In this document: one piece after another, positions 1 to 64,000 of the stretch
Position numbering within the stretch: position 1 is the stretch's first letter
How the letters are laid out: every line of letters starts with the position of its first letter
Origin: Owenia fusiformis
Lineage: Eukaryota; Annelida; Polychaeta; Sabellida; Oweniidae
Length of the DNA stretch: 64,000 nt
Reading direction: 5' to 3'
Assembly (NCBI GenBank): GCA_903813345.2
Contig: CAIIXF020000007.1
Span: 5,771,730 to 5,835,729 of the forward strand
Notes under the pieces: model-generated
What the model was told of the DNA's origin: nothing
The model's input: the letters and a program-made list of their open reading frames with translations, nothing else
Database searches by the model: none
Made by a program: the position numbers and the translations under genes

Positions 1-1330
1 GTTTTTCCTTATTTTAACGATTCTGACACTACACTTTAATAATTTACTTCAAAATTTTGTATACAGGTAGCAAAGAGTGTGCTAATAGTGTTAGCCTTTT
101 GCCGTCAGAAAGTATTCTGACCCACTTTTGAGATATGGTGTCCGAAAAGTAGGTCAAAATAAAAAGTTCTCCAAATTTAACGTATGAGCTATGAATTAAG
201 GGTAGAATTTTCTTAGGAATCTGAATCTGCAAACCAAATTTCGATCCGACTGCCGGTTCGGATGTTATGGCGTTTTGAAATCTCAAAAATCGCTACATTG
301 GGGGCCCCATGTTAAGTCAATGGGAAAAAAGACTTTTTCGAAGTGTAAAGTACAAGATATAGACTGGGTACAGCTCAACATAATGAACTTTTGTAAAAGA
401 AGGGGACCTCAAAAGCTACATAGCTTCAAAATTTGGACACAAAAATGCCTAGGTCAAAATCTAGGTCAAATTCATAGTTTTTCCTTATTTTTATGATTCT
501 GACACTACACTTTTATAATTTTCTTCAAAATTTTATATAAAGGTAGCAAAGAGTGTGCTAATAGTGTAAGCCTTTTGCCGTCAGAGAGTATTTTGACCCA
601 CTTTTGAGATATGGTGTCCGAAAAGTAGGTCAAAATAAAAAGTTCTCCAAATTTAACATATGAGTTATGAATTAAGAGTAGAATTTTTTCAGGAATCCTA
701 ATCTGCAAACCAAATTTCGATCTGACTTCCGATTCTAAAGTTATGGCGTGTCCGAAAAGTAGGTCAAAATAAAAATTCGCCAAATTTAACGTATGAGTTA
801 TGAATTAGGGGTAGAATTTTCTCAGGAATCCGAATCTGCAAACCAAATTTCAATCCGACTATCGGTTCCAAAGAAATGGCTCGAAAATCGCTAAATTTGG
901 TGCCCCATGTTATGTCAATGAGAAAAAAGATTTTTTTGAAGTGTAAAATACAAGATATAGACTGAATACAGCTTAACATTCTGAAAGCCTATGAAAGAAG
1001 GGGACCCCGAAGCCTATCTAGCTTTAAAATTTGGACACCAAAATGCCTAGGTCAAAATCTAGGTCAAATTCATAGTTTTTCCTTATTTTTGCGATTCTGA
1101 CATTACACTTTAATGATTTACTTCGAAATTTTGTATACACGTAGCAAAGAGTGTGCTTATAGTGTTAGCCTTTTGCCGTCACAAAGTATTTTGACCCACT
1201 TTTGAGATATGGTGTCCTAAAAATAGGTCAAAATAAAAAATTCTCAAAATATCCCTTATGAGTTATGAATTAAAGGTAAAATTTTCCCAGGAATCCGAAT
1301 CTGCAAACCAAATTTCAATCCGACTTCCGG
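1..1330. repeat. Satellite-like tandem array, unit about 475 bp
   Basis: The segment starting GTTTTTCCTTATTTT at position 1 recurs at about 476 and 1075. The middle unit is longer (about 600 bp) because a block of about 120 bp around 'GTCCGAAAAGTAGGTCAAAAT' is duplicated inside it. The last unit is cut off at about 1330 by a microsatellite. Short open frames here are by-products of the repeat; no gene is seen. The array may continue left of the window. Confidence 0.85.
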
Positions 1331-1545
1331 TCAAAAATTCCTACTTACCTACCTACCTACATACCTACTTGGCTACCTACTTAGCTACCTACTTCTCAGC
1401 TACTTGGCTACCTACTCAGCTACTTACTCAGCTACCTACTCAGCTGCTTACTCAGCTACCTACTCAGCTACTCTACTCAATTACTTAATCATCTACGTAC
1501 TCAGCTTCCTACTCAGTTACTTACTCAGCTCTTTACTCAAGTAAA
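1331..1545. repeat. CTAC / CTACTCAGCTA minisatellite
   Basis: The tract starts as CTAC tetranucleotides and grades into imperfect copies of CTACTCAGCTACTTACTCAG. It abuts the broken end of the preceding satellite array and probably grew from a slippage-prone site within it. Confidence 0.85.
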
Positions 1546-1958
1546 TCAATCTGGAGTCTTAAATTGAACTTGTTCAATTTACATGTCTAGTTATTTATAT
1601 AATCTATTCATAAAAATCGAAAGTCTGTTTGATCGAAGTTCAGCACGGTGAAATAGATGAAATAGGTTATCTGGTTATGAGATTTGGTTAGTAGCCACGA
1701 TGTACGCCGGTGGTCATGCTAATATATCTCTTGAACATGGCCTATCACTATTTTCTAAACAACAGAAAAGGAATACAAAAAGACTAAACAATTTTTAAAA
1801 ATTTAAAAGTACTGACTTTATTTCATCAATAACATGAAAAAGACATATATTCCATGGGTCATATATTCCATGGGTCATAATATTTAAAAGTAACGTTTTA
1901 ATCATAGATCAAAAGCTAAATGATTCAAACTGAAAGAGAAAAATGGAAGCATAGATTG
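1546..1958. other. Non-coding stretch with an 18-bp direct duplication
   Basis: No coding signal is seen. At about 1845-1880 the words ATATTCCATGGGTCAT occur twice in tandem. The right edge is probably the 3' untranslated part of the minus-strand LINE, whose stop codon lies at 1959-1961. Confidence 0.5.
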
Positions 1959-1992
1959 TCATTGGTATTTACTGATAAGATCATTCTTTATC

Positions 1993-3927
1993 CACGGTGT
2001 TATAGCATGACAGATACGCCACCTCTGAAAACGAGGTTAGTCGAATACGATCACTGATTTATCCAATAAAATGGCCACGATGAAACAGAAAGCTAAGGTA
2101 GGTGCATTATGTTCTACTACTGCGTATCAATAAAAGCATGAAAGATTTATGTAAGCGTCGCATTCGGTGATGCATTCAGTAATGTTTATTTTGAACGTAG
2201 TCTTTGCAAATCGACGCCCATGGATAACATGAAATAAGCGAAAAACTGTCGAGTTTGAAATTCAAAACTTCATAAAATTTAATAATTTGTTTCTTTTCCT
2301 CGTTAGGGCATGCTCTACATTGCGCAACAACCTTGGTGTATATAAATATAACCTACATACGATCATACAAAGCCAATTAAGCATTGTAAACCACTTAATA
2401 ATATGTTCTACTCAAGCCATAATAATGTATTTTGAATTTGCGGATACGCCAAAAATTGATAGACAGTTACGCGAACCTCGTTCATATATGTACACTCTAC
2501 TATACCTTGCATTTGGTGTTCATAAGCAACCCATTTGGCTTATTAGTAATGATATGTATTTGTTTTTATTTGTCTGTTCCTTATGAATGGTTTATCGGAT
2601 GACATTAGATTTTTATAAGGCACTTTCAAAAATATACTAAACAATACAATTAGACAAACAAAGTATCTTATGCATTTCTAGGTGTTAGGTATAGTAGTGT
2701 GATGTAACACCGAATCATTTCATATCGCTTGTGATCCAAAATTGAAATGTTTTTCAACCGGATTTGAGTTTTGTAAGCTACAGTATAATAGATGAAATTG
2801 TATTATTACCACCTTGCAGGGCCTGTTCTAGGGGTTTTAGTACTAGTTGAGAAGGCATTTAAATTGCTATATTGACGTGAGCAATATTGTGTCGGGCGTT
2901 AATGACTTTAGTCGGGCAATAATGATATTATCCGCCCGGCTATGTTTCCCGGGAAAAGTGATATCGTTCAGTGCGTAAGATTTTCTATTTCAAATTTGCT
3001 ATTTCAGCCCTGGGCATTAACGGTGGTAATAATAGTAATAACGTCATTTCTGCGGGCAAAATAGTGAAATATTGGACCTTGGGCCTGCGTCCCTTGGTTC
3101 AATATTTCACTATATTGCCCTTTGAAATGACGTTATTGTACTATTATGAAGATGGTGACATAAACAGCTGAATATGATTTGTGGTAATGGTAATATATGT
3201 GTAATGTCACTCATGACATCATCAATTAATTTGGAGTTGTTTTCTCCCGTCGCCTGTTCATTTTTATTAATTTCTCCCTTTGCCTCTTCATTACAATCAT
3301 TTTCACTTTCATTGGCTTTCGCTATTTTTTTCCTTGCCCTATCTCTTGCGAGTCCTGAAAACAACAAATATAGGCAGTTCACACATAGAGAGCTATCGAT
3401 CTAGGGACCTTGATTTGACAGGAACTTGCATGTAACCGTCCGCTAACATCTAATGTAAAACTAATACAATGCGTTGCTGTCCATAAAAAAGCATGCAATA
3501 CATATGTATCTGTCTAACGACCTTGCGATTGAAACCTTATTATCTACAATATTCACCACATTTCTGTTCTGCATTTGTCATTTTATGGCTTGTTTATACA
3601 CAGTTTACGTACAGTTAGTATTTTGAGCGGCTCTGAGGCACATATACTGAGAAAACACGAAAAAGGACTAAAAATTATGAAGTTCGAAATCTCAGCTGGG
3701 TAGGTTTACAGCTTATATTCTGCTTCTTGTAGACCACACGACAGATTTAACTCAATCTTTATAACCATTCACATATGCATCACCGAATGAAAAGGAAAGC
3801 TTACCTGTGAATCTTGCCTACAGGCGAAAAAGAGGACATGCTGTCTTTCCCGTCCGCCATTTTTTGTAATCGTTACCGCAAAATTTGGCCAATTGCCTTG
3901 TCGTATCTGTCATGCTATAACACCGTG
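1993..3927. mobile_element. TIR element A, CACGGTG ends, 5-bp TSD (Transib-like, non-autonomous)
   Basis: The left end reads CACGGTGTTATAGCATGAC and the right end is its inverse, giving terminal inverted repeats of about 26 bp. TTATC flanks both sides (1988-1992 and 3928-3932). Removing the element and one TTATC restores the minus-strand LINE frame through to its stop, which confirms both boundaries. No transposase frame is seen inside. Elements B and C have the same ends, and their interior is related but in the opposite orientation. Confidence 0.9.
2887..3150. repeat. Palindromic hairpin inserted in element A
   Basis: 3030-3075 pairs with 3095-3140: AATAGTGAAATATTGG is matched by CAATATTTCACTAT, flanked by AATAACGTCATTTC and GAAATGACGTTATT. 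The loop is GC-rich (TTGGGCCTGCGTCCCTTGG). A smaller GTCGGGC / GCCCGGC motif precedes it at 2893-2942. Confidence 0.8.
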
Positions 3928-4142
3928 TTATCAGTTTTTCGAATTTCTTAATATATTTTGCCTTTTTGAAGTCTTTAGCCAGTGAGTTAAATAGTATTGC
4001 TCCTCTAATCGCAATTGATTTTGGACCAGTTTTAGTTCTAAACCTTTTGATTGTTAAATTATATTTGTATCTAGTATCATGGGTGTGTATATCTGTTCTC
4101 TCTTGAAAAAACTGTTTAAAAACATGAAATGGAAAGTCTGCA

Positions 4143-4480
4143 GATTCTGTTCCAGTTTTCTACACAAAAGTGAGCGTTTGAAATGTATTAATGTCAAACA
4201 ATATTTAATATTTTCAACTTTTTGAAGATGGGACTTGAATGAGCAGTTCTTTCAGAATTTGTCATTATTCTTAGAAATTTCTTTTGTAAAATAAATAGTC
4301 TGTATAAGTGATTCTGTTCCAGTTTTCTGCACAAAAGTGAGCGTTTGAAATTTATTAATGTCAAACAATATTTAATGTTTTCAACTTTTTGAAGATGGGA
4401 CTTGGATGAGCAGTTCTTTCAGAATTTGTCATTATTCTTAGAAATTTCTTTTGTAAAATAAACAGTCTGTATAAGTGATT
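4143..4480. repeat. 167-bp tandem duplication inside the LINE
   Basis: The block starting GATTCTGTTCCAGTTTTCT at 4143 repeats at 4310 with few changes. It lies between the C-terminal and palm-distal parts of the reverse transcriptase and is one reason the frame is broken. Confidence 0.88.
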
Positions 4481-4649
4481 TTTGCTGCATTGCCCCATAA
4501 AATGTTTCCATAACTTATATATGAATATACTAAAGAATAATAGGTAGTCAACAAGGCATTCAATGTTAGTTTGTGTCTAGTTTTATATAGTAATCGAATT
4601 AAATTTGAAATTTTGGTACAAAGTGCATTTATATTAGCAGCCCATGTTA

Positions 4650-5345
4650 ACTTGGATCAGAAAAATTCAAGTCCTAATCGTCTTAAATGAGAATAAACCA
4701 TGCTTAACGTAAGTAAATTAAAACAGAAAATAAGCTTAAAGCAAGTAAAACTCAAGTCCTAACCGTCTCAAATAAGTATACACCATGCTTATGGCAAGTA
4801 AATTAATACAGATTAATACATTTTAAGCAAGTAAAATTCAAGTCCTTACCATCTGAAATAAGTATAAATCATGCTTAATCTGAATAAAATGTATGCTGAA
4901 TGAGACCTTAAAATAATTTTGTTGTCAAAGCTCTTAACTTGAAGACGCGAAGTAATTTTTAAGCAGAACAATTTCTTATTTTTAAAATTACTGAATGATA
5001 CAATTACAATTTCTCAATATAAGGAAATCAAAGGGAAATTTTAAAGTAATATATATCATATGTTTTAAATTACTTATAATTACTTGTAATTACTTTGAAT
5101 TACTTAAATAATCTTGAACTACTGAATAATTTTTAAGTAATTTTTTACTTAAAATGAGTAGTACAATTTCTCAATATAAGGAAATCCAAGTAAATTTTAA
5201 AGTAATATATATCACATATCTTAAATTACTTATAATTACTTATAAGTATTTTTTACTTAAAATGAGTAGTACAATTTCTCAATATAAGGAATTCCAAGTA
5301 ATATTTTTTAAGAGTGAAGTCGAGTCAATTATTACTCCTAGAAAA
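4650..5345. repeat. Two short AT-rich tandem arrays inside the LINE
   Basis: About 4665-4890 holds three or four copies of a unit of about 75 bp containing ATTCAAGTCCTAA and ACCATGCTTA. About 4985-5330 holds copies of a unit of about 100 bp containing AGTACAATTTCTCAATATAA and ATTACTTATAATTACTT. Both separate LINE segments that would otherwise be adjacent. Confidence 0.8.
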
Positions 5346-6913
5346 TTATTATTATTTACCCTTTCTATCGATTGATTTTTTAATTTTATTTCAAAGTTGT
5401 CAATTTTGTTGATTCTTTTTATGTCAAAAATCATAAGTTTTTTTCTACATTAAGTGTTAATCTGTTAGATATAATCCAATCATGAACCTTCTTCAATTCC
5501 TCATTTATATCATTTTCTAAATTATCAATGTTATCATCAGTCAATAAAATATTTGTGTCATCTGCATATAAGACAAATTTTAATTTATCTGATGTTAAAT
5601 ATATGTCATTTATGAAAATAATGAATAAGAGGGGGCCCAAAAACAGAACCTTGTGGAATTCCATATTCAATATTAGAAGCAGATGATTGATATTTCATAT
5701 TAGTTATAGTACTTGAGTCAATTTCAAAATCATGTATTGTATATTTTGTTATAATTTTCCTATTTTCAAGATAACTTTCAAACCAAGAAAGTGGGGTTCC
5801 CCTAATTCCATAAAATTCAAGTTTATTCAACAGTATATTATGATCCCCGGTATCAAAGGCTTTTGTTAAATCAATATATATTCCAATGCTTGTTTCCGAT
5901 TTGTCTAAACCTGTTCTAAAATTTAAAAGAGCCATATTGCTGTAAATAGAGTAATTCATATTTTCTAAGAATAACATTACCTTATCATGCATAAGTTTTT
6001 CTAACATTTTCGCAAAAAAACACTCAAAATAGAAATTGGTCTGTAGTTAGTGAATTTATCTTTAAGTCCCCATTTAAATACTGCGATAACTCTAGCGATT
6101 TTAAGTGCATCTGGAAATTTACCCGTAGAAATTGATAAATTGAAAATGTGTGCAAGTGGAGCTGCTAGAAATTCATGAAGTTATTTTATAACTCTAGGTT
6201 TTATATCGTCAATTGAAGCTGCAGTAATTCCTTTAGTAATTCAATTCCTGTTGTGACACCATCTATTGTAACTGGGGTAATGAATAGAGAGTTTAAATTT
6301 TGATTCATTTTTCTCATATTAATCATTGGGTCAACGTTAGTCTTGATACGATCAGCAAGTTTTTTTAACATTATTCTGCTAAAGAAGTGATTAAAATACT
6401 CTGCTATCTCTTCACCATTAGTTGTTTTCCGTTCACCAAGGTCAAATGTGGAATTTCTATTGGAATTGATTGGTTTTCTTTTCAAAATGCTATTAACAAT
6501 ATTCCAGAATTTCTTTATATTTCCTATGCTCTCTTCAAATATATTTTTATAAAACATCTTTTCTGCATTTAATTTATTTTTATATCTAGTGTAAACTGTC
6601 TTATTCTGCGAAGTTGGATTTTTCTTATATTTGGCGTAAAGTTTGTTTTTATATTTGGCTGAAATTATTATCCCTAAAGTTGTCCATGGTTTATTGTTAT
6701 CATTATACGTTTTAATTATTTTGTTTTTAATAGGAAGACATCTGTTATAATGTTCTGGATAAAATATCTAAAATGAATTGTAAGCAGTGTTAATACAAGG
6801 AGATTCATCATAATTATCCCAGTTGATCAAAGATATCTCATTTTGACGTTTTTTTTGAAAAATTGGATATTTCCCTTTTCCAAACCTAATGAATTTGGAC
6901 ATTTCTTCGTTGT

Positions 6914-7446
6914 CACTGGTGATCCACTCGATTACGCTGGTTACCGAAACGGTTCGTTTTGGTAACAAAATGTCGGAACGTCGAAGGTACGATTTTTATT
7001 TTTTCCTTATATCACGCTATGTAGGCAGAATCCCCACGACGTTTTTTCTCACAAACGTGTATCAGTATCATATGTTTTAGAAAATGTTCATGTTTGCGAA
7101 AAGAAATTGTTTAGAAGACAACAGAATCGTCGATTTAATTCCTCACTTAAGTTACATAAACGGTTTGGGTTAAAAGTGCAGATCTTAACTGTTTTTCGAA
7201 AAACCGTTTATGTAACTTAAGTGAAGGATTAAATCGACGATTCTGTTGTCTTCTGAACTATTTGTTCGAACATATGTACATTTTCTTAAACATATGATAC
7301 TGATACACGTTTGTGTTAAAAAATGTTGTGGGAATTCTGCCTACAACGTGTGAAATAAGAAAAAGAGAAAAATCGTACCTTCGACGTTCTGACATTTTGT
7401 TACCAAAACGAACCGTCAACCAGCGTAATCGAGTGGATCACCAGTG
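6914..7446. mobile_element. Foldback element E, CACTGGTG ends, 5-bp TSD
   Basis: Almost the whole element is two inverted arms of about 265 bp meeting near 7190. The left arm starts CACTGGTGATCCACTCGA and the right arm ends TCGAGTGGATCACCAGTG. The perfect 5-bp direct repeat GTTGT flanks it (6909-6913 and 7447-7451). There is no protein frame of note. A one-arm relative lies at 10494-10765, and a short fragment at about 37325-37435. Confidence 0.85.
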
Positions 7447-7451
7447 GTTGT

Positions 7452-8158
7452 ACATGTTGTATTAATTCTTCAATGATTTCCAGATTTGAGTAGATTATTA
7501 AGATAATAAAATTACAACTTCACAGGAAACACACTACCATACTTTTAAAAATCTCTACATGAACACAATTTAATGCACATCATAATTTTAGTACTTGGAA
7601 TTTTTTACCTTCTTCTAAGGCCACTGTATCGTGGCCTTCCAGTACAGATATATTCCTGCATGAACAACTGGTCATGTCGTAATCATAAAATTTGAAATCA
7701 TATGTCCGCCATTTTTCCACATCACAATTTGAATTGCGAGTTTTGGTCTTATTACCTCACCAAAAATTCCAAAACACACAAATAGTGATCAGTGTATTAG
7801 TTCACATCTTCTGGATCGCTAACTTAGAATTTACAGCCAATTACTAATGTCAGACGTAACGACATTTCGTCCAGTTTTCGAACATCGCCATTTTTCTTGG
7901 AGCCATTTTGTTTTAATTTTAGACGAAATCCTGATGAAATCATGTCATATCTCATCAAGGAGCCGAGCTGGGTCCGGTTTGATTAATGATTTATTTATCT
8001 GGCGATTTTTAAAATATTCAATAAATATATGACACCCCTGCAGCTTTTTTCAAATAGAGTTCACAGTATTCCAGATGAATCCCCTCTAGCCAAGTATTGG
8101 CTAGAGACTCGAGTAAGGAATTTTACTTGAAAGTTTTTGACTCCTCAACTAAACTTAC
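7452..8158. other. Remainder of copy A intron 6
   Basis: 7555-7610 (AATTTAATGCACATCATAATTTTAGTACTTGG) matches intron 6 of SELENBP1 copy B at 28735-28785, so the duplication reaches at least this far left. The 7612-8130 segment lacks that match and looks inserted. None of exons 7-11 was found here or further left. Confidence 0.6.
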
Positions 8159-8340
8159 TTCTGTTCTGAAGAATCTGAATATAGTTGAGCTCAGGGCGCA
8201 TCCTACAAACCCCTCAGTTGCTTTTGGGTCGTGCAGGAAGCGGATCTCCAGTGGTGTCATACCATCAGGTCCCAGATCAATCCTCTGGGAGAGAGTTCTG
8301 TTAGTCCAGTCCCACACATTCAGCGAACGGCCATAGAGAC
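8159..8340 (-). CDS. SELENBP1 copy A exon 6
   Basis: Encodes [12 protein letters not shown] through [18 protein letters not shown]. The acceptor TGTAG|GT and donor GAA|GTAAGT are intact. It ends in phase 0, which would require an exon 7 starting E-G-T-W as in copy B; none is visible to the left. Confidence 0.95.
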
Positions 8341-11300
8341 CTACAAGCACATTATAAGTTCACATTCAAATATATTCAGAGAAAGTACAAAGTAACGCAC
8401 TGCGAGTTACAAAATGTTACTAAAATGAATTGTACCACTCATATCTCCTGTGTCATATTTTATCATCTCTTTTAATGCAACTTGTACGACACTAATCTCA
8501 ATCATTTCAGATCGCATAGGATTTACATCTCATTGCCAGTTAAGATGTTTGCCTATAAGTCAATCTGAGCAATATCTCCTGTGTCATCTTTTCTCGCCCT
8601 TTTCTGCTTTAACTACTTGTACTTCACACTAATATCAATCATTTCAGATGTCATCTAAGAATTGTTAAAGCAGAGTATTGAGAAAGGTATTAATAATTAT
8701 TTTACTCACAAAATATCCTCATTGGTACTCAACAAAAATACTGGAAGTGCAAGATTTCAGGGATAAATACCTTTAGCAACATCTGCAGGGTCGAAGCCTG
8801 GTAAAAAGGCCTTGGGCACACTAAACTCTGTGCTAATCATCACATTGTGCTTAGGTTGATACCAGAAGTCATAACCGAATGAGGCGGCGGTCTTCTCCCA
8901 GTTGCCAACAACATGGAAGTCCTCTCCATCAATCAGGATGAATCCTCCTGTAAATATATGTCATTTAAAATCCTCTCAATCAATTGGGATGAATCATGTT
9001 GTACATGTAAATACATGCCATTTAAAAACCCTCTATATCAATCAGGATGAATCCTCTGGTAAATACAAGTCATTTAAAAATCATCTCAATCAATCAGGAT
9101 AAATTCTCCTATAAATACAGGTCATTTTAAAATCATCTTCAGCAATCAAGATGAATCCTCCTTTAAATACAGGTCATTTTAAAATCATCTTTATCTATCA
9201 GGATGAATCCATCTGTAAATACATGCTATAATTTAAAAATTCTCTCAATTAATTCTAAGGATGAATCATGTTGTACATAGAGATTATCCTATATGAGGTT
9301 CAGGATATTGGGATTATCCCGAGGCCAATATAATATATTTGCCCGAGGGCCGCAGGTCCCGAGGGAAAATATATTATATTGGCCAAGGGATAATCCCAAT
9401 ATCCTGAATCGACTATAGGATAATATGTTTATCCCATACCAATCTTGGTCATCTGGTTCACATTGTTCAATCGTGGAAATATTTTAGAATATTCATGTCC
9501 AGTTTTGTTTTCTTGGCCGTGGGCGGATTTTCCTGTTCTCTCAAATATTCCCACATTCATTTTCTCGAATTTTTTGATTGATTAAGTGGATGCTCCTTCC
9601 CTTTTTTAAACCATCAAACAGATCCCGATAGTCTGTGTTTTCTCCATTGTCGTTTACAGTCATTACGCGAACGTTACAAATTATGAACAGTCAAATATGC
9701 GAGCGGCGATTATGACGTAACGGGCAGATATACTATATCTGCCCGCTCGGAGCGGGACGTAAAGCTATATCTGCCCGCTGATGAAAATATAAGATTTTAC
9801 AAACCGGCTTTATGTACCTGTAACACGTCCAAGTATAGGATAAATGTAAATACATGTCATTTTAAAATCCTCCGAAATCAATCAGGATAAATCCTCTTGT
9901 AAACACATGTCATTTTTAAATCCTCTCAATCAATCAAAACGAATCCTCCTGTAAATACATGTCATTTTGAAATCCTCTATATCAACAACAATGAATCACA
10001 AACCCTTTAAATACACGTCCTTTTAGAATCCTAATTCGAATCCTCCTGTAAACACATGCCATTTAAACTTAATGTTCTCCTCGTCAACAAGGATGAATCC
10101 TCTTGTAAATACATGTACGTTTAATTTTTTAACTAAAAGTTACATATACAAGATACAAATCACAAAAATTACACAAATGCAATATCATGTAACACTTGTA
10201 ACCCAGAACAACTAACACTGGGTGGTGTATTCCCTTTCAGACTGTGAGTCCCTTGATTCATCATGAACAGACTCATTGTTAAATTAGGTGTCCCAAAAAG
10301 TGAGTACTTTCTAAAGCTTCGTTCACACCAACGGCGCTTTGACAGTGTAGGTATTATGGAAATCTCGAAACTGCTGAATAACTTAGAATAATATCAGCGG
10401 AGATCTATTGGATTGTACAAGGCGGTAATTATTCAAAATCAGAGAATTAAAAAATACAGACTTGGGCAAGGTTAGTATTTCATTATCACTGGTGATCCGC
10501 TCGATAACGCTGGTTACCGAAACGATGTAACAAAATGTCGGGACGTCGAAGGTACGATTTTTCTCGTTTCCTTATATCACACGTTGTAGGCAGAATCCCC
10601 ACGATATTTTTCTCACAAATGTATATCAGTATCATATGTTTTAGAAAATGTACATGTTTGCGAAAAATAGTTCAGAAGACAACAGAATCGTCGATTTAAT
10701 ACCTCACTTAAGTTACATAAACGGAATGGGTTAAACGTGCAGGTCTCAACTGTTTTTCTTGAAAATTTATTTTAAACAGTGTTTCTTGTCCCTTAGGCAC
10801 TAACATATCCATCAACTGCTCTTTAGGTTATCAATAAAAACTACATTTCTACAAAAACGGTGGCCATTTTGAAATGAGCATCCAGATAAAACAATCCTTC
10901 TCGAGCAGGGGTCCTATGCCCAGAGGGCATCAGAAATGAATCTGTCAACCGGTACCCGAGCTTCCGGCTGAGACGGACGAACGAAACGACAGAATAGACG
11001 GACAGACGGCTTCTCCATATCCCTCACAAACTATGTTCAATGGGATAATAATTGCAGAGCAACAATAATGTGCATGCATTTACATAAAGCATCTTGTAGT
11101 ATACAGAGTTTTATTGTGTACCCTTCATGTAAGAATGTTAAATATTACCTCTGGCATTTCCGTTTGGATCCCCAAGACAACTGATCATGATCTTGCCATT
11201 AGCGAGGCAGTGAGAGGTGTGGGGGGTACTGAGTCCTGTTACGCGATGGACCTCTCTTGGTTCAACGATCTGAAAGTTCAAATGAAAGCAGCTACTAAAT

Positions 11301-14300
11301 AGAATGTTTATGTTGAATTTAGCTAAGACACACAGTATACAATTGTTGACCTCTCCAGAGGTCAACCGGCAAAATTGTATACCGAGACTGTAAACCGAGA
11401 AACTACTGTTGACAGAGACCGAAGGTCGAGGTCAACAGTGTTTCAAGGTTTACAGTCGAGGTATATGATTTTGACGGGTTGACCGAATGGAGAGGTCTAC
11501 AATTGTTTTGTTAGTCAGAAGAAACTAATAATATTATACGACAGTCATCAATCATGGCTTCATTTCACAATCTTTTCTACGAACCACGCCAGCAATAATT
11601 TTTAAGAAAATCTGAAGACAGTGGAAGCTAAACTCTCTGTTTTCGGCACATAACTGCGTACTCACTTGTAAATTAATGTTAATTTTGCGTTTCTATTTGT
11701 ATTGTTGCTATACTCGTCGTGTAGAAAAGTCAAAATATCACTTTCATCAACGTGTACAAAATGTCCGACTACCATGTTTTTTTCTGTAAACATTGTGACG
11801 TCATATTTCCCATAATTCACAAGTGTAGTACAGTAACATATGCGGTCAATAATATGATATCCCATGATGCACAAGTGAGGTACAGGCAAAAATGTTGACC
11901 GCTAATTGACCAATCAGATGCGAGTATTTACACTGAGGTACTAACAATGATAAATATCGCACCTCTATTGAAAAAATTAATATGGCCGCCAAGTATTTTT
12001 GCTAAGTACCCAATTATACAGGGTGTTAAAAAACGCAACCCAAAGAAATCACTATATCTTGGAAAATACTGATGCAATTATGTTCATTTTTTCAGGAAAG
12101 AAAGAAGAGACTGTGTATGTATAGCTCCTGTAGTTGGTTAGTTATAAAACGTGATGCCTTAGACACCCGCTCAAAAGACATTAGAATTGGAAAGATACAA
12201 AAAACGCAGTCAGGGGTAACTGCCACAGCAATAAAACCGAATAACTTTCTAATCATAGTGTTTTAGCACTTCAAATTTGGCACAAATCATCAACATTCAA
12301 AGTATGGTAAATCTGTAGAGTGAAATCAAAATCACTCCAGGGACTTTACAGATATGGTCGAAATGCGTTCAAGACGCAGTCAAACGCCCTGGTTCAGGCA
12401 TACTTAAGAAGGCATTTTGACCATGACTCTAAAGTCCCTAAGGTGATTTTGATGAAACTCCACCAATTCACCACACATTGAATGAGGATAATTTGTGCCA
12501 AATCTGAAGTGCCAAACCACTATGGTTAGAAAGTTATTCAGTTTTATTGCTGTGGCAGTCACCTTTGACTGCGTTTTTTTGTATCTTCCTAATACTAATG
12601 TATTTTGATGTGTGTGCAGGTGCAGGTGTCCAAGGCTTCATGTTTTACAAGTAAATAACTACAGGACATCTACATGCACAGTCTCTTCTTTCTTTCCTGA
12701 AAAAATGAGTGCAATTGGATAAGTATCTTCCAAGATATAGCGGTTTCTTTGGGTTGCGTTTTTTTTGAACACCCTGTATTTAGCATTAGTCTGAATTTTG
12801 ATGATTTGACAGACGCACAGGACGACAACTATATCACTTGAAAAAGTGTAATAAAAAGAAATTCTCTAGTGAACTTACTTTTTATTAAACATCCCATCTT
12901 AAAGGCAGAATCAGATCTATAGGGGGTGACAAAATTACAACCAACGTGCATAATTGACCTAGCAATCTATTCCTTACAATATCAAATACAATATCTCCCA
13001 AAAGATTCACAATATGTTTTGAATTGGTGAAGTTATTAATGATTCAAAGTGCAAAAATGGGTGAAAAATGTTTAAATTCTCCAAAATAATAAGAATGGTA
13101 ACCATTCTTATAGAAAAATAATACATTATTGTAAAAATCTTTCGTTTTCCTTGAATAAAGTATGCACTTTTGTGATTTTTAGAAAATAGACATGGCAAGG
13201 AATGACCTGAGCCGAAAATATTCTAAAATTGAAACAATTTTTTGTTTAGCCTGCTCGCTATCTCTGATTCTCTCTTTAAGATAACATAAAGTGATATCCG
13301 AGTAATGTGTTTTCAGGTGTTTCAAATAAATACCATAGTAACCTGCTGACGATTTGATGAAATAAAATTTTTAAATTCCGACCCAAAGCTTGAAAATTAC
13401 TTCACAGTAAACTACATAAAAAGTACATAAATCTATGGCGCCGGTGCCTGGCTTAAATATTTAAAGTATCGAATATAAAAGGCAGAATCAGATCTATAGG
13501 GAGTGACAAAATTGCAAGCAACATGTTTAGTTTGAAATTTCAAAATCAGTCGAAACATGTGTATATGCATTTGATTTTTTGGCCCTTACAACCGTAATCA
13601 AAAATAAGACCGCCCCTCCCCTCTCTCTCTTACGTGATAAATCTTTGGTGAACGAGGTTCAGAACTTGTATCGATGACATAAACTCGATCACTCTTAAGA
13701 CTTGGCATGATCAGTTTTGATCTACTTTTTGATGGATCATTGAAGCAACTTGAGCAGGCATTCCAACCAGTGTGATGTAATTCATCTCCTACATAGGGCA
13801 TAGGAAGTCTATGGATCACCTAGAAAACAATAAAATACTGCATGAAAGATAATATCAACGGTGATTCTACGGCCAAAACAAACTGGAGACGCTGTACGGA
13901 GACCGCAAGGCGAGCCTACTATGGCTGTCGCAGCATTCACTGACTTATTGGGAACAACGGTCGACGTACAAACGTAATAGAGGCGTTAGTCATGGCTTCA
14001 AATTAAAAACATACAAAAAGTGATCATAATAATTAACCAGATTGATTACCCAATAGTGTTATACAGTATACAGAAACTTGGAGATTATTGAATTAAAAGA
14101 AATATCATTTTCCACGGAGGCATGCTCTGACTCAAAAATGTCAATTAGAATAGGTAGATATGACATATTAATGATAATTTATCACTCGTGAAATCGATAA
14201 AATAATATATAAAAAGATGTTTTATTTTCTGATATTTGTGTAAACGATGGCGTAATATTACAGTACTTCCATTTACTAGTGTAATTATTATATAATATTA

Positions 14301-14703
14301 TGAAGGAAAAAATATAATCAGCATAATATACTCTATTATATAGTAATTAATATAATATAATTAGAAATAAGTGAGATGCAAAAATATTATTTGTACATAT
14401 AAACATTTACCAAATCTAGGGCCCGCGGTTATTATTTCTTAAACAATCTAATCCTCATTCATTATCCTAAACAGAAAATATTACATTGATCAAGCAGTTT
14501 TAAACTAGGCTATTCACAAATGGAATTTACCTTGCTATAAGAAGGTGAGTTTGGATCAACATCAACAGTGGCCAGGTAGTCGGGCTTTTTATCATGAGGA
14601 GTGTTGCGGTAGATACATGGCAGGTATACAATCTCTTCTCTCTTACCATTGAGGTAGGCATCCATTGGTGTCTTGTATCCAGGTCCATGACCACTGCAAC
14701 AAT
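8159..14703 (-). CDS. SELENBP1-like copy A, exons 2-6 only (partial tandem duplicate)
   Basis: Five exons are 8159-8340, 8771-8947, 11149-11269, 13634-13819 and 14531-14703 (exons 6 to 2). All have AG/GT borders and the same phases and lengths as copy B. They encode the N-terminal half of a selenium-binding protein 1 / methanethiol oxidase, including GHGPGYKTP, the CSSC motif, HTSHCLANG and [15 protein letters not shown]. No stop or frameshift is present. Exon 1 and exons 7-11 are not recognisable in 1-20.7 kb, although intron 1 sequence is shared with copy B to about 18 kb. It may be a pseudogene, or its 3' exons may lie beyond position 1 in a very large intron. Exon 5 differs from copy B at 11 of 58 residues, the other exons at only 1-3 each. 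Confidence 0.88.
8440..8660. repeat. Imperfect tandem duplication in copy A intron 5
   Basis: ATCTCCTGTGTCAT...TCAATCATTTCAGAT occurs at about 8448-8510 and again at about 8573-8650. Copy B carries one related segment at about 29150-29200. Confidence 0.65.
8771..8947 (-). CDS. SELENBP1 copy A exon 5 (divergent)
   Basis: Encodes [14 protein letters not shown] through GFDPADVAK plus one base. The acceptor TTTACAG|GAGG is the first of a series of near-identical acceptor copies repeated upstream in the intron. The family-typical Trp in STEW is Phe here (STEF). Confidence 0.95.
8925..9280. repeat. Minisatellite built from the exon 5 splice acceptor (copy A, part 1)
   Basis: On the minus strand each unit of about 50 bp reads TTTACAG-GAGGATTCATCC-TGATTGAT followed by AGAGGATTTTAAATGACA. 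The first unit is the true acceptor plus the first bases of exon 5; about six degenerate copies follow in the intron. Confidence 0.88.
9282..9430. repeat. Palindromic hairpin element
   Basis: The arms ATTATCCTATA, CAGGATATTGGGATTATCC and GGCCAATATAATATATTT are matched in reverse order on the other side. The GC-rich centre is CCCGAGGGCCGCAGGTCCCG. It interrupts the acceptor minisatellite. Confidence 0.88.
9700..9790. repeat. Small GC-looped hairpin GGGCAGATATA
   Basis: GGGCAGATATACTATATCTGCCCGC is followed by CTCGGAGCGGGACGTAAAGC and another ATATCTGCCCGC. It is of the same style as the palindromes at 3030, 9282 and 33440. Confidence 0.75.
9840..10130. repeat. Splice-acceptor minisatellite (copy A, part 2)
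   Basis: Units of the same type as at 8925-9280 resume after the inserted hairpins. Five or six degenerate copies carry AATCCTCCTGTAAA or close variants on the plus strand. Confidence 0.82.
10494..10765. mobile_element. Single arm of the CACTGGTG foldback family
   Basis: Starts CACTGGTGATCCGCTCGA and runs through AAGACAACAGAATCGTCGAT and TTACATAAACGG, in the same order as the left arm of 6914-7446. The second arm is absent, so this copy is truncated. Confidence 0.82.
10855..11055. mobile_element. 3' end fragment of the GGAC-tract element family
   Basis: Contains GGTGGCCATTTTGAAATGAG, a degraded ACGGACGAACGA tract, then CTCCATATCCCTCACAAACT and GTTCAATGGGATAAT. The order is the same as in the fuller copies ending at 32244, 39010 and 54208. 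Confidence 0.72.
11149..11269 (-). CDS. SELENBP1 copy A exon 4
   Basis: Encodes [15 protein letters not shown] through LGDPNGNAR plus one base. It differs from copy B only at Arg/Ser after IVEP. Confidence 0.95.
11335..11510. repeat. Palindromic hairpin GTTGACC/GGTTGACC
   Basis: ACAATTGTTGACCTCTCC, GGTCAACC, ATTGTATACC and CTGTAAACC on the left pair with GGTTTACAG, GGTATATGAT, GGGTTGACC and GGAGAGGTCTACAATTG on the right. The loop contains GAGACCGAAGGTCGAGG. Confidence 0.85.
12019..12776. mobile_element. MITE with CAGGGTG ends and TA duplication
   Basis: The terminal inverted repeats exceed 100 bp (CAGGGTGTT...ACGCAACCCAAAGAAA, then TTTTTTCAGGAAAGAAAGAA). The inverted homology continues towards the centre near 12395, so the element is nearly one long palindrome. 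TA flanks both ends (12017-12018, 12777-12778). This fits a Tc1/mariner-type non-autonomous element. It sits in intron 3 of copy A. Confidence 0.88.
12900..13530. repeat. Dispersed direct repeat in copy A intron 3
   Basis: AAAGGCAGAATCAGATCTAT followed by AGGGGGTGACAAAATTAC occurs at about 12901 and again at about 13479. Nothing coding lies between the copies. Confidence 0.7.
13634..13819 (-). CDS. SELENBP1 copy A exon 3
   Basis: 62 codons, [16 protein letters not shown] through [10 protein letters not shown], with the CSSC motif in [11 protein letters not shown]. The donor CAC|GTAAGA runs into a CT-rich tract. Confidence 0.96.
13865..13980. mobile_element. Fragment related to the insert in element B
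   Basis: GACGCTGTACGGAGACCGCAAGGCGAGCCTAC and CGGTCGACGTAC resemble the right end of the 16005-16498 element (ACGGAGGCCGCAAGGCGAGC, GCGGTCGACGCACG). Confidence 0.6.
13981..14530. other. Copy A intron 2, AT-rich
   Basis: ATTGATTACCCAATA near 14045 matches copy B intron 2 at about 36058, so the intron is shared by descent. The rest is AT-rich sequence with no feature seen. Confidence 0.6.
14531..14703 (-). CDS. SELENBP1 copy A exon 2
   Basis: Begins with two bases of a split codon, then [16 protein letters not shown] through [11 protein letters not shown]. The acceptor TTTTTTCAG|AT is intact, so the exon could be spliced if an exon 1 existed. Confidence 0.95.
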
Positions 14704-14903
14704 CTGAAAAAATACATGGCACATACTGTATTGGACAATATATGATTTTAATTTAGTTGGGGCTATTTTGATCACAATCAATTTTGTTTTAAAGCCAAGC
14801 CTCTCAATAGGTGATGTAGGTTCGAACCGATCGAACCTATTTAGCGAATCTAAAGAATCACCTTAGCAAACCTAAATTCTGGAAATATTTAGAGTTGCCT
14901 TAT

Positions 14904-16682
14904 CACGGTGTTATAGCATGACGGTTACGTCAAGGCGATTTGCAAAATTTTGCGGTAACGATAACAAAAAATGGCGGATGGGAAAGACAACATGTCCTCT
15001 TTCTCGCCTGTAGGCAAGATGCACAGATAAGAATTCCTTTTCAACTAGTTCCATTCGGTGACGTATATATGGATGGTTATAAAGACTGGGTCAAATCTGC
15101 CAGGTGGTTACTACAAGCAGAATAAAAGCTGTAAACTTACCGACTAAGATATCCTCGCTCATAATTTTTAGTCCATTCTCGTGTTTTCTCAGTATATGTG
15201 CCTCAGAGGCACTCAAACTATCAACTTAAGTAAACTGTGTATTAACAAGCCATAAAATGACAAATCTAGATCAGGCACGTGGTGTATATTGTAGATAATA
15301 AGGTTTCAAACGCAATGTCGTTAGGCGACTATGTATGAATTCTATGGACGGTAACGTTTTGTATTAGTTGTAGTTGTAGATATTTAGCGGACGGTTACGT
15401 GCATGTACACCTTTCAAGTCAAGGTTGCTAGTTCTGATAGCCCCTTTCTATGTCATTGTTATAATGGGTAAGCAATGGAATATTGAATCGCTTATATTTG
15501 TTTTCAGGACTCGCAAGAGACGCTCTTGTTTGAGCCTCTATAGGGCAAAGAAAAATTGTGTCTTGCTTTATTCATGAAACCAATGAAAGTCAAAAAGATA
15601 GCAATGAAGAGGCAAAAGAAGAATTAGCATCAAGTACCGATGAATATGACAAAATTAATAACAATGAATCGGGGATACATATTTGAACGAGGTTCGCGTA
15701 ACCGTCCATCAATTTTTTGCGTAATCCCAAATTCAAAATACATTATTATGGCTTCAGTAGAACATATTAGGTGGTTTCCAATGCTCAAATGGCTTTTTAT
15801 GATCGTATGTAGGTTACATCTACATACCCCGAGGTCGTTAGGCAATGTAGTATAATGTAGACCTTGCCCTAACGACAAAAGTAAACAAATTACTAAATTT
15901 TGTGTAGTTTTGAATTTCAAACCCAACAGTTTTTCGCTTATTTCATGTTATCCCCGGGCATCAATTTGCAATTGCAAAGACTACGTTCAAAATATACATT
16001 ACTAACACCCCAGTCACATTTCCCACGGCCGCAGTGCGGTCTATCATTTCTGCGGCCAGTAGCTTTTCTACGCTCGCCGAAGAATTTCTGCGCTCTCATA
16101 CCCTTGCAGTCACATTTCCCACGGCAGCCGCACGGTGAATTTTAAATTTCTGTTGATAAATAATACTTTTTTTTCATTTTATTTACATCAGGACAATTTA
16201 TAAATGTTATTCATAGTGCTAGGATGTAATATCAAATGAAAAGTGATCGTGAAACATTGACAAATAATGATTCAATCTTGTTGAGCCAGTTGATTTCTAC
16301 GGGGACCTCAGAAATGAACAAATATTATAACTCCGAGTAATAATTTCTACGGCGACCCTGCGGCCTGTAAAAAACTGGATACGCCATACGGAGGCCGCAA
16401 GGCGAGCGTAGTTTTCCTACGACCGCCGCAGAAATACACTGATTTAATTGATCTGCGGTCGACGCACGCCCTCCGTACGACAATGAGACTGGGGTTTACA
16501 TGCATCACCGAATGCGATGCTTACATAAATCGTTCATCCTTCCATTGATACACAGTAGTAGAAAATAATGCACCAACCTTAGTTTTCTGTTCCATCGCGG
16601 CCATTTTATTGGAAAAATCATTGAACGTAGCCGTCCAACCTCGTTTTCAGAGGTGGCGTAACCGTCATGCTATAGCAGGGTG
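14904..16682. mobile_element. TIR element B, CACGGTG end, 5-bp TSD
   Basis: The left end is CACGGTGTTATAGCATGACGG. The right end is CCGTCATGCTATAGCAGGGTG, whose last seven bases have mutated away from CACCGTG. CTTAT flanks both sides (14899-14903, 16683-16687). The interior is nearly the same as element C but longer, with another element inserted at about 16005-16498. No transposase frame is seen. Confidence 0.9.
16005..16498. mobile_element. ACCCCAGTC-ended element nested in element B
   Basis: The left end ACCCCAGTCACATTTCCCAC and the right end GACTGGGGT are inverted. Element C lacks this block between ATACATTACT and ATCACCGAATGCG, which marks it as an insertion. It is GC-rich, with repeated CGGCCGC / GCGGCC motifs. 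Confidence 0.78.
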
Positions 16683-16683
16683 C

Positions 16684-16820
16684 TTATGCCTTGGTCACAT
16701 TTGCTCCGATTTTCACTACGGTTCATGGCCGATTGAGTATTATCTTCAAAACTGAATACAATTTTAGACAAAATACTCAATCGGCCGGGCGATGAATCGG
16801 GGCAAATGTAACCCAAGGAT
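16684..16820. mobile_element. Hairpin MITE CCTTGGTCACATTTGC, copy 1
   Basis: ATGCCTTGGTCACATTTGCT and GATTGAGTATT on the left pair with AATACTCAATC and GGCAAATGTAACCCAAGG on the right. It directly abuts the right target duplication of element B. Confidence 0.82.
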
Positions 16821-16832
16821 AAGTTGACCACC

Positions 16833-17239
16833 TAATGCCTTGGTCACATATGTTCCAGTTTTCACGACGGCGCCCGGCCAATTGTAATTGAGAATTTTGT
16901 TCAAAATTGAATACAATTTCATATACGTAAAGAAAACAAAGTGTATAAAATATGTTGATTCTCTAATAAATAGATGAATAAAGCAGTTTCATGTGAGATT
17001 AACTTTGCTTGTGCAAATACTTGTAATCAAATTAAAACTGAATTATGTAGTGTGCCTTGATTTTATTAGTCAATAAAACATTTTATATGTGTCTGGTCAT
17101 GCCTGGGTCACATTTGCTCCGATCCATCGCCCGGCCGGCCGATTGAGTGTTTTGTTCAATATTGTATTCAGTTTTGAACAAAATAACCAATCGCCCGGGC
17201 GCCGTAGTGAAAATCGGAGCAAATGTGACCAAGGCATTA
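16833..17239. mobile_element. Hairpin MITE CCTTGGTCACATTTGC, copies 2 and 3
   Basis: The outer ends are TAATGCCTTGGTCACAT and ATGTGACCAAGGCATTA. A second full hairpin (17096-17239) starts with CATGCCTGGGTCACATTTGC. The 16920-17095 segment between them is unrelated and looks inserted. GC-rich GCCCGGCC motifs recur in all copies. Confidence 0.78.
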
Positions 17240-17514
17240 TGCAAAACAGGCATCATCAGCTGTCGAGTAAAACTACTTTACCAAAAGCAAATTCCATAAT
17301 GAGGCGGTTACCTGAACCATGGACTTTCAATTAGTGATTTTGTATCTTTTAAGTGACCATCCTCCTAAGCAGGTATCCAGAATCCGTACCTCCTTCTTCC
17401 GGGGGTAAAAAGAAAGAATATATTCTGGATTTTGAAGCCCTGTGATCGGAGGATGTTAAGCGACATGGTAGAGAATATTTTGCAATGTGTGAAGAGGTTA
17501 AGCCAAAGATTCAA

Positions 17515-17605
17515 TGCATTTGTGGAATGACCATTCCTTTCAGGCGTTGTTTCCTAAAGTTATTTGAAAACAACACCTTCAAATGGTCATTCCACATGAC
17601 ACTGA
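17515..17605. repeat. Short inverted repeat TGTGGAATGACCATT
   Basis: TGTGGAATGACCATTCCTTT and GTTGTTTTC-like arms pair with AAAACAAC and AAATGGTCATTCCACA around a loop near 17565. Confidence 0.7.
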
Positions 17606-17739
17606 GTCCAGGGCTTAAATCCTTAGATAATATAATTAGGCTACAAGTATTGTAGAATTTCATGCAAAAGTCCAAATATGTATGTAAATTAAATGCATCA
17701 GGAAATTAAACTATATCGATATTGAAAGCCCATGATCTA

Positions 17740-17990
17740 ATATTTTAAATATCCCTGCACCTACCTTTCTCTACAGTTCCCATTACTGAAGTTAATCCTT
17801 GTGAATACCCTCTTAAAATTTGCAATGATAACCCAGATCCTCAAGCTTCAACATCTGCATAAAGACTAGTTGGAGGCATGTTATGTCAACAAATAGTTTT
17901 CAGCAACTGCAAAACTATTCACAGACACAGGGTGGCCCAAAAGAGCTGATCCTAAATACGCTCAAATAATTCACGAAACACATTATTTTT
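17740..17990. other. Copy A intron 1 remnant, homologous to copy B
   Basis: CCATTACTGAA.TTAATCC, GATAA.CCAGA.CCTCAA.C and CTAGTTGGAGGCA match copy B at 38098-39015 in the same order. Copy A lacks the element that copy B has at 38197-39005, so this is the empty site. No exon 1 like that at 40604-40682 was found from here to 20.7 kb. Confidence 0.7.
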
Positions 17991-18874
17991 ATGTCAGCTG
18001 TACGGTTCATTTAAATAAGAACTATAGAAATAATTATATGTTCATGATGTGAAGTATCAACTCATCAACAATAATGCATACTAGATAAAGTATTCAGTCT
18101 CAAATGATGTGGGACAGACAGAATCAAGTCTCGAAGTCCATAAGCATATCCAAGGGTCAACATCCATCCCCAAATCCGACGCTGTGAAAAATTCTCGTTT
18201 TCTCGATCCTCGTACACTAAGACTCTGGGTGTCAGCCCGAAAACATGAACAATAAGTGAAAAAGACATATTTCCTGACTGAACGAAAGCGCAAAAAAATT
18301 CAAACAGTAATAGCCGTCACTTTGGCTGGAAATGAGAAGATTAGATTTTCATCAGGCGGCCATTTTTGGATTTACAAGGCATTCGTCGTCTATGTAACAA
18401 AAAGCAGGTGGTGACATTTTCAAATTTTGTATGTAAATGCCCTTTGATGCTGTTCGGTGCACCGTTTTGGTGTACCTAAATTGCTAAAACCATAGGAAAT
18501 ATTGCATCATTTTTATCCTGAGGCAGAATCTAATTTGTAATTGTCAGTAGTTTTGAAACGATAATACCCCTATGTTCTTAAAACTGGTAGTAGAGTATTC
18601 GTGTCTCATTTGCAAAGTCTACGCCCATGATGTGATGCCATATATCAAATGATTTCTTGAGTAGAGGTCTTATGATGACCACAAGCCGACATATTTCTAA
18701 CATCTGACATTTCTTCATATCCATAATAATGTACGATATGTACGGGTATAATTGTTACATTTTGACGCAACCATAAGTACACATGCATCGTGCTCCTTCC
18801 TCAGAATAACTTGCTTGGGGCGTTAGACCATGATGTGTTTCGAAACGTCAATACTAAAAAGGTAAATAGCTTGT

Positions 18875-19055
18875 ATTCGCGAATGCAACTAACCCCTGTC
18901 GGCTCCCAGATTAACCTACTATTTTATGGGTAACTCATTTAAATATGAATAGTACCTACCACTATTCTAATCATATTTAAATGAGTTGGTCATAAAATAG
19001 TAAGTTAACCCGGTAGCCGACTGGCGTTAGTTGCATTCGCGAATGCAAGGTTAGT
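18875..19055. repeat. Foldback element with GCATTCGCGAATGC ends
   Basis: ATTCGCGAATGCAACTAAC and TCATTTAAATATGA-type arms pair with TCATATTTAAATGAGTT and GCGTTAGTTGCATTCGCGAA. TAACCTACTATTTTATG pairs with CATAAAATAGTAAGTTA. The terminal GCATTCGCGAATGC is itself palindromic. Confidence 0.85.
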
Positions 19056-19059
19056 TTCG

Positions 19060-20580
19060 TCAAAAAGTAAGAATTATGGATATAAATGTAACCTACATAT
19101 TGGAACCTATACATGACGATAAAACTATATCTTAATCTATTTAAACAACATTCAGTTACCGTTGTAATTATCTTAATCTTTTTAAACAACATATCTTTAT
19201 TCTGTGTTGTTATTCCCAATGGAAAGTGTGCCTGGTAAAGTTAAGCATTTTGCGTTGGCCTTCCTTAGATTCGGAATTCATATATTGACATGCAAAACCA
19301 ATACACAAAGGTTGAAAACGCTTTAAATAAGCTAATGGAATGTTTTGTGATTCAAATATTGAACAAATACACTTTCATTCCCACGGTCTGACTTATTCGA
19401 ATGGTTATAAAAATTGTATGTGGATCTCTTTGCAAAATTCCACACACCCTGTACTAAAGAAATCAATATTTGCTCAATGTTTCTGCGTTTAAACAGGGCA
19501 AATATTTGTTGATATTTATGTTATAGAGTACAGTAAAACTTGTGTATAGAGAACATTTTTTGCCAAGAAAAATCTTTAACGTAAGTATGTGACAATTCTA
19601 ACAATATCACCTCCAATGAATTTTGAGAATGGATGGATTTGGGATATTTGCGAAGAATGAAACGAATTAGGTAGACATGACACATGCAAGCTACAAGTAT
19701 ATTGACTTATTAACAAATGCTATCACCTGTTAGCTGGTAGAAGAAACACTAGAGCAGAGCTCCGGTATGGGGGATTTTTGACATGCTATTTTAAATTGCC
19801 ATGCAGAATATTTACTTGATCTTTTTTATACTTTTACAGCTTGCTTAATGATACTCTCAGGCTAATTTATACAAATTCTCAGTGAATTTGGTTAATCAGT
19901 CGCCGAGGAAATACTTGGCAAAATGTGTCTCATTTTTTGGGACACACTCTTGAATATGAGAATGTCATAATTTTGACTGGCGGATTTTCGGACATGAAAT
20001 CACAATTACGATAATGCACGGTATTTTGTAACTTTCAATTTTGACCAAAGTTACTATGCTTGGGGAAATTTAGAATGTCACTCGACTTTTTGGTTTTGAT
20101 TTTGAAGTCATGTCTGCACTTCGAATTCGTAGTTCAAAATCAATTCTGTAGCAATTTGACACCACCTCCTAATTTGGCCCTGTGACATTTTATTGTTTTT
20201 TCAAAACATATTCTCTCAAAATCAGGAAATAGGGTGATAAGCAGGGAAATTTTGTAGGGAATTTCAGTCACAAAAAACAAATTGCTACTGAAGCCTAGTT
20301 TAAACAAATTGGTTCCTTAACTGTATTGGCAGAATTGGCAAAATTAAATCCATTTAATCAAATTCTAGATTTCATACATGTTCAGAATTCACAATTTATT
20401 TGAATATTCCATAATATTCCATTTGATACAATTTCTACATGCCTCTGATCCTAAGCAAGCGTATTAAAGCATTATTATAATTTAATAGTTATCACTATCT
20501 ATTAAATGTTTCTATTTTACATACATATGTATAAACCAGAACACAAGTAGGCATTTTGTGTTTTTGATCTTGTACCGGTA
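19060..20580. other. Intergenic, no gene seen
   Basis: AT-rich sequence between the copy A region and the 3' end of SELENBP1 copy B. A CAGTAAAACTTGTG word near 19531 resembles the end of the mariner-like element at 47452, but no partner end is seen. Confidence 0.5.
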
Positions 20581-20586
20581 TTTATT
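20581..20586 (-). promoter_or_regulatory. Candidate polyadenylation signal of SELENBP1 copy B
   Basis: AATAAA on the minus strand, about 163 bases after the stop codon at 20749. It is the nearest canonical hexamer noticed downstream. Confidence 0.4.
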
Positions 20587-20748
20587 AATGTTTTTTTGAA
20601 AGAAGATCATTTCTTATTGTTTTAATTGACTTTCACCCTGTATATTATGTATATCAGTTTCATTGAACAAGCGTGTCCAGTCCCCAGTGGTCACTATATA
20701 GTTGTCAGCAGTATAACAAATGTTTAAATGTCACTTTGAATTGCGTAG

Positions 20749-20917
20749 TTACTCATCCAGCCATATATCTGAACTGCAGTCTCCTCCTGGGTAGCGGATC
20801 TCATGAGCAAGCACAGCGCCCTCTGGCTCAAGTCCAAAGTCCACGAAGAAGTTACGGTTCAACTTCAAGCCACCTGTGTCTGTGTTTACATCAATTTGCA
20901 TCATCACAGAACCTTTC
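20749..20917 (-). CDS. SELENBP1: SELENBP1 copy B exon 11 with stop
   Basis: Encodes [19 protein letters not shown] through [13 protein letters not shown] and TAA. The family usually ends at IWI or IWL, so two residues are added. Confidence 0.95.
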
Positions 20918-23900
20918 CTATAATTATAATGATTTATAACTATCAGCTTTTGGAATCTTTTCTGACCTCAAGATCTATAAACAGGTTTCTAAGAAATTCT
21001 CACAATTTTACAATATTTTATGGTCACAACATTCCATGTCATGCCTTCCTTCAACAGTCAAACAGAGTTTCCTTTATTTCATAAATTTGTTTTGATTGAT
21101 ATGGTTGTTTGGCAAGGCCATTAAAAAGTGAACTCGCCTCTTTAATTCTAATGAATTTGCACATTTCTACATCTTCGTCTACAACTTAATTTGATATTTT
21201 TTCGGATGAAATCAGGTTTTCAAGGGAAACACTTGTATTGGACAATTCCATTCAAAATGGATTGAATAAAAGATCCATACGAGCATATATGATAATAATC
21301 GTATAATCTGAGACTAATATACTCTAAATGTTAGTCTCAGGTATAATCCATTATTTTCATCTATAAGTTTTCTCAATTTATTCTTCTATACAAGTTCTCC
21401 AAAGCCTCATGTTTATCACAAAATGGTTGTTCAAATGTTGAACAAAAAGTGGTGACATATTGTGTCATACCTGAGACTAACATAAAATGATGGTCTCAGG
21501 TCATACATACTGATATTATTATCAAGAAAATCTCAGCTTATAAATAATGATTTAAGCCACTATACAGAAACTAGTGAATGTACTATATGGTACATCCACA
21601 GGCCCGCAGCCAGGCGAACCCCTCACTCTCTGGCCAGAAATTCTTTCAAAATCATGTAGCTTTTCACGATTTTGAGCATTTTCATGTGATTTTGGCCCAA
21701 ATCTGTCAAAGCATAGTGAATCCCCCTAGAATTTTCTGAAAAGAGAACCCCCTTGTCAAAAGCTGGCTAAAATCCTGATCCATATTGAAATACCTACTTA
21801 ACAAGATCAGGGTAGAACTGCTTATCCCATCCACTGTAGAGTGAAGTGGACACATAGAGACGTTTGCCATCTAGACTGAGTTGGATCATCTGAGGTCCAC
21901 CTTCTACACGCTTTCCATTGAAGAACAAAGGATCAGGTTGTTCCTACGGAAACACAGGATTAAATGTGTGAAATAAACTTTATCATATTTTAAAGATTGC
22001 AGCAGTGCAGATCCTTGCAGTATAAAATTCCACTGAGCAAAATAAAGTGAATCAAATCACACATTTTGAGAACTCAATGATGGAAATAACCTAAAGATAA
22101 CAGTAAGAGTCTCCCTTTGGCAATTGGCAAAACTCTTATGAAGATATTGTATACCTTGTAAAGTAGTTTTATTTTTTATATGAACTAAATAAGAGTAGTT
22201 TAATCACAATCACAATATTTTATTGTGATCTCAATGTGAACTGTTTTGATATTAAATTATGAGTACATAATGTATGTGTACAAATACAGGGTGGCCCAAA
22301 AGCACCATTTTTGTGTGTATGTATGTACCTGTAGCTCCTCATCTTGTTGTACTCTTACAGTACTGTCCTTGCAACAGCTACCTCCTAGCCATACCTATAT
22401 AACAGTTCAATGTATTATATTAATATTAGTAACAGAAATACAATAATTTACCTATCAAGAGGTTGAAAGTTTCAGTAGTTTGGTTTGGTCATCTGTGAAC
22501 TGAGATTTCACTGTCAACCAAGGCTACGTGTAGATGAGATTTAAGATTGAATAAGATTGATTGTTTATTCAAGTTGACATCATGTTGCTTACCTGTCCAA
22601 CGAGCTTAGGATGTCTGCGGTCAGTGACGTCATATTGTCTGATATCTCCGTGGAGCCAGTTACTGAAGTACAGGAATCTGTCATCCAGAGACAGTAAAAT
22701 ATCTGTGATAAGGCCTGAAAACAACAATTTATAATGTAAGATATATAGGATTACTATCAAAAATTCCATATTTTCTGGTTGCTATGTTTTTAAATGTGTG
22801 GTTCATCAGGCTCAACTGGCCATCTTATTTTATTCTCGAAAATTACAATGATTCTCTTTTTGAAACGCTCTCAAAAATTATTCCCCATGGTAAAGGTTGG
22901 ATAAAAATAATGTGTAGAAATGGAAAAGAAACATTTTTTTTAATTTGCATCAACATAATACAACTACATGTGCAGGTATATACAAATTTATGACAAAACA
23001 ATGGAAAGTCAAAATAAAACAATCGGCTGATATAAGATGTACTCTCAGAGAAGAATCATTGACCACAAGATATGGCCCAAGGTTTACCTGGCATAACAGG
23101 AAGTGCCCATCCTTCTACCTTTTTTGGAGGTATAGCAATCACTTTCTCTGCATCCCATGTTCCTTCCTGCAACAAACATCACAAATATGCAGGTCATATA
23201 GAATAAAAGGTTCTAATATACACTGTAGCCTCACAATTCTGAATTCACATGTACAGTCTGCTGAGTGGCATTATAGATAAAGCAGGGGTTAACATGTTTA
23301 AATGAACTTAATGGAAGTATAATCAACTCAAAAATGTACTGAAATGCTCATATGACAGTATGGTGAGATCTGGCTAGTACTATTTTTATAATTTGGTCAT
23401 ACTAATGGCCTGTAACTATTTCCTAAACTGAAGAGATTACAGAAGTCACAAGTTGCAATGTGTATATACAAAAACAATAAATACTTATACTATCCTTAAT
23501 AAAGGGGCAACAAAAACTAGAGTTACTTTCTAAGGTCAAAAAGTTCTGGCTCTATTTCAAGAGAATGCTTTGATTTATAAGATTATTTGGCAACTTTTGA
23601 AAAACTGGACATTTCCCTTTCCAAATCTTTTCTTCTTCATCTTAATTCTTCAATAATGTTCAAAGAGCGAGGGAAAGTATCGCAACAGATTTTTGACAGT
23701 AAATAATTTTTTTCTAGTAGTTTCTGGCTGTACAAAAATGAATGCATATGAAAGGCCAATGTATAATCTTTAAGAAAAATTCAAAAAATGGTTTCAAGAT
23801 CAATTGGATTATCTCATAAGCCATGTTTAATCCACCCATCAACAAGCTTTTTTTCAAAATACAATCATCATTTTCACCATCGTCCCTCATTTTTTTTACA

Positions 23901-26900
23901 ATTTTCAAGCAAAGTTACATTGTACTTGAACACATGTTTCATCACTTAAAATATATAAGGAACTCCTCGTGGATTAGGATTATGATAATCCTATATAAGG
24001 GGATCCAATGGGGCTATGCTTTTAGTACAGCACACTCATATAAGATGTCATTAGTGTGCCATCAAGTTAGTTCAAAATGTTTTCATAAATGAATGGTTGG
24101 ACTTGTTTGATCCCCTGCTGTTTGATCCCCTGTTTAATCAATGGAGCATAACCGCAGCATTTCCCAAAAAATTCTGAATACCTGTCAAGTTGACTGTTTA
24201 ATGTTTGAGTGCAGTTAAACCTGTGTTCGTGTGTAAGTTGCTAAGAAATTCTAAATACCTCTCTTTATGATAATTTCTATGATGCCTTATTATAGCATTT
24301 ACTTTGAACAGGTTTTCTGTATCTTGTTTATCAGTAATGATTCACGAGGTACAGTGCTATTAAAATCATAAATACAGTACAAGAATTTAGTACATCATAC
24401 CTTTGCCAATAATTTTAGTAAGACAAATATTTTGATCCAGCTTCTGAAAAAACATTGAACATGTTTCTATATGATGATGTGTTATAACACACTTCCTTAT
24501 TTGAGTTTATCTCCAGATTGATTATTCAAATAATGAAATGAAGGATGATATGCTAAGAATAATTTTTGCATATTCATCAATTCAAGAAATGTTATCCCAA
24601 GAAAATGTTATGAGTAACATACACTCTTACCTTAATGTTAACATTAGGGAGATTAAGCTTGCATATAAAATCGAAACGCCAACCTATGACCAATCGCCCA
24701 TACAAATGCATCGCTAAATATTTTCCATTCACATTTAGGTTGTGAAAAACATTGCAAGCTTAAAGTCCCTATTGAGAGTCTCTGAAAACCACAATCAATA
24801 CCATTGAGTGTGTGGTGTATACTACCTTTATCATTATTTCTAAGATTTACAATAACATATTTTTAGCAAAATGTCCGATTTTCTTCCATATTAATGTGAA
24901 CAAATATAAACAAACATAGAATGATTCTATTGGTTGAGTCAACAATTTCAGTTATTAGGGAGGTTAAGATCGCACTATTTTGATGAACGTACACATGGAA
25001 TGTGTAAACTTATGGTCCCCTATTCACGGTGTTATAGCATGACGGTTACGTCAAGGCGATTTGCAAAATTTTGCGGTAACGATAACAAAAAATGGCGGAT
25101 GGGAAAGGCAGCATCTCCTCTTTCTCGCCTGTAGGCAATATTCACAGATAAGATTTCCTTTTAAACTAGTTCCATTCGGTGACGTATATATGGATGGTTA
25201 TAAAGACTGGGTCAAATCTGCCAGGTGGTCTACAAGAAACAGAATATAATCTGTAAACCTACCGACTGAGATATCAAAGTTTATAAGTTTTGGTCCATTC
25301 TCGTGTTGTCTCAGTACATGAGCCACTCAAAATATTAACTGTTAGTATAAGTAAACTGTGTATAACTACTGCAAATTCAAAATACATTATAATGGCTTGA
25401 GTAGAACATATTAGGTGGTTTCCAATGCTCAATTGGCTTTGTATGATCGTATGTAGGTTACATCTATATACCACAAGGTTTTTAGGCAATGTAGACCATG
25501 CCCTAACAACAAAAACAAAAATAAACAAATTACTAAATTTTTATGTAGTTTTGAATTTCAAACTCGACAGTTTTTCTCTTATTTCATGTTATCCCCGGGC
25601 ATCATTTTGCAAAGGCTACGTTCAAAATATACATTACTGAAAGTATCACCGAATGCGATTCTTACATAAATCGTTCATCCTTTCGATACACAGAAGTAGA
25701 AAATAATGCGCCAACCTTAGTTTTCTCTTCCATCGCGGCCATTTTATTGGATAAATCAGTGAACGTAGCTGTCCAACCTCGTTTTCAGAGGTGGCGTAAC
25801 CGTCATGCTATAACACCGTGCTATTGACTATTTTCACATCACTGGCCTCTTTTTGCCTGATTGATATAATGCCAATTGATGTAATGGTCCCCAGTTATTC
25901 CAGTTGAGAGATGGACAACATTACTGGGGGTCATAACAGTACTCGTTCATGTTCAAGTTCTCACACAAGTGTTTTACACAGTCTGTAGCCAGCTTTTACC
26001 AAGGGGTAGGAGCAGTTTTACCAAGGGCAAAGCTTTTGCCTAGGGATGAACTTTTTGACAGTTTTGGCTAAAAAATCATGCGAAGTGCTCAGATTGGTGA
26101 GAAACTGCATCCTTTTGAAAGAATCTCTTGGGGGAGCAGCAGCTCCCTTTATCTCTCCCCCTCTACCTGCCTATGAGCCTGTGTACTTAACCTCTCTAAT
26201 GTTCATGATCAATACTAAATGTAAAATTTTCACATTTTTCATATTTCTACTATTCATATTGACCAATCCCCATTCATGTCATTTTAACAGGTCCTTAATC
26301 CCTTGTTTTCTAGTCGTATGTGCTTTTATTATTCAGTTTCACAATCTATTGTTTTGCCATGCCAGTTCTACATGTTTGCATGCTGAGTTTGTTTTATGTA
26401 ATGTTTTTTGTTCCTTATATGGTTTACACATTCACTCAGTTGAGTTGGGGTGTTGTTTGTGACTGTACATACACAAAGCATTTCAAATATATATTTTAGA
26501 AAACATTTTATATTTGATTCCCACCCAAGGGTCTTCCACTCACCCATTAACATAAACAAAACATGAACTCTAATAAAAATGCCAACAAGACTGCAAGGGA
26601 AACTTAATCTATGAATTGGACGACCCTCTCCCACGGTGTATAATCCAAACGCTCCTACATACACGACGGAGCGTTTCATTACTGAAATTAAACAAAGAAA
26701 CGCTCCGGAGTAGGAAAACTGTCTGGCGGGAATGATGAGCCGTCTGACAATTTCCCCAATAATGGGACTAAGAGGTATGAGTTACATATTTCGAGTATAC
26801 CATTCGATGGGTGTGATATTCATGTTGTACGTGGCTGGCTGTTGACGTTTGAAGCAATTGGGAAGAGCTGTACGAAGCAGTATAGTTATCAAAATTCAAA

Positions 26901-29900
26901 AACGTATTTGTCATTCTACCGGTCAAAACCCCTTTTGTCGATACATGTGATTAGTTGAGCCAAGATAAGAGCACCAACGTATATTTTAGTCAAATTCCAA
27001 TGCTTCAACGCACCATACATTATCGTAATAGTGATTTGATGACCGAAAATCCAGTCTTAAAAATGATGACATTCTCATATTCAAGAAACGCTCCGATCTG
27101 GTTAACACAGTGAATTGAAAACGCTCCGGTAGTCTAGATCAGTTAAGGAAATATATAGCTTGCCTTTCCTTTTCAGGAAGAGAAAGAAAAGATCTATTAT
27201 ACCCCTTGGCATCAATAGAAGAAAGATTAATTCACATGTAACTTTTCGTTTTTTTCTATAGTTTTATGATTTAGCACATATGTAGGCATGACATCATCTA
27301 ATGTAGGCTTAAATCAGCTAGTTGCACGTTTAGCACCACCAGGTTCAGATGTTTCAATTTGCCTAACAAGTACAACACGTTTTTGAGAGATAGATTCGAT
27401 TCGGAACTCTTCTCTAATAATCTGAAAATGATATCAAAACAAAATGGTAAGAGCGTTTCTAAAATTGTGGTCTAAATCGACGGAGCGTTTCGAGGAAAAC
27501 AAGCGATTTCTCGAGAACAAGTAATGGATTTGGACTGGGATTTTAGGAAATGAGAATATACGAGTTTGTGATCTACTACTTAAACAGAAAGATTAACGTT
27601 TTCATAGAAATACTAGTTTAATTCGTAATTTGTGGTCAAATCGTTATCTTCAGATTCGTTCGATCTACACTACGGAGCTTTGATCAAGCAAATAACAGTT
27701 TACCACCAGAAGTTGAATAAATAAGATCTTTGCTCACGGTATTGTTCATCGAATGGTACATAATATTTCACCATGACATATGATATGTAAGAGAAACGAG
27801 AGAAACAATACTTAGGGTCATAGTAGAATCTTCATTAGCCGCCATTTTATTTCGCTCCGGAGCGTTTCCGCGTAAATGTAACGCTCCGTCGTGCATGTAG
27901 GAGCGTTTGGGTTATACACCGTGTCTCCCCTAGGCACATTTTCTGTCAACATCCTGCAATTTTTCACCACTTTAGTACTTTTCAAGTGATGTTCGGATGA
28001 TGCTTTCATTTAATTGCTTGCACTGATGGTTTCTCTTGAAAATTCATGCACATAAGGTGATCTAGTATTTCAACACAGGACCCTGAATGTGCTATTTGAG
28101 CTTGAAGTAGAAGTATTCATAGTATTACTGTTTGTATTATTAAGCTCTATGATTTTTCAATAGGCTAACTCAGTCAGTGAATGCAGGATTAAAACACAAC
28201 ACACATGAGTAATTCACCCACCTATGCATGTTATTATTGAAAAACATTGCCATCTTTTACATCACTCCTAAATTATTTTTGTAAACATGCATTTTAAGAG
28301 GTTCATTTTTTCAAAAAAAACTCAAAAACAAACTTCATGGAGTTCCTTACATATTTTACTTGATGAAACATGTGTTCAAGTACAATGTAACTTTGCATGA
28401 AAAATTGTAAAAAAATGAGGGACGATGGTGAAAATGACGAATGTATTTTGAAAAAGCTTGTTGATGGGTGGATTATACATGGATTATAAGATAATCCAAT
28501 TGATCTGGAAACTATTCTTTGAACTTTTCTTGAAGATTATAGATTCGCCTTTCCCAAGCATTTACTTTTTACAGCCAGAAACTACTCACAAAAAAATTAT
28601 CAACTGTCAAAATTATCAAAAGTCTGTTGCGATACTTTCCCTGCTCCTTTGATCATGATACATGTATCTTGATCTTTCATTCAGAAAACAAAGTTAAGAC
28701 TTTATAGGAATAATGCTGGCATGCTTCTGGAAATCTCTATATGAAACAATTTAATGCACATCATAATTTTAGTACTTGGGGTTTGGACTCCTGAACTAAA
28801 CTTACTTCAGTTCTGAAGAATCTGAATATAGTTGAGCTCAGGGCGCATCCTACAAACCCCTCAGTTGCTTTTGGGTCGTGCATGAAGCGGATCTCTAGTG
28901 GTATCATACCATCAGGTCCCAAATCAATCCTCTGGGAGAGAGTTCTGTTGGTCCAGTCCCATACATTCAGTGAGCGACCATAGCGACCTACATGAACATT
29001 ACAAGTTCACATACACATGTAAGGCACACATGAGAAAGCACAAGATTGCACAGTGAGTAATAAAATCTTACCATAATCAATTGGAAAAAGTATTTGAAAG
29101 AGTTATTTCATAATGTTTCATTGCCACGGTAGAATTCTGTCTAAGTCAATCTGAACAAAATCTCTTGTGTCATCTTTTCTCTCATCTTTTTTTGCTTTAA
29201 TAACTTGTACCAATGAGGAATGGAAGTCAGAATGTAACATCAATATTCTCTAACATAGCTAGTGTTAGTCCTGGAGTCGTATTTCTCACTTCAAAATTTG
29301 AAACGCAAGTTTTGGTCTTATTACTAAAACAAAAAAATCAAAAAACACAAGAAATGATCAAGATAAGGTAAATGCCAGACAATAATGACGCCTGAGCTTT
29401 GTTAGAGAATATTGTTCATTCTCCCCGCAGCCGTAAAAATATAGACATGATCGGCAATATCGCATTACTTGGAGATTAAAGAATATCGAGTTGGAACTCT
29501 GGCTTCCAATCCGCCTTGCAACTTGTAGAATATAATAGCTTCAAACATTTCAGATCTAATTTAAAATTCATTAAAAAGAATAAATGAAATTATTTGACAA
29601 ACAAGAATTCGTTATTGCTATATTATAAAAATACTTCAAATGTGAGTACTGTATACAAATGCAAGTGTGATGGCGTGCGTACCTTTAGCACAATCTGCAG
29701 GGTCAAAGCCTTGAAGTAAAGCCCTTGGCACACCCCATTCAGTGCTAATCATCACATTGTGCTTAGGTTGATACCAGAAGTCGTAGCCCATTGAGGCGGC
29801 AGTCTCCTCCCAGTTGCCAACAACATTGAAGTTCTCTCCATCAATCAGGACAAATCCTCCTGTAAACAAATGTTATTTTAAAATCCTCTCTATCAATCAG

Positions 29901-32900
29901 GATTAATCCTCCTGTAAACATATGTTATTTTAAAATCCTTTCTTTCAATCAGGATAAATCCTCCTGTAAACACATGTTATTTTAAAATCCTCTCCATCAA
30001 TCAGGATAAATTCTCCTGTAAACACATCTTATTTTAAAATCCTATCTATCAACAAAGATGAATCCTCTTATAAATACATGGTTTTAAAATCATCTCTATC
30101 AATCAGGATAAATCTTCCTGTTTTATGTTATTTAAAAAGCATCTACATCAATAAGGATGAATTCTCCTGAAAAAACCTATTCAGAATAAATCTTCTTGAA
30201 AATACATGCTATTTTAAAATCCTCTCTATTAATCAGGATAATCCTCCTGAACATCTTTCAATCAGCCAAGAGGAAATGAATCCAAGGTCATTTGCACTTA
30301 TGTGTAGTCTTTCTTAAATAGTGAAAACATGTGATAGCCTATTGAAGGAAATATGAAAGGAAAATGAGTATCCATGAAAAGGCATATTTTAGAACATTCC
30401 GTAAACTAGGTTTTATAATTTTATCTTGCTTAGTATAATTTGCTTTTTTGCCATATTCTGGGTATTTGCTTCTACATGTATATAATTTGGCATATTCAAA
30501 ATATCACAGAAAACCATTAAATTGATAGTCAGAGTTTGTTCATTTTGTGCAGAATTGGTAAATCCCTATTTATTCAGATAACAATTTTATCTCATTTTGT
30601 TTGCATGCTAGTGCTTGCAATCAATAAACCTCAAAGGGGCTCGAACTCTGATCCTAAAATACTCAATAAACAAGAAATAAACTACGAACCTACTTTTCTG
30701 TAAATATTAAAATTCGAAAAATTAAAACAGAAATTTTCATTGTAATATAGTCATTGATAGTGTTAGTTGTATCTTGCTGCTCTTTATTAGTTTGTTTCTG
30801 AAGTAACTTACAGGTTGAGCCAACTTTAGATGAATCTTGGCAAACATTGTATAATGTCTGCAATATCAATAGATTGTTCTTAAACTACTGATATAACCAG
30901 AACAACGGCAACGCCAAAGCGTAGCGAATCCCATCGAACAGAAATGGCTGGCATTTTTACAAACGAAGCGCAAATATCATAAAACAACACACCAGAAAGG
31001 CCACCATTTTCAAAATGGTTGCTCACTAGCCAAGTTGTCATCAGAAGAAATAATATGCTTTTAAGTAGCCACCTCTAAAATTTTTTGAAAAATCGCACAC
31101 ATACTTGTAAAATAACACACGTAAAAATGGTGGCCCCAAAGTTTTATAAAACAATGTGCCATGCTTAAAGTATTCACATATCAAATATGAACAAAATCGC
31201 TCCACTACTTTTCGAGTTATAGTAAAATACGTTAAAATGGCGGCCATTTTTCAAAATGGCCACCTTCTACCAAAAGCGTCATTAGAAATAGACGGTGTTC
31301 CATGCTTATAGTATTTACATACCAAATATGAACAAAATCGCTCCACTACTTTTCGAGTATTAGTAAAATACGTTAAAATGGCGGCCATTTTTCAAAATTG
31401 TTTTCAAAATGGCCGCCTTCTACCAAAAGTGTCATAGGACAGTGTGCCATGCTTATAGTATTCACATACCAAATATGAACAAAATTGCTCCACTACTTTT
31501 CGAGTTATAGTAAAATACATTAAAATGGCGGCCATTTTTAAAAATATTTTTCAAAATGGCCGCCTTCTACCAAAAGTGTCATAGGACAGTGTGCCATGCT
31601 TATAGTATTCACATACCAAATATGAACAAAATCGCTCCACTACTTTTCGAGTTATAGTAAAATACGTTAAAATGGCGGCCATTTTTCAAAATGGCTGCCA
31701 TTTTTCAAAATGGCTGCCTTCTACCAAAAGTGTCTTTAGACAGTGTGCAATGCTTATAGTATTTACACACCAAATATGAACAAAATCACTCCACTTTTTT
31801 TTGAGTTACAGCAAAAATCGTAAAATGACGAGTAAAGGCCGCCATTTTTCAAGATGGCTGCCATGTGCTTTTTAATATCTACATTTGTAGCATTATTAAT
31901 GTCCTTTATAATTTTTTTACATTTAAAACATATTGCTATTACAGTTTTACATATTGCACCTAAATTACTGTAAAATCGTCACTAAAATGGCCGCCATTTT
32001 GAAATGAGCGGCCATTTTGAAAATCGGCTTTCGAGCAGAACTTCTACCCCCATAGGGTATATGTGTACGAAATATGAACAAAATCGGGCCAACGGTATTT
32101 GAGTTATTGCCCGGACGTACGTACGGACGGACGGACGGACGGACGTACGTACGGACGGACGGACGGACGTACGTACGTACGTACGGACGGACGGACGGAC
32201 GCGTTCCCTATATCCCTCCGAACTTTGTTCGATGGGATAATGATTAAATTGGAATTTGAACTTCTGACTTGTAAATTATTATCTTGTAAGTAGAAGTAAA
32301 TGATTAATAAATATATCACCATCTCTTGTTTTGAAGATATGTAGGTCTTTATGTACATGTAATCCAGACACAGCTGGAAATTTGCATAAAAATTCCATAC
32401 TTGACATATACTGTAACTTGACGAAATACTCAACCTTTTAAAATTGTACTGAATGCAAGGCTAAACCCCTGTGATATGAATAATAACTAGATATATGACA
32501 ACAAAAGGCATAATTTATTTTGTGCATACGTGATCACAAGCATGTATGAGGATTGAAATGCTATACACCAAAATAAGAGTCAAATATATAGACCAGCCAC
32601 GTCATGTCAAGGTTATAAATTATACAGACTTTATGAGTCTAGATACAATAAATTTATAATCAACATAATAGGCCAGTCTACAGCAAGCATTTTGGGAAGT
32701 CAGAGGGCCACTTGTTGTTTTCTGAAAGATTACTTTATGTAGCATCAATTCACATATGTCTGGGTCGTATTAGTTTGTGGACGAAGGATTCTGAGCCTTT
32801 TTACCCCCCTAGAATAATATTTGAGGGGGGTATTAGATAATCATTCCATGAGGGCCACTTGTTGTTTTCTTAAAGATTACTTTATGTAGCATCAATTCAC

Positions 32901-35900
32901 ATATGTCTGGGTCGTATTAGTTTGTGGATGAAGGATTCTGAGCCTTTTAACCCCCCTAGAATAATATTTGAGGGGGGTATTAGATAATCATTCTATAACA
33001 TCAATTAAATATTTGGTATAGTACTGATTCCTATCTAATATGTCACTAGTACAATGGTCAAGTGTATCCTAAAATTATAGAGAGATATGTTGATTGGTTC
33101 AGGAAAAAACACAATTTATAGAAATAAAAAGGCATATTTTCGTTCATTTTTTGCTTTCACAAACAATAGGCAGTAAGCAGTAATAGTGCTCCAAATAGTA
33201 TTCATAAATCATTTCCAAGTTATGTGTGGCATTGTAATAAAAGGAATGTAATGATTAAGTACTATTTTGTATTTTTAATATGGCTTTGTTGACCCCTACC
33301 CCTTAGAAATATGAGAAAGTGAAGGTGGCACAATTAGATCAGAAATTCTATAATGAGTACTAATACTTCTCCAAGTAGCATTTAAAAATGTATTTGTGTG
33401 ATATATATAGGTAATTTAATGGGAGGGATGCAATCTAAATTTTATTCTGAGGGAAAATATGATATTGGCCAAGGAAAATATCATATTGACTGAGGGCAAT
33501 AGCCCGAGTGCTAATATGATAATTCTCGAGGCGAATAAAATTTCATTATTTCATGGTTTAATACAATTGTAGTTACAAATATGAGTGACAAATCACTAAA
33601 AGTAAGCATTATAAGTTCACTCTAGTCTATATATCAAAAGAACAATGAGTGTGTGGAAAGATGCATTTTTCTGACAAAAAGGAGCTTGTGGTGTTTGCTG
33701 GGTAATGGTGGTGGGGCAAAATGATGAGATGATCTGTTGGAGTGGAGTTGAGTCGGAGATCCCATCCCATGAAACATTCTGGAGAAAGATATGGAGAACT
33801 TACTGTCTATAATTGTGTATGTTGGATTATTGGGAAGTGCTAAGTTTGGACTCCACAAATTGAGGTGATGGCACTCTTTATCCACATTTCCAAGTTTGAT
33901 GAATAAAAAGGATATGATATAAACCAAGGATCTGTTGGTCTTTCCTCTTTAAGATGTGAAAATTAGCTTGCTGGAGTATATGGCCCACCTTAGGTATATG
34001 GTTCACTTTTTAAGAAAACCTTTGTACCCTGCTTGAATGCAAAATATTACCTCTGGCATTTCCATTTGGGTCCCCAAGACAACTGATCATGATCTTGCCA
34101 TTAGCGAGGCAGTGAGAGGTGTGGGGGGTACTGAGTCCTGTTACGCGATGGACCTCACTTGGTTCAACGATCTGAAAATTCCAAACACAGAACACTCAAT
34201 TAAAGCAGCTACACTCAACTAGACTGTCAATGTTGAATTGAAACAAGACACATATTGATAAATATTAAACTTTTTATCAAAAAATTCAAAATAGCCACAA
34301 AGTGTTTTACCCAGGATGCCTAAAGCCTAATTAGATCTTACTTCTCCTAAGAGAACGCCCATATAAAAAAGTGATATCCCGAGTGATATAGTATTCACAC
34401 AGATGCCTGGGTGTTTCAAATAATCTAAAAAAGAACAATTTAGCAACCTGTTGAAGATTGATTATGCATGATAAAAAAATTCTGACAATATCAATGCTTG
34501 AAAAATGACTGACCTTGTAAACTCTATGAGAAGTACAAAAATCTATGACGCCAGTGTCTGACTTATTTATTAAAAGGTATCATATATTAATGGTGTAATG
34601 AACATACCATTCTTACAGACAGACAGGTTTTTGAATTAATATGCAATGCTAGTCCTAGTGTTAGTCTATATATATATATTTTTTTTTTATTCATCTATAC
34701 ATTACATTTACATATACTTTACATATTTCTGCTTGACATCCTCTTAAACTTACTATGTTATCAATCAGTTACAGAAAGTGGTTGTTTTAATCTTACATGA
34801 TGAATCTTTGGTGAACGAGGTTCAGAACTTGTATCAATGACATAAACTCGATCACTCTTAAGACTTGGCATGATCAGCTTTGATCTACTTTTTGATGGAT
34901 CATTGAAGCAACTGGAGCAGGCATTCCAACCAGTGTGATGTAATTCATCTCCTACATAGGGCATGGGAAGTCTATGGATCACCTAGAAAACAATAAAATA
35001 CTGCATTAAAGATAATTGAAAAACATTATTAAAGAGTGTGTTTTTGCATCATTAACTATGCATTGTGAGTGTCATACATGTACTTTTAATATCAAATAAA
35101 GGTGATTAATTTACTTATTTAACTTAAATTGTAATATTTACAGATCACCAAGATCACTATAGCTAGTGACAAAGTTCATCAGAATTACCACAAGTACCAC
35201 TTGAATGGAGCAAACTTTCCAATGATTGATTTTGACATAATCTTATGTAACAAGTTTAACTTAATAAAAACATTTGTGCCTTTTTATTTTTGGCAATTCT
35301 CATAACAATCTAAGTCTGCAACATTGAATTGTGGAAAGATTTGTTCAACCTTGGTAGAAAACATTCAATTTATTCAAAAGTTCAAGGGGACACAAATTAT
35401 GAGAAAGTTGTTTTATTTGTGATTGTGCTGGTCTGATGCACAAGAGAAAATATCACTGCAGTCAGGTATTTAAATCTATTCAGGATTTAATGTTACAAGT
35501 TATAGCAGAGACATACATGACATGACATGGTATAGGTTTTTCTTGTGTATTTTAGGATATGTTGTACTTTTGATTTAGTCAGTATGGTAGAACCTGCTAA
35601 GTGGAACACCTCTATAAGTGGAACACCTTGCAAGTGGAACACTTTTTCAGAGTCCCGTTTTAAAAACCCATTGACTTAATGTTAATTGAACCTCTGTTAG
35701 TGGAACACCTCAAAACTTAAACAGAGGACACCCCATATTCAAAAATTAACCTGCTAAGTGGATCTTGTATGTTAGAATTTTACTCTAGTTTTCAAATATG
35801 TAATCTGATTTTGATAACACTGACAATTAAAAAAGTTATTAAAGAAAAAGTGACCATTGAACAATTCTGTCCAGGCTACTATGTAAACAGAGTTAAACTG

Positions 35901-38900
35901 CTACAGTGAAATCTGAGTATTTTTGTATATTTAGTTTATCATAGTTGTGCCAAATACAATCATATTATGATACAATATGTCATAGGATAGAGTTAGGAAG
36001 CCTGGATCACACAGTAATATGCACATACTAAATGGAGCAACATAATGTTTAACCCGATTGATTACCCAATATTATATATTTAGCTGGTATATACAAATAT
36101 AATAGCTATCTTACTAATGTACATTAAAAACTTCAGATCTTTTCAAAGGTAATATTTATATAAGGTCCTTAAATCTTTTTCGAATTTACCTTGCTGTAAG
36201 AAGGTGAGTTTGGATTAACATCAACAGTGGCCAGGTAGTCGGGCTTTTTATCATGAGGAGTGTTGCGGTAGATACATGGCAGATATACAATCTCTTCTCT
36301 CTTACCATTGAGGTAGGCATCCATTGGTGTCTTGTATCCAGGCCCATGGCCACTGCAACAATCTGAAAAAATACATGGCACATACTGTATTGGACAATAA
36401 CAATACATACGTTTTGTTTTGTTGGTGTTTATAAATGAGCATCCATATATCCTTTGTTGTCTATTACAAAAGATATCTGCATGGGTCATTAAGCAGATAT
36501 GTAATTCAACAAGAAATCAAATTAAATAGGAAATATCGTTATTTGATAATTCAAATAGATTTACAGTTTCAGCTCATTTAAATAAAAATCTCTCTTTTAA
36601 AAGGCTGCATGCATTCATTTGGATATCTTCAGGGAAACCACAATTAGATTACAACATTGCCTATTGGCCATATTGACTCCAGTTTGTGACTAAAAAATGT
36701 TTTTTAAGTGTCACACATAAACGGGTTATGGACAACTCTTCACTTAGACAACTCATCCCCTGGACATCTCATCCCCTAGACAACTCATCCCCTGGACAAC
36801 TCATCCCCAAGACAACTAATCCTTTATCACATGAAGCCAAAGTTTTTTTGGAAAATAAATATTTATTAAACACATCTTGAATCATTCTAAATATTATTTT
36901 TCACTTTATTGACACAAATAAAATGGTCAAACGGTGCCATTAAAACGTTCCTATTTTGTCCTTATATTACATGACTTAATATTTTATGATGAAAAATTAA
37001 GTTTTTTCTCTGCATAATGTTGAAACATGAACTTCAGTAACTTCAGTGTGACTGCTGTGAAAAAATATCTTTGGATTAAAGAATATTTGAACTATGAACA
37101 ACACACATATAATGACATCAAAGGAGCTTGACATCAAAGGAGCTTCTTCAATCAATGTTAACATAATATTGAAATTGTATATTAAAAGTAAAATTAAAGG
37201 TAAATATTTACAAAACAAATTACAGATTAATTGGTTGATAATCTCCTTGACAATACCATAGTAGTACCATGGTATATCATAGTTTTTAAACAATTTTCCA
37301 GATTTCCCCTCAAGAAAGTCTTTGTTCACTTGCCAGTCAGAAGACAACAGAATCAGCGCTTTAATACCTTACTATTGTTATGTAAATGGAAAGAGTTAGA
37401 AGTGCAGATCTCACCCATTTTGAAGTTCTGTTTACAGAACAAAAGTTAGGCATTAAATCAAGGGTCGTGTTAATCATTTAAATAATAAATGAATTAATAA
37501 TACTTGTACATTAAATTACTCAAACATGCCAAAGAATGAGTCGTCCAGGGGATGAGTTGTCTAGGGGATGAATTGTCCAGGGGATGAGTTGTCCAGGGAT
37601 GAGTTGAATGTGGATAAGTAAAATAAGCAACATTAAAAATGAAAACTACACTGTTTAAAAATGACTTAGAACAAGGTGACCTTGTGTAAGGCTAGAAGCA
37701 TAAAAACATTCAATGTTAATGGCAACATTAAAACACTCAGTGTCAATATCCTTACTGAGTATTTGCACTTGTAAGTAAAGAAAATCTCAAATAGACTGCT
37801 TTATCCTTTATGTACCCATTCCAAGGACACATTTCCAAAGAAAAATAATTTTTACAAATGAAAATAACTTAATGGTACCTTATTCCCTTTAAATGCAACA
37901 TGGACTGATATATCTTCTTATACATTTTTCCAAAGTAGTTTCCATTTTTGCATTGTTTTCCTAAAGGTTTTCTCATTACAAACATGGATATATTACATGC
38001 TTATCAAATGCATCAAAAATAACCCTGATAATATGATCTGATAATACCATATTACACTCATCTGATATTCTAAATATCCACCTACTTTTCTCTTCAGTCC
38101 CCATTACTGAAATTAATCCTGTGTCACCTCCTGAGAATTCTTATTTAAAATGTGCAAGGATAATCCAGAACCTCAACCTCTATTCAAAGTCTGAATGAAA
38201 ACTAGAAAAACAGCAACTCCACTGAGTAGCAAATCCCACCGAACAAAAATATTTTGATTATTATAAACAGAGCTACTGTGTCCCTAGGCATCAGCTTATA
38301 AAATTTGAAGAAAATCCATATACTGCTATTTGAGTTATCAAAGATTACATTTTTTAAAATTCAGCTGCCATTTTGAAAATTCTTTGTCAAACAGAGCTAC
38401 TGTGTCTAGGCATCATCAAATAAAATTTGATCCAATCCGTTCACTCATATTTGAGTTATCAAAGATTAAGTTTTTTAACAAAAAATGGCTGCCATTTTGA
38501 TATTTAGCAGCCAATCTAAAAAATCTCTTTAGTGCACTTCCTCGTCCCTAGTCATTTTGTAAATTCAACTGCCATCTTGAAAATTCTTTCTTGTACAAAT
38601 TTACTTTTTCCCTAGGCATCATCATATAAAATTTTAACTTAACCAAAAATGTATTACAAAAAATGGCCACCATTTTGATATTTAGCAGCCATTTTGAAAA
38701 TCTCTTCTTCAGCATAACCCCTTTGTTCCTAGGCATCAGCATATAAAATTTGAACCAAATCCATTAACTAGTATTTGAGTTATCAAAGTTTATATTTTTA
38801 TGAAAAATGGCGGCCATTTTGAATTAAGCAACCATATTGAAAATTCCTTTTCGAGCAGAGGTTCTATCACCATAAGGCATAAGCCAATAAAATTTGAATG

Positions 38901-40682
38901 AAATCCATCAACCGGTATTTGAGTTATTGCCCAGACACACGAATGGACAGACTGACGAATGGACGGATGGCTTTCTATATCCCCCTCAAACTTGGTTCGG
39001 TGGGATAACTAGTTGGAGGCAAAGTGGTAAGTCAACAAATGTTTTTTGAGTACAGTCAAACTATTTACAACTCAAAAGAACTGATCATGAATATCATTAT
39101 ATAAGTAATTTTAGATCTCCATAAAAATTCCCATGACTTATGTATAGATTGTATTTTTGCATTTCTCAAAGGGTGTCTTGAAAACCTTTCATCAAAAACA
39201 TACCTCATTTCAACCCATGTTTAAAAAATCCCCTTTAAAATGTTTGGACTTGAAAATCACAATTGCCCCTACTTATGAAAGTATATTGAGTCAGTTTGTA
39301 CCCAGCAAAATATGGTGATGATATATATTCTTAATTCCAAAGGCATTCCTCTTTCTAATGATATATTAAACCCCGCCCGGGGAACATTTGATCAACCGAA
39401 TGGGTTGCATTGTTGATCAACCTGTACTTAAGTAATGAATGTTTCCTACATTTACTTTATAAACATTTACTGTGTAAATATTAAGATAAGATTTATTTAT
39501 AAGCTAGAAGGAATATATGTACAGTACATATACACCAAAAGTAACATTTTTATAAATACTAGAACAACACAAGAAGAGAAACAAGAAACATAAACTGAAC
39601 CATCACAACACATTTGTGGTTAACAAGCGTTTAAATTCCTCAACTTTGACATCAATTTTTGACCTGTTGTAACAGAGAGATTAAATTGAAAATTTCTGAA
39701 ATATAATGAATAGAGTCAAGGTTCATATCCATTTACATTATCAGTTTTTCTTTCATTTCTGGCTTAGAAAAATAGAGTTTAAAGATACATGGGGTTTAAT
39801 ATTATTAAAATATAGAATTTCTATATTTTACATCTTGTATACTCTCATTCACTGATGTATAGCATTTTGAAATTTCTCATTTTTTACATGGGAAATCCTC
39901 ACCTTAGCAAATCCATGACACATTATGGTCCAAGCTGTATAAGCACAAAATCAAACAGAAACAATGTACACTGGGATCAGAGTCCAGCTACAGGATCCAG
40001 GTGCATGCAAAATGTTTATATATAATATTTCAGGTAAATAAGTTTTAATTGCAATAAACCCATGGCCTCTAATTATTAACAAATTACTACCATTTCGTTT
40101 TTGAAATGATATGTCATAGAGGCATCAAAATACAAGAGGCCACATATTTTATTGGTCAAACCACAAGCAATCCAAGATAACAAACATTTTTGTGTGTGTG
40201 TGGGAGGGGGTCGATGGGAACACCCCCCTCCCCCTGGCCTAAAATTCTTTCAAAATCATACAGGTTTTTATGATTCTGAGCACTTTTCAAGGAATTTTGG
40301 CCAAAAAATGTAAAATGTGACCCCCCCTTGGCCAGAGCCGGCTATGGGCCTGTGCATTGTGGTCTTTTGATTGCTTATTATTTAGGTTTGCACAACAGGC
40401 TTGAATTGGACTATAGGTTATAGAATCTGGTTCTTTGTGCAACAGAACAAGCAGGCTGCCTTTTATTTAAGAGAAACAGGAAGTAGGGATCAATGTGACA
40501 CCCTCTCAATACATTGGAAACACCAAATAAACACGAACTATTATGCAATCTTTATGAAAGCTGCAATATAAATATGCAGACTTCAATTTAAATTTGGACT
40601 TACTAGTATTTGGCCCGGCCATGTGTTTGCCAACCACCTTTAGTCTGTCGACTGCGCTGGATTCAGAACCCGACCCTTGCAT
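20749..40682 (-). CDS. SELENBP1: Selenium-binding protein 1 / methanethiol oxidase (copy B, complete)
   Basis: Exons 1 to 11 are 40682-40604, 36362-36190, 34982-34797, 34171-34051, 29859-29683, 28987-28806, 23166-23088, 22714-22593, 22394-22329, 21943-21798 and 20917-20749. Every junction is AG/GT, phases join, and the sum is 1500 nt (499 residues plus stop). The product matches the SBP56 family along its length: [77 protein letters not shown] and the C-terminal [12 protein letters not shown]. Human SELENBP1 is a cytosolic enzyme that oxidises methanethiol to formaldehyde, H2S and H2O2. The aligned position of human Cys57 is Ser (SYSK), while the CSSC pair is kept. The predicted start adds about 20 residues to the usual N-terminus; an inner Met (MAGPNT) is the alternative. 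Exon 9 is unusually divergent. Confidence 0.95.
21300..21505. repeat. Two hairpins of CCTGAGACTAAC type
   Basis: CTGAGACTAATA...GTTAGTCTCAG at 21308-21342 and CCTGAGACTAACAT...GGTCTCAGG at 21470-21500. Each is a small stem-loop in intron 10 of copy B. Confidence 0.7.
21798..21943 (-). CDS. SELENBP1: SELENBP1 copy B exon 10
   Basis: Encodes [16 protein letters not shown] through DKQFYPDLV plus two bases. The donor AA|GTAGGT was chosen because it gives the family-length join to GSVM. Confidence 0.95.
22329..22394 (-). CDS. SELENBP1: SELENBP1 copy B exon 9 (66-nt, divergent)
   Basis: A 22-codon exon found because exons 8 and 10 leave a family gap. It reads [15 protein letters not shown] then QQDEELQ between TATAG and GTACAT. 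Human at this place has FLGGSIVKGGPVQV. LGGS and DEEL are kept; the KGGPV core is not. Confidence 0.8.
22593..22714 (-). CDS. SELENBP1: SELENBP1 copy B exon 8
   Basis: Encodes (G)[28 protein letters not shown] and RRHPKLVGQ. It is one of the most conserved stretches of the family. Confidence 0.96.
23088..23166 (-). CDS. SELENBP1: SELENBP1 copy B exon 7
   Basis: Encodes [20 protein letters not shown] and ALPVMP plus one base, between TTGCAG and GTAAAC. Confidence 0.96.
24000..25019. other. Intron 6, no feature seen
   Basis: AT-rich intronic sequence up to the target duplication of element C at 25020. No coding, RNA or repeat signal was recognised. Confidence 0.45.
25025..25820. mobile_element. 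TIR element C, CACGGTG ends, 5-bp TSD
   Basis: The ends CACGGTGTTATAGCATGACGG and CCGTCATGCTATAACACCGTG are intact, and CTATT flanks both sides (25020-25024, 25821-25825). At 796 bp it is the shortest of the three related copies and a likely deletion derivative. It lies in SELENBP1 intron 6. Confidence 0.92.
26632..27923. mobile_element. TIR element D, CACGGTG ends, 5-bp TSD, AACGCTCC motif array
   Basis: The left end CACGGTGTATAATCCAAACG and the right end CGTTTGGGTTATACACCGTG begin inverted repeats of about 50 bp or more. TCTCC flanks both sides (26627-26631, 27924-27928). About ten copies of AACGCTCC or its complement lie inside, most densely near the ends. It differs from A-C beyond the first bases, so it is a separate family with the same end type. 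No transposase frame is seen. Confidence 0.92.
28806..28987 (-). CDS. SELENBP1: SELENBP1 copy B exon 6
   Basis: Encodes (G)[11 protein letters not shown] through [10 protein letters not shown]. Leu of the usual GLYG is Arg here, while copy A keeps Leu. Confidence 0.96.
29683..29859 (-). CDS. SELENBP1: SELENBP1 copy B exon 5
   Basis: Encodes [32 protein letters not shown] and GFDPADCAK. It keeps the family Trp in STEW. Confidence 0.96.
29836..30255. repeat. Splice-acceptor minisatellite in copy B intron 4
   Basis: About eight units of 50-55 bp carry, on the plus strand, CAATCAGGATAAATCCTCCTGTAAACA or variants followed by TGTTATTTTAAAATCCTCTC. The first unit overlaps the start of exon 5 and its acceptor, as in copy A. 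Confidence 0.88.
30260..30885. other. Copy B intron 4, no feature seen
   Basis: AT-rich intronic sequence between the acceptor minisatellite and the GGAC-tract element. Confidence 0.45.
30895..32244. mobile_element. GGAC-tract modular element, copy 1
   Basis: Starts AACCAGAACAACGGCAACGC and AATCCCATCGAACAG. Then come about five units of roughly 160 bp (AATATGAACAAAATCGCTCC, AAAATGGCGGCCATTTTTCA, TCTACCAAAAGTGTCAT), the phrase CGGGCCAACGGTATTTGAGT, a GGAC/GTAC tract at 32113-32200, and a 3' hairpin ATCCCTCCGAAC / GTTCGATGGGAT. No protein is encoded. A near-identical copy is at 52930-54208. Confidence 0.85.
32113..32202. repeat. GGAC/GTAC simple repeat
   Basis: Runs of GGAC alternate with runs of GTAC just before the 3' end of the element. 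The same tract recurs at 54105-54165. Confidence 0.95.
32703..32998. repeat. 147-bp perfect-looking tandem duplication
   Basis: GAGGGCCACTTGTTGTTTTCT...ATTAGATAATCATTC occurs twice in a row (about 32703 and 32850) with very few changes. Each copy ends in a stem-loop, ACCCCCCTAGAATA / TTTGAGGGGGGT. Confidence 0.92.
33435..33545. repeat. Palindromic hairpin with GAGGGC loop
   Basis: AAATTTTATTC, GAGGGAAAATATGATATTGG and the centre GAGGGCAATAGCCCGAG are matched by CATATTGACT, TATGATAATTCTCGAGG and GAATAAAATTT. It resembles the element at 9282. Confidence 0.8.
34051..34171 (-). CDS. SELENBP1: SELENBP1 copy B exon 4
   Basis: Encodes [29 protein letters not shown] and LGDPNGNAR plus one base. Confidence 0.96.
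34797..34982 (-). CDS. SELENBP1: SELENBP1 copy B exon 3
   Basis: 62 codons from [16 protein letters not shown] to [10 protein letters not shown]. It carries [11 protein letters not shown]; the CSSC pair is the conserved redox-type motif of the family. Confidence 0.97.
34990..36180. other. Copy B intron 2
   Basis: AT-rich. At 35590-35760 the words AAGTGGAACACC repeat several times, as in degraded mariner-type repeats common in invertebrates. No gene is seen. Confidence 0.5.
36190..36362 (-). CDS. SELENBP1: SELENBP1 copy B exon 2
   Basis: Encodes [32 protein letters not shown] and [11 protein letters not shown]. It joins exon 1 through a split Asn codon (A|AT). Confidence 0.97.
36729..37610. 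mobile_element. Element bounded by inverted GACAACTCATCCCC arrays
   Basis: 36729-36830 holds five or six copies of GGACAACTCATCCCC and 37535-37610 holds four of the inverse GGGGATGAGTTGTC. The roughly 700 bp between them has no gene. It lies in SELENBP1 intron 1. Confidence 0.72.
38197..39008. mobile_element. GGAC-tract modular element, copy 2 (divergent)
   Basis: Starts AAAAACAGCAACTCCACTGA then AATCCCACCGAAC. It continues with repeated units (CCTAGGCATCA, ATTTGAGTTATCAAAG, AAAATGGCGGCCATTTT) and a decayed GGAC tract, and ends GTTCGGTGGGATA. ACTAG flanks both sides. Copy A intron 1 (17868-17880) reads straight through ACTAGTTGGAGG without it. Confidence 0.82.
39012..40603. other. Copy B intron 1, distal part
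   Basis: AT-rich sequence, with a small CCCGCCCGGG and GATCAACC stem-loop motif near 39370-39425 and a GT-rich tract near 40190. No gene is seen. Confidence 0.5.
40604..40682 (-). CDS. SELENBP1: SELENBP1 copy B exon 1 (start)
   Basis: The ATG at 40682-40680 opens [18 protein letters not shown] then KHMAGPNT plus one base, ending at the donor A|GTAAGT. The phase fits exon 2 exactly, and MAGPNTN aligns with the short family N-terminus. An in-frame stop lies a few codons upstream of the first ATG. No homology supports the first 20 residues, so the inner Met at 40622 may be used. Confidence 0.78.
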
Positions 40683-40689
40683 TTTGTCA

Positions 40690-42465
40690 GCGTTGAGTAA
40701 AAGAAGTCACCAATTCTTCACTATCTACAGTTAGCCAGTATGGCCCAGTTCTAAGTAGATTCTCAATACATGCTATATGAAATATCTAGTGATATCAGTA
40801 TATATCAGGCTGGCCTGCACACATACAGTGGAGTGTAAAGTGACCTTCAGTCAGCCACTATCAGACAATGTTAGTTTCAAGTTTTCAAATGTTTAAAGTT
40901 ATACATTATAAGTATGGAGTAGTAAGATGTTTGTTTAGATGAGTTAACATTTCTGATTCATAGGGAGTCTTTGTATTCAAGTTTGTTGGCTTGTGACTGG
41001 AGTAAATTATGAAAAAATTGATTGGTTGAGTAGTTTGTTTAATGGACCCTTTCAAGGTTGATATGCCTGAATTGGATTATGTAACATGTTTTCTATTATT
41101 TGCATATAGTTATCCTGTACTCCATTCTGTAACGTGCTTCATAATAGCCAGTTGAACCTAAAAATAAGAAATCTCAAGACCAGCATGCAATAATTGAATA
41201 ATATATTGAAAGATATATTTAGCAACATTGAGTGACCATTTTGGATTGAATCAGAAAATTGATAAAATGTTTTGAATCTACTCTAAAATGCCTTTTAGTT
41301 GAACATCTTAGAAAAAGGGAGACTTTTTTCAAAATCACTATAATAATATTTTCAAACTTTGCATGGGGCCTGAGAAAATCTGACAACAAATCAACACAAC
41401 TCAAATCTATTATAAACCAAATTGTGCTAATACTTTTATACTTTTCGTGAGATGATCCTCTTAAATTTTCCAAATTTAATTTCACAATCTACAGCTATAA
41501 TTTCAATTTCAATTTATAAACTTAAAAGCCTTTATAAGCTCAAAATAACCCCAAGACCTCGCTTAATATGAATCCAGTGAGAAACTTAGGGCACAAAAAG
41601 TTTTTTATTTGCTCAGCTGCTGACCTATTATGAATATCCAAGTATCCTTTTAAGAATGTCACACTTCATGAGGCACCTTAGTTAAGAAAGGAGTATAGAA
41701 CTAACTGGCCCCAGCCTTTCTTTCATATAAATATAATGGATCAAAGCCAACAAACTTTTGAACGTTCACCTTATTTCTAGTCCCCGACTATTTTTTCGAC
41801 ATGACAAGCCTACATTAAAGAAAGGTTAAAATTGTTTAATGTCTCACTGTAGTTGAAAAATAAACTGCACTTTATTGTTGGCTGACATACATTGCCAGTT
41901 GTTCAACTTGTCTCATAAACCTTTTTGAGTCAAATAAGTTTTCATTGCCAATACTTAGTAAAGTTCCTTTTAAAAATGTTATTTATCGCTTTTAAGCACA
42001 TAAGACATATTCTTTGACTCAACGGTATGTGCTAAAGGTTACAATTTCATTTTCAAATTTTCTGTCAGACTCAACCCATATAAAGTCATGGCATTAAAGG
42101 AATTCTTCTTCAGGAATTCTGGCCTAAAGACCCATTTTGTGAAAAAATATGGCTTGATTTCCTGAAGAACAGAATAATTATGATGTGACAAGATAAAGTT
42201 TAGGTCTTCTATATAATATTTCTAGGTACATGTACATGACTATTTCAATAAGTGTTCTTCAAAACTTTTAAAATCTGAAATGGCATATACATGTACATAA
42301 ATTAGCAACAATCTTGTACAATATAAGACTTCAGTTTTTACTGACAATGACAATGACCTTGTATGACCCTGACCTTGTATGAGTTACAATTGAACCTAGT
42401 TCCTCTCAAGAGACCTTAAGACACGATTCTTTCATAAAAGCCAATGATGTCAAAATGTACATACA
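40690..42465. other. Intergenic spacer with the presumed SELENBP1 promoter
   Basis: This is the only candidate upstream region for copy B. No TATA-like or initiator signal stands out, and no gene is seen. Confidence 0.4.
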
Positions 42466-42467
42466 TA

Positions 42468-43415
42468 TTCTAAACAGGATGGCATGTAATTTCCAAATTT
42501 TCAACAGGATGGCATATAATTTCCTAATCTTCAACAGGGTGGCAGGTAATTTCCAAATTTCAAAGAGGATGGTAGGAAATTTCCAAATTTTCAACAGGTT
42601 AGTATCATGTAATTTTCTAATTTTCAACAGGGTGGCATGTAATTTTCTAATTTTCAACAGGATGGCATGTAATTTCCAAATTTTCACCAGTGTGGCATGT
42701 AATTTCCCAATTTTCAAAAGCATGGCATATAATTTCCCCATTATCAATGGGGTGGCATGTAATTTCCAAATTTTCAACAGCATGGCATATAATTTCCCCC
42801 TTATCAATGGGGTGGAATGTAATTTCCCAATTTTCAACAGCATGGCATATAATTTCCCCATTATCAATGGGGTGGTATGTAATTTCCCAATTTTCAACGG
42901 GATGGCATGTCATTTCCCAATTTTCAACAGGGAGGCATGTGATTTCCCCATTTTCAACAGAATGGCATATGATTTCCTAATTTTCAACAGGGTGGCAGGT
43001 AATTTCCAAATTTCAAAGAGGATGGTAGGAAATTTCCAAATTTTTAACAGGGTAGCATCATGTAATTTTCTAATTTTCAAAAGGATAGCATGTAATTTCC
43101 AAATTTTCACCAGTGTAGCATGTAATTTCCCAATTTTCAAAAGCATGGCATATAATTTCCCCATTATCAATGGGGTGGCATGTAATTTCCAAATTTTCAA
43201 CAGCATGGCATGTAATTTCCCCATTATCAATGGGGTGGCATGTAATTTCCCAATTTTCAATGGGATGGCATGTAATTTCCCAATTTTCAACAGGGAGGCA
43301 TGTGATTTCCCCATTTTCAACAGGATGGCATGTAATTTCCCAATTTTCAACAGCATGACATATAATTTCCCCATTTTCAACAGGAAGGCATGTAATTTCC
43401 AACATTTCAACGTGG
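42468..43415. repeat. 30-bp minisatellite, about 31 units
   Basis: The unit is of the type CATGTAATTTCCCAATTTTCAACAGGATGG with variants. The unit length is a multiple of three and the array holds few stops, so several frames on both strands stay open (up to 326 codons). This is a repeat artefact, not a gene. A higher-order duplication of about 450 bp is visible: a run containing GGTAGGAAATTTCC recurs at about 42571 and 43024. Confidence 0.95.
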
Positions 43416-43439
43416 AAGTACCCAGTTGCTCTTAGGTGG

Positions 43440-44195
43440 CAAGATCACTGATATGTTCGGATTTTGAAAAAGTATGTATACATGTAAAAATCAGACATGC
43501 ATATTGGTGAAATAAATGAAATGAAAATAAACATTTAGCTGCCACCGAGTGAGATGTGTTTCACATAAATAAATCAATGTCTTAAAAGTCTATAAAACTT
43601 CTAATGACTTACTTTATTGTTTAAATAGCATATTTGAATTCAGAGAAGTTCTATCGAATAATAACTGATTTACAGTTGCTATTTAAATCAATTTTTCAAC
43701 TTTTCTAAAAAGCTTCAGCCAAATCTCTATTGATGCAATGTTGAAATTCTTTAAACCTTGGTTTATTCGCTAAACATTTTACTTTATTTTAAAATGTTCA
43801 TGATTAATCACAATATGTGTACATTAATATGGTTATCCCACAGTACACCATTCGAGTTTTAGACGGATTCAACCAACACACTTTGATAAGTCATGAAATT
43901 AAATAACTATTTCATTTTTAACATCGAATTCAATGGCAGTCTGGCCAAACCAAATAATGCCTAGTGACATCTATTGATTCAACTTTATTCAGCTATATGG
44001 GAATTGTACCTTATTGTATACTTTATACGTTTTAAGAAAGATAAATAAACTCTGACTTACTTTTGTGTCCAAGATGGTTCTTGTTTCAATCAACTAATCC
44101 ATTATGCTCCATGCTGAGAATTTCGTAATGTATTTTGCATCTTCTTTTACGAGAGAAGCAGATGTCCTTGTCCAGAATACAATATCATCATTGTT
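43440..44195. other. Spacer between minisatellites
   Basis: AT-rich; nothing recognised. Confidence 0.45.
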
Positions 44196-44199
44196 GACA

Positions 44200-45740
44200 A
44201 TATCATTTTCACCCATTAGTGGAGACTTAGAGATTGACAATATCATTTTCATTCATTAGTTGAGACTTAGAGATTGACAATATCAATTTTATCCATTAGT
44301 AGAGACTGGAGATTGACAATATCATTTTCATCCATTAGTAGAGACTGGAGATTGACAATATCATTTTCATTAATTAGTGGAGACTGCAGATTGACAATAT
44401 CATTTTCATTCATTAGTGGAGACTGCAGATTGACAATATCATTTTCATCCATTAGTGGAGACTGCAGATTGACAATATCATTTTCATTAATTAGTGGAGA
44501 CTGGAGATTGACAATATCATTTTCATTCAATAGTGGAGACTGCAGATTGACAATATCATTTTCATTAATTAGTGGAGACTGGAGATTGACAATATCATTT
44601 TCATCAATTAGGGGAGACTGGAGATTGACAATATCATTTTCATCCATTAGTAGAGACTGGAGATTGACAATATCATTTTCATTAATTAGTGGAGACTGCA
44701 GATTGACAATATCATTTTCATTAATTAGTGGAGACTGGAGATTGACAATATCATTTTCATCAATTAGGGGAGACTGGAGATTGACAATATCATTTTCATC
44801 CATTAGTGGAGACTGGAGATTGACAATATCATTTTCATCCATTAGTGGAGACTGGAGATTGACAATATCATTTTCATTCAATAGTGGAGACTGCAGATTG
44901 ACAATATCATTTTCATTAATTAGTGGAGACTGGAGACTGACAATATCATTTTCATCAATTAGTGGAGACTGCAGATTGACAATATCATTTTCATCTATGA
45001 GTGGGGACTGGAGATTGACAATATCATTTTCATCAATTAGGGGAGACTGGAGATTGACAATATCATTTTCATCCATTAGTGGAGACTGCAGATTGACAAT
45101 ATCATTTTCATTAATTAGTGGAGACTGGAGATTGACAATATCATTTTCATTCAATAGTGGAGACTGCAGATTGACAATATCATTTTCATTAATTAGTGGA
45201 GACTGGAGACTGACAATATCATTTTCATCAATTAGTGGAGACTGCAGATTGACAATATCATTTTCATCTATGAGTGGGGACTGGAGATTGACAATATCAT
45301 TTTCATCAATTAGGGGAGACTGCAGATTGACAATATCATTTTCATTAATTAGTGGAGACTGGAGATTGACAATATCATTTTCATCTATGAGGGGAGACTT
45401 AGAGATTGACAATATCATTTTCATCTATGAGGGGAGACTGGAGATTGACAATATCATTTTCATTAATTAGTGGAGACTGCAGATTGACAATATCATTTTC
45501 ATCTATGAGTGGGGACTGGAGATTGACAATATCATTTTCAACTATGAGTGGGGACTTACAGATTGACAATATCATTTTCATTCAATAGTGGAGACTTAGA
45601 GATTGACAATATCATTTTCATCCATTAGTGGAGACTGGAGATTGACAATATCATTTTCATCCATTAGTAGAGACTGGAGATTTACAATATCATTTTCATC
45701 CATTAGTAGAGACTGGAGATTTACAATATCATTTTCAACC
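44200..45740. repeat. 39-bp minisatellite, about 39 units
   Basis: The unit reads GGAGATTGACAATATCATTT then TCATCCATTAGTGGAGACT. Variants alternate (CTGGAG or CTGCAG; CATTAATT, CATTCAAT, CATCTATG), and a block of variants recurs in the same order at about 44860-45060 and 45120-45320. The period is a multiple of three, so long frames occur on both strands (385 and 398 codons). It lies just past the 3' end of the ASNSD1-like gene. Confidence 0.96.
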
Positions 45741-45862
45741 ATCAAGTGTGGTAGTCAATTTAAATACTTTTTGAAATATTTCAGAAATGCCATGCATAAT
45801 CTATTTTGCCTAAATTTTGTGCACCCTGAAGTAAAAGTAAAGGATAGAGGTCAAATATCCCA

Positions 45863-45868
45863 TTTATT
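45863..45868 (-). promoter_or_regulatory. Candidate polyadenylation signal of the ASNSD1-like gene
   Basis: AATAAA on the minus strand about 190 bases after the stop codon at 46060, between the gene and the 39-bp array. Confidence 0.35.
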
Positions 45869-46059
45869 AAAAAATTCACTCATGAGAAAATAAACTTTCT
45901 AAATTAAAAACACGATCACTGTATGAATCCCCATTAACACCCGGGCATTAACATTAAGATCAAAGAGAAGTAATAAATATGTCTGTTAAAGATACTGTAT
46001 TTTTCACTTATATTTAAGATATGATTTACTGTGTACTGTACTGCATGTACTGAGGAACA

Positions 46060-46251
46060 TTACTTTAGATTGTTTGCTAATCTTGAGCATGTGTCAGATG
46101 CTTTTTCCTTATTGTTTTCAAGTTTAGCTATTCTAGATCCAAACTGAATTGCACGTTTTGCAAGTATTGCAGAGTCTGATAGTCCAACTTTTAGAGCACT
46201 TAGCCTCAGTAGAAACTTCTCTCCCAAACCACGAGGTAGATGCAAATTGGC
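46060..46251 (-). CDS. ASNSD1: ASNSD1 last exon
   Basis: 64 codons including stop: [19 protein letters not shown], then [16 protein letters not shown] and KASDTCSRL. It is separated from the previous exon by 14.2 kb, but phase 0 on both sides and the family alignment support the join. Confidence 0.95.
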
Positions 46252-49200
46252 CTGAAAAGTTTTATAGTACATAATCATAAAATGAATAGATACGAATCCA
46301 AGATCAATAGACTAGATGCGAGTAGATATAATCTTGATTTACGTCATTAAATATTCAAAATTCAGTCAAAGTGGTGTCATATTTGAAATCTGCATGTAAA
46401 AGAACATCTAGAAATATACATTAAAAATAATGTTTATCAACTTTGAAAATTTAATTTTTTTTGAAAATGACTTCTAGTTTGTGGAGATTTCCCATAGACC
46501 CCATGTTATAAAATCGCAAAAGGTGAAAGATCTTTTTTGTATTTTAATAGACAGATACAATGTAGATCCCGGCGGCATTCATTCTTAGCACCAGAGACTG
46601 GCGCTATCAGGTTTGAACACGAGAGAGTGCGGCGCCCCATCGGACTCTAAAAGCCTGCCGAGATCACTGTATTAGATACATAAGGGTGATATGAAAATTG
46701 AACCACTATAACAGATGGATATTTAAGTTAAAGGGAACTTTCTACTATACTCGCCATGCTATCTGACCCAAACGAGCCACCTGGTGGTGAAACTGGTAAT
46801 TACTTACTCGCATATGAGTTATTCAATTTATCTGTTTTTATCCAATTGTTATATAACATTTTTTACATCAATCATCCAAAAGGACATTCACAGGCATATT
46901 TAAAACAAATGACAGAATGAACATTACACTGGAAGTGTAATAAAATAATGATGCAAAGAGCTGACACACAGACCAGACCAGACACACAGTGAAAATATTG
47001 CGCTTTTTATTGAAAAATTCAAAATGACCAACAAATAATTTACCCAACAGGCACATGCACAAGTCTGCCTTAAATCTGTAAAAAGTTCAAGTTGTAAAGC
47101 AGTTTTCCTGGAATTTTGATGACATGATTTTTGTGGTGCATGCAGAGACCCACGGCCATCAGTTCAAGGTGACCCTACAGCGCTTTGAAAAATTGCCTTA
47201 GTCTGTTGGTTGACATGACCTAACTTATAGACACTTTAAAGCTTGACATAAATTGTACTACTTCACCAAAAAATATAAATTATTATATTAGTTTTGACTT
47301 TAGTGCTTTAATACCCAAGGATGTTGATGTTGTATATGTCTATTATCTTTTAAACAGTACAATAAATGGCACTGAGAAGTAAAGTCTGACAACTTTGATA
47401 ATTATAAATTATTAAACAGCCACTAATGCTTCAAGGCACTGAACTTATATACAGTAAAACCTGAGTTAGTGAGCACATCTCTCTAGTGAACACCTATTTT
47501 TTATCTATTTTATTTATCTATTTAGATATACACTTTTTAACAGTGGCACTCTTACATTAAGGTGCATCTAATCGAAAAATATATTCGTAATGCCGTGTTG
47601 GTTAAAAACAACACATTTTATCAAAGTAAAATGAGTTAAAAAGAATAAAAACATATGATGCTGTCCCCAGCTCCGATTTCGGTGATCGGCTAGTAAAAAA
47701 GGTTTGAGGGTATCATTTTGTTCAAAACACTCGCTAGAGTAAATTATACTAACTTGTGTAAAAATGTGTGGTAAGTGAATTCGCTATGGGCAGTTAGAGA
47801 GGCGCCATCTATTCATTTTCAAACAGGGGGTAGGGGTATAAAATATTTTTTTATCACATTTTAATAGTACAATGACATTGAAATACTAATAACATCTTAT
47901 CAAAAACATTATTTACAATCAGTATGAATTATCTTGTGTGGATTAGGGTGAAAATAAGGGCATATTTTGAAATTCACTACAGGGGCACCACCTATTTTCA
48001 TACTTCTACCACATGTAATAAGTTATTTTAGATTCGTTAAGGTACGAAATGTACTGAAATTTAAAATTGTGGCACCATGCAGGATAGGGGTGACCATATC
48101 TCACATGATTAACTTCCAAAATATGGGGCATATGTATCTCAAATGTACTCAAAATGGTGTATGTACTCTTGCTTTGTCATAATATTACTAATAAGAAGTA
48201 GAAAAATGATTGTACAATTTTAAAAATATTAATTCTCATTTTGGCTTCTGACGTCCCAGGGGTGACCACATCTCACCTTAATAACTTCCAAAATAGGGAG
48301 CATATGTATCTCAAATATGCTCAAAATGGTGTATGTACTCTTGCTTTGTCATAATATTACTAATAAGAAGTAGAAAAATGATTGTACATTTTAAAAAATA
48401 TTAATTCTCATTTTGGCTTCTGATGTTCCAGGGGTGACCATATCTCACCTTAATAACTTCCAAAATATGGAGCATTTGTATCTCAAATGTGCTCAAAATG
48501 GTGTATGTACTCTTGCTTTGTCATAATATTACTAATAAGAAGTAGAAAAATGATTGTACAATTTAAAAAATATTAATTCTCATTTTGGCTTCTGACGTTC
48601 CAGGGGTGACCATATCTCACCTTAATAACTTCCAAAATATGGAGCATTTGTATCTCAAATATGCTCAAAATGGTGTATATAGACTTGCCTTGTCATAATA
48701 TTACTAATAAGATGTAGAGAAATGATTGTACATTTTAAAAATATTAATTTTCATTTTAGCTTCCGACGTTCCAGGGATGACCACTGACCATATCTCACCT
48801 TAATAACTTCCAAAATATGTAACATATGTATCTCAAATGTACTCAAAATGGTGTATATAGTCTTGTCTTGTCATAATAATATTACTAATAAGATGTAGGA
48901 AAATGATTGCACATTTTTAAGAATATTAATTCTCATTTTGGCTTCTGACGTCCCAGGGGTGACCATATCTCACCTTAATAACTTCCAAAATATGGAGCAT
49001 ATGTATCTCAAATGTACTCAAAATGGTGTATGTACTCTTGCTTTGTCATAATATTATACTAATAAGAAGATTATACATTTAAAAAATTTCAATTTTAGCT
49101 GCTGTCGTCCCTCAATAACTTCTAAAATTATGTAACATATACAACTCAAATATACCAAAAATGGGGCATATGGTCTTGCTTTGTCATAATATTATTCATG

Positions 49201-52200
49201 AGATGTAGAAAAACTTATTACACCTTTTTTGAATTGAAATTTTCATTTTAGCTTCCGAATCTGACATCCCAGGGGCAACTATATCTCACCTTGATATAAC
49301 TCTCACAATATACAACATATGCATCTCAAATGCGTGCCCAAAATGGTATAAATATAGTCTTGTTTTGTCATATTTATTGAGATTCATGAAGTCAGAAGTT
49401 CAGAATTTATGGATTGGACTGTCTCCCCTGCAGGCTTCAGCTACATATAGTCCAGAGACATTATGATCTATTTTCAAATATTTGCATCTTCTCCCCAAAC
49501 ACTCCTTATATTACAGGAACAATGGACGTGAAGTCTTTTGCATGCCTTGGATGCAACATCTTTTGTACACTGGTAGCCTATCAGTAGAGTGAGAAGCCTA
49601 GCCTCATTTACCAAAATTGGCCCCTTAACCCCAAATCTGACCTGAAATTTTGAAAATATCCTGAAAAATTAAGCCTAAAAGGCGCATTTATGCCCAAACA
49701 TACACCAAACTGTCCCACTGCTAAATTACAAGGGCGATAAGTCGCTTCTAATCCTGATTGACATTCTCTACTTTGCATGGTTTGTCATGTTGTGCTATAT
49801 TGTTATTGCCCAATCTCAACAATTGTATTCACTGTGTGGCCTACCGTGCCAAGAATAATGCAATTGTTCCAAAAGCTAAGCTCTTCTTTGGGACCCTAGA
49901 AGTGTGGGACATCACAATCATAGATTAATATTTCATTACAATCAATGTATGTTGTATGACAAACATGCAAGCTAGAGAATGTTAATGTGGCTAGAAAGAT
50001 TTATCATTACAAAGAGCTCCTTTTCCCGTATTTTACATACTCAAAATTCAGTGTATAATCCAAGGTGCATATATTGCAGGCCACAGGATAACATATTAAC
50101 ACCTTACATTAGCAGTTGCCATTACTTCATGAATGGAGTAAAGTACTCCGTATATTGACAGGCTAAAAGGATTCCTGTATGGATTACAAAAGATGTTGGG
50201 TCCATTCCAAGGTATGCAAGGGAATAATCTCATCCATTGTACTTGTAAAGGGTGTTTGGGGAGCAGATGCAAATATTTGAAATCAGATATTATTTGCCCT
50301 GAATTATATGTAGCTGTAGAGGAGACAGTCAAAATCCATTGATTCTGAACTGTTGATTTTATGATTCTCAATAAATATGACAAAACAAGACTATATTTAT
50401 ACCATTTTGAGCACACATTTGAGATGCAAATGTTGCATATCGTGAGAGTTATCAAGGTGAGATAGCCCCTGGGACACCAGATGCTAAAATTAAAATTTAT
50501 AAAAAATGCAATCATTTTTCTACATTTCATTAGTAATATGAAAAAGACAGGACTTTTATGAGAATATTTGAGGATTATATGTTACATATCTTAGAAGTTA
50601 TTATTATATGGTGCGATATGATTACCCAGGAACGTAAGAAGCTAAAATTAAAAATTTTGAAATGTATAATCATTTGTCTACTTCTTATTAGTAATATTAT
50701 GAAAAAGCAAGAGTACATACACCTTTTTGAGTACATTTGAGATACATATGCTCCATATTTTGGAAGTTATTAAGGTGAGATATGGTCACCCCTGGGACGT
50801 CAGAAGCCAAAATGAGAATCAATATTATTTTAAATGTACAATTTTTTTTTTACTTCTTATTAGTAATATTATGACAAAGCAAGAGTACGTTCACCATTTT
50901 GAGTACATTTGAGATACATATGCTCCATATTTTGGAAGTTATTAAGGTGAGATATGGTCACCCCTGGGACGTCAGAAGCCAAAATGAGAATCAATATTTT
51001 TTAAAATGTACAATCATTTTTCTACTTCTTATTAGTAATATTATGACAAAGCAAGAGTACATACACCATTTTGAGTACATTTGAGATACATATGCTCCAT
51101 ATTTTGGAAGTTATTAAGGTGAGATATGGTCACCCCTGGGACGTCAGAAGCCAAAATGAGAATTAATATTTTTTAAAATGTACAATCATTTTTCTACTTC
51201 TTATTAGTAATATTATGACAAAGCAAGAGTACATACACCATTTTGAGTACATTTGAGATACATATGCTCCATATTTTGGAAGTTAATCATGTGAGATATG
51301 GTCACCCCTATCCTGCATGGTGCCACAATTTTAAATTTCAATAATTTTTTTCTCCGCCAGTACACAAGCTATTGTTCCAATTTTAGTTATGTGGTATGAA
51401 CATATATAGGTCCTTCAGAATGAATTTTTTCAGTACATTTCGTACCTTAACGAATCAAAAATAAGTTATTACACGTGGTAGAAGTATGAAAATAGGTGGC
51501 GCCCCTGTAGTGAATTTCAAAATATGCCCTTATTTTCACCCTCATTCACACAAGAAAATTCATACTGATTGTAAGTAATGTTTTTGATAAGATTTTATTA
51601 GTATTTCAATGTCATTTTACTATTAAAATGTGTTAAAAATTATTTTATACCCCTACCCCCTGTTTGAAAATGAATAGATGGCGCCTCTTTAACTGCCCAT
51701 AGCGAATTTACTTACCACACATTTTTACTCAAGTTAGGATAATTTACTCTAGAGAGTGTCTGGAACAAAATGATACCCTCAAACCTTTTTTACTAGCCGA
51801 TCACCGAAATCGGAGCTGGGGACAGCATCAATAGGCATGTTAATATTTACTTAAAATCTTATTGAGAATTCTTTTTATAAAGAGTCAAATAAAACACCAT
51901 ATTCATGCCCCCCCCCCAAAGATGTATGCCTCATCTCCCAGTAACCATTTCAATTTTGTGTCAGATGGAGCACTAAAGAATATCCCTGTTAAATGTATGG
52001 GAATTTTATCCTTGAGTATTTTATCAAATTTGGATCTTTCCCCTGCAAAATTAGAATAAAATAGTAATCTATGTTCTATATACTCCTCTCCATTAGAGCA
52101 AAAATCACAGAATGGGCTAGTTACTTGTATCAACAGTGGACATTTGTTTTCGGCAAAACTATTTCTCCCATTGACTCCCTTGTTAAAGTATAATCCTAGA

Positions 52201-55200
52201 GTGAACACCTACCTACTGTGAACAATAAATCTTGGCAAAATCAGTTGAATTATCCTGTCTCTAGTGAACATTGAATCAGATATAAGATTTCTCGCGGATT
52301 TTCTGCAACTGCCTTATTAGCGTTAAACAGTTTATGTGTGGGTATTACCTGCCAAAAATAATTAAAATGTCAATTTGAGATCTTGATCTCCAATTCTGTT
52401 GAAACAGGTGTGACTAATTATAATTCTTAATAAGCTTTGTTTTTATAAGACAGGATATTCGTCTAGAATCGATTGTTTTCGAGATAATCTGATTAACTAT
52501 TTTAACCTCGATCTGCTGAGTCCCAATTTATCTTTTTCTCATCCCCATCAATTTGAAAAACAGATTGGATTAAAATTAAAATGATCACCTTTAATTGACT
52601 CTATCATGTCCTTTAATTAATTCAATAAAGTCCTTTAACTGACTCAACTGTGTTAAGGATTCCACTTTTTAAAGGATCATCTCAATGAGATTATTATAAC
52701 ACAACAAACAATTATAAAGATATTAAAATTCGACAATAAAAGGTTCAACCATTCAGATGACAGTCTAAAATAACAGTCTAAAATAAGTCAGTTGATTTAA
52801 CATTACAACAAAACAAAACGTATTGCTAGAGTGTCATGGGTCATCATGGGTAGTATAGGTAGAAAATACAAATCAAATTGATTATTCCCTCCTCTTTTTT
52901 AGCCTTGTTTAATTACTGGTCTCTTTATATAACCAGAACAACGGCAACGCCAAAGCGTAGCGAATCCCATCGAACAGAAATAGCTGGCATTTTTACAAAC
53001 GAAATATATAGCAAATATCATAAAATAACACACATAAGAAAGTTGTCATCAGAAGAAGTAATATGCTTTTTTATAGTATTCACATGCCAAATATGAACAA
53101 AATCGCTCCATTACTTTTCGAGTTATAGTAAAATACTTTAAAATGGTGGCCATTTTTCAAAATGGCCGCCTTCTACCAAAAGTGTCATAAGACAGTGTGC
53201 CATGCTAATAGTATTTGAATACCAAACATGAACAAAATTGCTCCACTACTTTTCAAGTTACAGCAAAAATCGTAAAATAACGAGTAAAGGCCGAGTAAAA
53301 TACGTTTAAATGGCGGCCATTTTTCAAATTCCATTTTTTGTCATCAGAAGAAGTAATATGCTTTTTTTATAGTATTCACATGGCAAATATGAACAAAATC
53401 GCTCCACTACTTTTCGAGTTACAGTAAAATACTTTAAAATGTGGCCATTTTTCAAAATGGCCGCCTTCTACCAAAAGTGTCATTAGACAGTGTGCCATGC
53501 TTATATTATTCACATACCAAATATGAACAAAATCGCTCCACTACTTTTCGAGTTATAGTAAAATACGTTAGAATGGCGGCCATTTTTCAAAATGGCCGCC
53601 TTCTACCAAAAATGTCATTAGACAGTGTGCCATGCTTATAGTATTCACAAACCAAATATGAACAAAATCGCTCCACTACTTTTTGAGTTAAAGTAAAATA
53701 TGTTAAAATGGCGACCATTTTTCTAAATGGCGGCAAATTTTCAAAATGGCCTCCTCCTACCAAAAGTGTCATTAGACAGTGAGCCATGCTTATAGTATTC
53801 ACATACCAAATATGAACAAAATCGCTCCAATACTTCTTGAGTTACAGCAAAAATCGTAAAATAACGAGTAAAGGCCGCCATTTTTCAAGATGGCTGCCAT
53901 GTGCTATTTTAATTTCTACATTTCTAGCTTTATCAATGTCCTATATAATTTTTTTACATTTAAAACATAATGCTATCACAGTTTTACATATTGCACCTAA
54001 ATTACTGTAAAATCGGCACTAAAATGGCCGCCATTTTTAAATGAGTGGCCATTTTGGAAAAATATGAACAAAATCGGGCCAACGGTATTTGAGTTATTGC
54101 CCGGACGGACAGACGGACGGACGGACCGACGTACGTACGTACGGACGGACGGACGGACGGACGGAGGCGTTCCCTATATCCCTCCGAACTTCGTTCGATG
54201 GGATAATAAGGCAAAATGCTGTGAAATCAAATCATCACTGTACTGAACACCTACCAACAGTGAATCGAAAATCATTTCTCAGCAAAAAAATGTTCACGTA
54301 TACACATAGGGGCTCATATGGTAGCCAACGTTGGGCCTGTCAGTGAGCAAATTTGAACCACATTATTTATCTCGGGAAACATGTCAGATTTAATGATTTG
54401 GAACTTTGACGCCCAAAAAGCGACCATTATGGATAGCTTTTCTAGGTTTTATACCCCCCGAGGTTATTTTCGAGGGGGTCTCAACTCTTTCTTAATAACT
54501 TTAAAAATATTAAAGAAATGTGTCTGAAACTTGCAGTGTACCTTCCTGGGGTCAACACATAGCTGTATTGAAAGTTTAGGATTATTTGGAATAACGGTTG
54601 CTATAGCAACCAAGAAAATGTGTTTCCGAACTGGCAATTTACAGCAATTTTGGCCTGTAGCAACCTGGTTGAAGTTAGATATTTTTTCTATTGATGAATT
54701 TTCACATTGTTCATTGGTTTCAAAAACACACTACAACTGTATTCTTCCATTTTATTGCAGATTAGAATTGACACCATTAGTATTAAAGGTCCATAATCTT
54801 ACATGAATGAACCCATCCCCAAAGTCTATAAAAAGTGGGCGTGGCACCAGACATGTATCAGTTTGTAATTCATAAGTTTAAACACCCAATAAATAATGTT
54901 GATATTTATGTTACCCTGTTTCCAGTGGTAGTGGAAGAAGTTCTTTTAAAAAACTATATATATTACCATGGAAACCATATATTTATGTTGCCATAGCAAC
55001 AGAACTATGGTAATGAAATAGCCAATAATTTGATCGAGGCCCTCGTGCATGTGGTCCCATATATACAAAAATCAAATGTCCTGTATCTCTCAAAGATCTT
55101 AAAACCTTCCTGGGGTCAACACAGAGCTGTATTGAAACTTTGGGATTATTTGGAGTAATGGTTGCTATAGCAACCAAGAAAATGTGTTTCCGAGCCGGGC

Positions 55201-58200
55201 AATTTATGGCAATTTTGCCCCACTGCAACTTGGTTGAAGTTTGATATTTTTTCTAGTGATGAATTTTCACATTGATAATTGGTTTCAAAAACACACTACA
55301 TACTGTATTCTTTCATTTTATTGCAGAATAGAATGACACCATTAGTATGAAAGGTCCATAATCATACATGAATGAACCCCCCCCCAAAGTCTATAAGAAG
55401 TAGGCGTGGCACCAGACATGTACCACTTTGTAATTCATGAGTATAAAAACCTAATAAATAATGTTGATATTTATGTTACCATGTTTCCAGTGGTAGTTGA
55501 AGAAGCTCTCCTAAAAATATAATCATATAATAAATATATACATATAATATCATATAATATAAATATATTATCATGGAAACCATACATTTATGTTGCCATA
55601 GAAACAACCCCAGAGTGATGGCACTCAGAAGACTGCATATGATATCAAATGAAGCTTGAAAAAGAGATAAGTAATACAACATACTTTGACCCTGTCATTT
55701 AACCAACAGATGAAGCTGTAAAGTTCTTAAAACAGTCTATTTCAGTCCTCCTTAGTCCTTTTTGAAAAATTCACCTATATAATTTTGAAGCTGATATGTG
55801 GGTTCTGACTCTTCCGGATCTGTCATAGTTGGCCTCATCACATCAACAAGATCTTGTCGTAATATATTTGATGTGTACCAGTCTAGTTCTAGTACACAAG
55901 ATTTCAACCCATTGCCTCTGGGAGATGAGAGTACAGGCTTGTGTTACATACAAACTCTTCAATTACAGCCTGTGTTTCAGTTGTAATATTTGTAGATGAC
56001 CCAATACATTAATTGAATGCATCTTGGTATTTCTGGCTATTGAATAGCAGAGTTGGGGGCCTGGTTTTTCCTCATTGAACAAATGCACTAACACAATAAC
56101 AACCTGTGAGAATGGTGTATCATCAAGACTAGAAAATCTGTGTCTGGGGAATGTACAATAATGTTCTTTGACTGATCAAAACGTCTTCACATGTACTCAT
56201 CTTGGTGTCTGCTTCTTCTTGTATTGACAGTAGATTGTTATCAACATATGATCGGACATTTAGACCATCACTAGTGAGAATTTTGCACATGTAAAGCATA
56301 CTTTTCTGTTCTTCAGCTTGGCTGAGTACTTATCTGTTTGCCACTCGCAAAGGATAAGACTGTTTAGTTGGGTCTTGTTTTGGCTGTTCCTCAAAAATTC
56401 TTACCAATTCTTAGGGATTTGGTCCTTGGATCATGAAGGGTTTTGATGTTCCTCTTCTCATTCTCTCTGGTTCTTTTATTGAATCTATGTATTTGATAGC
56501 TGTCAGTTAAGAAATCTACCCTCTCTGACTTCAGTGGTAGCATGTCAAACACTTGCTCTGCCAGTTCTTCAAAGGTGGATAAACGCTGCACTAAGCTGTG
56601 ATAGATAGCATTACCATCATACAGTATATGTAGAATGATTCATCTTTTGCTGGTCTTGAAGGGTGATGTTGGGAGCAAGAGCATTTAGGAGTGTTGCTTT
56701 TGCTGCCTTCGCTGGCAGACCATCAGGAGACCCTAGCGCCCATGACATGACTAAGCGGATACTCTAAAACTTTCTTGTTCTCTTGAGATATAAGAACTAA
56801 CTGTCAAAAAACATTCCTTTCAGCTCTAAACTTGTCAGATGTTATCAGGATGTCCTTCTCGATTGTCACAAATGTCTTCATCTTTATTCTTTTCACTGGA
56901 TCTTGAAAACTTTTGGTGTCACTCACAAGTCTTTTTCAAATTCCACCTTGCCTCTGGATCTGACATGCAGTAGGTCTTCAGCTACATCTGGAACAGGTCG
57001 CATTCCTGATGATAGACAGTAGAGTTGATTATAGCATCTGTCTCAAAGGGGTCTAAAAAAGTTACCTATTGCGGCCCTTGCTTTTGAAACACCTTCAGAG
57101 CCTGCTATGTTTGCATGGTAGTAGGCATTTGGATTGGTGATAAATCCAATTACCCACCCCCTCAGATTTCGCACTCTGATTGATAGTCTGTTCAGTGGTT
57201 TGATCAACTGGCAAATGTAGTGCAGGTACTTGGGACCTGTTAACACTAAACCCAAGGTCTCTCAATCTGACATATTGTGCTGTTAGATATATAGCATAGT
57301 TGGGCTGGTCAATTGCGAAAAATAGTGGACATAGGTCTTGTAGACGCTCAACAGAGTAAGTGGAGGTCAAACTCATTCTCTGCTAGCTTGGATGAATCAT
57401 GATATTACATGACAATAATCTCTTGTGAGAGCATGGGGATTGGTAGCTGGCTGATAAACTTGTCTTACAAATTTCTTTGTAGCAACTCCAGGAAGATTTT
57501 GGGCACTCTGATTGATCTGTTATAATGGTTTCCAGTTAGCACACCTTCAAGAGATCCACGAGCATATATGCCAGCTTCAATGATGATCTCAGAGAAACCG
57601 TGAAAGCAAAGCCAATGAATCAATAGCCAGAAATACCAAAATGCATTCAATTAATGTATTGGGTCATCTACAAATATTACAACTGAAACACAGGATGTAA
57701 TTGAAGAGTTTGTGTGCAACACAAGCCTGTACTCTCATCTGAGTCATCTCCCAGAGGCAATGGGTTGAAATCTTGTGTACTAGAACTAGACTGGTGCACA
57801 TCAAATATATTACGACAAGATCTTGTTGATGTGATGAGGCCAGCTATGACAGATCCGGAAGAGTCAGAACCCATATATGAGCTTCAAAATTATATAGGTG
57901 AACTTTTCAAAAAGGACTGAGGAGAACTGAAATAGACTGGTTTAAGAACTTTACAGCTTCATATGTTGGTTAAATGACAGGGTCATAGTATGCTGTATTA
58001 CTTATCTCTTTCAAGCTTCATTTTTTGATATCATATGCAGTCTTCTGAGTGCCATCACTCTGGGGCCTATCACATAGCACGTTCTGCAAGCAAATGTAAA
58101 AGTATCACTATAGAATAGAGATGTGTCAGATATACTAGAATAGTATCTCATACAAATGTGAACTTCAAAGAATGTAAACCTGTACTAAGATATATATTCA

Positions 58201-61200
58201 GCCAATATAGTTTACTCATACATTTGTTGTTTTCTCTAAATGGCCAAATGAATAGTCAAATGAACAATAATTTCATTAAGCCTTGCGTTAACAGACCAAA
58301 GTTGTTTCTATGGCAACATAAATGTATGGTTTCCATGATAATATATTTATATATGATATTATTTTTAGGAGAGCTTCTTCAACTACCACTGGAAACATGG
58401 TAACATAAATATCAACATTATTTATTCGGTTTTTATTATACTCATAAATTACAAAGTGGTACATGTCTGGTGCCACGCCCACTTCTTATAGACTTTGGGG
58501 GGGGGGGGGGGTTCATTCATGTATGATTATGGACCTTTCATACTAATGGTGTCATTCTAATCTGCAATAAAATGAAAGAATACAGTTGTAGTGGGTTTTT
58601 GAAACCAATTATCAATGTGAAAATTCATCACTAGAAAAAATATCAAACTTCAACCAAGTTGCAGTGGGGCAAAATTGCCATAAATTGTCCAGCTCGGAAA
58701 CACATTTTCTTAGTTGCTATAGCAACCATTACTCCAAATAATCCCAAAGTTTCAATACAGCTCTGTGTTGACCCCAGGAAGGTTTTAAGATCTTTGAGAG
58801 ATACAGGACATTTGATTTTTGTATATATTTATTATATGATTATATTTTTAGGAGAGCTTCTTCAACTACCACTGGAAACATGGTAACATAAATATCAACA
58901 TTATTTATTCGGTTTTTATTATACTCATAAATTACAAAGTGGTACATGTCTGGTGCCACGCCCACTTCTTATAGACTTTGGGGGGGGGGGTTCATTCATG
59001 TATGATTATGGACCTTTCAACTAATGGTGTCATTCTAATCTGCAATAAAATGAAAGAATACAGTTGTAGTGTGTTTTTGAAACCAATTATCAATGTGAAA
59101 ATTCATCACTAGAAAAAATATCAAACTTCAACCAAGTTGCAGTGGGGCAAAATTGCCATAAATTGACCAGCTCGGAAACACATTTTCTTAGTTGCTATAG
59201 CAACCATTACTCCAAATAATCCCAAAGTTTCAATACAGCTCTGTGTTGACGCCAGGAAGGTTTTAAGATCTTTGAGAGATACAGGACATTTGATTTTTGT
59301 ATATATGGGACCACATGCACGAGGGCTTCGATCAAATTATTGGCTATTTCATTACCATAGTTCTGTTGCTATGGCAACATAAATATATGGTTTCCATGGT
59401 TATATATCTAGTTTTTTAAAGGAACTTCTTCAACTACCACTGGAAAGATGGTAACATAAATATCAACATTATTTATTGGGTGTTTAAACTTATGAATTAT
59501 AAACTGGTACATGTCTGGTGCCACGCCCACTTTTTTATAGACTTTGGGGGGTGGGTTCATTCATGTATGATTATGGACCTTTAATACTAATGGTGTCAAT
59601 TCTAATCTGCAATAAAATGAAAGAATACAGTTATAGTGTATTGTTGAAACCAATTAACAATGTGAAAATTCATCAATAGAAAAAATATCTAACTTCAACC
59701 AGGTTGCTACAGGCCAAAATTGCTGTAAATTGCCAGTTCGGAAACACATTTTCTTGGTTGCTATAGCAACCGTTATTCCAAATAATCCTAAACTTTCAAT
59801 ACATCTATGAGTTGACCCCAGGAAGGTACCCTGCAAGTTTCAGACACATATCTTTAATATTTAATAAAAGTTATTAAGAAAGAGTTGAGACCCCCTCGAA
59901 AATAAACTCGGTGGGTTTAAAACCTAGAAAAGCTATCCATAATGGTCGCTTTTTGGGCGTCAAAGTTCCAAATCATTAAATCTGACATGTTTCCCGAGAT
60001 AAATAATGTGGTTCAAATTTGCTCACTGACGGGCCCACCTTTGGCTACCATATGAGCCCCTAACAGGTTTTACTGTATATTATTAACAAATGTGAATGGC
60101 TATCTGAGTTGCAAACTTTTTGCATTATAAATATACAGGGTGTCCAATGATTTTTGTTTTTCACACATATAGATCCCATTTTTTACATACACTTCAGTGA
60201 GGGGGTCGCTATAGGAGACCATGTACAACTTGTTTGGTTATTGCAATATCTTTGTTCAGAGATATAATATTATTGCCATGTCTCTGCTCCAATAGACTAA
60301 AGACTTCCCCCTCTTATATAAAAATAATTTTCACAGGCCAATTCAAAGACTCTGAAATAATTAATAGGCCCGCGTAGGAATTGAAGGTTAATCCCATCAC
60401 AAAATATTTCGGAATATCGATTTCAACATGAATTTTAAACAAGAACCCTGAATTGAACAAGTGAAAGAATTTCTTACTTTCTTCCAAACTGGGAGTTTGT
60501 TCAGGAATGAAACAACATTTTCATCTAGAAAAGGAAATCTTGACTCTCTCCCATGATCAGTGATTATCCTGGAATGAATATACATCAAGTACATTGATTA
60601 TGTGAAATAGGCAGAAGATTAAATATACATACATGTATACACATTTACCCTAATGCAATGAATATACAATGATATTAGCAATGATAGGTTGAAATATCTG
60701 TTTTTATATTTCATAATACTGTGCAAATATTAAATAGGTTTATTTCATTAATATATTTCTCATGGCATAATAGACAATCATGCGACAGATCACTTTTTTT
60801 CATTTTATGTCTGCTTTCAATTCAATATTGTACAATCGATTAATCCTTTGCAATTACAAAGAACATACTGAATGCAGATTTTAATAAACTTTAACTGAAT
60901 CAAAGTTTATAAATAACAATGCGTATAAATATAGTCACAAACCTATCATCACGTCCAAGATTTCTGGCGGAAATTCTTTGAACCTCCATCTTTATTTCCT
61001 GCACAAGACCTGACCATCCACCAGTGTTGAATTTGCCCCTGTGTCTTGAGTAGCCAGCCAACTGCTCATCTGCCCCCATTCCAACCAAGATCACCTACAA
61101 CAATGTACATGTATCTCATGTCCTATAATGGGATTGTATCCAAATATTGACTACTGTAAAAATGAAATTAATGTCATCATGGTTAAACTGCCCTTCTCTC

Positions 61201-64000
61201 CCCTATTTAAAGAACAAGCATATGTGGTGACATATGTGGTGACATATGCAAAATGTCACCACATATGCCATTTGTTACAGACGCTGAACATCAAACACCT
61301 ACCACTGACCTCCGAATGTTGAACACCAACCACCAGACACAGTCTATATTATATAATGAAACAAATATATCTTAAGAATAAATTGTCAATAGTGAAAATG
61401 ATTGTTTTGAACCCAGCCCCTTGCAGTCTACATTGAATACACACCCTAGCTGGAGATACATATTCTATAGGTTCCCCTGGGTTATCTGAGTGTAGAATTC
61501 CATGACCCTTGGCTGCAAACCATATAGCACATCCTATACTATCATCCAGCACAGAACACAATGGGTGGACTAAGTCTCTAATTTGCCTTTCTCTCCTCTC
61601 TTGTAACTCAGCTTTTGTAACATTTACCTGGATTCAAAGAGCATTATCGTAAGAGTGTTGATGATCATATTGGAAATATGAGGTTCAGTTTTTTGTAGAG
61701 TTGAGTTCAAGCTCTTATCTTATTATAAAATTACAGCTGATAAGATGAATTGTTTTCATTTAACTGACAAACTTGCAATTGTATGGTTGGTCAGAACAGG
61801 GCTACAAGTCATGAAAGACCAGGCAATACATTCACTGGCATTGCTTAGGTTAAATTAAATTAGACAAACGGTGAATAAAGTTCCAAGTACATGTATAACC
61901 AACCAGTATTCACCATTCTTTTGGAATCTATTTCATTCACTGTTGGTCAAGTTTATATTCATGGCAAATGTCAACAGCTTAACACTGATATAATAAAACA
62001 AATATTTCATTCTTTCTTTGGAGAACATCTGTGGCATTTTCAGATGATGACATTCCATTAAACCTCTAAGCTTCCTGGAATATCACTTGGAACGATGCAC
62101 AGCTATTCACACAAACATAGTTTGAATATTTGTATAATACTTGCTCTGAGACTCCACTTATTTCTCAATTCAAAAATACATGTATATTGTATAGTGTACC
62201 TTGACGAAGTTCCAAGATCTATTTGGGTTTATCTTCTGTAATTCCTGAAGACCACTTAACCCTGTTATTCTGTCCGGGACAATGAACTGATCAGACTCAG
62301 GTGTTCTACAAGTAAAATAACAAGGAATTAACATACCATATGTTGCAGTCATCAACCGCCGAATGCAGTTACAGATGCAGGCCGCCGTAATAAAAAATGG
62401 AGACCATAACAATATGTTATCACTTTTAAAGGGTGACATTATTATAATTGCCATATTACATTTTGTACTCTTATCAGTCTAATTACTGAATTCACAAAAG
62501 TGGCCTTTCCCTGGTGTGTCTAAGCTAAATCAATCAATTTGCATTTCACTCCTCAATTTCACTGAATTTAAAGAGGAGTAACATGCAAAATGTCACCACC
62601 TGCCATTTGTTAAAGATGCCAACTCAGCCAACTGCTGATCACCATCCACAAAAAGTTGGAGACTATAACAATATGTCACCACGTGTGGTTGTGACATAAA
62701 AAAGAATTCAAACAGAATGATCAAAGATTATATTGGATCTAAAGTGGAAGAACTCAGACAACCAAGTACTCTTTTAAGCCTTACCTTTCTCCATGTTTCT
62801 GTTTCTGTTGCTTGCTTTGTCGTTCAAATGCAACATTTAACAGGTCTATTGGCTCATTTTTGTCCACATATCTGCAATAAAACAAACACATATAGTGTGA
62901 TATTTATGCACATGTAGCAGTGTTCAAAATTCACATATTCACAATTCTGGCCATTTTCATAAATTTTCTCATTTTCAAGTGGTTGCAAATGGATTTTCAG
63001 GTGGGTGCAAGCCTTTTTTTAAATCTCGGGGGGTGCACCCATTCACTTTAATGCTGAGAAGATAACTGAGTAGTATAACCAGTCTCATGTAATACCTTCT
63101 CTTAAGGAACCATTTCATCATGAAACAGTGTTTAAAATAACAAAATATTTTTATATTGGCTTCATAATAATATCAAAATGCTATCAAATAAACTCTACCT
63201 GTCCGCTAATGCTGTTATCATGATGGAATCTATACCTCCTGAGAATAGAATGGCCACTCTAGAATGACGACACTTTTCTTCATGTGACATGTTAAGCCTC
63301 ACTGTCATATTATCGCTACTATTATCACCACTAGCTGGATTCACTACCATTTGTTTTTTGATACAGTTTGAACACAATACTGGTTGTCGTTCAATTCTTG
63401 TTTTTATTGCATTTCCAAAAATGTTTATAAATTCCTCAGCTAATTTGTGGTCTTCAGCTGTGGATAAGTCCAATATACTTTGCGTTGAATCAATAGGGAG
63501 ATTCTCATTGGCCAATAATTTCAAGGCCTCTGATTGGTCAGCATCTGGTACAGTATCATTAAATTCCCTCAATGAAGTGTGGATGAAAACTTCAGATGAT
63601 TCATTCAGAAAATTAGAGGCTTTTGATACATCCTTCATCTCAATACTAGAATCTACATTATGACTAGCAGCATGACCAAATGAAACTGAAGGACTTACAT
63701 AAGGATAAAGCACTGTTCTAACTGAGTTAACTCCCGAATCATTAACACCTGCAAAAAGTGATATATTTGAAATTAATGTTTCTGGTGTTATTGATATTTT
63801 ATAGATGCCCGCTGCAGGTATTTCTTGCCAATCTTCTCCATATTGGTCCAGTTTGATAGAAGACAGACAGATTTCTGATGAACCTTGGGAGTGGTTCAGA
63901 AGTAAACTCCTTCGACCAAAAATGTCTCTCCCAAACCAGAGATTATTTTGTTTTTCCTGAAAACAAGATATGATGAACCACTTAGGATTTTTCAATGTTT
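46060..64000 (-). CDS. ASNSD1: ASNSD1-like gene, 3' part (asparagine synthetase domain protein)
   Basis: Seven exons are visible: 64000-63199 (left open at the window edge), 62871-62785, 62305-62200, 61627-61445, 61094-60943, 60568-60478 and 46251-46060. Borders are AG/GT and phases join. The protein shows [13 protein letters not shown] (end of the N-terminal glutaminase-like half), then [11 protein letters not shown] (the ATP-binding PP-loop of asparagine synthetase-type enzymes), [75 protein letters not shown] and [11 protein letters not shown]. The match to human ASNSD1 (from memory) runs to the C-terminus. The family's enzymatic activity is not well established. The N-terminus lies beyond the window. 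The last intron is 14.2 kb and full of nested mobile DNA. Confidence 0.95.
46550..46685. mobile_element. Possible small MITE, GC-rich island
   Basis: GATACAATGTAGATCCCGGCGGC at the left is imperfectly inverted at the right (GCCTGCCGAGATCACTGTATTAGATAC). The interior holds GAGACTGGCGCTATC and GCGGCGCCCC, much richer in GC than its surroundings. Confidence 0.55.
46690..47445. other. ASNSD1 last intron, no feature seen
   Basis: AT-rich intronic sequence between the small MITE and the outer mariner-like end. Confidence 0.4.
48090..49340. repeat. Tandem array of about 180-bp units in the left arm of P1
   Basis: About seven units contain AGGGGTGACCATATCTCACC, AACTTCCAAAATATGGAGCA and TGTCATAATATTACTAATAA. 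Units decay towards the centre of the palindrome. Confidence 0.93.
50400..51320. repeat. Tandem array of about 170-180-bp units in the right arm of P1 (inverted)
   Basis: Five or so units hold the inverse words GGTGAGATATGGTCACCCCT and TTATTAGTAATATTATGACA. Outer units are nearly identical and inner ones decayed, mirroring the left arm. Confidence 0.93.
51903..52208 (-). pseudogene. LINE C-terminal zinc-knuckle fragment
   Basis: An open frame of about 100 codons has [16 protein letters not shown], a CxxC..H pattern like the zinc-binding tail of LINE reverse transcriptases (zf-RVT type). No other part of the LINE is adjacent. It lies between P1 and the mariner-like remnant. Confidence 0.6.
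52280..52925. other. AT-rich intron segment
   Basis: No gene is seen. CCTTTAATTGACTC and CCTTTAACTGACTC words repeat near 52588-52650. Confidence 0.4.
52930..54208. mobile_element. GGAC-tract modular element, copy 3
   Basis: It has the same start (ATAACCAGAACAACGGCAACG), the same internal units (ACAGTGTGCCATGCTTAT, AAAATGGCGGCCATTTTTCA), the same GGAC/GTAC tract (54105-54165) and the same end (CTATATCCCTCCGAACTTCG then TTCGATGGGATAAT) as 30895-32244. The internal unit number and order differ. Confidence 0.87.
54825..55560. repeat. Tandem block of about 500-bp units in the left arm of P2
   Basis: GGCGTGGCACCAGACATGTA and TGTTACC.TGTTTCCAGTGG occur at about 54837 and 55403. The block TTCCTGGGGTCAACACA occurs at about 54543 and 55110. 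Confidence 0.85.
55742..57376 (-). pseudogene. Broken ORF of a repeated-gene family inside P2
   Basis: Minus-strand pieces in order are [16 protein letters not shown] and [18 protein letters not shown] (57376-57095), [15 protein letters not shown] with [13 protein letters not shown] (56591-56391), and a C-terminal piece [18 protein letters not shown] (inner left arm, ending about 55742). Frames change and stops intervene. The pattern (NYA..., DQ..EQT.N..AK..G, then TFEELA...DF..DSY) is, from memory, like a high-copy uncharacterised protein family in cnidarian and mollusc genomes. It could be the element's own gene. No function is claimed. Confidence 0.5.
58365..59530. repeat. Three tandem units of about 480-560 bp in the right arm of P2
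   Basis: CTTCAACTACCACTGGAAA followed by CCACGCCCACTTCTTATAG and a G-run occurs at about 58378, 58860 and 59428. The G-runs (58498-58511, 58981-58990) sit at the same place in successive units. Confidence 0.9.
60080..60477. other. ASNSD1 intron, right of the outer element
   Basis: ATACAGGGTGTCCAATGATT near 60133 resembles one end of a CAGGGTG-type element; no partner end was found. Confidence 0.45.
60478..60568 (-). CDS. ASNSD1: ASNSD1 exon (penultimate)
   Basis: Encodes (R)[19 protein letters not shown] and [11 protein letters not shown], ending in phase 0 at AAA|GTAAGA. Confidence 0.96.
60943..61094 (-). CDS. ASNSD1: ASNSD1 exon with [11 protein letters not shown]
   Basis: Encodes [19 protein letters not shown] through [11 protein letters not shown] plus two bases. 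GADE is a core motif of the synthetase domain. Confidence 0.97.
61215..61275. repeat. ACATATGTGGTGACATATG stem-loop
   Basis: GCATATGTGGTGACATATGT repeats and is then inverted as TGTCACCACATATGC. Related TGTCACCAC words occur at 62590 and 62683 in neighbouring introns. Confidence 0.65.
61445..61627 (-). CDS. ASNSD1: ASNSD1 exon with [11 protein letters not shown]
   Basis: 61 codons, [20 protein letters not shown] then [18 protein letters not shown], ending at AGG|GTGTGT. Confidence 0.96.
62200..62305 (-). CDS. ASNSD1: ASNSD1 exon with VPDRITGL
   Basis: Encodes [20 protein letters not shown] and [10 protein letters not shown]. Confidence 0.96.
62785..62871 (-). CDS. ASNSD1: ASNSD1 exon with PIDLLNVAF
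   Basis: Encodes [20 protein letters not shown] and a Gln/Lys-rich tail, QQKQKHGE. This is shorter than the variable insert in the human protein. Confidence 0.95.
63199..64000 (-). CDS. ASNSD1: ASNSD1 exon with SGGIDS, open at the window edge
   Basis: The frame runs from the window edge (KNPKWFIIS) through [13 protein letters not shown], a long variable linker rich in Ser and acidic residues, and [19 protein letters not shown] (SGGIDS at about 63226-63243). It ends at CAG|GTAGAG. A TTTTCAG at 63957 could be an acceptor, making the exon start at 63956. The upstream residues also resemble the family, so the exon may simply continue; both readings are in frame. Confidence 0.93.

Follow-up and report, generated by a model that had tools for sequence, protein, structure and literature searches.

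The recombinase of antibody genes is considered to derive from Transib and RAG-like transposons, and RSS-like ends in several families might reveal how a cleavage heptamer that stays fixed evolves separately from a binding box that can change. The window analyzed here (the whole stretch of 64,000 nucleotides) holds several CAC-ended families at one locus, with one element nested in another and an empty site preserved. A first-pass annotation described five such elements, read their ends as a Transib/RAG-like signature, and proposed that one CAC-recognizing transposase may have mobilized several unrelated families. Are these elements genuine transposons, how are their families related, and what kind of enzyme may have moved them?

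Elements and target duplications

Six two-ended elements (A to F) and a truncated copy, B2, were recognized (Table 1). They fall into four sequence families: A, C, and D (family 1), E (family 2), B and B2 (family 3), and F. An exact 5-bp target duplication flanks each of the six two-ended elements, where the chance of a 5-bp flank match is ~0.0016 per element by window composition; B2 cannot be scored because its right half is missing. The coordinates and duplications given earlier for five elements proved exact, and none of these duplications reaches 6 bp. Within family 1, much of the internal sequence seen in A and C is missing from D, and C has an insertion of ~0.5 kb at roughly 16003-16500 that is not in A or D. 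B is a near-palindrome (85% self-inverted).

Table 1. Elements, boxes, and putative coding features in the window
Feature	Family	Position	Strand	Length (bp)	Duplication	Description
Element A	1	1993..3927	-	1935	TTATC	Opposite orientation to C and D; 29-bp terminal inverted repeats
Element F	F	2493..2701		209	ATGTA	Inside A; absent from first-pass annotation; ends CACTCTACTATACC / CACACTACTATACC
Element B	3	6914..7446		533	GTTGT	Ends CACTGGTG
B2	3	10487..10765	+			Second copy, truncated; left end CACTGGTG kept, right half missing
Element C	1	14904..16682	+	1779	CTTAT	Right end decayed (CACCCTG)
Element D	1	25025..25820	+	796	CTATT	
Element E	2	26632..27923	+	1292	TCTCC	49-bp inverted repeats (93.9%)
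AAACGCTCCG boxes in E	2	26647..27908				n = 11, ≤2 mismatches; outermost +16 from each end
GACGGTTACG boxes in C	1	14920..16666				n = 6, ≤2 mismatches; outermost +17 from each end
ATG in AATAAAATGGCGGC	2	27843..27845	-			+79 from right end of E
First-exon-like stretch, family-left end of A	1	3805..3860	-			ATG at +68; open to CACAG/GTAAGC

A blind scan of the window for inverted repeats of at least 12/14 spanning up to 2.5 kb, with any start trinucleotide, returned six pairs with a 5-bp duplication, five of them starting with CAC. The scan added F and missed C because the decayed end of the latter leaves an 11/14 inverted repeat. The control, 15 block shuffles, yielded no CAC pair and, whatever the start, 1.4 five-bp pairs on average. 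Satellites in the window carry inverted repeats that swamp a general scan.

Chance inverted repeats with chance flank matches might mimic such elements, short flank matches being common for loose inverted repeats, as the shuffle mean illustrates. This reading is refuted by the excess of CAC pairs, by the three different duplications carried by three copies of one family, and by the existence of an empty site for F, and its probability is practically nil. The empty site is visible in C as a single ATGTA, with 37/40 bases matching on the left and 10/14 on the right (random P of 0.00025 for the right-side match). Comparison of joined flanks with the window found no empty sites for A, B, D, and E. 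The joined flanks of C had one match, which crosses the junction by only 9 bases and corresponds to a nearby repeat matching 4 bases past an altered duplication (ATAAT for CTTAT).

G and C make up 8/25 duplicated bases in A to E and 9/30 when F is included, with a window GC content of 0.34. For this small sample, 8/25 has a P of 0.004 if the true GC is 0.60 and 0.054 if it is 0.50. GC-biased duplications have been reported for Transib, ProtoRAG, and RAG (PMC8289069, excerpt), and the duplication of Hztransib is GCTCG (PMC1852546). Such a bias, a reported tendency rather than a strict definition of Transib, was not seen in these duplications.

End sequences

CAC is present at 12/12 ends. The full heptamer CACGGTG occurs at seven, and these same seven of 12 match CACNRYR, the pattern measured for RAG, which families 1 and 2 fit wherever their ends are intact. 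It is not fitted by B (CACTGGT), F (CACWCTA, as CACTCTA/CACACTA), or the decayed right end of C, and B and F have only CAC and 5 bp in common with the CACGGTG families. The end sequences that mark the families are CACGGTGTWWWA, CACTGGTGATCCAC, and CACWCTACTATACC. As had been reported, the right end is the matching inverse in four of five elements, the exception being C, with CACCCTG for CACGGTG. The CACTGGTG start belongs to the element at 6914-7446 and the other four start with CACGGTG, which agrees with the earlier lettering if that was not coordinate-ordered.

CACGGTG equals the RSS consensus CACAGTG except at the fourth base. RAG discriminates least at position 4 of the heptamer, and the top entries have a purine at position 5, a pyrimidine at position 6, and G at position 7 (PMC9723617, excerpt). 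The same excerpt places CACGGTG among heptamers well used by vertebrate RAG and CACGGTGTT, which equals the start of family 1, in the top quartile for RAG with a TT spacer.

Relationships among families

The earlier split of the five elements into three families was correct, the elements at 1993, 14904, and 25025 forming one family with the first inverted; the view that the families are unrelated failed for families 1 and 2. These two share an end layout that extends beyond the heptamer, consisting of CACGGTGTWWWA, a repeated box at +16/+17 that is specific to each family, and AATAAAATGGC, carrying an ATG at +79 from the corresponding end, and on the strength of this shared sequence layout they are probably sister lineages. 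When left ends were compared, the fraction of random segments scoring as high was 0.014-0.015 for A and E and 0.28-0.31 for C and E. For B2 and the left end of C it was 0.009-0.019; kinship of B with family 1 was unsupported (0.28-0.35 in three comparisons).

The repeated boxes are far more numerous than expected: E has 11 AAACGCTCCG boxes where the remainder of the window predicts 0.54, and C has 6 GACGGTTACG boxes where 0.12 are predicted; there are five of the latter in A and three in D. Because the boxes differ between families 1 and 2, we suggest that two divergent transposases, rather than one common enzyme, moved these families. The data neither demonstrate nor require a single transposase common to all families.

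Multiple subterminal boxes are characteristic of hAT elements, and those in E and C resemble hAT subterminal repeats (PMC4763223, excerpt). The elements could be non-autonomous members of hAT5, a group whose hAT transposases duplicate 5 bp of target instead of 8 bp and would bind the subterminal boxes. Duplications of 5 bp, as found here, are reported for hAT5 (PMC12730594, excerpt), and hAT is among the richest mollusc superfamilies (PMC10294476), which is relevant if the host is a mollusc. Frames of A, C, and E contained no hAT domain match, although non-autonomous elements need not keep one. The ends of hAT elements favor A at position 2 and G at position 5, as do families 1 to 3 but not F, and they usually start with CAG or TAG, in contrast to the CAC found here. 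We regard a hAT5 origin as unlikely.

Quite unlikely, in our view, is an undescribed branch of the CACTA/Mirage/Chapaev/Transib group with 5-bp duplications. The group has mostly CA..TG ends and duplications of 2-5 bp (PMC12730594, excerpt), and both the CACTCTA/CACACTA starts of F and the many subterminal boxes of E would suit it. However, 5 bp is the Transib value, compared with 2-4 bp for CACTA and 8 bp for classical hAT (PMC9033116, excerpt), and these elements offer no transposase for placement.

Coding traces

The +79 ATG of E has counterparts at the same distance, also within AATAAAATGGC, in A (2071, + strand), C (16604), and D (25742). The first-exon-like stretch at the family-left end of A may be an exon of that element; its putative donor, GTAAGC, corresponds to ATAAGA in C and D. 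Comparison of first-exon peptides between A and E gave no support (P of 0.25). For second-exon-like peptides of C and E, 0/140 acceptor-following stretches scored as high, in frames picked after inspection, and the likeness is suggestive.

No transposase trace was detected when A, C, and E were searched with Pfam in six frames, a weak result since Pfam may contain no Transib model, nor when seven frames of A and E were compared with PDB sequences. These queries also took in F, which is part of A. The sole Pfam match, to CATSPERB in C (E of 0.05), was sub-threshold, and the PDB matches were all weak: two TraB-family sequences (E of 0.21) and an RNase P p21 subunit (E of 0.099) in a stretch with stops, which were rejected as attributable to chance. 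DNA patterns of the three inverted-repeat types had 0 matches in viral_contigs. A degenerate family 1 pattern matched three bacterial MAG contigs in genome_contigs and was dismissed, several matches being estimated by chance in 257 billion bases.

Stretches resembling start codons lie close to either end of family 1, the right-hand one shared with E at +79, as might be expected of derivatives of RAGL transposons (RAG1L + RAG2L), in which two genes begin near opposite ends and converge. Protostome RAGL elements with CAC starts and 5-bp duplications are described, and non-autonomous copies exist (PMC7204232, excerpt), but the protostome end consensus given there, CACTWMCAAACKTYKBB, is matched at 0/12 ends. 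Position 4 is G in the CACGGTG ends and C in the decayed end of element C; B differs at position 5, and F differs at 5 (left) or at 4 and 5 (right). The putative exons are short, and not all of them are supported; the searched frames contained no RAG1L or RAG2L match. Descent from RAGL is very unlikely. Highly improbable, too, is an origin of families 1 and 2 by deletion from an undescribed two-gene RAG-like lineage that combined a near-perfect RSS-type heptamer, CACGGTG, with an exchangeable second box at constant spacing; if this were true, cleavage specificity would have stayed constant while binding specificity diverged between sister families in one genome.

Transib as the favored source

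The elements have CAC ends, inverted repeats, and exact 5-bp duplications, occur as copies of one family with and without an interior, and include an insertion of F within A with an empty site in the sister copy C. They are short, non-autonomous, cut-and-paste DNA transposons of unproven exact family. The best explanation, which we favor by a modest degree, is that they are of Transib type, although membership is unproven. Duplications of 5 bp in 6/6 elements, CAC at 12/12 ends, and CACNRYR at 7/12 ends speak for it. Against it stand the missing transposase trace, the lack of GC bias, the heptamers of B and F, the hAT-like subterminal boxes, and the 5-bp duplications also made by hAT5. The Transib/RAG-like signature proposed earlier stands for the CAC ends, the 5-bp duplications, and the CACGGTG of two families, and falls short in GC bias and in the heptamers of B and F. 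Most Transib families have symmetric inverted repeats that resemble the heptamer and not the nonamer (PMC8289069, excerpt). A survey of molluscs, which may not be the group of the host, counted one Transib element (PMC10294476).

Under the Transib reading, a DDE transposase related to Transib/RAG1 would cut beside the terminal CAC, release the element through a nick and a hairpin, the route used by the Transib/RAG1 group, and join it to target DNA with a 5-bp stagger. In the CACGGTG families, catalytic contact would be made at the heptamer and binding chiefly at the box at +16/+17, which is particular to each family and recurs inside the element. Autonomous parents with a common end layout would have given rise to families 1 and 2 as sister lineages; the palindromic family 3 and F would be assigned by CAC and 5 bp only. 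An autonomous parent, if present in the genome, would show whether a Transib, RAG1-like, or hAT5 enzyme reads CACGGTG and the +16/+17 box. Without such a parent, the elements are ordinary short DNA-transposon remnants.

Comparison with known systems

CACTA/EnSpm elements carry repeated subterminal motifs and resemble the present elements in this habit and in their CAC..GTG ends, but their duplications are 2-4 bp, against 5 bp in 6/6 here. The hAT5 group shares the 5-bp duplication and, as in hAT elements, subterminal repeats, and would differ from the CAC start by the CAG or TAG usual in hAT. Protostome RAGL and ProtoRAG elements are similar in CAC, the 5-bp duplication, a further conserved block following the heptamer, and possibly two convergent genes; they are set apart by the protostome RAGL end consensus, which no end here matches, and by the lack of any RAG1L or RAG2L match in the present elements. 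Compared with Transib transposons, for example Hztransib (3518 bp), and their short non-autonomous copies, the elements are without transposase, have duplications that are not GC-rich and many internal boxes, and depart from the heptamer pattern in two of four families. Their second box lies 8-9 bp behind the heptamer, whereas symmetric Transib ends have 20-22 bp spacers (PMC8355894, excerpt). They share with Transib the 5-bp duplication, the CAC heptamer-like end, and symmetric inverted repeats without a clear nonamer.

CAC-ended elements with 5-bp target duplications

The five elements that the first-pass annotation had placed in the window (A to E, lettered by coordinate) were all recovered at their positions, each flanked by exact 5-bp direct repeats. 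The sixth base never matches, so the duplication length is 5 bp in 5/5 cases; a single 5-bp flank match has a chance of ~0.0016 at the window base composition. CACGGTG starts four of the elements, A, C, D, and E, and CACTGGTG starts B; the letters of the first-pass annotation fit if they do not follow the coordinates. The count of four matching inverse right ends also held (A, B, D, and E), the right end of C having decayed to CACCCTG.

The whole window was scanned blindly for inverted repeats (at least 12/14 matches, up to 2.5 kb, any start trinucleotide), leaving out repeats that continue outward. This yielded 27 pairs, with duplications of 4 bp (13 pairs), 5 bp (6), 6 bp (4), and 8 bp (4). 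Five of the six 5-bp pairs start with CAC, namely A, B, D, and E plus a previously unreported element, F. The sixth (5284-5666, ATA start, 12/14) resembles chance. C was absent because its end pair matches at only 11/14. The inverted satellite at 49-51 kb is the source of every 6- and 8-bp pair, and satellite of AAATGGC type (31 and 53-54 kb) accounted for 8 of the 13 four-bp pairs. Fifteen shuffles of the window in 25-bp blocks averaged 4.6 pairs with 4 bp, 1.4 with 5 bp, and 0.33 with 6 bp, and none contained a CAC pair with a 5-bp duplication. A second scan, limited to CAC starts but extended to 6 kb and run without the outward filter, returned the same five 5-bp pairs, together with 2-bp (7), 4-bp (4), and 6-bp (1) pairs, several of which fall within B or large inverted repeats. 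No CAC-ended pair with a 5-bp duplication exceeded A, and therefore no intact longer copy was seen in the window up to 6 kb.

F is nested in A, and C retains the uninterrupted counterpart of its insertion site with a single ATGTA. To the left of the site, A and C are identical at 37/40 bases, ATGTA included; to the right, they agree at 10 of the first 14 bases (random P 0.00025) and then diverge. This comparison directly shows a precise insertion, duplicating 5 bp, in a CAC-ended family.

Elements and other features of the window
Feature	Position	Strand	Details
A (family 1, inverted)	1993-3927		duplication TTATC
F (fourth family)	2493-2701		inside A; 209 bp; duplication ATGTA
Broken reverse transcriptase	5434-6046	minus	Pfam RVT_1, two overlapping pieces, E about 4e-7 each
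B (family 3)	6914-7446		near-palindrome, 533 bp; duplication GTTGT
Truncated second copy of B	10487-10765
SBP56 (selenium-binding-protein) pieces, two apparently tandem genes	8126-14752 and 28764-36516	minus	Pfam PF05694, 5 pieces
C (family 1)	14904-16682		duplication CTTAT
Insertion private to C	about 16003-16500		~0.5 kb; inverted ends ACCCCAGTC/GACTGGGGT; missing in A and D
Repeat with inverted copies	16686-17244		adjoins right flank of C, which lies at its edge
D (family 1)	25025-25820		duplication CTATT
E (family 2)	26632-27923		duplication TCTCC
16-bp repeat arrays, mutually inverted	36731-36822 and 37536-37606
Segment between the 16-bp arrays	37339-37471		71% similar to centre of B
30-bp tandem array	42473-43411		open 326 codons on plus; pieces of 163 and 166 on minus
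39-bp tandem array	44194-45742		open 398 codons on plus, 385 on minus
Large inverted repeat	47656-51830		based on 172-bp satellite
Large inverted repeat	54307-60062		arms mostly 93-98% alike
267-aa open frame	63198-63998	minus	no Pfam match at E 0.01; presumably resembles an asparagine-synthetase-domain protein (ASNSD1)

Families and their relationships

A, C, and D form a single family, with A in the opposite orientation; A and C align over 734, 331, and 183 bp, and D is missing much of their interior. E represents a second family with CACGGTG ends. B and C lie just outside pieces of the first SBP56 gene, and D and E lie between the two genes.

Families 1 and 2 both start with CACGGTGTWWWA. 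At both ends, each then has a box of its own that starts 8-9 bp past the heptamer: family 1 carries GACGGTTACG at +17 (in A, GACAGATACG), and E carries AAACGCTCCT at +16. With end boxes included and up to 2 mismatches allowed, E has 11 AAACGCTCCG boxes, where the rest of the window predicts 0.54, and C, A, and D have 6, 5, and 3 GACGGTTACG boxes (0.06-0.13 expected). Among exact 9-mers, E has a count of 8, and none of 100 dinucleotide shuffles went above 3; the count of 4 in C was reached in 1/100. In A and D, the most frequent 9-mers showed no excess over their shuffles.

At the right-hand end, A, C, D, and E share AATAAAATGGC, its ATG lying exactly at +79 in all four. Ends were compared after dropping the first 12 bp, and each score was set against 3000 segments drawn at random from the window, as the fraction that scored as high. 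For D and E, the fractions were 0.0000 and 0.0003, and for A and E, they were 0.059 and 0.049, both within a set of 14 end pairs compared; C and E gave 0.013 and 0.004. A same-register 11-base run like that of D and E occurred in 1/4000 and 0/4000 random segments. AAAATGGCGG is frequent in the window, chiefly in satellites, which the random-segment null takes in. Given the common start, box layout, ATG at +79, and end scores, families 1 and 2 look, with moderate support, like sister lineages. The first-pass annotation had them as unrelated families sharing an end type. No such end relation to families 1 and 2 was found for B.

Possible gene relics

The family 1 left end has an ATG at +68 and a short open frame up to CACAG/GTAAGC in A; C and D have ATAAGA at that donor position. 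E lacks an ATG at the corresponding place, and the first-exon peptides of A and E match within chance (P 0.25). In the opposite direction, the right end reads MAAMEEKTK in D and MAANEDSTM in E from +79 and, past a pyrimidine-rich acceptor, RTRKRRS in C and RKRKKRS in E; the score of the latter two was reached by 0/140 comparable stretches elsewhere, with frames picked after looking. These post hoc frames hint at intron-bearing parents, perhaps with two convergent genes. Frames of A, C, and E gave no transposase match in Pfam, which may not include a Transib model, and seven frames of A and E gave none among solved structures.

Candidate mobilizing enzyme and comparison with known systems

A to F have the structure of cut-and-paste transposons that carry no gene themselves and would depend on an enzyme supplied from elsewhere. 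Because of the 5-bp stagger and CAC ends, the elements point to a Transib/RAG-type enzyme. These data do not establish the proposal that one enzyme mobilized several unrelated families: families 1 and 2 appear related and have different boxes, and B and F share only CAC and 5 bp with them. hAT5 elements are reported to make 5-bp duplications as well (PMC12730594), which counts against the Transib reading; hAT enzymes are described as using subterminal repeats (PMC4763223), and repeated boxes are present here. A mollusc survey lists hAT among the richest groups and one Transib element (PMC10294476), although molluscs may not be the host's group. We regard the elements as real and non-random and, most likely, as non-autonomous elements of Transib type. 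Among the papers listed in literature searches, no title or abstract opening describes such elements, a weak indication.

RAG1 is reported to contact the first CAC of the heptamer (PMC8289069). Vertebrate RAG reportedly discriminates least at heptamer base 4 and favours a purine at 5 and a pyrimidine at 6, with CACGGTGTT and a TT spacer in its top quartile (PMC9723617). Here, 7/12 ends fit CACNRYR, the pattern measured for RAG; the other five are the decayed end of C plus the two ends each of B and F. The protostome RAGL end consensus, given as CACTWMCAAACKTYKBB (PMC7204232), is matched at 0/12 ends. Unlike the GC-biased duplications reported for Transib, ProtoRAG, and RAG (PMC8289069), those of A to E have GC at 8/25 bases (9/30 with F) in a window of 34% GC, which counts against the Transib reading.
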